NCBI GenBank assembly: GCA_002878375.1
Contig: NIRF01000017.1
Coordinates: 1-30,838 of the forward strand
Source: Dictyoglomus sp. NZ13-RE01
GTDB taxonomy: Bacteria; Dictyoglomota; Dictyoglomia; Dictyoglomales; Dictyoglomaceae
DNA length: 30,838 nt
Direction: 5' to 3'
In this document: positions 1-30,838 of the stretch, piece by piece
Position numbering within the stretch: position 1 is the first letter of the stretch
How the letters are laid out: every line of letters starts with the position of its first letter
Program-made: the position numbers and the translations under genes
The notes under the pieces: model-generated
Database searches by the model: none
What the model saw: only the letters and a program-made list of their open reading frames with translations
Told to the model about the DNA's origin: nothing

Positions 1-217
1 TATTTATGGGAGCATTGTTAGTTATTTACTTAACATCAAAAATAGAGAAGGGAGAGCATAGAATAAAGTTATTAAAAGAGGAATTAAAGAGAGGAATAAT
101 AAGCTTCATAAATTTTGCCTTAAGAATAATTGAGATATTAAGATTGAGGTTAAAGATAAGCAAGAAAGGAAGAATTGTGCTTATGATTGGGGGTGATTAA
201 AAATGATTACAGATCAG
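1..217 (+). mobile_element. Right end of insertion sequence IS-C (3' part of transposase plus terminal repeat)
   Basis: The reading frame is open from the window edge and stops at 198-200. The visible 3' part encodes about 64 residues rich in Lys, Arg, Leu and Ile, with no motif I can assign. Directly after the stop, 201-217 (AAATGATTACAGATCAG) is the inverted complement of the left end of the element that begins at 30621 (CTGACCTGTAATCAG), with two mismatches near the tip. This pairing of ends is what identifies it as an IS. I infer that the coding part is the transposase C-terminus; the family cannot be named from this piece. The target duplication cannot be seen because the left end lies outside the window. 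Confidence 0.7.
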
Positions 218-225
218 TCCAAATA

Positions 226-264
226 TTATAGTTGACAATTATGTAATTAACTGCTAAACTATAA
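226..264 (+). promoter_or_regulatory. Promoter and possible operator of the GntR-type gene
   Basis: A consensus -35 box TTGACA (232-237) lies 17 bases before a weaker -10 box TAAACT (255-260). An 8-bp inverted repeat, TTATAGTT (226-233) and AACTATAA (257-264), brackets the two boxes. This is a plausible place for autoregulation by the GntR protein encoded just downstream, but the arms are far apart for a normal FadR-family operator. The promoter starts only 14 bases after the end of IS-C. Confidence 0.45.
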
Positions 265-279
265 ATAATTGTTTGATGT

Positions 280-1047
280 ATGACATCTAATAACTTATCG
301 AGTAGATTGAATATGGGACGAAAGAAGGAAAAAATATTTAAAAAAGTACCTTCAATAGATGTTCAGATGTTCCTTCAAGAACAAATTAAAAATTATATCA
401 TTAATAAAAAATTTTCCCCCGGAGATAAACTTCCTAGTGAAGTGCAACTCTCTAAAGAATTTGGAGTGAGCAGAAGTACAATTAGGGAAGCTTTAAGAGC
501 ATTAGAAGGTGTTGGAATTTTAACATCTCAGCATGGTAGCGGCTGGTATGTTAATTCCTTTAATTTTGATGCTTTGGCTGGGAATTTAGCCTATAGTTTG
601 CAGTTTGACACTAATAGTATTTTTGATTTGTTGCAAATTAGAGAGGTACTTGAACTTTCCTTTTTAGAGGAAGCTTTAGAATCTCTTAGAGAAAAGGATT
701 TAGATGAGCTTGGAAATATTATAAATATTATGAAAAGTAAATTAGAACAAGGAAAACCTTTTATAAAAGAAGATATGATGTTTCATAGAATTCTTTTTAG
801 AAGAATTAAAAATCAAATAGTGATTAAAATCTTAGATATTTTTTGGAAATTATTTGAACATTTAGATGAGCCCTTGTTATATTCAGCTAATCAGGATGCA
901 GTGATTAATTACCATATGAGTATGTTAAACCATATTAAGAATAAGGATTATGAAAAGACAAAATCAATTTTAAAAGAACATTTTATTGATGTTTATGAAA
1001 GATTATTAAAATATAAAAATGATACTGAAAGGAGGTGTATATGTTAA
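280..1047 (+). CDS. GntR/FadR-subfamily transcriptional regulator
   Basis: A 255-residue one-component regulator that probably controls the adjacent sugar importer in response to a sugar or sugar acid. Residues about 28-95 form the winged helix-turn-helix, with the typical GntR stretches PGDKLPSE and VSRSTIREALRALE. Residues about 105-245 form an all-helical FCD ligand-binding domain. His residues in FHRIL, YHMSML, NHIKNKD and KEHF sit where FCD proteins bind a metal ion. The ATG at 280 has no ribosome site; the ATG at 313 is an alternative start and keeps the whole DNA-binding domain. The gene lies 54 bases upstream of the binding-protein gene in the same direction. Family assignment is firm, the ligand unknown. 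Confidence 0.88.
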   Translation: MTSNNLSSRLNMGRKKEKIFKKVPSIDVQMFLQEQIKNYIINKKFSPGDKLPSEVQLSKEFGVSRSTIREALRALEGVGILTSQHGSGWYVNSFNFDALAGNLAYSLQFDTNSIFDLLQIREVLELSFLEEALESLREKDLDELGNIINIMKSKLEQGKPFIKEDMMFHRILFRRIKNQIVIKILDIFWKLFEHLDEPLLYSANQDAVINYHMSMLNHIKNKDYEKTKSILKEHFIDVYERLLKYKNDTERRCIC

Positions 1048-1058
1048 TTAATTTTTAG
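1029..1058 (+). other. Strong ribosome site followed by a five-codon ORF
   Basis: AAAGGAGGTG (1029-1038) is followed at 1041 by ATG, four codons and a TAG at 1056-1058. It overlaps the last codons of the GntR gene in another frame. A similar GGAGGTGTAT sequence precedes the real start of the next gene at 1102. It may be a minimal leader ORF, a coupling device, or an older ribosome site left behind by a local duplication. Confidence 0.3.
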
Positions 1059-1101
1059 AAATTTCTTTACCATAGATTGAGAAATAGGGAGGTGTATTGT
1101 G

Positions 1102-2349
1102 ATGTTTAAAAACTCAAGAGTATATATATTTTCAATTTTAATCTTAATTTTGATTCTTTTAGTTTCACCCATTCAAGGACAAAAAAAGACTATAATAAAA
1201 TATTGGTTGTGGCTTGATGATCCTACAGATCCTATGTTTCCAGATTTAGTTAAGCAATTTAATTCCCAAAATCCAGATATTCAAGTAGAATATGAATTAA
1301 TACCATTAGCTCAATATTATGATAAACTGGTAACCGCTGTAGGAGCTGGTACCGCGCCAGATTGTGCAAGATTTAAAGATTGGTGGTTAGGGGCTTTTGT
1401 TGATGCTGGAGCTTTAGAACCTTTAGATAATTATTTAAAGAATTGGAGTGGATATAAGGATGTAATAGCAAATCTTTGGAATACAGGAAAAATACATTCT
1501 AAAAGTCCTATTTATATGATGCCACACCAGTTTATTACTTTCTACTTATATTATAGAAAAGATTGGTTTAAAGAGAAAAATTTACCACCACCTACAGATT
1601 TAAATAAATTTTTAGATGCAGCAAAAAAATTAACTGACCCGTCAAAGAATCAATATGGTTTTGGTCTAAGAGGTGGTGCTGGAGGGCAAGATCAATGGTT
1701 AGCATTTATAGTAGCTCAAGGGGCAAGATTAGTAGACAAGAATGGTAAAGTTATTGCTGATTCCCCTGAAGCAATTTTAGCAAATCAATGGTACATAGAT
1801 CTATATAGAGTTCATAAAGTTGCACCACCATCTGCACCTACTGATGCATATGCTCAGATTTTAGGGGCATTTCAAGCAGGAATTACTGCAATGATGGCGC
1901 ATCATGTTGGTTCATCAGTTTTAGTTACTCAGAAATTGGGGGAAGATAAAGTAGGTGTCGTTCCTATGCCTTCAGCTGATCCTAAGAAACCAGCAACTAT
2001 GATGACAATGAGTGGTAATGTGATATTCTCAGGTTCTAAAAATAAAGAAGCAGCCTTTAAATTCATTAGCTGGCTAACAGAGAAAGATCAGATGGATAAA
2101 TGGTGTCGTTCACGTCAAGGACAATTACCTGTTTTAAAATCTGTTGCATCAATGCCATATTATAAGAATAATATATTTTTCAAGGTTTCTTTAGATCAAG
2201 CAAAATATGCAATAGCATGGCCTCCTCTGCCGGGAGTTGGATATATAAGTGCTCAATTATGGCAGAATTTAATGCAAAAGGCACTACTTGGAGAAATCAC
2301 ATCTAAGGAAATGATGGAGGAGATCGCTAATGCTCTTAGAAAAAAGTAA
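1102..2349 (+). CDS. Extracellular sugar-binding protein of a CUT1-type ABC importer
   Basis: This is the substrate-capturing subunit (family 1 extracellular solute-binding protein) of a carbohydrate importer. The first about 27 residues are a signal peptide with a long Ile/Leu core, ending near SPIQG-QKK. There is no lipobox Cys, so it is probably released or periplasmic rather than a lipoprotein. The mature part has the usual pattern for the family: an early WLWLDDPTDPM strand region, DLVKQFNSQNPDIQVEYE, and a C-terminal FISWLTEKDQMDKW. Length (415 residues) is normal. I chose the ATG at 1102 over the GTG at 1099 because GGGAGGTG (1087-1094) is then about 7 bases away. The gene overlaps the next one by 20 bases. 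The sugar cannot be told from sequence. Confidence 0.9.
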   Translation: MFKNSRVYIFSILILILILLVSPIQGQKKTIIKYWLWLDDPTDPMFPDLVKQFNSQNPDIQVEYELIPLAQYYDKLVTAVGAGTAPDCARFKDWWLGAFVDAGALEPLDNYLKNWSGYKDVIANLWNTGKIHSKSPIYMMPHQFITFYLYYRKDWFKEKNLPPPTDLNKFLDAAKKLTDPSKNQYGFGLRGGAGGQDQWLAFIVAQGARLVDKNGKVIADSPEAILANQWYIDLYRVHKVAPPSAPTDAYAQILGAFQAGITAMMAHHVGSSVLVTQKLGEDKVGVVPMPSADPKKPATMMTMSGNVIFSGSKNKEAAFKFISWLTEKDQMDKWCRSRQGQLPVLKSVASMPYYKNNIFFKVSLDQAKYAIAWPPLPGVGYISAQLWQNLMQKALLGEITSKEMMEEIANALRKK

Positions 2350-3238
2350 TTTGATTTATAAATGGGAGAAAAGGGTTTTCCCTTTTCTCCTTCTTTTACC
2401 TGCATTAATACTCATTTTAGGAATTGTTGCTTATCCTGTTTTTAGAGCTATCTGGTTAAGTTTTCATAGTTATAATCCTTTAAAACCTTTTATTGTTGAA
2501 TATGTGGGGTTTGACAATTATGTAAAAATTTTTAGAGATCAACTTTTTATAACTGCTTTGAAGAATTCTCTTATATGGACTATAGGAGTGGTTTTTTTTC
2601 AATTTTTAGGTGGGTTATTTGGGGCTCTTATTCTAAAACAAAATTTTAAAGGAAGATCTATTGTAAGAGGTTTATCTCTTATACCATGGGTTACTCCAAG
2701 TATTTTAATAGCCATTATGTGGATTTGGATGTTAGATGGTAATTATGGAATAATAAATGATGTTCTATTAAAATTAGGTATAATATCAAAATATATCCCC
2801 TGGTTGGCACAAAAAAATACTGCTCTTCCATCTGTTATGATAGCAGATATATGGAGAGGAATTCCCTTTTTTGCTGTTATGCTTTTGGCTGCTATGGATG
2901 CTATTCCTGAAGAACTTTATGAGGCTGCAAAAATTGATGGAGCAAGCTCATTTAAAATTTTTACTAATATAACTTGGCCTCTTATTCTTCCTACAGTGTT
3001 AATTACAACTATGCTTAGGATTATATGGACTGCTAATCACATGGATTTAATTCTTATAATGACAGATGGAGGGCCTGGTTCGAGTAGTTTAATACTACCA
3101 TTGATGTCTTATCATATAGCATACAAACAGTTGAATTTTGGATATGCTTCTGCTATAGCTATACTACAAGGAATATTTCTTATAGTTATTATATCTTTCT
3201 ATTTGAGACTGTTAAGAAAGGGAGGGAGTATATATTGA
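2330..3238 (+). CDS. Sugar ABC transporter permease, MalF/UgpA type
   Basis: The first membrane subunit of the importer; 302 residues with about six transmembrane helices. The cytoplasmic EAA loop that docks on the ATPase is clear near residues 195-215 (EELYEAAKIDGASS). The start ATG lies inside the 3' end of the binding-protein gene and has GGAGGAGA (2316-2323) in front of it, so translation is probably coupled. It ends in a 4-base overlap with the next gene. No ATPase gene is in the cluster; such importers often share an MsmX-type ATPase encoded elsewhere, which I infer here. Confidence 0.9.
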   Translation: MLLEKSNLIYKWEKRVFPFLLLLPALILILGIVAYPVFRAIWLSFHSYNPLKPFIVEYVGFDNYVKIFRDQLFITALKNSLIWTIGVVFFQFLGGLFGALILKQNFKGRSIVRGLSLIPWVTPSILIAIMWIWMLDGNYGIINDVLLKLGIISKYIPWLAQKNTALPSVMIADIWRGIPFFAVMLLAAMDAIPEELYEAAKIDGASSFKIFTNITWPLILPTVLITTMLRIIWTANHMDLILIMTDGGPGSSSLILPLMSYHIAYKQLNFGYASAIAILQGIFLIVIISFYLRLLRKGGSIY

Positions 3239-4056
3239 AGAAGGGAAAATTTTTAAAGTATTGTCTAATTTTTATATGGTTATTATTTATATTAGCTCCC
3301 TATATGTGGATGTTTATTACATCACTCAAATCTCCAGAAGAACTATATACTTTCCCTTTAAAATATTTTCCTTCTAAACCTACTTTCGAAGGATATAAAT
3401 TACTTCTTCAAACTACACCATTTCTGATATACATGAAAAATAGTATTATTGTTGCTGTATTTACCGTGATTATTGCACTATTTGTAGCAATTCTTGCCTC
3501 TTATAGCTTTTCGAGATTTGAATTTAAAGGTAAAACACCACTTTCCTTTATTTTTTTAATTACTCAAATGTTTCCTGCTATTTTACTTGCAATCCCATTG
3601 TTTTTGGTTATGAGAAATATAGGAGTCCTAAATTCACCTTTTTCTTTAATATTAGCTCATAGTACCTTTGCTGTCCCTTTCTCAACTTGGATGATTACAG
3701 GATTTTTGAATTCTATTCCAAAAGAATTAGATGAGGCTGCTCAAATAGATGGGTGTAATAAATTAGGAGTTTTAAGATATGTGATTATACCTGTCGCTGC
3801 TCCTGGGCTAATTGCTGCTACTATTTATATATTCATTTATTCTTGGAATGAATTTTTATATGCCCTTACCTTTACTTCAGATATTAGGGCTAGAACTATT
3901 CCTGTAGGTTTGCATACCTTTATGGGAGAATATATTATAAGATGGGATTTGTTAACTGCTGGAGGTGTTATAACTGGTTTACCTGTAATTATAATTTTTA
4001 TGTTTATTCAAAAATATCTAATTAAAGGTCTAACGGAGGGGGCAATAAAAGGATAA
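3235..4056 (+). CDS. Sugar ABC transporter permease, MalG/UgpE type
   Basis: The second membrane subunit; 273 residues with about six transmembrane helices. The family's N-terminal phrase is present (APYMWMFITSLKSPEEL), as is the EAA docking loop (KELDEAAQIDGCN). The start is TTG at 3235, which overlaps the upstream stop as TTGA; a G-rich site (GGGAGGGAG) lies just before it. It is the last gene of the operon and is followed by a hairpin terminator. Length and motif positions are normal and I see no damage. Confidence 0.9.
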   Translation: MKKGKFLKYCLIFIWLLFILAPYMWMFITSLKSPEELYTFPLKYFPSKPTFEGYKLLLQTTPFLIYMKNSIIVAVFTVIIALFVAILASYSFSRFEFKGKTPLSFIFLITQMFPAILLAIPLFLVMRNIGVLNSPFSLILAHSTFAVPFSTWMITGFLNSIPKELDEAAQIDGCNKLGVLRYVIIPVAAPGLIAATIYIFIYSWNEFLYALTFTSDIRARTIPVGLHTFMGEYIIRWDLLTAGGVITGLPVIIIFMFIQKYLIKGLTEGAIKG

Positions 4057-4074
4057 TAAAATAATTAATTCAAT

Positions 4075-4103
4075 GGGGAAGTATTTAATATTCCCCTTAC
4101 TTT
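4075..4103 (+). terminator. Terminator after the first sugar importer operon
   Basis: GGGGAA (4075-4080) pairs with TTCCCC (4091-4096) around a 10-base loop and is followed by a T-rich stretch. It lies 18 bases after the permease stop. Confidence 0.65.
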
Positions 4104-4512
4104 TAATTATGATTATGCATTCTAAGAGGAAATTTTTATAGTTTATTGATTATGATTCTTTTTTTTATTATCTACTTTTTCAATTTTAAGTTTTTTAAAT
4201 AACATATTCTGATAAATTGATGAAATGTTACCACAATTAATATGCTAAATCGAATAAAAATTATTATAATTAAAATATGAAAAACTTAGTTTTTTATCTT
4301 GTAGGAATTTTTAAGATTAATTAATTGTTATCCTTACTGCAGGAAAAATACAAATAATTGAAATATACCACATTTTTTAAATTATTAGAACTTTCTGTTT
4401 TTTAACTACAAATCTTATACACAAAAGTTTTTTATCAAGTTTAATTTATTAAGAGTTTATATTGATTATGATATATTCTAAGCATTCTTTAATACAATAA
4501 AATAATTATTTG
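4104..4512. other. AT-rich gap with no recognisable gene
   Basis: About 410 bases of very AT-rich DNA with stops in all frames at short intervals. I see no gene, RNA structure or clear promoter. It ends where an IS-A fragment begins. Confidence 0.6.
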
Positions 4513-4668
4513 ATATGGACATAGTTACCACCCTTGAGAAATATAGATAAATTCTTAGTAAACAAACCATAAAGAGATAGAAGGTCCTCTAAAAGTATCA
4601 CTGGAAATTCTAAAACATGAGGATGAACCAAATTATCATTGACCTTAACTTTTCATAAGGTTTTTTGT
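4513..4668 (-). mobile_element. Fragment of IS-A, 3' end only, reversed
   Basis: Read on the minus strand, this matches the last roughly 155 bases of IS-A (7989-8144), including the transposase 3' end and the inner part of the right terminal repeat (ATGGACATAGTTACCACCC at 4515-4533). The match is nearly exact for the outer 120 bases and weaker further in. The rest of the element is missing, so it is a solo end left by deletion. Confidence 0.85.
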
Positions 4669-4690
4669 ATAAGGAATAACATTAACAGGC

Positions 4691-4717
4691 CTGAGGGGAT
4701 AGTTTTTATCCCCTCAG
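4691..4717 (-). terminator. Perfect hairpin at the end of the M48 protease gene
   Basis: An 11-bp perfect stem (4691-4701 with 4707-4717) with a 5-base loop overlaps the stop codon of the protease gene. No long T run follows on either strand, so it may protect the mRNA end as much as terminate. Confidence 0.55.
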
Positions 4718-5923
4718 AGCTAATATCCTTTCTTCAGGTGCTGGATGAGAATAATACCATGTTCTATAAAGGGGAAGAGGATTTAGATTTGATAAATTTT
4801 CTTTTACTAATCTTTTTAGAGCACTTATTAAAGGTTTAGGGGTTCCAAGAAGCTCCTTAGAAAATCTATCTGCCTCGTACTCAAATTTTCGGGATATAGC
4901 ATTTATAATAGGAGAAATGAAATAGGCAATAGATGATACAAAAATAAAGGAATAAACAATAAGTGTAAAGTTTTTCTCTACTGAAAAGGCTTGAGAAATT
5001 AATGGAGACTTATAGAGAAAATATACAAAATAAATATAGGCAGTATAAAATAGGGAGCTTAAAATAATAATCTTAGGAATATGTTTTTTTACATTATGTC
5101 CCAATTCATGGGCAAGAACTGCCAAAATCTCCTCATGACTATAGCTCAATATGGTATCGAAAAGTACAACTCTTCTTGAATTCCCAATTCCTGTAAGATA
5201 GGCATTCACCCTCTTTGTTCTTCTTGATGCATCCATAACAAAAACCTTTGATATTTTAAAGTGAGCCTTTTCTAAAAGAGAAAGGATTTTCTCCTTTAAC
5301 TCTTGGTCCTCCAATGGATAAAACTTATTGAATAAAGGAGCTATTATCATAGGATAAAGCCATGATATAAATATCTCAAAAACTATTACTACAAGGGCAA
5401 ACTTCCACCACCAATTAGGATCTGTTTCTATAATCCAAAGTAGAAAAGAAAGCAAAGGTACGCCTAATATTATGGCTACTAATATAGACTTAATTATATC
5501 AGTAATAAAAGTTTTAGGAGTGGTAGTATTAAACCCGTATTTTTCTTCTATTACAAAGGTAGAGTATACATCAAATGGAATAGATATAATAAGATTTATT
5601 AATCCTAAGATGCCAAAGAACAAAAGACCTTGTAAAATATATGAACTAGTAAGGGAAGAAACAAGCTTTTCAAAATATGGATATCCCCAAATAATGAGCA
5701 CAACAGACAAAATTATGTCCACAATATGAGATATTACTCCTAAATTTGTTCTATCTATCAAATATTTTTTGGACTTTTCAAAATCCTCTTCTGTTATTAT
5801 ATCTTTAAAAATTTCTGGAATCTTGGCATTAGGAGAAGTAGCATAGTTTTTATTCCACACATCAAGAACTAACTCCCATATTTCCTTTACCAAAAAGACA
5901 AAAAGAAAAATATAAAAAAACAT
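4706..5923 (-). CDS. M48 (Ste24-type) membrane zinc metalloprotease
   Basis: A 405-residue integral membrane protease of the CAAX protease 1/Ste24 branch. Known members cut membrane or misfolded proteins; bacterial members have no prenylated substrate, so quality control is an inference. The zinc motif HELGH is at about residues 273-277, and the third ligand is the Glu in EYEADRF near residue 347. Six or seven hydrophobic segments surround it. The N-terminal half (EDFEKSKKY, YGFNTTTPKTFITD) has the usual Ste24 phrases. GGAGGT lies just before the start and overlaps the upstream stop, so it is probably co-transcribed with the isomerase-like gene. Length is typical and the gene looks intact. 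Confidence 0.9.
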   Translation of the reverse strand: MFFYIFLFVFLVKEIWELVLDVWNKNYATSPNAKIPEIFKDIITEEDFEKSKKYLIDRTNLGVISHIVDIILSVVLIIWGYPYFEKLVSSLTSSYILQGLLFFGILGLINLIISIPFDVYSTFVIEEKYGFNTTTPKTFITDIIKSILVAIILGVPLLSFLLWIIETDPNWWWKFALVVIVFEIFISWLYPMIIAPLFNKFYPLEDQELKEKILSLLEKAHFKISKVFVMDASRRTKRVNAYLTGIGNSRRVVLFDTILSYSHEEILAVLAHELGHNVKKHIPKIIILSSLFYTAYIYFVYFLYKSPLISQAFSVEKNFTLIVYSFIFVSSIAYFISPIINAISRKFEYEADRFSKELLGTPKPLISALKRLVKENLSNLNPLPLYRTWYYSHPAPEERILALRG

Positions 5924-5934
5924 ATAGATACCTC

Positions 5935-6783
5935 CTACGAAATTTTTATAGCTTGAGAAAGAAGCTTAATACTTGCCAAAATTCCATCCTCATAGTTTGC
6001 TTTCCCTTCAAATTCTATAGATAAATATCCTTTATAACCTACATTTTTTAATATTCTCAAGATTCTTACATAGTCAGGATTTAAATTAAAGTCATAAAAA
6101 ATGCCACCACCAAAATAGGTTTTTGCATGAACAAGTACTGTATAGGGTGCAAGCTTTTCCAATTGTTCATATGTGTCATCTAAAAAGTTTCCACAATCTA
6201 ATGTTACCTTAAGCCATTCACTGTTTACCCCTTTTAATATATCTAATACCCCATCTGCAGAGTATGTAAGTCCCCAGTGGTTTTCTACAGCCAAGATAAT
6301 ACCATATTCCTTTGCAAATTCCACACATTCTCTAAATGCTTCTATATTCCATTCCATACCCTCTTCATAGGTATATCCCTCTAATGCAGGTTCTTTCCCT
6401 CTTTTAGCCATAAGTTCTGTGAAACTTTTTATGGTTCCCCATCTTCCTCCAAAAATCCTAACTATTGGTGCACCTAATTTATATCCCACTTTTATTAATT
6501 CTTTTACTTTTTCTACCTCTTTTTTCCTTTCTTCTTTATCGGGCTTAACAAAATTATTATGAATGGAAAAAGCATAAATATCTAAAGAATGCTCTACACA
6601 AAGTCTTTTAATTCTGTTAACATAATCATCCTCAAAAGATTCCATTTGTACTGCTAAAATTTCAAGTCCATCTAATCCATATTTATAGGACAAGGATATC
6701 ATATCTTCTAATTTTAGAGATTTCTCCTCAGGATTTCCATAATCAAACCTTTTAAAAGAGTAAGTAGAACTTCCTATTCTCAT
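5935..6783 (-). CDS. Sugar-phosphate isomerase/epimerase family TIM barrel
   Basis: A 282-residue protein of the xylose-isomerase-like TIM barrel family (AP endonuclease 2 superfamily), which holds sugar epimerases, isomerases and inositol-pathway enzymes. Metal ligands can be placed: Glu in LAVENHWG, Asp in VTLDCGNF, His in LVHAKTYF and Glu in LSIEFEGK. The pattern is that of an active enzyme. The ATG at 6783 is preferred over the TTG at 6798 because GGGAGG lies at the right distance before 6783. The gene is 11 bases upstream of the protease gene and transcribed first. The substrate cannot be predicted; a carbohydrate is most likely. Confidence 0.85.
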   Translation of the reverse strand: MRIGSSTYSFKRFDYGNPEEKSLKLEDMISLSYKYGLDGLEILAVQMESFEDDYVNRIKRLCVEHSLDIYAFSIHNNFVKPDKEERKKEVEKVKELIKVGYKLGAPIVRIFGGRWGTIKSFTELMAKRGKEPALEGYTYEEGMEWNIEAFRECVEFAKEYGIILAVENHWGLTYSADGVLDILKGVNSEWLKVTLDCGNFLDDTYEQLEKLAPYTVLVHAKTYFGGGIFYDFNLNPDYVRILRILKNVGYKGYLSIEFEGKANYEDGILASIKLLSQAIKIS

Positions 6784-6813
6784 TCTTTTTCCTCCCAAAC
6801 TTAATTATTAAAA

Positions 6814-6843
6814 ATTATACAACCCCTAAAAAGGGGGGAGCAA
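6814..6843 (-). promoter_or_regulatory. Promoter of the isomerase-protease operon
   Basis: On the minus strand, TTGCTC (6843-6838) is 18 bases before TATAAT (6819-6814), about 30 bases upstream of the ATG at 6783. The -35 box lies in the 3' arm of a terminator hairpin that belongs to the neighbouring decayed gene. The IS-A insertion stops 20 bases further upstream. Confidence 0.5.
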
Positions 6844-6859
6844 GTTTCTTCTTGCCCCC
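6826..6859 (-). terminator. Terminator of the decayed repeat-protein gene, rebuilt by the IS-A target duplication
   Basis: On the minus strand a stem made from 6851-6859 and 6835-6844 (one bulged base, loop of six) runs into TTTTT at about 6826-6832, a Rho-independent terminator. Its 5' arm is part of the 15-base sequence duplicated on the far side of IS-A at 8145-8159. If IS-A is removed, the terminator sits about 20 bases after the stop of the repeat-protein remnant at 8180. Confidence 0.65.
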
Positions 6860-6862
6860 GCC
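6848..6862. repeat. 15-bp target-site duplication, left copy
   Basis: CTTCTTGCCCCCGCC at 6848-6862 is repeated exactly at 8145-8159, immediately outside the two ends of IS-A. Confidence 0.85.
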
Positions 6863-6929
6863 GGCAAATAGGTATGGACATAGGTACCAGTATAGTAATA
6901 ATAGTAGTAATGAGGTAGAGGAGAAAGGA

Positions 6930-7055
6930 ATGGAGAAAGATAAAAAGATAGAAAGAATTGAGGCTGCACTCCTTCTTCTTGGTATAATTAAGAAATTAAG
7001 GCTCCCTTTCTTTAGAAAACTTAATCCTTTCCAAGAAGGAGGGTGCAGCCTATGA
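6930..7055 (+). CDS. 41-residue leader ORF of IS-A
   Basis: The ATG at 6930 follows GAGGAGA. The product is basic with a Leu-rich middle and no known domain. Its stop TGA overlaps the transposase start as ATGA (7052-7055). The ORF runs through the long hairpin at 6962-7050, so a ribosome translating it would melt the hairpin and free the transposase ribosome site. I infer a translational-coupling leader rather than a protein with its own role. It could also be a vestigial first ORF of a two-ORF element. Confidence 0.45.
   Translation: MEKDKKIERIEAALLLLGIIKKLRLPFFRKLNPFQEGGCSL
6962..7050 (+). promoter_or_regulatory. Long hairpin that hides the IS-A transposase ribosome site
   Basis: The arm 6962-6982 pairs with 7031-7050: 20 base pairs with one bulged T (6970) and one G-U pair. 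An inner pairing ATTAAG (6987-6992) with CTTAAT (7020-7025) extends it. The 3' arm contains AAGGAGGG (7036-7043), the ribosome site of the transposase start at 7052. In the folded RNA the site would be covered. Confidence 0.75.
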
Positions 7056-8248
7056 TCTTATCTTACCATGAACTTAGAAAAATTGCACCTGAGAAAGCAA
7101 GAGAAATTGTGAGAAAAGTATATATCGAAAATAATTGTAATGTCTCTAAAACTGCTAAAATACTTAATACCTCAAGAAAAACTGTTAGAAGAGCAATTAA
7201 TGGTCCCCTCTCTGATATATCAAGAAGACCTAAATCCTCCCCTAAGAAAACTCCTCCTCATGTGGAAGAACTTGTCCTTAATACTGCTAAAGAAACTGGC
7301 TTCTCCTATAGAAGACTTATGGCTTTCATACAAAGGAAATATTCCATCCCTATCAAAGAAAACACCATCAAGGCTATCCTTAAGAGAAATAACTTCAAAA
7401 AGGAAAAGAGAAAAAGGAAAAAGTCAGGAAGACACCTCTATGATTATGAAAAACTTTCACCTTTTGAAGAACTTCAACTTGATACTAAATATCTTTTAGA
7501 TAAAAGTTCTCTCCCTCATCATGTTTATGAGCACATGAGAAAATATTGTTTACCAAAATATGAGTGGAACATAATTGATGCAAAGACAAGAATAAGGTTT
7601 ACTGCATATTCTTATGAGCGTAACTCTACTTTTGGTTTTTCCTTTATCCTTTTTGTTGTTCTATGGTTGAGAGCTCATAATGTTAGGCATAAAATAAATA
7701 TCAGATTGGATAATGGAGAGGAATTTTGTTCGGGGAGTGAGAGAAAGTTGAGAGAATGGAATGAGCTATTGAGTTTTCTGAATGTGGAGTTAAAGCCAAT
7801 TCCTCCTGGAGCAAAACACTTAATGGGGATAATAGAGAATTCTCATAGGCAGGATGATGAATATTTCTTAGGAATACATGCAGAGAGATGCAGAAATGAG
7901 GCAGAATTTTTAATGAAAGCACAGAGATGGCAAGACACATGGAACATAGCAAAACCAAGTTTTGGGATAGGAATGGAAGGAAAAACACCCTATGAAAAGT
8001 TAAGATCAACGATGTTTTTGGTTCATCCTCATGTTTTAGAATTTCCAGTGATACTTTTAGAGGACCTTCTATCCCTTTATGGTTTGTTTACTAAGAATTT
8101 ATCTATATTTCTAAAGGGTGGTAACTATGTCCATACCAAGTGCCCTTCTTGCCCCCGCCTCTTTATCTTAAGTCATATTTTATCGGGGATAAGGTCCTGT
8201 ATTTCCATTCTCGTCAAGCTTTATTACATATACATCAGCATCTCCTAA
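7052..8248 (+). CDS. IS-A transposase (HTH plus DDE integrase core)
   Basis: It catalyses transposition of IS-A. Residues about 1-60 form a helix-turn-helix (SKTAKILNTSRKTVRRAI), then a second winged-helix region with a basic linker (KKEKRKRKK). The rve-type catalytic core follows. The likely triad is Asp in LQLDTKY, Asp in IRLDNGEEF and Glu in MGIIENSHRQDDEYF. All three are present, so the enzyme may be active. The start ATG at 7052 is placed by AAGGAGG (7036-7042); the GTG at 7043 is too close to it. The frame has no stop inside the element: it reads through the right terminal repeat (8144) and takes its last about 34 residues from flanking DNA. The natural end of the protein is therefore uncertain. 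Confidence 0.85.
   Translation: MILSYHELRKIAPEKAREIVRKVYIENNCNVSKTAKILNTSRKTVRRAINGPLSDISRRPKSSPKKTPPHVEELVLNTAKETGFSYRRLMAFIQRKYSIPIKENTIKAILKRNNFKKEKRKRKKSGRHLYDYEKLSPFEELQLDTKYLLDKSSLPHHVYEHMRKYCLPKYEWNIIDAKTRIRFTAYSYERNSTFGFSFILFVVLWLRAHNVRHKINIRLDNGEEFCSGSERKLREWNELLSFLNVELKPIPPGAKHLMGIIENSHRQDDEYFLGIHAERCRNEAEFLMKAQRWQDTWNIAKPSFGIGMEGKTPYEKLRSTMFLVHPHVLEFPVILLEDLLSLYGLFTKNLSIFLKGGNYVHTKCPSCPRLFILSHILSGIRSCISILVKLYYIYISIS
8145..8159. repeat. 15-bp target-site duplication, right copy
   Basis: Exact second copy of the sequence at 6848-6862, directly after the right end of IS-A. Confidence 0.85.
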
Positions 8249-8349
8249 ATTTAAGGAAAACATATATCAAGCTACCACATAACCACCATCTTTTGTTTGT
8301 TGAATAGAGTTAGCCACATCACTAAATTCTCCGCCATGGGTACTTTGCT
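8180..8349 (-). pseudogene. 3' remnant of a repeat (beta-propeller-like) surface protein gene
   Basis: Read on the minus strand, the frame gives GGEFSDVANSIQQTKDGGYV, then VA, an in-frame TGA, then YMFSLNLGDADVYVIKLDEN and a stop at 8180-8182. The phrases SIQQTKDGGYVVA-Y and DADVYVIKLDENGN are typical of repeat proteins in which such units are used many times, usually secreted or on the surface. The TGA stands where the repeat normally has Gly (GGA to TGA). An upstream TAG near 8350 and the lack of further repeats show that the rest of the gene is lost. The MITE at 8413 lies close to the break. The family reading is from memory of the repeat pattern. Confidence 0.6.
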
Positions 8350-8412
8350 AAATATTTAGATAATCCTCATTCTGAAACTTTGAAGTGTCCCAAGTATATT
8401 CAAATTGTTAAC

Positions 8413-8551
8413 CGCACTTGGTATAGACATGATTGTCACCTGAAGGAATATAGACAAGTTTTTAGTAAACAAACCATAAAGAGAAAGAAGGCTTTTTATA
8501 TGATTACTACTATTGTTACTGTACTGGTACCTATGTCCATACCTATTTGCC
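8413..8551 (-). mobile_element. MITE derived from IS-A, copy 1 (about 139 bp)
   Basis: The left part (8413-8495) matches the last about 75 bases of IS-A read backwards, including AGTAAACAAACCATAAAG. The right part (8503-8551) matches the first about 45 bases of IS-A read backwards, ending with the terminal repeat (CCATACCTATTTGCC at 8537-8551). The whole middle of the element is missing. It has no coding capacity of its own; a 60-codon open frame across it is accidental. No target duplication is visible. Confidence 0.85.
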
Positions 8552-8570
8552 CCGATAGATGAAGTTTTTT

Positions 8571-8597
8571 TTGAAGAAGTTGTAGAAAGAATATAAT
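8571..8597 (+). promoter_or_regulatory. Promoter candidate for the helicase gene
   Basis: TTGAAG (8571-8576) lies 15 bases before TATAAT (8592-8597), the first of overlapping TATAAT-like boxes in an ATATA run. The spacing is short. It sits 20 bases after the MITE. Confidence 0.4.
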
Positions 8598-8637
8598 ATA
8601 ATATAATAGAAAACTTTCTAAGGATATTAATAAAAAT

Positions 8638-10182
8638 ATGATTGATATTGAATTTAATGAGCAGTTTAAAAAAGCTTTAGATTTAATGGAAAATACAAAT
8701 AAAAATGTCTTTATAACAGGAAAGGCAGGAACAGGAAAGTCTACCCTTTTAAATTACTTTCGGTCTATTACAAAGAAAAATATTGTAGTTTTGGCTCCTA
8801 CAGGGGTTTCTGCCCTAAATGTTAATGGAGAGACCATTCACTCTTTTTTTGGATTTAAGCCCAATGTAACTTTGCAGAGTATAAGAAAGCTTAAAGATAA
8901 AGAGGCAAAAATTTACAAAGAGATAGATACTATTGTTATTGATGAGATCTCTATGGTGAGGGCAGATCTTTTGGATTGTGTAGATTACTTTTTGAGATTA
9001 AATGGAAAAAGTAAGAGTAAGCCCTTTGGTGGAATCCAAATGATCTTTATTGGAGATCTATATCAGCTTCCTCCTGTGGTTACATCAAAGGAAAAAGAAC
9101 TTTTTACAAAAAGATATAAAAGTCAATATTTTTTTGATTCTGATGTATTTAAAGATCTCCCTGTAGAATTCATTGAATTGGAGAAGGTTTATAGGCAAAG
9201 AGATGAGAAATTTATAAATCTTCTTAACGAAATTAGAAACAACACCATAATTGAGGAAAGCCTAAAATTATTGAATAGCAGAGTAAGAGAAAATTTTGAA
9301 GATTCTGATTATACTGTTTATCTTACTCCTTTAAATGAAACTGCAAATAAAATAAACATGGAAAAGCTAAATTCCTTAAAGGGGAAATTATATGAGTGGA
9401 ATGCATATATAGAAGGAGAGTTTGATGAGAATTCCTACCCTACTGATGCAATTCTTTATTTGAAAAAGGGAGCCCAAGTAATGATGCTAAATAATGATAG
9501 TAAAGGAAGATGGGTGAATGGAAGTATTGGGAAAGTTGTGGATATAAAAAGGTCAAAAAATTATGAATTTGATATAATAAAGGTCCAATTTCCCGATAAT
9601 AGGGTTGAAGAGGTATATCCCTTTACTTGGGAAATATTTCACTATAGATACAATGATGATATAAAGATGATTGAGACAGAGGTTGTGGGATCCTTTACCC
9701 AATATCCTTTAAGGCTTGCCTGGGCAGTTACCATTCATAAAAGTCAAGGAAAAACCTTTGATAAAGTAGTTATTGATCTTGAGAGGGGAGTTTTTGCTCC
9801 AGGTCAACTATATGTTGCCCTTAGTAGGTGCACCTCTTTTGAAGGAATTATCCTTAAAAAACCTGTAAAGAAAAGCTATATTCTCTTGGACAAAAGAATT
9901 GTAAATTTTCTAACAAATTTTCAGTATAAACTTTCGGAAAGAGATATTCCCTTAGAAGAAAAGATAAAGATAATTGAGAAGGCAATAAAAGAGAATAAGC
10001 TTTTATCCATTACATATTTAAAGCCTAATGATGAAAAATCAAGAAGAATTATTAAGCCATATGAAATAGGAGAATTTGAATATAATAAGAAGAAATTTTT
10101 AGGTGTTTCTGCCTATTGCCATGAGAGGAAGGAAGATAGAGTTTTTAGAATAGATAGGATATTGGAAATAGATATTGTATAA
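8638..10182 (+). CDS. PIF1-like DNA helicase with C-terminal WYL domain
   Basis: A 514-residue superfamily 1B helicase, expected to unwind DNA 5' to 3' and to help at stalled forks or G-quadruplexes (family knowledge). Walker A is GKAGTGKST (residues 28-36), Walker B is VIDEISM near residue 100, and the motif III region FIGDLYQLPPV follows. The late motifs FTQYPLRLAWAVTIHKSQGK and YVALSRC are intact. Residues about 440-514 form a WYL domain (SITYLKPN..RRIIKPYEI..AYCHERKEDRVFRIDRI), a ligand- or nucleic-acid-sensing module. PIF1-WYL fusions are known from thermophiles such as Thermotoga. The ribosome site is weak. The gene stands alone. Confidence 0.92.
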   Translation: MIDIEFNEQFKKALDLMENTNKNVFITGKAGTGKSTLLNYFRSITKKNIVVLAPTGVSALNVNGETIHSFFGFKPNVTLQSIRKLKDKEAKIYKEIDTIVIDEISMVRADLLDCVDYFLRLNGKSKSKPFGGIQMIFIGDLYQLPPVVTSKEKELFTKRYKSQYFFDSDVFKDLPVEFIELEKVYRQRDEKFINLLNEIRNNTIIEESLKLLNSRVRENFEDSDYTVYLTPLNETANKINMEKLNSLKGKLYEWNAYIEGEFDENSYPTDAILYLKKGAQVMMLNNDSKGRWVNGSIGKVVDIKRSKNYEFDIIKVQFPDNRVEEVYPFTWEIFHYRYNDDIKMIETEVVGSFTQYPLRLAWAVTIHKSQGKTFDKVVIDLERGVFAPGQLYVALSRCTSFEGIILKKPVKKSYILLDKRIVNFLTNFQYKLSERDIPLEEKIKIIEKAIKENKLLSITYLKPNDEKSRRIIKPYEIGEFEYNKKKFLGVSAYCHERKEDRVFRIDRILEIDIV

Positions 10183-10196
10183 TTCTCTCTACCATT

Positions 10197-10251
10197 GGAA
10201 TACGGAAGGGAGATGGTAGAGGTCCGCAAAATAACATAGTATCCACATTAG
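10197..10251. mobile_element. Solo end remnant of IS-B
   Basis: ACGGAAGGGAGATGGTA (10202-10218) is an exact 17-base match to the inverse of the IS-B right end (16204-16220), and the match extends to 22 bases with one mismatch. Just after it, 10225-10250 resembles the IS-B left end (15163-15187). No transposase sequence remains. It lies about 35 bases upstream of the two-component operator. Confidence 0.6.
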
Positions 10252-10286
10252 GCGAATAATCTTTTTTCTGGATTTTCAAATAAAAC

Positions 10287-10319
10287 TTCATTTTTTCTTC
10301 ATTTTTGATATAGTATAAT
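10287..10319 (+). promoter_or_regulatory. Operator repeat and leaderless promoter of the response-regulator gene
   Basis: Two TTCAT repeats (10287-10291 and 10298-10302) lie 11 bases apart and overlap the -35 position. TATAAT (10314-10319) is 6 bases before the ATG at 10326. With a normal 6-7 base distance from -10 to start, the mRNA would begin at the ATG. No ribosome site is present, which fits. The same repeat is found before the acidic protein gene at 11974. Confidence 0.6.
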
Positions 10320-10325
10320 AATAAC

Positions 10326-11000
10326 ATGCGTATTCTGATTGTGGAAGATGAAAAGAAATTGGCATTAGCAATTAAAAAGGGTTTAGAAAGAGAAGGGTTT
10401 GCAGTAGACTGTGCTTTTGATGGGGAAGAAGCCCAATATTTTATAGAGACAGGTTCCGAAGACTATGATTTAGTAATCCTTGATATAATGCTTCCCAAAA
10501 AAGATGGAATTGCTATCTGTAAGGAAGTTAGAAAGAAAGGCATTACTACCCCTATCTTAATGCTTACAGCCAAAGATAAGATTGAGGATAAGGTCTTAGG
10601 ATTAGACAGTGGTGCAGATGACTATCTTGTTAAACCCTTCGCTTTCGATGAATTGCTTGCCAGAATAAGGGCTCTTTTACGTAGACCCAAACAGTTAGTC
10701 CCAGAAATATTGAAGGTAGGCGACTTAACCCTTGATACATCATCAAGAAGAGTGTTCAAAGGAGATAAAGAAATCTTTCTTACAAGTAAAGAATTTGCTA
10801 TTTTGGAGTATCTTATGAGGAATGTGAATAAAATTGTAAGTAGAGAACAGATATTAGCACACGTATGGGATTATGATTCTGAATCTTTTAGTAATGTAGT
10901 AGACGTTCACATTAAAAATTTAAGGAAGAAAATAGATACAGAGAATGGGAATAAAATTCTCCAGACAATTAGAGGAATGGGTTACAGGCTTAAAGGCTAA
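10326..11000 (+). CDS. OmpR-family response regulator
   Basis: A 224-residue DNA-binding response regulator. The receiver domain (residues 1-118) has the acidic pair E7/D8, phosphoryl acceptor D53 in VILDIMLPKKDG, and the Lys of YLVKPF near residue 103. The C-terminal winged helix (about 128-224) has the usual TSKEFAILEYLM, VSREQILAHVWD and VDVHIKNLRKKI. It overlaps the kinase frame that follows, so they form an operon. The direct TTCAT repeats at its promoter and at the acidic protein gene are a likely binding site for this protein, which would make the system autoregulated. It resembles the many metal or envelope-stress regulators of this family, but the signal is unknown. Confidence 0.92.
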   Translation: MRILIVEDEKKLALAIKKGLEREGFAVDCAFDGEEAQYFIETGSEDYDLVILDIMLPKKDGIAICKEVRKKGITTPILMLTAKDKIEDKVLGLDSGADDYLVKPFAFDELLARIRALLRRPKQLVPEILKVGDLTLDTSSRRVFKGDKEIFLTSKEFAILEYLMRNVNKIVSREQILAHVWDYDSESFSNVVDVHIKNLRKKIDTENGNKILQTIRGMGYRLKG

Positions 11001-11963
11001 TATTTTTGAACGTGCCAGGCTTAAGCTTACTCTTTTTTATTTGGTAATAACAATATTAATTCTTTTTTCTTTTAGTATTGCCTTATACTATAATTATTCA
11101 AGAACAATAGGAGAAGACATAGAAGGTAACTTCACTGATGAGGAACAGCACTTCATTATAGAAAAAATTTAACTCGCCTTAAAATAACTCTTATAACTAT
11201 AAATGGTTCAGCAATCTTGGTAATTGGGATAATAAGCTTCATACTCTCCGGAATTACATTGAGACCTATTAAGGAAACTTTAGAAAGAGAAATGCGTTTT
11301 ACCTCAGATGCTGCTCACGAACTTCGTACACCCTTAGCTATTATGAAAACAGAATTGGAAGTGGCATTGAGGGAGCCAGAACTTAGTAAGGATGAAATTA
11401 GTACCTTAATTAGAAGTAACTTAGAAGAAGTAGAAAGAATGTCGAAAATGGTAGAAGAACTGCTTACTCTCTCTCATATGGATTCTAAGAAAAATAAGAT
11501 TAATCTTTCAAGGGTTCTGTTCTCACAATTAGTAGAAAGAAGTGTTGAAAGAATGATGCCTTATGCTAAAAAGAAAAATATTAACCTAAAAACTTATATA
11601 TCCCCAAATACGGTAATATTAGGAGATGAAGAAAAACTTCAACAGCTTGTCTTTAATCTTTTAAAGAACGCTATTGATTACAATAAAGAAAATGGAGAAG
11701 TCAAGATTGAGGTAAATCAATCATCTAAAACTGTTTCCCTTATAGTCTCTGATACAGGAATTGGCATTCCCCCTGAGGATCTGCCACATGTCTTTGAGAG
11801 ATTTTATCGAGTTGATAAATCTAGGTCTCATAAAATTGGTGGAAGTGGATTAGGGCTCTCTATAGTTAAAGCTATTGTTGATGCTCATCATGGAGAGATA
11901 AAAATAAAAAGTACCCTTAATAAGGGGACTATAGTAGAGGTTCAATTCCCTAAATCAAATTAA
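10945..11963 (+). pseudogene. Sensor histidine kinase gene split by a one-base frameshift in an A run
   Basis: The partner kinase of the response regulator. The first frame (10945-11172) gives TM helix 1 (LTLFYLVITILILFSF) and a short outer loop of about 30 residues. It stops just after six A at 11162-11167. Adding one A joins it smoothly, through KNLTRLKITLITINGS, to TM helix 2 and the rest of the kinase. That part has the H box (SDAAHELRTPLA), N box (LVFNLLKNAIDYN), G1 (SDTGIGIPPED), F box (FERFYR) and G2 (GSGLGLSIVKA). Apart from the frameshift, all functional motifs are kept. It may be a true recent mutation, a slippage-read gene, or an under-called base. The kinase start at 10945 lies inside the regulator gene and has no clear ribosome site. 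Confidence 0.85.
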
Positions 11964-11973
11964 TCTTTTTAAC

Positions 11974-12005
11974 TTCATATTAAATTCATCTTTGCCCTCT
12001 ATAAT
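11974..12005 (+). promoter_or_regulatory. Promoter of the acidic protein gene with the same TTCAT operator
   Basis: TTCAT at 11974-11978 and 11985-11989, again 11 bases apart, followed by TATAAT at 12000-12005. The second repeat starts 15 bases before the -10 box here and 16 bases at the regulator gene. The shared layout suggests control by the response regulator. Confidence 0.6.
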
Positions 12006-12039
12006 ATGCCTGTAAATTGATAGAGAAAGGAGGTGAAAG

Positions 12040-12372
12040 ATGATGAAGCGTATAGTTTTATTTGTAGCAATAGGGTTGCTCGCAGTAGGTTTATTAGGAG
12101 GAATCTCCTATGGTAAAGACATTTTTGTGAGTAAGAATTCAGTAGCTTCAACTTCTACTGCAACTCAATTTGTAGATGACAAGACTTCACAAGGCCAGCA
12201 AAATAGCATAGAAGAAGAAAAGAATGACGAAGCTAAAGAAGCAATAGAAAAAGAGGAAGCAAATGAACCACAAGAATTATCTAAGGAAGAAGAAAGCGAG
12301 AACCTTCCCAATGGTGGACACTCTGACCCAGAGGGCACCGATGTAGATCATCAATTTGAAGGAGTAGAGTAG
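12040..12372 (+). CDS. Small secreted acidic protein, probable two-component target
   Basis: A 110-residue protein. Residues 1-24 are a clear signal peptide (hydrophobic core LFVAIGLLAVGLLGG, likely cleavage near SYG-KD). Residues about 45-90 are very rich in Glu and low in complexity, so probably disordered. The last part, GGHSDPEGTDVDHQFEGVE, resembles a tail I recall from small exported proteins of other low-GC bacteria, but its role is unknown to me. The ribosome site AAAGGAGGTGA (12026-12036) is strong; translation can begin at 12040 or 12043. The TTCAT repeat in its promoter ties it to the preceding regulator. A role in binding cations or in envelope stress is only a guess. Confidence 0.8.
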   Translation: MMKRIVLFVAIGLLAVGLLGGISYGKDIFVSKNSVASTSTATQFVDDKTSQGQQNSIEEEKNDEAKEAIEKEEANEPQELSKEEESENLPNGGHSDPEGTDVDHQFEGVE

Positions 12373-12383
12373 TTCTAAAACTT

Positions 12384-12425
12384 TATAGAGGGTCTCCGTA
12401 AATGGAGACCCTCTATAACCCTTTT
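12384..12425 (+). terminator. Terminator after the acidic protein gene
   Basis: A perfect 14-bp stem (12384-12397 with 12404-12417), six-base loop, followed by ACCCTTTT. It starts 12 bases after the stop codon. Confidence 0.8.
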
Positions 12426-12426
12426 A

Positions 12427-12551
12427 AACATAGTTACCCCTTTTAAAATATATAAGTTTTTTGGTAAACAAGCCATAAAGAGAAAGAAGGACTTTTTTTA
12501 CATCATTACCACTATTTACTATAATAGCAACTATGTCCCTACCTATTTACC
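12427..12551 (-). mobile_element. MITE derived from IS-A, copy 2 (about 125 bp)
   Basis: Same build as the copy at 8413: IS-A right-end sequence (ACATAGTTACC, then GGTAAACAAGCCATAAAG) joined to IS-A left-end sequence (CTATGTCCCTACCTATTTAC). The join AAAGAGAAAGAAGG is the same in both copies, so they descend from one deleted ancestor. The outer 12 bases of its left end are lost. Confidence 0.8.
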
Positions 12552-12570
12552 AAGTAAAAATAAGAATCTC

Positions 12571-12598
12571 TTGCAATTTTTTTCAAAATAGATATAAT
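12571..12598 (+). promoter_or_regulatory. Promoter of the P-type ATPase gene
   Basis: TTGCAA (12571-12576), 16-base spacer, TATAAT (12593-12598). It lies 20 bases after the MITE and leaves a leader of about 75-107 bases, depending on the start used. Confidence 0.6.
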
Positions 12599-12679
12599 AT
12601 TTTCATAAAAAGTTTATTTTTGTTTTAGTTTGCGTTTTTTATAGCATTCTTAACACAGGATGTTATAAAGAATTTTGGT

Positions 12680-15124
12680 TTGATCCTTAAACTAAATAAA
12701 AGCTCTTTCAAAATGGAAGACAGGGTTGACTTTGAGAAATTAAGTATTGATGAAGTTGTTACATATCTAAAAACGGATTTAAAAAATGGTCTAACAAAAG
12801 AAGAAGTAGAAAAAAGGATTAAGATTTACGGCTACAATGAGGTTGTAGAAGTAAAGAAAAACCCGTTTTTAAAGCTTGCCCAAAAATTTTGGGGATTAAC
12901 TGCTTGGATGCTTGAAGCTGTAATAATTTTGTCCTTTATTCTTAAAAAGTACTTAGATATGTATATCGTTTTTGGTCTTCTTGTTTTTAACGCTATTATT
13001 GGGTTTTTCCAAGAACAAAAAGCAGAAAATGCAGTTGAGACACTTAAAGAGAAGTTACAGATAAATGCGAAAGTTTTAAGAGATGGAACTTGGCAAATTA
13101 TTAAGGCAAAAGAACTTGTACCTGGAGATATTATTAGGTTAAGGGCAGGTGATTTTGTTCCTGCTGACTCAAAAATTATAGAAGGAGAAGTAGAGGTTGA
13201 CCAATCTGCATTAACTGGCGAATCTTTAACGGTTAGTAAGAAGGTATCAGATTTAATCTATTCAGGATCAATTATTAAATCCCTTGAATGTACTGCAGTA
13301 GTTGTGTTAACTGGTGTTAAAACTTACTTTGGAAAAACAACGGAACTTGTACAAATTGCAAGGCCTAAACTGCATGCAGAAAAAGTTACATCAAAAGTTG
13401 TGCAAGGGCTTCTTTTAATTGTTGGTGTTGCACTTTTAATTACTTTTATTGTATCTTATTTTATTGGTATTAATCTTATTGAAGTTCTTTCTTTGGCGCT
13501 TGTTCTTCTTGCATCTTCTATACCTGTTGCTTTACCTGCGATGTTTACAATAAGTATGGCTTTTGGATCAATGGAACTTGTTAAAAAGGGAGTTTTGGTG
13601 ACAAGGTTAAATGCAGTTGAAGATGCTGCAACTATGGATGCACTTTGTTTTGATAAAACTGGGACAATTACCGAGAATAAGTTAACTGTTACTGAAGTCA
13701 TTCCATTGGAAGGTTTTTCGGAAAATGATGTTTTACTCTATGGTGCTTTAGCTTCACAAGAGGCAAATCAAGATCCCATAGATTTAGCAATTTTAAAAGC
13801 AGCGAAAGAAAGAAATATTTCTTTTGAGGGTTTTATTCAAAAGAGTTTTTATCCTTTCGACCCAAAAACAAGAAGAACTGAAGCAATAATTGTAAAAGAG
13901 GGAAAGACATTCAAAGTAACTAAAGGTGCATTAAATATAATTCTTCAAATAACAAAAGAAGTAAATGATTATTTAGTTAATAAAGAGGAGAATTTTGCAA
14001 AGAGAGGGTATAGAACATTAGCGGTTGCAGTAGGAAATAATAGTGAGGACTTTAAAATAGTTGGATTAGTTGCTCTGTATGACATGCCAAGAAAAGACTC
14101 AAAAGAACTTATTCAGGAGCTTAAGAATCTCCACATTTCCCTAAAAATGTTAACGGGAGATGCAATGCCCATTGCAAAAGAGATTGCAGAAGAAGTTGGA
14201 ATCGATAGTTTAGTTTATAATGCAAATGCTTTAAGAGAAGTTTTGCAAGAAGACCCCAAAAAAGCTCTTGATATAATTGAAAAAAGTAGTGTATTTGCAG
14301 AGGTTTACCCTCAAGACAAGTTCTATATAGTAAAAGGCTTGCAAGAAAAAGGACATATTGTTGGAATGACTGGCGATGGAATAAATGATGCTCCATCATT
14401 AAAACAAGCAGAAGTAGGGATTGCAGTAAGCAATGCTACAGATGTTGCAAAAAGCGCTTCAAGCGTCGTCCTAACTGAAGAAGGTTTGTCAAACATTGTA
14501 GATTTAATTAAAGTAGGAAGAATGATCTATCAAAGACTTTTAACCTGGATTTTTAATAAAGTAATAAAAACTTTTCAAATAGTTGTTTTTGTTGTTGTGG
14601 CGTTTTTGTTACTTAAAAAATTTATAGTATCTGCATTTGATGTTATTTTATTAATGTTTGTTATAGATTTTGTAACCCTTTCTATTTCAACAGACAATGT
14701 CAGATGGTCGAAAAAACCTGATAGATGGAATGTAAGAAGCATTATACAAACATCAGCAATACTTGGAGTTTTAGTAGTTGTTGAATCTCTTATCATTCTA
14801 TTCATAGGGTTAAAAAAATTTGGTTTAGAAAATGACTTAAATTCTTTGCAAACTTATTCTTTTGCAATACTCTTTTATTTTGGTATATTTACGCTATTTG
14901 TAGTAAGAGATAGAAAACATTTCTGGAATTCAATCCCTAGTAAGCCTCTTTTAATTACAGTTATTCTTGATTTTATTTTTGTTACAATTTTGGTGAGTTT
15001 TGGAATTCCACAGCTAAAACCAATCCCTTTAATTTATACAGTTGTAGTAATTTTGCTTTCTTCAATATTTTCTTTTGTTATAAACGATAATATAAAATAT
15101 TTATTGTTAAGAAAGATGGAATAA
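12680..15124 (+). CDS. P-type ATPase, proton-pump (P3A) type
   Basis: An ATP-driven cation pump of the plasma-membrane H+-ATPase type, also found in some archaea and thermophilic bacteria. In order: N-terminal cytoplasmic segment (LSIDEVVTYLKTDLKNGLTK), TM1-2, actuator domain with TGES (ALTGESLTV), TM3-4 with the PVALPAMF ion-site motif, phosphorylation site DKTGT (Asp about residue 314 from the ATG at 12713), nucleotide-binding domain, hinge MTGDGINDAPSLKQAEVGIA, and four or more C-terminal helices. Length (803-814) is right for the P3A group, which lacks the long N-terminal metal domains of heavy-metal pumps. The start is either TTG 12680 or ATG 12713; neither has a good ribosome site. It is a single gene between two mobile-element remnants. 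Horizontal arrival is possible but not shown. H+ specificity is inferred from family. Confidence 0.88.
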   Translation: MILKLNKSSFKMEDRVDFEKLSIDEVVTYLKTDLKNGLTKEEVEKRIKIYGYNEVVEVKKNPFLKLAQKFWGLTAWMLEAVIILSFILKKYLDMYIVFGLLVFNAIIGFFQEQKAENAVETLKEKLQINAKVLRDGTWQIIKAKELVPGDIIRLRAGDFVPADSKIIEGEVEVDQSALTGESLTVSKKVSDLIYSGSIIKSLECTAVVVLTGVKTYFGKTTELVQIARPKLHAEKVTSKVVQGLLLIVGVALLITFIVSYFIGINLIEVLSLALVLLASSIPVALPAMFTISMAFGSMELVKKGVLVTRLNAVEDAATMDALCFDKTGTITENKLTVTEVIPLEGFSENDVLLYGALASQEANQDPIDLAILKAAKERNISFEGFIQKSFYPFDPKTRRTEAIIVKEGKTFKVTKGALNIILQITKEVNDYLVNKEENFAKRGYRTLAVAVGNNSEDFKIVGLVALYDMPRKDSKELIQELKNLHISLKMLTGDAMPIAKEIAEEVGIDSLVYNANALREVLQEDPKKALDIIEKSSVFAEVYPQDKFYIVKGLQEKGHIVGMTGDGINDAPSLKQAEVGIAVSNATDVAKSASSVVLTEEGLSNIVDLIKVGRMIYQRLLTWIFNKVIKTFQIVVFVVVAFLLLKKFIVSAFDVILLMFVIDFVTLSISTDNVRWSKKPDRWNVRSIIQTSAILGVLVVVESLIILFIGLKKFGLENDLNSLQTYSFAILFYFGIFTLFVVRDRKHFWNSIPSKPLLITVILDFIFVTILVSFGIPQLKPIPLIYTVVVILLSSIFSFVINDNIKYLLLRKME

Positions 15125-15139
15125 CTTCAAGTTTGATTG

Positions 15140-16088
15140 TTAGTTATATTTATGGAAGGGCTGCGGAATAACATGGTATCCCCTTAGAGAAGATTCTAAT
15201 CTTTTTGAAAATAATTCGTCAAGAATCACAGGAGGAAAGTTAATTATAGATGGAGGAATTTCAGGATTTCTTTCCCTAATAATCTCCCAAGGAGTCTTGT
15301 TTTCTTTGTAGCTATTCTTCCTGATAGCATTAAACCAAAGAATATATGTATGTGCTTTTGAAAGTAACTCGGAAGGAGAATTAAATCTCTCCAGCTCATA
15401 AAACTCAACTTCTATTAGATTATGGACTGTTTCTACATCAGATTGGTATGTATGAGCAGAAGGTGGAATATTGATGTTGAATAAGAAGTTCTGCAAAAAG
15501 AGAAGAATAAGCAATGGAGAGTTCATAAGAGTAGGCAATAAATTGTAATCCACTCACTACATCTCGTGCTGTATATTGATACTTAGGGAGATAATTTTTG
15601 AACATCTGACAGAAATACCCTAGGATATCATCCAAATATTTTGTATCAACCTCTATCTGAGAGAAAAGAGGCCAATTCTTCTTTATCTCTCTTAAGTTTC
15701 TCTTTGTTTTGTGTTTTCTTCTTCTCTTCTTTAATAGACCATTCTCTTTCCAAATTTTTCTAAGAGCCTTTTCAGAGAGAGAAAGAGCAAAATCTCTTTT
15801 TAACCTTTTTGCTCCAAAAGAAGGGAATTCTTTTTTAAGTTTAATAGCTAAATCTTTTTGTTCTTGAGTGATATACCTTTTAGGATTTTTAGGAGCCTTA
15901 CTTTGGTCAATAAGACCAGAGATACCTTTTTCTTTCCATCTATTCAGCCATTTTCTAACTGTTTTAGGGGTAGTATTAAAAGCCTTAGCAGTAGGTTTGA
16001 TACCTTTTTCTAAGGCATACTGAACCATTTGATATCTTAGAGCTTTTTTATCAAAAGATATTCTCATTATGGTATAATAATTCCACAT
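15140..16088 (-). pseudogene. IS-B transposase, internal deletion and frame change
   Basis: A relative of the IS-A transposase (shared phrases DTKYL, LPKY, FIAYSYE). The first frame (16088-15438) gives the helix-turn-helix (PTAKAFNTTPKTVRKWLNRW), basic linker and first catalytic Asp (IEVDTKY). After LFAELLIQH the frame is wrong; the correct sequence resumes in another frame with INIPPSAHTYQSDVETVHNL, which holds the catalytic Glu region, and runs to 15140. The stretch with the second Asp (the DNG motif) is missing altogether, so the lesion is a deletion plus frameshift and the enzyme must be dead. Start 16088 lies in the hairpin and has AGGTG upstream; 16067 is an alternative. Confidence 0.85.
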
Positions 16089-16221
16089 GGCACCTGGACA
16101 CCTCTATCTTTATGGTATTTTGAATAAGAATACCATAAAAACATCCAGGTGCCATGTTCTTTTTTCACTCCTACTCTAATAACTTTAATATCCATTAGGG
16201 GGATACCATCTCCCTTCCGTG
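15163..16221 (-). mobile_element. Decayed insertion sequence IS-B
   Basis: The ends are imperfect inverted repeats: the left includes ATGGTATCCCCTTAG (15173-15187) and the right, read inward, ATGGTATCCCCCTAA. It contains a transposase pseudogene on the minus strand and a two-tier hairpin at 16085-16157 before the transposase start. The right end stops just before the -35 box of the downstream sugar operon. No target duplication is clear. Confidence 0.75.
16085..16157 (-). promoter_or_regulatory. Two-tier hairpin over the IS-B transposase start
   Basis: A perfect 14-bp stem (16085-16098 with 16144-16157) encloses a second perfect 11-bp stem (16109-16119 with 16129-16139). On the minus strand the outer stem covers the ATG at 16088 and the AGGTG ribosome site before it. 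The same kind of structure occurs in IS-A and IS-C. Confidence 0.7.
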
Positions 16222-16228
16222 TTCCAGA

Positions 16229-16257
16229 TTGTTTTTATTTTTCATTTTTGATATAAT
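16229..16257 (+). promoter_or_regulatory. Promoter of the second sugar ABC operon
   Basis: TTGTTT (16229-16234), 17-base spacer, TATAAT (16252-16257), about 35 bases before the ATG at 16293. It begins 8 bases after the IS-B end. The stretch TTCATTTTTGATATA (16241-16255) is identical to 15 bases in the response-regulator promoter (10298-10312). Confidence 0.6.
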
Positions 16258-16292
16258 TTAATCGAAATTCAATTTAAATAGGAGGCGAAAGC

Positions 16293-17312
16293 ATGAGTAA
16301 AAAGTTGATCCTCTTAATCTTAGTCTCCCTAATTCTATCCCTCTTCATATTCCCAACCAACGCTCAAGCTCAAAAAGAAGTTGTTGTAGTTGTAAAAATT
16401 GCAGGTATCCCATGGTTTAACCGTATGGCAGAAGGTGTACAACAAGCTGGAAAAGAGCTCGGAATAAAAGCCTCACTAATAGGCCCCTCTACTGCGGATG
16501 CTGCACCACAGGTATCAATGGTTGAGGATTTAATTACTAGAGGTGTCGACGCTATTTGCGTGGTACCAACAGATGCAAAAGCACTAAAACCTACCTTCAA
16601 GAAAGCAAGGAGTAAAGGTATTGTTATTCTAACTCATGAATCACCTTTCGAAGTGGAAGATGTAGATTACGATATAGAGACAATAGATAGTGTTGCTTAC
16701 GGAAAGATGGCAATTAATGAAATAGTATTAAATCTTTCCAAACATTCTGGTGGAGTAAAATATACTGCTGATAATCCTGCAGGTTTCGTCATGTTTGTAG
16801 GAGGATTAACAGTCCCATTACATAACTTCTGGGCAGATGTAGCTTTGAACTATGTAAAAGAGAGTGTACCTTTCTTAAAAGAACTTACTCCAAGATTACC
16901 TGTCGCAGAAAGTGTGGAAGATTCCAGAAAAGCTGCATTAGATTTAATTAGAACATATGGGAATAAATTGAAGGCTATAATTGGATGGGGCAGTTTAGGA
17001 CCCCTTGGCGCAGCAAGGGCTGTAAGAGAGTTAGGTATGCAACATAAAGTAATTGTAGGAGGAAGTGCTATTCCATCGACTGCAGTTGATTATTTGAGAG
17101 ATGGATCTATGGATTGGGCTCAGCTTTGGGATCCTAAGGAGGCAGGTTACATGATGGTATATATTGCAAAATTAATGATGGATAAAAAACAAATTGTTTC
17201 TGGATTAGAAATTCCAAATTTAGGTCCTATCAAGGTAGATGGAAAGGTTATTAGTGTAAATAGAATTAAATTAATGAGAACAGCTACTGATGCTAAGAAG
17301 TTAGGATTCTAA
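16293..17312 (+). CDS. Sugar-binding protein, RbsB/LsrB type
   Basis: Periplasmic binding protein (family 4 type) of a CUT2 sugar importer; 339 residues. A signal peptide ends near TNAQA-QKE with no lipobox Cys. The mature start KIAGIPWFNRMAEGVQQAGK and the phrase LITRGVDAICVVPTDAKALK, with ILTHESP, place it in the group holding LsrB (autoinducer-2) and RhaS (rhamnose) proteins. The ligand cannot be settled by eye. AGGAGGCG lies before the ATG. It is the first gene of a four-gene operon in the order binding protein, ATPase, permease, permease. Confidence 0.88.
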   Translation: MSKKLILLILVSLILSLFIFPTNAQAQKEVVVVVKIAGIPWFNRMAEGVQQAGKELGIKASLIGPSTADAAPQVSMVEDLITRGVDAICVVPTDAKALKPTFKKARSKGIVILTHESPFEVEDVDYDIETIDSVAYGKMAINEIVLNLSKHSGGVKYTADNPAGFVMFVGGLTVPLHNFWADVALNYVKESVPFLKELTPRLPVAESVEDSRKAALDLIRTYGNKLKAIIGWGSLGPLGAARAVRELGMQHKVIVGGSAIPSTAVDYLRDGSMDWAQLWDPKEAGYMMVYIAKLMMDKKQIVSGLEIPNLGPIKVDGKVISVNRIKLMRTATDAKKLGF

Positions 17313-17340
17313 GTGTATAGTTTATAATTATCTAATACTT

Positions 17341-17367
17341 TTGGGATGGGGGTTCTCCCCATCCCAA
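17341..17367 (+). terminator. Hairpin between binding-protein and ATPase genes
   Basis: An 11-bp perfect stem (17341-17351 with 17357-17367), loop of five, followed by only a short T-poor tract. In this position such hairpins usually protect the upstream mRNA and reduce read-through, so that more binding protein than ATPase is made. Confidence 0.65.
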
Positions 17368-17388
17368 TTAATTCCAGGAGGAGATAAA

Positions 17389-18900
17389 GTGAATGAAACT
17401 TTTTTGGAAGTAAAAAATATAAATAAGAGCTACGGTGGAGTTATTGCTCTTTCCAATGTAGATCTTGATATTAAAAAAGGTGAGATCCACTGCTTAGTAG
17501 GAGAAAATGGCTCTGGAAAAAGTACGCTTGTAAAAATTATTACTGGTGTGGTAGAACCTGAATTAGGCGGGGAAATAATTATTGAAGGAGTAAAATTTTC
17601 TAAGCTTACACCTCTTGAAGCATTTAAAAGAGGTATTCAAGTAGTTCATCAAGATTTCTCTCTTTTTCCTAACTTATCAGTAGCAGAAAATATATCAATA
17701 GCTCAATATATAAAACACTCGAAGGTTATTCATTGGAATAGAATGAAAAAAATTGCAAAAGAGACTCTGGATAAATTAGAAATAAATCTTCCCATAGATG
17801 CCCTTGTAGGCTCATTGCCAATTGCTGAACAACAGTTAATTGCTATTTGTAGAGCTTTAGCCAGTGAAGCCAAATTAATCATAATGGACGAACCTACTTC
17901 TTCTTTAACAAGAGAGGAAGTAATACATTTATTCAACATCTTAAGAACTTTGAAAGAAAAGGGAATTTCTATTTTATTTATTAGTCATAAATTAGATGAA
18001 ATTTTGGAAATTGGAGAAAGAATTACAATATTAAGAGATGGAAAGAAAATAGCTACGATAAATATAAATGAGGCTAGTAAACAGAAATTAACATATCTGA
18101 TGACAGGGAAAGAAATCTTTTATCAAAAATATTTTTATAAACCTAATAATAAAGAAATTGTATTAGAAGTTAAAAATTTGTCTAAAAAGGGACAATATAA
18201 GAATATCAGTTTTAAACTTTATAAAGGGGAAGTATTAGGAATAGTAGGTCCATTAGGCTCAGGAAAAACCGAACTTGCCCTTTCTCTTTTTGGTATGAAT
18301 CCTCCTAACAGTGGAGAGATTTACATAAAGGGGAAATTTGTAGAGTTAAAGTCAAACATAGACGCAATAAATCAAGGAATAGGATATATTCCTGAGGATA
18401 GACTAAATCAGGGATTAGTTTTAAACCAATCCATAGAAAACAATATTTCTATTACTATTCTAAAGAAACTATTAAATCGCCTTAAATTGATAGACTCTTT
18501 AAGAAAAAAGGAAATAACAAAAGAAGCTATAAGGAAATTCAATATTAAAACCCCATCAATCAAAATTCCAGTTAAAAATCTTTCCGGAGGAAATCAACAA
18601 AAAGTTGTTATTGCTAAGTGGTTCTTGATTCAGCCTCAAATTCTTATTATGGATAGCCCTACCATAGGAATAGATGTCTTAGCTAAGAATAGTATTTATG
18701 AAACTATTAGGGAACTAGCTTCTCATGGTGTTAGTATAATACTTATTTCTGAAGAGATTCCAGAGGTTCTTAATAACTGTAATCGTATTTTAGTTATGAG
18801 AAAAGGGAAGATTATGGGAGAATTTTTGAGTGAAAAGATGACTGAAGAAGAGTTATATCAAAAAGTCTGGAGTAAGGAAATAGAGGTAAGTATATCATGA
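17389..18900 (+). CDS. Sugar ABC transporter ATPase, two-domain RbsA type
   Basis: A 503-residue protein with two fused ATPase domains that powers the CUT2 importer. Domain 1: Walker A GENGSGKST, signature region LPIAEQQLIAICRAL, Walker B LIIMDEPTSSL, switch His in FISHKLDE. Domain 2: GPLGSGKTE, signature LSGGNQQKVVIAKW, and Walker B LIMDSPTIGID. In domain 2 the catalytic Glu is replaced by Ser, so that site is probably weak or inactive, a kind of asymmetry known in this subfamily. The GTG start at 17389 is set by AGGAGG (17376-17381); an upstream in-frame TTG at 17341 lies in the hairpin and is not credible. The stop overlaps the next ATG. Confidence 0.9.
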   Translation: MNETFLEVKNINKSYGGVIALSNVDLDIKKGEIHCLVGENGSGKSTLVKIITGVVEPELGGEIIIEGVKFSKLTPLEAFKRGIQVVHQDFSLFPNLSVAENISIAQYIKHSKVIHWNRMKKIAKETLDKLEINLPIDALVGSLPIAEQQLIAICRALASEAKLIIMDEPTSSLTREEVIHLFNILRTLKEKGISILFISHKLDEILEIGERITILRDGKKIATININEASKQKLTYLMTGKEIFYQKYFYKPNNKEIVLEVKNLSKKGQYKNISFKLYKGEVLGIVGPLGSGKTELALSLFGMNPPNSGEIYIKGKFVELKSNIDAINQGIGYIPEDRLNQGLVLNQSIENNISITILKKLLNRLKLIDSLRKKEITKEAIRKFNIKTPSIKIPVKNLSGGNQQKVVIAKWFLIQPQILIMDSPTIGIDVLAKNSIYETIRELASHGVSIILISEEIPEVLNNCNRILVMRKGKIMGEFLSEKMTEEELYQKVWSKEIEVSIS

Positions 18901-19907
18901 TGAAAATTTCTAATTTAAAATTTTTAAATAGACAGGAGTTTTATATACTTTTAGTCCTTATTATTTTATCTTTGATTTTAGCATTGGTAAATCCTACTTT
19001 TTTAACTCTTGACAATATTTTTGATTTATTGAGAAATAATGCCTTTTTAGGAATTTTAGCCCTTGGTGAATTAGTAGTTTTAATATCAGGAGGTATAGAT
19101 GTTTCTTTTACTGCAATCACTACTGTAGCTCAATATATAATGGGGTTAATTATTACTAGTTATTACGTGAATAATATCTTTCTTACTTTTTTAATCCCTA
19201 TTCCTATAGGAGTAATTTTGGGTTTAATTAATGCAGTTTTAATTTATATAACCAAGGTCCATCCTGTGATTATTACAATAGCTACATTGAATATTTTTTA
19301 TGGACTTTTAATATTTTTTACGGGTGGAAAATGGATGTACTCCTTCCCCCCATCTTTCACAGATTTTGCTTATGTAAAGGTATTCCAAATCGCAACTCCA
19401 TATAGTGTTACAGGACTTTCTATTTTTACTCTTTTCTGGATAATTCTTGCTATATTCACATGGTTTATTCTGAAATATCTTCCTATTGGTAGAAAGATCT
19501 ATGCTATAGGAGGAAATTTGGAGGCTGCAAGAAGAGTAGGATTTAACATATTTCGCATTCAGCTTTTTGTTTACGGATATATGGGATTTTTATCAGGAAT
19601 TGCTGCTTTTGTACATGCTCAATTAGGACAAATCATTCAGCCAAACGCAATAGTAGGGCAAGAATTAGATGTTATTGCAGCAGTAATATTAGGAGGAGCA
19701 AGTATATCAGGAGGTGTAGGAAGCGTTCTGGGAACAATATTAGGAGTTTTATTATTTGCAGTTATTAAAAACGGTCTTATTCTTATGAAACTGCCCTCCT
19801 ATTGGCATCAGGTAGTTGTAGGATTAATTATAGCTATAGCTGCGAGTTTTGCTACTTATCAATCTAAACTTAGAGGGAAGAGGATGGTGAAGATTGATGT
19901 TGAATAG
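18897..19907 (+). CDS. Sugar ABC transporter permease 1, RbsC/LsrC type
   Basis: A 336-residue permease with about nine hydrophobic segments. Family phrases are present: LGELVVLISGGIDVSF, YAIGGNLEAARRVGFN and ILGGASISGGVGSVLGT. Two adjacent ATG codons (18897, 18900) overlap the ATPase stop, so translation is coupled. Looks intact. Confidence 0.9.
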   Translation: MMKISNLKFLNRQEFYILLVLIILSLILALVNPTFLTLDNIFDLLRNNAFLGILALGELVVLISGGIDVSFTAITTVAQYIMGLIITSYYVNNIFLTFLIPIPIGVILGLINAVLIYITKVHPVIITIATLNIFYGLLIFFTGGKWMYSFPPSFTDFAYVKVFQIATPYSVTGLSIFTLFWIILAIFTWFILKYLPIGRKIYAIGGNLEAARRVGFNIFRIQLFVYGYMGFLSGIAAFVHAQLGQIIQPNAIVGQELDVIAAVILGGASISGGVGSVLGTILGVLLFAVIKNGLILMKLPSYWHQVVVGLIIAIAASFATYQSKLRGKRMVKIDVE

Positions 19908-20862
19908 TAAGCTTTCTCAACTTTATACAAGGAATCTTGAAATTGTTATCTTAACATTGATTTTGTCATTTCTTTTGGTTTCTATGACCCTTCTTACTGG
20001 AGGAAAATTTTTAAAACTTAATAGTTTGGAAGCAATGGCATTTCAAATGCCCCTTTTGGGCTTACTTACTTTAGCTCAATTAATTCCCATGTTAACAGGA
20101 GGTATTGATCTTTCGATAATATCTACAGCAAACTTATCAGGAATAATTACTGCTCTTATTCTAACTAATATAAAAGCTTGGTATAACGTCCCCTTAGCAA
20201 TTCTTTTAGGACTTTTTTCTGCTCTTCTTGTTGGAATCTTTAATGGTTTTATTATATCTTTTATTGAAGTTCCACCAATAATTGGTACTCTTGGAAGTAT
20301 GATCCTTATAAAGGGAATTTCTCTTGCAATAACTAAAGGCTATGTTATATCAGGATTTCCAGATAGTTTTCTTTTTATTGGCAATGGTTATATTTTAGGG
20401 GTTCCTGTTTCTTTCATTATTTTTATTCTTTTTTCTTTGCTTATGGCTCTTATATTATATAAAACTTCTTTTGGAATTTGTATCTATATGTTAGGATCAA
20501 ACCCATTGGCAACTTTATTTTCTGGAATTAATAATAAGTCACTTCTATTTAAAAGTTATTTAATTTCTTCCTTTCTTTCTGGAGTTGCTTCTTTAGTTAT
20601 GATTTCTCGCTTTAATGCAGCCCAAGCAGATTATGGAGGGTCTTTTCTTCTCCTTACAGTATTAATTTGTGTTTTGGGGGGGGTAAGCCCTTCAGGTGGT
20701 TTTGGAAGGGTTTTAGGAGTGTTTATTGCGGTAACTATACTTCAAATAGTTGGAACAGGATTTAATTTGTTAGGTCTCTCCTCTCATTTAAGTAATGCAT
20801 TGTGGGGTATAATATTGATATTAGTCATTATTTTAAACCGTTTTTACTCCAAAACTCGATAA
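19897..20862 (+). CDS. Sugar ABC transporter permease 2, RbsC/LsrD type
   Basis: A 321-residue permease, the partner of the preceding one. Family phrases: LIPMLTGGIDLSI, MLGSNPLATLFSGIN and CVLGGVSPSGGFGRVLG. The ATG at 19897 is preferred over the TTG at 19894; GAGGATGG lies upstream. It overlaps the first permease by 11 bases and ends the operon. Having two different permeases rather than a homodimer fits Lsr/Rha-type systems. Confidence 0.9.
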   Translation: MLNSKLSQLYTRNLEIVILTLILSFLLVSMTLLTGGKFLKLNSLEAMAFQMPLLGLLTLAQLIPMLTGGIDLSIISTANLSGIITALILTNIKAWYNVPLAILLGLFSALLVGIFNGFIISFIEVPPIIGTLGSMILIKGISLAITKGYVISGFPDSFLFIGNGYILGVPVSFIIFILFSLLMALILYKTSFGICIYMLGSNPLATLFSGINNKSLLFKSYLISSFLSGVASLVMISRFNAAQADYGGSFLLLTVLICVLGGVSPSGGFGRVLGVFIAVTILQIVGTGFNLLGLSSHLSNALWGIILILVIILNRFYSKTR

Positions 20863-20867
20863 AATTT

Positions 20868-20965
20868 ATGACTACACTTCTCACCTCCTAAGGTTGGATT
20901 GTTAGATATCTAACCTAAGTCTAACCTTAGGAGGTTTTTCTTTTCAAAAAATGATTACAGATCAG
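20868..20965 (-). mobile_element. Left-end remnant of IS-C that can serve as an operon terminator
   Basis: Read on the minus strand it matches the IS-C left end at 30621 over its full length: terminal repeat (CTGATCTGTAATCA), GAAAAGAAAAACCTCC, and the ribosome-site region with GTCAT of the transposase start. The start codon itself is altered and no coding sequence follows. The arms 20883-20895 and 20923-20935 (ACCTCCTAAGGTT / AACCTTAGGAGGT) form a perfect 13-bp stem. The loop contains the perfect palindrome GTTAGATATCTAAC (20901-20914). On the plus strand the stem runs into TTTTTCTTTT, a good Rho-independent terminator 20 bases after the permease stop. Confidence 0.85.
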
Positions 20966-20988
20966 ATTACAAAATATGCTTGATAAAT

Positions 20989-21075
20989 TAGGTATAGACA
21001 TATTTAACACCTAAATACTCTAACAAGAAGTCATACATATTTTTGAAGTGTGGCAACTGCCTCTATACCAAGTTT
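20989..21075. mobile_element. Strongly degraded MITE-like remnant of IS-A ends
   Basis: AGGTATAGACATATTTAACACC at its left resembles the IS-A right end read inward, and 21051-21075 (TGGCAACTGCCTCTATACCAAG) resembles the same end in the other direction. Together they make imperfect inverted repeats about 85 bases apart. Nothing is coded between them. Confidence 0.45.
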
Positions 21076-21128
21076 CTAATTTCATGTTAAAATTAACAAG
21101 GGATACCTATACAAAGAAGGGGGAATTA

Positions 21129-21327
21129 ATGAGGATAAGCGCTTGTATAATCACTAAAAATGGAGGGGCTTCTTTAAATCCGGTGTATAAAAAAGTGTAA
21201 AACCCTTTGTAGATGAAATTGTAGTGGTAGATACAGGTTCTGAAGAGGGCAGTAAATTAAGAGAATTAGATGTATCCTCTTTATATCAAGGATTATCTTG
21301 GCATATAAATTATTGCAGTAGAAACCC
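21129..21327 (+). pseudogene. 5' remnant of a family 2 glycosyltransferase gene
   Basis: A start with a good ribosome site (AAGGGGG) gives MRISACIITKNGGASL, the beginning of a GT2 glycosyltransferase. After two frame changes (near 21178 and 21190) SVKPFVDEIVVVDTGSEEGS follows, the next conserved strand with its Asp. The remaining catalytic domain is missing. The next, intact glycosyltransferase starts at 21328. Confidence 0.7.
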
Positions 21328-22413
21328 ATGTCTGAAAAAATCAGCATAATCATTCCCACATTTAATAGAGAAAAATTGCTTCCTCGGGCTATAGAGTCTG
21401 TAAGGAGGCAGACCTATAAAGATTGGGAGCTTTTGATTGTGGATGATAGAAGCAACGATAATACCGAAAGTTTAGTAAAAAAGTATATCTCTTTAGATGA
21501 TAGGATAAGATATTTAAAGAATGAGAGGAAGAAAGGACCAGCAGGAGCAAGGAATTTTGGCATATTAAACTCCAAGGGAGAATATATAGCCTTTTTAGAT
21601 TCAGATGATGAGTGGTCGGAAGTTCATTTGGAAGAATGCATTGATGTTTTAAAGAATTATGATGTAAATGTTTGTTTTGCATTATGGATAATAGTCAAAG
21701 GGAATGGGGATTTTAGAAAAGTTTTTGATCCAGATATACCTGAGGAGCGTGCAAGGTTAGAAAGAATAATCTCCATTTTTAATCCCAAAGTAGAAGGAAA
21801 GTATATCTTTTTTGGAGATAATTTTTATGAGGAATCTTTTCTTAAAGGTGGTTCTTATTGTACCCATATTAATACCTTAGTCATTAAAAGAGATGTTATT
21901 GAAAAGATTGGATTATTTAATGAAGACTTATCTGTATGCGAGGATTCAGATTTTGTATATAGGGTTATACTTCATTACCCCTTCTGCTTAATAGACAATT
22001 ACCATCTTTATTATTATCAAAGTCCTGATAGTATTTATAATTTCTTTGATAGAAGAGATGTAAATGTTGATGAGGTTTTAGATAATAGAGAGTTTATAGA
22101 TAAGTTTACTTTTGTGGGCTTGGGACAAAAAAAATTAAATTCCATTCATGGAGATATTATAAAAAATTCTGAAAAAATAGTGAGAAAAAGAGAATGTGTT
22201 AATAGGATAAAGGATATTATTGGAAGAAAATATTTTACCCTTGGTTTTATGAATCAAAAGGTTAATAGATCTAAGGCTATTCTTTTTGTTTTTAAATCCC
22301 TCCTTTATAGGTTCACTTGGAATAGATTTTTATTTCTTATAAATCTTTTATTCCCCTTTATTCCTATAAAAATTGATAGGGAAAAGATTAAAAAGGATCT
22401 AAGTTTATGGTAA
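21328..22413 (+). CDS. Family 2 glycosyltransferase
   Basis: A 361-residue GT-A fold enzyme that transfers a sugar from a nucleotide sugar, probably to a surface polysaccharide or lipid carrier at the cytoplasmic face. Motifs: IIIPTFNREKLLPRAIESV at the N-terminus, VDDRSNDNT, the metal-binding DxD region in AFLDSDDEW, and a later NEDLSVCEDSDFVYRV that matches the acceptor-side ED motif. The C-terminus has a hydrophobic stretch (FLFLINLLFPFIP) that may lie on the membrane. No ribosome site is visible before the ATG, and an in-frame TAG lies just upstream. It overlaps the ABC ATPase gene by 7 bases. Confidence 0.82.
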   Translation: MSEKISIIIPTFNREKLLPRAIESVRRQTYKDWELLIVDDRSNDNTESLVKKYISLDDRIRYLKNERKKGPAGARNFGILNSKGEYIAFLDSDDEWSEVHLEECIDVLKNYDVNVCFALWIIVKGNGDFRKVFDPDIPEERARLERIISIFNPKVEGKYIFFGDNFYEESFLKGGSYCTHINTLVIKRDVIEKIGLFNEDLSVCEDSDFVYRVILHYPFCLIDNYHLYYYQSPDSIYNFFDRRDVNVDEVLDNREFIDKFTFVGLGQKKLNSIHGDIIKNSEKIVRKRECVNRIKDIIGRKYFTLGFMNQKVNRSKAILFVFKSLLYRFTWNRFLFLINLLFPFIPIKIDREKIKKDLSLW

Positions 22414-23409
22414 GTACAGTAATAAAAGTAAATAACTTGAGGAAGTATTTTAAGGTATTAAATAGGCGGGAAGGATTTTGGGGCGCAGTAAAGGATCTTT
22501 TCTCTAATAACTATTTTTACGTAAAAGCAGTGGATGGAATCTCTATGGAGATAAAAGAGGGAGAGATAGTAGGATTTTTAGGACCTAATGGGGCTGGAAA
22601 AACTACCACTATAAAAATACTTAGTACTTTGCTTTTACCTACAAGTGGTGAAGTTAAAATTTTAGGCTACGATGTAATAAAAGAACCTGAAAAGGTTAGA
22701 AAGAGTATAAATTTTGTTATGGGAGGAGAAAGAAATCTCTATGCAAGACTATCTGCTATTGAAAATTTAGAATATTTTGCTGATTTATATGGTGTACCAT
22801 ACAAAAATAGGAAGGAAAGAATAAGAGAATTACTTGAGATTGTTGGCTTACCTTCTGATAGATTAAAGGATAAAGTAGAAACATATTCCAAGGGAATGAA
22901 ACAGAGATTACAAATTGCAAGAGGGCTTATTAATGATCCTGAGATTATCTTTTTAGATGAGCCTACCATTGGTCTTGATCCCATAGGAGCAAGAGATATA
23001 AGAAATGTAGTTAAAAAGTTGAAAAATATGGGGAAAACAATTATTTTTACGAGTCATTATATGCAAGAAGTAGAGGAGCTTTGTGATAGGGTTGCACTTC
23101 TTAAAAGCGGAGAAATTATAACGATAGATACACCAGCATCTTTAAAGAGTAAATATTCAGAAAGTTTTGAGATTAAGTTATTGATTGATAAATACTCTAA
23201 AACAATAATAAAGGAGCTTGAAAAATCAAAGTATGTTAAAGATTTAAAAATATACGAAAAATGGAGACTTCTTAGAGATTATTATAATTACTGATCCAGA
23301 GCCTAAGGCTATATCTAATGTTTTTACGATTTTCCAAGAGACTCCAATCCATGATCTTTTTATAAAAAAGACTTCATTAGAAGATGTATATTTAAAGCTA
23401 TTAGGATAG
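22407..23409 (+). pseudogene. ABC-2 type transporter ATPase gene with a one-base frameshift
   Basis: The ATPase of a two-permease exporter (DrrA/NatA type). Walker A GPNGAGKTTTIK, Q loop region, signature YSKGMKQRLQIARGL, Walker B IIFLDEPTIGLDP and switch FTSHYMQEVEEL are intact in the first frame, which ends at 23294. Just after the five A at 23257-23261 the normal frame is lost. With one extra A it continues as YEKNGDFLEIIIITDPEPKA and ends in KTSLEDVYLKLLG at 23409, the usual C-terminus of the family. The frameshifted product would lack about 40 C-terminal residues but keep the whole catalytic core, so it might still work. Confidence 0.88.
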
Positions 23410-23426
23410 GAGAATAATTCAAAATT

Positions 23427-24185
23427 ATGAATTTTAAAGTTTTGCTATCTATATTTAAAACACATTATAAACTATCTTTTTCAAGAAATTTATATAAATT
23501 TTCTATTTTCGTCATGCCTATATTCTTTTCAACCCTTTTATACTTCATATATTCAGGAAGAGAGGTAGTCTATATAATTTGGGGAAGTGGGATTGCCTCC
23601 TTATGGGGACTTGCCTGCTATTCTTCTGCTATTGAGATTGAGAGGGAAAGACTTTCTGGGACCCTTGAAGTTGTATCTATTACTCCAGTAAAATTTGAGT
23701 TTATAATTCTTGCAAAGATTTTAGCCAATACTTTAATAGGTCTTATTTCTTTTGCAATAGTCATAATTTATTCCATACTAATTTTGAAAGTTCCCTTGAT
23801 AATTTACCGTATTGACCTATTCTTATTTTCACTGTTTTCCCTTTTACTTTCTCTTTTAGCAACATCCTTCTTAATTTCAACCTTATTTACCTTATCGAGG
23901 AATGCTTTTTCTTTAATGTCTTCTATTCTATATCCCATATATTTTATATCTGGAATTTTATTCCCTGTGGAAATTCTTCCATTATGGGCTCAATATATAT
24001 CCGCTTTCCTTCCTATTAGATGGAGTGTGTCATTCTTAAAAAATTCTTTGCAAAAAGACTTTGGTATTGAAAAAGAATTTTATTGGTCCATCTTTTTAAG
24101 TCTTTTATATATCTTATTAGGACATTTTCTCTTTAAATATATAGAAAGGGAAAATAGAAAAAATGCAACTTTTGGGGGCATTTAA
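23427..24185 (+). CDS. ABC-2 type transporter permease 1
   Basis: A 252-residue membrane protein with about six helices and the ABC-2 pattern: an N-terminal cytoplasmic segment, then IEIERERLSGTLEVVSITPV, the coupling segment, and the late motif YPIYFISGILFPVEILPLWAQY. It is in the same operon as the ATPase, 17 bases after the corrected end of that gene, and its stop overlaps the ATG of the next gene (TAATG). The substrate is unknown; drugs, lipids or polysaccharides are all possible in this family. Confidence 0.85.
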   Translation: MNFKVLLSIFKTHYKLSFSRNLYKFSIFVMPIFFSTLLYFIYSGREVVYIIWGSGIASLWGLACYSSAIEIERERLSGTLEVVSITPVKFEFIILAKILANTLIGLISFAIVIIYSILILKVPLIIYRIDLFLFSLFSLLLSLLATSFLISTLFTLSRNAFSLMSSILYPIYFISGILFPVEILPLWAQYISAFLPIRWSVSFLKNSLQKDFGIEKEFYWSIFLSLLYILLGHFLFKYIERENRKNATFGGI

Positions 24186-24976
24186 TGCTTAGGAGAGTGT
24201 TGACATTTTTGAGAAATTCTTGGTTGGCATATAAAGGAGTTTCATTATGGCTAAATCCATAGGCTTATATGATTGAAAAAGTTATCAATCCTATATTTAG
24301 ATATCTTTTTTATTCTTTTTTGATATTGTACGGATATAAAGAAAGGGCTAATATTGCAGTTTTTATTTTAGGAAATGCCATTCTCCTTTCTTCAATAAGT
24401 GCTTTAAAGGGAATAGGTATAATTTATTTTTCTGAAAGACAGCAGGGTACATTGATGTATTTTATCGTAAGTCCTCGCTCGCGCATGAGAATTATTCTCC
24501 AAAAGATATTTTTCCATATTCTTGACGCTTTTCTTACAGTATTAATTGTATTAACCATTATGTTTATAGGTTTCAAATTATATTATCCTCTTCATCAGTT
24601 TATATATATTTTTTTATTGGTGATAATAGGAGTAGTATCAGTGAGCCTTTTTGGAAGTCTTATAGCAAGCTTAGGGCTCTTAACCAGAGATATAAATATG
24701 CTTCTTAATGGAGTAGAGGTATTAATGATTTTACTAAGTGGTGTTAATATTCCTATATCAAAATTTCCAGTGTTTTTAAAATATTTATCTTGCGTCTTCC
24801 CTCTCTCACATCTTATTGAAGGACTAAATTATATAGTACAAGATAGGATATCTATGGCAATACCTTACATAACTTCTGAGATTATATTACTTTTCATATA
24901 TTTTCTTTTAGGTAATTTTATAATCAAATTTTTAGAGCATAAAGCAAGACACATTGGAAATATTGATTTTTACTAA
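24185..24976 (+). pseudogene. ABC-2 type transporter permease 2 gene with an in-frame TAG
   Basis: The second permease of the exporter. From the ATG at 24185 the frame gives MLRRVLTFLRNSWLAYKGVS, then LWLNP, a TAG at 24260-24262, then AYMIEKVINPIFRYLFYSFL in the same frame. In relatives a residue stands where the TAG is, so this is a nonsense mutation at codon 26. The ATG at 24269 could restart translation and would lose only the N-terminal cytoplasmic segment. The remainder has about six helices and the family motifs (FSERQQGTLMYFIVSPRSR, LSGVNIPISKFPVFLKYLS). Confidence 0.85.
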
Positions 24977-24983
24977 TGGTGTA

Positions 24984-25010
24984 ACTTCTTTTTAAGAGAA
25001 GTGCTATAAT
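24984..25010 (+). promoter_or_regulatory. Leaderless promoter and palindrome of the first mntA gene
   Basis: The near-palindrome 24984-25002 (ACTTCT...AGAAGT, 8 of 9 pairs) lies just before an extended -10 box TGCTATAAT (25002-25010). The ATG at 25017 follows 6 bases after TATAAT, with no ribosome site. The palindrome is a possible autoregulation site or a weak terminator for the preceding operon. Confidence 0.5.
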
Positions 25011-25016
25011 ATTTTT

Positions 25017-25387
25017 ATGACTAAGGAATTCTACCTTCTTAATGAGATAGAAAAAGAAAAAATTATCGAGGAGATAAGAAGAATTCTTCAAAGAGAAGAG
25101 AATATAATTTTTGCATATGTGTATGGTTCTTTTTTAGATAATACTTCTTTTAGAGATATTGATATAGGTATTTATATTAAAGAATTTGATGAAAAGAGTA
25201 TCAATGAATTAGAGCTTAAATTAACAGTAGAAATTTCCAAAAAAATTAATTTGCCCTTTGAAATTATTGATTTAAGGGTATTAAATCATGTAAAAAATTC
25301 CTTACAGATCTAATAGAAGAAACATCACAAGAAGCCATTGCTAATGAATACATATCTTATTTATCCTTAAAGGAGCTTCTTTCCTAA
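25017..25387 (+). pseudogene. Decayed MntA-type nucleotidyltransferase antitoxin, copy 1
   Basis: Residues 1-95 keep the minimal nucleotidyltransferase core: GSFLDNTSFRDIDIGIYI contains GS and the DxD catalytic pair. After six A at 25292-25297 the frame is lost and stops at 25313. With one more A it continues as KKFLTDLIEETSQEAIANEY and ends at 25387, where the stop TAA overlaps the ATG of the HepT remnant. It is a paralogue of the intact gene at 26192-26587, on the opposite strand. Confidence 0.8.
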
Positions 25388-25570
25388 TGCAGATCGATAT
25401 TGAAAAGATAAAGCAGAGAATTTCAGATATAAATGAATCCTTAGAGGAGATTCAAAGGTTAACTTCCTTTGAAGTAGAGGAATTTTGGTCTGATATAGGA
25501 TTATGCAAAACACGACATAAAAGATTTTGTTGATTTTATAGAGAACGTTAAGAGGCTATTAATTCCCTAA
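25387..25570 (+). pseudogene. HepT (HEPN) toxin remnant, copy 1, core deleted
   Basis: The start MQIDIEKIKQRISDINESLE is a normal HepT N-terminus, and YAKHDIKDFVDFIENVKRLL (another frame, ending at 25570) is a normal C-terminus. The two halves join near 25500 with about half of the protein missing, including the RX4HXY RNase motif. The toxin must be inactive. Confidence 0.7.
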
Positions 25571-25779
25571 ACTTTTTCCTTATTTTTTCAGGGTAATAAA
25601 ATCTTTCTTTTATAAAGAGACATGAAAGTGAATAGAACTGCTTTGAGGTTTCATATATGGAATTTTCCTTGGCATATTTTTAAATGAGATAAATTTTTTT
25701 CTAATTATATTACATTTTTTCAGAATAACTCGATATTTTGCTTACCTTTAGAAATGCTTTTTTAATTCCATCATGCTTA
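25571..25779. other. Gap between two convergent toxin-antitoxin copies
   Basis: About 210 AT-rich bases with no gene, clear terminator or repeat that I can support. Confidence 0.5.
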
Positions 25780-26205
25780 TTATGTTTCAAGAATTTCTAT
25801 TATTCTGTTTAAAAGCTTTTTGAGATCTCTGATATTATTTTTTAATATCATGTAAATCTGTTTATTATTAATTTCCCAGTATATATGTACAAGTCTATTC
25901 CTAAATTTCACCATATTCTTCAAATTATTCACAAATTCATCTTCTAAAATTCCCTGTTCTGCAAGAACCACAAAAGTATCTGCGTAATCCTGAGGAGGTC
26001 TAAATCCATTCTGAGATATTAAATGATTGCAAATATCTATAGCAGACTCAATAGCAATTATGAAATTGTATTTAGCACTATCAATCTTATCCTGATTTTT
26101 TAAAAATTCTTCCTTATCAATTTCACTTATAGAGTCTAAACGACTTATAGCTTTTCGCATCTCAAAGATTAATTTAGAGATTTTATCTTTATTATAGCGG
26201 AGCAT
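25780..26205 (-). CDS. hepT: HepT-type HEPN toxin, intact copy
   Basis: A 141-residue all-helical HEPN protein. In MntA-HepT systems HepT is an RNase toxin. The RX4HXY motif is complete: R102, H107 and Y109 in RNRLVHIYW. In studied relatives the Tyr of this motif is the residue that the MntA antitoxin modifies with AMP groups. The gene overlaps the mntA-like gene by 14 bases and is translated second, the standard order. Length and motif are normal, so the toxin is probably active. The symbol is by family. Confidence 0.88.
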   Translation of the reverse strand: MLRYNKDKISKLIFEMRKAISRLDSISEIDKEEFLKNQDKIDSAKYNFIIAIESAIDICNHLISQNGFRPPQDYADTFVVLAEQGILEDEFVNNLKNMVKFRNRLVHIYWEINNKQIYMILKNNIRDLKKLLNRIIEILET

Positions 26206-26587
26206 TTTTAATCTCCCTTAAATACTCATCTATCAAATGCTTATAATCAAAATATTTTCTAAAGGTTAAGCTCTCAAAATCAGAACGTAGTAGGCTGTCT
26301 TTGTCCACTATTATAATTTTATTTATCAAAACATTATATACAAATCCTAAGGGTGCCTCGTTGATAATTCTTACATCAAAGGGTTTTTTAATTTTATCCT
26401 CCAAAATCTTCTCAAGCTCAAATTCTATCTCTAAGACCTTTTCCCTATCAAAATCAGATACATAAATTGCCACATCTATATCATTGTATTTCTCAGAGTT
26501 AACAAAGGAGCCAAATATATAGGCAAATATGATATTTTCTCTCTTTTCTAATTCCTTTTTTACGATTTCAATAATCTTATCCTTCAT
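26192..26587 (-). CDS. mntA: MntA-type nucleotidyltransferase antitoxin, intact copy
   Basis: A 131-residue minimal nucleotidyltransferase that neutralises HepT by adding AMP to its active-site Tyr (known for MntA of other bacteria). The catalytic motif is GSFVNSEKYNDIDVAIYV: G26, S27 and the metal-binding pair D36/D38. The GS-to-DxD spacing is 8 residues. The gene precedes hepT and overlaps it. The ATG at 26587 stands 7 bases after TATAAT, with no ribosome site, which suggests a leaderless mRNA as for the decayed copy at 25017. Stable maintenance or phage defence are known roles of such pairs; nothing here decides between them. Confidence 0.88.
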   Translation of the reverse strand: MKDKIIEIVKKELEKRENIIFAYIFGSFVNSEKYNDIDVAIYVSDFDREKVLEIEFELEKILEDKIKKPFDVRIINEAPLGFVYNVLINKIIIVDKDSLLRSDFESLTFRKYFDYKHLIDEYLREIKNAPL

Positions 26588-26594
26588 ATAAGAG

Positions 26595-26602
26595 ATTATA
26601 GC
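26595..26602 (-). promoter_or_regulatory. Leaderless extended -10 promoter of the intact mntA-hepT pair
   Basis: On the minus strand TGCTATAAT ends at 26595 and the ATG follows after 7 bases. The same TGCTATAAT is found at the decayed copy. I could not identify a good -35 box. Confidence 0.5.
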
Positions 26603-26718
26603 ATAAGTAGTGCCTTTATATAATCAAGATTTCGTCAATGTTCCAAAATAGGGGGAATTTGAAAGTCATATGATATGATGTAAATTAAAGACAAAATATT
26701 TAATTGGAGGGTGGAAAA

Positions 26719-28464
26719 ATGGATTTCAGTAATATTAAAAAGGTCTTTAAGTTTTATTCTTTACTTTCTTCATGGTACCTTTTTGGTACTTTTTTAGGAG
26801 GATTTCTTGTTAATTTTGAGGTCATAGTTGGATTCTTATTTCCAATTCTTACAAAAAGTATTATTGACAGTCTTACTCTTAAGACAATAAACTGGCAAGC
26901 TATTTTTTACTTAGGCTTTTTATATCTTCTCAGTTTAATCTTAATGCTTATTGGAGAGCAAATTTATATAAAGAATAAGTATTTGTCCGCCTTTGATCTT
27001 ATGAATAAGATTTTCTCTAAATCTTTCTTTTTCCCTATAAAGAAATTAAAACAACAGGGTTCCGCCTATTATTCAACATTAATTCTTAATCAAGTAAATG
27101 AAGCCTTTGGAGTACTTGATTATAGTTATATAAGAAATATCATAGTAATTCTTAGGATGTTTTTTATAATGGGAATAGTATTTATTTGGGATCGTATCTT
27201 CTTTTTACTTTTCCTGATTAATATTTTAATTGTAGCCTTTTACTCAGAGGTTATTAATAAAAGAACTCAATCTTACTATTCTAAAGGATATGAAATTTTA
27301 AGAAGGGCAGGAAGTTACATTGTAGAGACCTTTGAAAATATACATGAGATTTTCGCAGGAGAAGGCATAGAGAAGAGAAAGGAAGGATACAAGAAATTAA
27401 CTGATGAGTTTATAAAAGTAGGATTAAGGGCAGAATTTATAAGGGCAAGATTTGACAAGCTATTAGTCGAGCTTCCCGAGTATTTATCTCGTTTATTCAT
27501 TTTTATCTACGGTGGAATCTCTGTTATATCAGGAAAATTAACTGTAGGTACTGTACTTGCCATATTAACATACTATTCTTACATTACAGAACCTCTCTAC
27601 CTCTTCAGATCTTTAGTACAAGTCACTGTAAAACTTGTCTCAAACTTTGATACCATATTTAATTTCTTTGAAGAAGCAAAAGAATATGAAAAAACGTACG
27701 AAGGTACAAGAATTTCTATAAAGGAAAACTCGCCTATTTATTCCTTGAAAGATGTTAACTTTTCCTATGATGAAAAGCAAATATTAAAGAATATAAATTT
27801 TGAGGTTATTAAGGGAGATAAGACTGCTATTCTTGGTCTTTCCGGAGAGGGGAAAAGCACTCTCTTAAATATTCTTTTAGGAATAGAGAAGGAGTATGAA
27901 GGAAAAGTTGAGTTTTTAGGAAATGATATAAGAAATATATCTCCTGTAGAGCTTTTTAAATATGTAGGATACTATTCCCAACAAGTAGGAATTTTTAATG
28001 ATACATTAGAAAACAATATAGTATTAGGTAGAGAGTATAATGAGGAGAGATTGGAGAAAGTAATAAAAGAGCTTGGATTGGAACATTTGAGGGGAAGAGT
28101 TCTTGGAGAAGGAGGGAGCTTTATTTCTGGAGGAGAAAAACAAAGGATTCAATTAGCAAGACTTTTATACGCAGACAAAGATATTTTCATAATCGACGAG
28201 CCCTTAGTAAACTTGGATGTAATAAATGAGAATTTTCTCCTTGAGAAGCTCAAAGATTTTATAAAGGATAAATCGGGAATACTTATCACCCACAAACCAA
28301 ATATTTTGAGATTAGCAAATAAAATTGTAGTGCTTATGGATGGAAATATAGTTGGAGTTGGACCATTAAATGAACTTGCAAACAATAATCCTTTATGTAA
28401 AAGAATAATAGAAACCTATTTGGAGAGTGCTAATGAATTAAGGGAAGAAATCAATAGAAAATGA
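26719..28464 (+). CDS. ABC exporter half-transporter (TM domain fused to ATPase)
   Basis: A 581-residue type IV ABC exporter of the MsbA/LmrA/peptide-exporter build. Residues about 1-320 carry six helices; the ATPase domain follows from about 335 (SLKDVNFSYDEKQILKNINF). Walker A is LSGEGKST, Q loop YYSQQVGIFNDTLENNI, signature ISGGEKQRIQLARL, Walker B IFIIDEPLVNLD, switch His in LITHKPN. All key residues are present. The ATG at 26719 is preferred over the TTG at 26704 because GGAGGGTGG is then placed as ribosome site. It is a single gene, so it would act as a homodimer or with a partner elsewhere. The substrate is unknown. It has no visible functional link to the adjacent toxin-antitoxin pair. 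Confidence 0.88.
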   Translation: MDFSNIKKVFKFYSLLSSWYLFGTFLGGFLVNFEVIVGFLFPILTKSIIDSLTLKTINWQAIFYLGFLYLLSLILMLIGEQIYIKNKYLSAFDLMNKIFSKSFFFPIKKLKQQGSAYYSTLILNQVNEAFGVLDYSYIRNIIVILRMFFIMGIVFIWDRIFFLLFLINILIVAFYSEVINKRTQSYYSKGYEILRRAGSYIVETFENIHEIFAGEGIEKRKEGYKKLTDEFIKVGLRAEFIRARFDKLLVELPEYLSRLFIFIYGGISVISGKLTVGTVLAILTYYSYITEPLYLFRSLVQVTVKLVSNFDTIFNFFEEAKEYEKTYEGTRISIKENSPIYSLKDVNFSYDEKQILKNINFEVIKGDKTAILGLSGEGKSTLLNILLGIEKEYEGKVEFLGNDIRNISPVELFKYVGYYSQQVGIFNDTLENNIVLGREYNEERLEKVIKELGLEHLRGRVLGEGGSFISGGEKQRIQLARLLYADKDIFIIDEPLVNLDVINENFLLEKLKDFIKDKSGILITHKPNILRLANKIVVLMDGNIVGVGPLNELANNNPLCKRIIETYLESANELREEINRK

Positions 28465-28488
28465 AAAATTTTCCTAAATCTACCTAAC

Positions 28489-28516
28489 TTGACAATTTTA
28501 AATATTGTTTTAAAAT
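28489..28516 (+). promoter_or_regulatory. Promoter of the beta-helix gene
   Basis: TTGACA (28489-28494), 16-base spacer, TAAAAT (28511-28516). Confidence 0.6.
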
Positions 28517-28535
28517 TAAAATAAAGGAAATTAAG

Positions 28536-28560
28536 TCCAAGGGAAAGCTATTCCCCTGGA
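28536..28560 (+). promoter_or_regulatory. Hairpin in the 5' leader of the beta-helix gene
   Basis: 28536-28545 pairs with 28551-28560 (nine pairs, one mismatch, loop of five), 3 bases before the ATG at 28564. It lies downstream of the promoter, so it is in the leader. It may be the terminator of the ABC exporter gene, a stabiliser, or a control element. Confidence 0.45.
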
Positions 28561-28563
28561 TGG

Positions 28564-29878
28564 ATGAAATGGGGTGTTAAAATGTTTCCCTTCCTTCGCA
28601 TATCCAAATTCACCCTTATTTTTATCCTAATTCTCCTTCTCTTTTGCTCAAATACTATGGAAGGCGCAGGAAATGTTTACTACGTATCTCCAAAGGGAAG
28701 CAATTCAAATCCTGGAACCCTTGAAAAACCTTGGGCAACTCCTGGCTATGTCTCAAAACAGCTTAAGCCTGGTGATACTCTCATCATTCTTGATGGAAAA
28801 TATGTTCTCTCAGAATACTATGAAGACATGATTACTCCTCCTTCTGGAACTGTTGATAAATGGATAACAATTAAGGGAGAAGCAGGTAAAAGAGTATAGA
28901 GATTTTAGGCTCTCAGGCAAGCCACATTATTCTTAAGGACCTATATATCCACCATATTGATGAGATGGGTATAGATGCGCAAGATGTAGACGATCTGCAG
29001 ATATTAAATTGTAGAATAGAGTACTGTGGTTTTGGAGCCATAGGAGGTCCTGGAGGGGGATATGGTGGTTTAAGGAATGTAGTAATAAGAGGATGTAGTC
29101 TATCCTATAGTGGGCACTACTATCAAGGTGGTGATGGTTCTAATAGACCCTATGACCGTCCTGATGGATTTGGGATTGAGCCCTCTGATGGACCAATTTT
29201 AATTGAGGATACAATTGTTGAGCATAACTATGGAGATGGGATAGATTCAAAGGCGAAAAATACAACTATTCGTCGTTGTATAGTAGCAAACAATTCTTGT
29301 GATGGAGTAAAGCTATGGGGAGAAAATAGCAAAGTAGAGAACACTTTAATTTATGGGAGAGGAGATGACAATTCTATAGTAACTCCATGGTCACCAATTG
29401 TAATTGATACAGAGACACCAAATGCCCTATTTGAAATAGTAAATGTTACTGTAGATGATGCTCTTGGAGCTAACTACCTTATGTATGTACAATACGATCA
29501 TGAAGATATACCAGTAAAATTAATTATAAAAAATACAATATTTTGTGGTAGAGGAGAAGATTCTCCTATATTTATAGGTTCTGCAAGTAGTTTTACTTTA
29601 GACCATAATCTTTTCTATCTTCCAAACAGTGCATTTGTACTAACTCATGGGAATAACACTTATGATTCTAATACTATTACTCAGGTTGGCAGTGGAAATA
29701 TTTATGGAGATCCTCTTTTTGTAAGTCCTGCTTGGGGGCAAGATGGAGATTATCACCTAAAAGCGCAAAGTCCTGCCATAGATAGAGGAACTTCTCAAGG
29801 AGCACCCTCCGAAGATCTTGAAAAAATCCTCGACCACAAGGGGCAGGTGTTGATATAGGAGCCTACGAATGTAAATGA
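28564..29878 (+). pseudogene. Secreted right-handed parallel beta-helix protein, two frameshifts
   Basis: A secreted protein of the pectate-lyase-like beta-helix class, probably a polysaccharide lyase or binding protein. A signal peptide (core FTLIFILILLLFC) is followed by YYVSPKGSNSNPGTLEKPWA, a typical start of such proteins, and by repeated coil motifs (DGIDSKAKNTTIRRCIVANN, CDGVKLWGENSKVENTLIYG). The first frame stops at 28897-28899; with one extra base near AAAA (28888-28891) it continues as IEILGSQASHIILKDLYIHH. The second frame runs to 29858, but after six A at 29821-29826 one extra A gives EKNPRPQGAGVDIGAYECK ending at 29878, the canonical end of this fold. Both lesions are one-base losses. 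The start may be 28564 or 28582; GGGGTG favours 28582. The rest is well kept, so the breaks look recent. Confidence 0.85.
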
Positions 29879-29885
29879 TAAAATT

Positions 29886-29918
29886 AGGGGCAAGGTAAAA
29901 TCCTTGCCCCTTTTTATT
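29886..29918. terminator. Terminator between convergent genes
   Basis: A perfect 10-bp stem, AGGGGCAAGG (29886-29895) with CCTTGCCCCT (29902-29911), followed by TTTT on the plus strand. It ends the beta-helix transcript and may also work for the minus-strand gene. Confidence 0.85.
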
Positions 29919-30559
29919 TACCAATTAGTTTCAACACCAAAAATACCGTGGATTGCTATATTAGGAACATCCGCATGACCATTAGCAATTGGTACTCTCG
30001 CCCATGCTGCAGTAAGTTTTGTCTCAACAATAAATGAAATATGGGAAAGTAATTTTATCTTATATCCGATAGAAGCATGACCTGCAATACCAGAGAAATA
30101 GTAGCCTGTAAAACTAATCTCAGCATGAGGAGGGTCTGAAAGTTCTTGTCCACGTACAATAGTCTCTGGATGTGCGACAACGACACCTGCTCCAAGAGAG
30201 TAAAACCACGAGTCTTTTTGAATCAGACGTTCCAAAAGAATAAGATTATAGCCATGAGTTATCCAAAACTGTTGAATATCTGGATGCTCAGATATCAAAT
30301 AAAGTTTATGATGAATTAATTCAATAGACCATAGTCCGAATGTAAAACGAATAGAATAATAGGGGGCTTCATAAAAAGGTCTTGTTTCCCATTGAGCAGA
30401 ATCGATTTTTATTGTTTCATAACCATCCTGATAAATAGTTAGCGGGGTAGGAAAACTCAAGGCACTTCCACCTAATATAGAGAAGGAAAAAGCAAATGCT
30501 GAGGATGAAAAAACAATAATGAAGCATAATACTAATAAATTTAGGAGTAACATCCTCAT
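29918..30559 (-). CDS. Exported protein, possibly a small outer-membrane beta barrel
   Basis: I do not recognise a family with certainty. The 213-residue protein starts with a signal peptide (LLLNLLVLCFIIVFSSSAFA). The rest is rich in aromatic residues and alternates polar and hydrophobic residues in strands such as YYSIRFTFGLWSIELIHHKL, ISFTGYYFSGIAGHASIGYK and HISFIVETKLTAAWARV. It ends in a Trp. These are features of outer-membrane beta barrels, including lipid A deacylase-like ones, but no catalytic motif is clear. The gene is single and convergent with the beta-helix gene. The ATG at 30559 has AAGGGGG about 9 bases upstream; the ATG at 30553 is also possible. Confidence 0.65.
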   Translation of the reverse strand: MRMLLLNLLVLCFIIVFSSSAFAFSFSILGGSALSFPTPLTIYQDGYETIKIDSAQWETRPFYEAPYYSIRFTFGLWSIELIHHKLYLISEHPDIQQFWITHGYNLILLERLIQKDSWFYSLGAGVVVAHPETIVRGQELSDPPHAEISFTGYYFSGIAGHASIGYKIKLLSHISFIVETKLTAAWARVPIANGHADVPNIAIHGIFGVETNW

Positions 30560-30650
30560 AGGAAAATACCCCCTTTTAAATTTTCTTTTCTAAGTATACA
30601 TCATGTAATCCTTTTTATCACTGACCTGTAATCAGTTTTTGAAAAGAAAA

Positions 30651-30705
30651 ACCTCCCAGGGTTAGAATTAGATTAGAAAGAGATAACATCCAAACCCCGG
30701 GAGGT
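30651..30705 (+). promoter_or_regulatory. Hairpin that hides the IS-C transposase ribosome site
   Basis: ACCTCCCAGGGTT (30651-30663) pairs with AACCCCGGGAGGT (30693-30705): 12 of 13 pairs. The 3' arm holds the ribosome site GGGAGGT for the ATG at 30713. In the remnant at 20883-20935 two of the pairs are changed on both sides (T-A to C-G and A-T to G-C), so pairing is conserved while sequence is not. Confidence 0.8.
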
Positions 30706-30712
30706 GAAAACT

Positions 30713-30838
30713 ATGGTCATTAATATTCTACCAGATTTTTCTTTAAGAAAAAAGATAAAAGAAATTTTAATTGTGTTAATAATGAGTTTAATAAAAGAGA
30801 AAAAACCATCAATTAGAGCTCTTTCTAAAAAAGCTTTA
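30713..30838 (+). CDS. IS-C transposase, first 42 codons
   Basis: The ATG at 30713 follows GGGAGGTGA at the right distance. The visible part (MVINILPDFSLRKKIKEILI, then VLIMSLIKEKKPSIRALSKK) shows no catalytic motif because the gene runs off the window. Its place inside a terminal-repeat element shows that it is a transposase; the family is open. Confidence 0.65.
   Translation, partial: MVINILPDFSLRKKIKEILIVLIMSLIKEKKPSIRALSKKAL

Follow-up and report, generated by a model that had tools for sequence, protein, structure and literature searches.

Insertion sequences in the contig

The window analyzed here, 30,838 nucleotides of Dictyoglomus sp. NZ13-RE01, is an entire contig (C17) of a 1.93-Mb draft genome in 34 contigs, and it carries insertion sequences that we refer to as IS-A, IS-B and IS-C. 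IS-A (6863..8144, forward strand) is an IS481-like element of 1282 bp, recognizable by its inverted tips (GGCAnnT..GGTATGGACATA), by a flanking 15-bp duplication and by a below-cut-off match of its transposase to NF033577, the NCBIfam model for IS481. The duplication is an exact direct repeat (CTTCTTGCCCCCGCC) with its left copy at 6848..6862 and its right copy at 8145-8159, and the IS-A relatives in genome G266 are likewise flanked by 15-bp duplications. From the left tip an open leader frame, 'orfA' (6864..7055, forward strand), runs into the transposase frame, orfB (7052..8144, forward strand), which contains no stop before the right tip. The insertion site lies at the base of a terminator-like hairpin (6832-6862; GGGGGGAGCAAGTTTCTTCTTGCCCCC) beside a sugar-isomerase-like gene, and the target duplication includes half of that hairpin. 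Directly 3' of IS-A lies a short MITE-like element (8406-8551) consisting of IS-A left and right ends with the interior deleted, and similar remnants are present at 4510-4666, 12445-12551 and elsewhere in the genome.

IS-B (15154..16225, reverse strand, right end approximate) is also IS481-like, with its transposase split into two frames. IS-C is IS4-like and is represented by a left end at 30621..30838 (forward strand), one of about 14 near-identical left ends in the genome, and by the right end of another copy at positions 1-217, such that both contig ends are IS-C; terminal inverted repeats (CTGAYCTGTAATCA) are present at both ends of the element. Its left ends are mostly located at contig ends, and an intact IS-C has therefore not been assembled. 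A degenerate and diverged left end that has lost its start codon (20851-20965, reverse strand) sits at the 3' end of a gene for an ABC transporter permease.

An earlier sequence-only reading of this region described three types of insertion sequence, and the protein comparisons reduce these to what appear to be two families, with IS-A and IS-B IS481-like and IS-C IS4-like. At 29-34% identity (E about 1e-15), the transposase of IS-A is homologous to that of IS-B, and both match NF033577 below its curated cut-off of 224, IS-A with 103 bits (E 1.6e-29) and the broken IS-B gene through its N-terminal part (E 2.9e-22). Residues D144, D220 and E262 of the IS-A transposase are invariant across four relatives, the D, D and E being assigned by position and not by structure. 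A single frame piece of IS-C, of which no intact copy is assembled, matches PF01609 (DDE_Tnp_1) with 27.6 bits against a cut-off of 23, and NF033591, the IS4 family model, with 30 bits against a cut-off of 152. Searched by protein across 60 genomes, IS-C has no relatives outside its own genome at the threshold used; IS-A has one relative among the plasmids searched and none in the viral contigs or phages searched. No known Rfam elements were found in the window, and a literature search returned no paper on Dictyoglomus insertion sequences.

Hairpins at the transposase start sites

The leader of each element contains a strong hairpin. In IS-A the hairpin (6962-7050) pairs a 21-nt 5' arm (6962..6982, forward strand) with a 20-nt 3' arm (7031..7050, forward strand) that holds the Shine-Dalgarno sequence (SD) AAGGAGG of the transposase, with a minimum free energy of -40.4 kcal/mol. 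In IS-C (30651-30705) the arms lie at 30651..30663 and 30693..30705 on the forward strand, the second of them holding the SD GGGAGGT, with the transposase ATG at 30713. The IS-B hairpin (16085..16157, reverse strand) lies within a leader frame, MDIKVIRV...GIIIP*. Compared with dinucleotide shuffles, all three fold with the excess stability that had been anticipated (z -6.6 for IS-A, -8.9 for IS-B and -3.75 for IS-C), and each of the stems remains folded at 75 C.

For comparison across the genome, we calculated how much energy it takes to expose the SD of the 935 genes whose SD is 5 nt or longer. This background consists of contig stretches totalling 1,926,684 bases, nearly the whole genome, scored stretch by stretch without rejoining, so that genes cut at stretch ends are absent from it and start codons are those of a simple caller, not of an annotation. 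The opening energy has a median of 2.8, a 99th percentile of 11.3 and a maximum of 16.6 kcal/mol, and the maximum (rank 1 of 935) is IS-A itself. IS-C, at 14.1 kcal/mol, is beyond the 99.5th percentile and would rank just under the second gene. That second gene is glmS, which lies behind the glmS ribozyme (L162:2323-2486, in contig C14 of this genome), and the measure thus picks out a known regulated leader. The transposase SD is therefore occluded by a hairpin in both IS-A and IS-C, far beyond the genomic norm, in agreement with the sequence-only reading as regards these two elements.

For IS-B the same reading holds only in part. The hairpin is real and includes an ATG at 16088, whose opening energy of 14.5 kcal/mol would also rank just below the second gene; the SD there is poor (AGGTG, 2 nt away). 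The likelier transposase start, as judged from the sequence, is at 16067 (MRISFD...), where it overlaps the stop of the leader frame as TAATG, and the hairpin ends about 16 nt before this position. With a poor SD at 16088 and a likelier start outside the hairpin, IS-B is not counted among the elements with a hidden ribosome site. Covariation in the IS-B hairpin is unsupported, the other copies being without its long outer stem.

Covariation and hairpins in related elements

Compensatory changes among copies, which had been proposed as a check of the hairpins, are present in IS-A and IS-C and are unsupported for IS-B. The IS-C set comprises six sequences, namely the left end at 30621, the hairpin part of the degenerate left end (20883..20965), three others from the genome and one from G002. 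Three of its 12 pairs are changed on both sides, a number reached by 7 of 500 shuffles, and 97% of cells pair; slid registers give 0 or 1 doubly changed pairs. In the degenerate copy the hairpin has been kept with compensatory changes (CCTCCTAAGGTT / AACCTTAGGAGG). The IS-A set contains eight leaders, from the window, from G004 (four), and one each from G001, G266 and the Aminicenantes contig L212. Here 9 of 21 pairs are changed on both sides, compared with 3.9 for shuffled sequences and 1-4 when the register is slid, and none of 500 shuffles reaches this. Both sets are small samples of few independent events, and in IS-A four of the eight leaders come from one genome, so that events are fewer than cells.

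Relatives of IS-A from Aminicenantes, Thermotogaceae and Thermovirga have SD-covering stems of unrelated sequence; L213 (GGCCACCTCCTC / GAGGAGGTGGC) and Thermovirga pTLIE01 (GGCGGGTACCTCTCCTTT / AAAGGAAAAAGGAGGTAACCCGCC) cover the SD with no shared stem sequence. In L211 and L225 there is a strong leader hairpin located off the SD, and the G266 leader occludes its SD weakly. The SD hairpin is thus common in the IS-A branch of IS481 without being universal. The TnpB gene of the same genome (C9:69073-70323) has no such hairpin, with only a weak leader fold. The presence of SD-covering stems in relatives from other phyla indicates that the trait belongs to the elements and not to the genome, and, together with the TnpB leader, it leaves unsupported the proposal that strong selection in this particular genome accounts for the hairpins. 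We note that the same C9 locus (L153) encodes, 9 kb from the TnpB gene, a 736-aa frame with a TnpB/Cas12f-type zinc domain near 78982.

Predicted promoters and probable protection from read-through

In IS10 and IS50, RNA that reads through from outside the element buries the transposase ribosome site, and the native RNA starts inside, an arrangement known as foldback protection. Promoters of the TTGACA/TATAAT (sigma-70-like) kind are enriched upstream of genes in this genome (221, with 76 expected), and both IS-A and IS-C have a candidate promoter in their leaders, at positions that are predictions noticed after the fact. The predicted IS-C promoter (TTGAAA-N18-TAGAAT; 30639..30668, forward strand) matches at 10 of 12 positions, and its spacer is formed by the hairpin's 5' arm. 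This layout is found in all six aligned copies, with an N17 spacer in the G002 copy and a -10 of TAGACT in the degenerate copy. In IS-A a predicted extended -10 (TGGTATAAT; 6980..6988, forward strand) abuts the 5' arm, and its TATAAT is invariant in all eight aligned leaders; it is absent in L211 and L213. A weak promoter-like site on the minus strand (30779-30752; 9 of 12 positions) is a candidate source of an antisense RNA, of the kind that controls IS10, across the start of the IS-C transposase; by eye the site is not kept in the G002 copy.

These positions lend substance to the earlier suggestion that an internal transcript might escape the hairpin, since RNA from the predicted promoters would lack the 5' arm. 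An IS-C transcript starting about 7 nt past the predicted -10 would begin in the loop, and the computed cost of opening its SD at 75 C falls from 6.8 kcal/mol in a read-through RNA to 1.1 kcal/mol in the loop-start RNA (4.7 and 0.6 kcal/mol in the G002 copy). In IS-A, whose predicted extended -10 borders the arm, RNA made from within the element would be only partly freed, with 8.1 kcal/mol for the read-through and 4.9 kcal/mol for the loop-start RNA and a partial local fold that stays. The corresponding values for the G004 leader are 11.6 and 2.9 kcal/mol, and for L212 the two RNAs do not differ.

Foldback protection against read-through transcription is probably the best explanation for the hairpins of IS-A and IS-C, with their rarity in the genome, their occlusion of the SD and the covariation in their stems. 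An RNA that reads in from a neighbouring gene would carry both arms and fold, hiding the ribosome site and leaving the transposase poorly translated, and the element would thereby avoid activation by transcription of its neighbours. That the predicted promoters are used, that transcripts start where the layouts suggest and that translation is affected are matters that we infer from promoter placement and folding.

A conserved leader frame and possible translational coupling

The sequence-only reading overlooked that in both IS-A and IS-B the hairpin falls within what looks like a translated leader frame, a position that allows translational coupling as a second mechanism. In IS-A an uninterrupted reading frame (ANRYGHRYQY...NPFQEGGCSL*) extends from the left tip as far as the transposase gene, where its stop codon TGA and the initiating ATG share bases as ATGA. 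Leader frames with the similarity EAA..ILGIIKKL.....R...PL.GWR.SL are found in G004, G266 (three copies), L211/L234, L212, L213 and L235, and L225 has a more diverged form, so that the frame is conserved in other phyla. It ends at or beside the transposase start, with the ATGA overlap in A, G004, G266, L212, L213 and L235. Differences by codon position mostly show an excess at third positions (6/8/18 for A compared with L212 and 9/7/15 for A with G266), as is not the case for A and G004 (3/5/3). No start codon is conserved among seven leaders, and in G004, L211 and L212 none precedes the conserved core. The stretch from tip to core is open in every leader tested, the shuffle probability of this being 0.019 for A, 0.045 for G266, 0.09 for L211, 0.18 for L212, 0.48 for L213 and 0.05 for L225; multiplied together these give about 2e-6, or less when G004 is included, a figure in which independence is overstated, the tips being homologous.

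For the IS481-type elements, these frames raise the possibility that the transposase depends primarily on ribosomes that translate the leader frame up to the overlapping start, with protection from read-through being secondary. We put this at somewhat short of an even chance. It draws on the open frame and the conserved amino acids in A, G004, G266, L211, L212, L213, L225 and L235, and on the way the frame ends at or beside the transposase start with a third-position excess such as that between A and L212. Against it, IS-C has no leader frame, the frame itself has no conserved start codon and in G004, L211 and L212 lacks any before the core, and the hairpins of L211 and L225 do not cover the SD. 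Coupling would also be compatible with foldback protection, as a second means of relief in IS-A, in which ribosomes on the leader frame ending at the transposase start would open the hairpin.

A coding frame could also give rise to a hairpin as a by-product of its codon content. The arms of IS-A fall within a frame that looks coding, and the leaders were accordingly compared with synonymous-codon nulls. The G266 and L225 leaders do fold no stronger than synonymous-codon shuffles; by contrast, the stability of the whole leader is matched by only 4 of 500 such shuffles for A and 1 of 500 for G004. Occlusion of the SD is exceeded in 9/300 and 0/300 nulls for A, 17/300 and 4/300 for G004, 0/300 for L212, and 4/300 and 2/300 for L213, and thus stands above the nulls in all four; Thermovirga is mixed, and G266, L211 and L225 are not above. 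Codon content is largely refuted as the origin of the hairpin in the A-like copies, and we consider it very unlikely as the explanation for IS-A.

Marginally less probable again is that the stems act in DNA, or as binding sites for transposase or a repressor, and not in RNA. Their location near an element end would suit such a role, but they occur at one end only, their sequences are unrelated among A, L213 and L221, yet pairing with the SD is kept, and the covariation preserves pairing and not sequence. As strong stem-loops upstream of a coding region the leaders might also resemble transcription terminators or attenuators, but this is highly improbable and was rejected, as none of the three leaders contains a terminator-like site: each has a long loop and lacks a run of T.

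A transposase gene that may close in a circle

The ends of the IS-A frames have a further property. The transposase frame exits the right tip without a stop (GGxYVxTxC), as it also does in relatives from other phyla, and in A, G266 and L225, whose ends are known, each tip leaves one base of a codon, as read directly from the sequences. It follows that tips joined through a spacer of 1 (mod 3) bp would form one continuous gene in a circle; a 15-bp spacer, equal to the target duplication, would break the frame. We therefore raise, as a speculation that we think unlikely to be correct, the idea that the transposase gene of IS-A-type elements forms a closed loop and is whole only when the element has been excised as a circle or is present as a head-to-tail dimer. 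In a circle, the frame would leave the right tip, re-enter the left tip as the start-less leader frame and end on its own start codon. Ribosomes completing the loop would then melt the hairpin that covers the ribosome site and reinitiate. If so, efficient transposase synthesis would occur only from the circle, and inserted copies would be silent. A search of six assemblies, a kind of data that rarely keeps circles, found neither a circle nor IS-A tips joined in tandem. One branch of IS481, in several phyla, keeps a conserved leader frame with no obvious start in the inserted element, and whether the circle makes transposase differently is a directly testable question.

Comparison with known elements

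Target duplications in the IS481 family range from 2 to 15 bp (PMC10045372), and IS-A resembles those members with 15-bp duplications in its transposase, its inverted tips and its own duplication, which is inside that range. It differs in the leader frame entering from the tip, the stop-less transposase frame and the SD hairpin, none of which is described for IS481 in the literature searched. A precedent for transposase expression that depends on an excised circle is provided by the IS2 minicircle, in which a functional 1-bp junction spacer is needed for the junction promoter (PMC3299598). IS2 assembles a promoter at the junction, whereas for IS-A it is a reading frame that is suggested to be assembled there.

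Foldback protection in IS10 and IS50 offers the closest likeness for IS-C, which is also IS4-like, whose ribosome site would be buried in read-through RNA and whose native RNA is predicted to start inside the element. IS-C differs in having the spacer of its predicted promoter as the anti-SD arm and in coming from a thermophile, and it is known here from sequence and folding. The layout is a compact one, in which the promoter spacer would double as anti-SD arm and the element's own RNA would lack that arm. Taken with IS-A, it adds evidence from compensatory changes for foldback protection in two unrelated families of insertion sequences in a thermophile.

Leaders that sequester the ribosome binding site are already known in insertion sequences (the translational control of IS10 is cited in PMC4265352), and IS-A and IS-C are new members of this group. 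Two features set them apart: in IS-C the spacer of the predicted promoter would also serve as the arm that pairs with the SD, and in IS-A the leader frame has no conserved start codon. Neither is described in the literature searched, which consisted largely of openly accessible papers. In ISPpu9, two small RNAs act with a 244-nt transposase 5'-UTR (PMC8450116), and structure in the mRNA leader limits translation of the transposase, a role that is predicted for the leaders of IS-A and IS-C as well. Instead of a 244-nt leader and two small RNAs, however, these elements would rely on a compact hairpin.

Follow-up and report, generated by a model that had tools for sequence, protein, structure and literature searches.

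At the left end of the insertion sequence IS-C, comparison of related elements indicates that the base pairing of a hairpin close to the transposase start is under selection; the evidence for this comes from the relatives rather than from the two copies in the window (the entire contig C17 of genome G000, 30,838 nucleotides). The stem probably functions as a translation guard of this IS4-family element, in which RNA that reads through from outside would hide the transposase SD and RNA started within the loop would be translatable.

The IS-C left end and its relatives

IS-C is an IS4-family insertion sequence, because it has the YREK motif and target duplications of ~10 bp. The signature Y-(2)-R-(3)-E-(6)-K, which defines the family (PMC2266710), is present as YRERMKIEEMFRNEK in a transposase that was read as a composite from pieces of different copies; the right part of the frame is open over 198 codons and the N-terminal part is also open, although an intact copy is not contained end to end in any one contig. 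The transposase passes the cut-off for PF01609 (DDE_Tnp_1; 25.9 versus 23) and does not reach that for NF033591, an IS4-family profile set for one named equivalog group (78 bits versus 152). Ten target duplications common to left and right ends were found, 9-11 bp in length (10 bp in seven of the ten), and the ends of IS-C are CTG. The genome (1.93 Mb, 34 contigs) contains 13 identical left ends, every one at a contig end, and, further, three diverged left ends, the solo remnant and smaller fragments (Table 1).

Table 1. Positions of hairpins and associated features in the window
Feature	Position	Strand	Remarks
Right end of another IS-C copy	1..217	+	Left end of this copy opens contig C25; 11-bp common duplication TCCAAATATTA
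IS-A hairpin, ~20 bp	6963-7054	+	GGCTGCACTCCTTCTTCTTGG / CCAAGAAGGAGGGTGCAGCC; covers transposase SD
IS-B nested hairpin	16088-16140	-	Over transposase start codon
Solo left-end remnant of an IS-C relative	20861..20965	-	Start-codon region GTG TAG; no transposase follows
Remnant hairpin arms	20883-20895 and 20923-20935	.	ACCTCCTAAGGTT and AACCTTAGGAGGT; 13/13 pairs
Possible ABC-operon terminator	20883..20945	+	Remnant hairpin and TTTTTCTTTTC
Left terminal inverted repeat, live IS-C	30621..30639	+	CTGACCTGTAATCAGTTTT; right-end partner AAAAATGATTACAGATCAG; target duplications start directly outside
Candidate inner promoter, live IS-C	30639..30668	+	TTGAAA-18-TAGAAT; 10/12 matches, top score in region
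Predicted antisense RNA, ~77 nt	30642..30718	-	Extended -10 TGGTAGAAT at 30733-30725; predicted start near 30718
U-rich end of the predicted antisense RNA, after its hairpin	~30650-30642	-	
5' arm, live IS-C	30651..30663	+	ACCTCCCAGGGTT; within promoter spacer
Loop, live IS-C	30664..30692	+	Between arms
3' arm, live IS-C	30693..30705	+	AACCCCGGGAGGT; 12/13 pairs with 5' arm, A·C at pair 8; holds transposase SD GGGAGGT (30699-30705)
IS4-family transposase gene start	30713..30838	+	Runs off contig

The arms and the place of the SD are seen directly in the live copy, and the start point of the inner promoter, which we infer, is predicted to lie near 30675, inside the loop. Since the 3' arm holds the SD and the 5' arm lies within the inner promoter, read-through RNA should hide the SD, and the element's own mRNA should leave it free.

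DNA and protein searches identified related elements in the sister genome G001 and, outside this lineage, in the two genomes SKW194 (G327/G389) and MAG-58 (G386/G387), which belong to another one. All keep the same order of terminal repeat, promoter-like site around the 5' arm, loop, 3' arm with GGAG(G) and start codon, and the candidate inner promoter spans the 5' arm in each family. The sister genome has the layout of the live copy, with the promoter TTGAAA-17-TAGAAT; in G389 and G387 an extended -10 (TGGTATACT and TGATATACT, respectively) is located in the loop instead. The stem types are ACCTCCCAGGGTT in G000, ACCTCCTAAGGTT in the remnant, GCCTCATTGGGATA in G001, CTCCTTTCTGGTTAG in G389 (15/15 pairs) and CTCCTTTCTGGCTGG in G387 (14/15 pairs). 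The sister genome also has two MITE-like, non-autonomous IS-C derivatives (L043 and L047), which have one common internal deletion, lie at different sites and lack the 3' arm. A DNA match in G011 and a protein match in G283 were rejected as unusable as left ends. No relatives were found in viral contigs by a transposase scan or in plasmids by tblastn; a search with the pattern of terminal repeat, stem and SD gave 28 viral matches, none resembling a relative on inspection, and among 386 genomes it returned only the known elements and one chance match.

Covariation in the stem

The arms that had been proposed from the sequence alone, and their coordinates, are exact in both copies. The remnant is in the opposite orientation to the live copy (inverted repeat I2), which is easily missed because the hairpin is a near-palindrome. 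Pair 7 is T-A in the remnant and C-G in the live copy, and pair 9 is A-T and G-C, respectively, with both sides changed and still paired; pair 8 differs on one side only. The two compensated double changes and the one lost pair described in the sequence-only reading are therefore borne out, the open pair being that of the live copy. That reading went on to hold that the changes are hard to explain by chance and prove that pairing is conserved. In a simulation in which two changes in one arm and three in the other were placed at random, at least two compensated doubles arose with a frequency between 0.7%, without transition bias, and 3.8%, when every change was a transition (as is the case here), which is rarer than typical chance but weak when derived from two copies; conservation of pairing does emerge, through the relatives, and "prove" is too strong a word for the pair of copies considered. 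A single template-switch event could also mimic both double changes, because they flank one column. No more than one of the doubles is compatible with the proposal that selection acted while the remnant was still mobile. The T-A at pair 7 of the remnant is also that of G001, implying that the C-G of the live copy is probably derived and that the change probably occurred in the live lineage, and at pair 9 it is the remnant that stands apart. On this comparison, each lineage probably accounts for one of the double changes.

Scoring of covariation among aligned left ends, the check that the sequence-only reading had suggested, supports selection on the pairing. In six in-register rows (four left-end types of G000, the remnant and G001), compensated changes are observed in 4/15 pairs, compared with a mean of 1.1 after shuffling (3/500 shuffles reach 4), and the covariation score is 0.204 versus 0.116 in shuffles (reached by 1/500). 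Pairing is present in 87.8% of cells, a figure that does not exceed 57% once the partner is shifted by one. An 11-row alignment was left out of the pair counts because the distant stems are one or two columns out of register; G389 compared with G387 gives one further compensated pair. One-sided changes as frequent as two-sided ones, which the sequence-only reading would have counted against itself, are found in the decayed G389-type copy L102, with five one-sided and zero double changes, which is what drift looks like. They are not clearly found in the live copies, although these do have stem mismatches (G000, pair 8; G001, pairs 6 and 12; G387, pair 12; several copies, pair 14). That the relatives keep the hairpin with different letters implies that the pairing itself matters. 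The covariation is evidence that selection holds stems that hide the transposase start over large distances, the transposases being 45-61% identical over the parts read.

These comparisons bear on two explanations that do without a selected RNA structure. It is highly improbable that the double changes arose without selection, whether by chance or by a single template-switch event of quasi-palindrome repair: although the simulated frequencies for two copies and the adjacency of the changed pairs 7-9 would allow it, further compensated pairs occur in both the sister genome and the distant lineage, the G389/G387 stem is wholly different yet complementary, and the dead copy has one-sided changes only. 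We give equally little credence to the inverted repeat being a DNA element, i.e. subterminal transposase binding sites, and not an RNA structure. Its position close to the terminal repeat, and the occurrence of DNA sites as inverted pairs, would be in keeping with such a role, but the families differ in letters with complementarity retained. Moreover, in G001, left ends with an identical deletion removing the 3' arm are located at different places (contigs C50 and C54); these copies have moved without the stem, which argues against the stem as a site that transposition requires.

Predicted folds and the choice between read-through and antisense RNA

In the proposed guard mechanism, RNA entering from a neighbouring gene would carry both arms and fold, such that the SD would be hidden and little transposase made, and RNA from the inner promoter would start in the loop without the 5' arm and be translatable. 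Selection would hold the arms complementary while their letters drift, and compensated changes would remain. Fold predictions were considered at 70 °C; the bacterium appears to belong to a Dictyoglomus lineage and is probably heat-loving, with a presumed growth temperature of ~70 °C. In read-through RNA the predicted SD-unpaired values are 0.006-0.03 (G000, remnant, G389 and G387), and in loop-started RNA they are 0.56-0.81; the values for IS-C are 0.01 for read-through RNA versus 0.65 for its own mRNA. The stem of G001, which has two mismatches, is predicted to hide the SD less well (0.33 in read-through RNA), and the lowest value among 24 other genes of the window is 0.23. The SD is thus predicted to sit in a stem that only transcripts entering from beyond the inner promoter can form, and from this we infer repression of translation in the cell. 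The weaker hiding in G001 weighs against the guard, and so does the fold of the sense RNA taken whole, which is only 1.7 sd (G000) and 1.3 sd (G001) better than that of shuffles.

The stem had been described as an RNA stem with the strand left open; conservation of pairing stands, and the mismatch pattern and stability lean towards the antisense strand. We nevertheless consider it somewhat unlikely that an RNA-OUT-like antisense RNA of ~77 nt, with the hairpin as its body and terminator, is the main reason why the pairing has been kept. A promoter inside the transposase gene would read outward, the loop would be complementary to the 5' end of the transposase mRNA, and this role may work together with that of hiding the start. 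The antisense hairpin is predicted to be more stable than the sense hairpin in 10/10 non-decayed copies folded, the remnant included, and for the live left end its z-score versus shuffles is -3.61, compared with -1.72 for sense. In-stem mismatches comprise four A·C in sense (G·U in antisense), one A·G and zero G·T in sense, a pattern that appears to count against the guard model and to point rather to antisense RNA, although four A·C to no G·T corresponds to p = 0.06 only. The same comparison of A·C with G·U mismatches offers a simple probe of whether selection acts on the read-through or on the antisense RNA. A T-rich tract lies beyond the antisense stem, but is weak in G387. An extended -10 is present on the antisense strand in 3/4 families, but these four are not independent, and synonymous shuffling produces such a box in 7-27% of cases. 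The RNA-OUT stem of IS10 likewise overlaps the transposase mRNA promoter (PMC5006887). The Rfam search returned nothing for IS-C, and in particular no RNA-OUT match either at the gathering score or at E up to 10. An IS10-like antisense RNA for IS-C is possible on these grounds.

The translation guard itself has precedents: a leader acting against read-through is a known type of self-restraint, of which IS-C is a new IS4-family example. PMC2965389 cites Davis et al., 1985, for read-through protection in IS10, and the same work together with Beuzon et al., 1999, for leaders that block translation of outside RNA. The left end of IS10 (Tn10), with pIN, pOUT and RNA-OUT, resembles that of IS-C in its IS4-family transposase, in an inverted repeat that spans both the promoter and the SD of the transposase, and in an antisense-strand RNA with a long stem-loop, which for IS-C is only predicted. 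In contrast, the Rfam search gives no sequence similarity, IS-C represents another lineage of the IS4 family, target duplications are 9 bp in IS10 and ~10 bp in IS-C, and the SD is weak in IS10 and strong in IS-C. In IS200 a leader stem-loop blocks access to the ribosome binding site, while impinging transcripts are countered by a hairpin (PMC3196728), similar to the hiding of the SD and read-through protection predicted for IS-C; however, IS200 has another transposase class and no inverted repeats, whereas in IS-C one hairpin covers both promoter and SD. The 5'-UTR of ISPpu9 buries the RBS, weakening of the structure raises a reporter 26-fold, and an antisense RNA lies over the leader (PMC8450116), features that are predicted for IS-C with respect to both the buried RBS and the antisense RNA. 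ISPpu9 is an IS of another kind, and its own long 5'-UTR folds, whereas the inner start of IS-C omits the 5' arm. The IS-C families provide an independent set of elements for testing the IS10 paradigm, and the genome is one where different ISs share the design.

The remnant, IS-A and IS-B

A sugar-ABC operon occupies 16293-20862; the remnant hairpin lies 20 nt past the stop codon of the operon's final gene, and the stem could have been kept after the death of the element as a host terminator. Whether the perfect stem was kept, or perfected, as the terminator of this operon is finely balanced, and we lean slightly against it. The hairpin followed by TTTTTCTTTTC is the only terminator-like site nearby on the + strand, no other fold tested has a z-score as strong as that of its + strand (-5.31), and at 70 °C the remnant hairpin is predicted to be the most stable of all copies. 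However, the U-rich flank of the live copies is nearly the same, and the U-rich tail of the remnant may therefore be inherited; the operon was looked for in the relatives and not found, and there is no orthologous locus for comparison. Exapted IS terminators, or "mobile attenuators" (PMC2965389), similarly consist of the hairpin of a dead IS beside a host gene; the remnant differs in that it is downstream of the operon, as a possible 3' terminator, and derives from the 5' end of an IS read backwards.

Two further ISs in the window, IS-A (transposase from ATG 7052) and IS-B (16088, minus strand), encode other transposases and have long hairpins over the transposase start. The 5' arm of the IS-A hairpin continues straight into TGGTATAAT, which suggests that IS-A RNA should also start in the loop. 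Among IS-A homologues in related genomes, 5/16 pairs show compensated changes; of 500 shuffles, 15 reach this count and 1 reaches the covariation score. As IS-A shows the same layout together with compensated changes, the layout probably arose more than once. A fuller scheme, in which one IS4-family inverted repeat served to hide the SD, to encode an IS10-like antisense RNA and later as a host terminator, with ISs of different transposases converging on the layout, is unlikely to hold in all its parts.

Several other features of the window were observed. The transposase gene of IS-B, which is divided between two frames (15140-15553 and 15438-16088), appears to be broken, and changes in the other IS-B copies of the genome are mostly one-sided. 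A 49-bp inverted repeat (GGCAAATAGGTATGGACATAGGTACCAG..., 6863-6911 and 8503-8551) probably represents the ends of IS-A; similar stretches flank IS-C insertions elsewhere (L014 and L117), suggesting that IS-C may often land near IS-A ends. An intact glycosyltransferase (21328) is immediately preceded, at 21129-21315 (+ strand), by what is left of the start of a decayed glycosyltransferase-like gene, and part of this region has an 86% match in a relative (G005). A gene for a secreted repeat-type protein (28564-29858, + strand) lies in two frames (28564-28899 and 28965-29858) and is possibly one broken gene.
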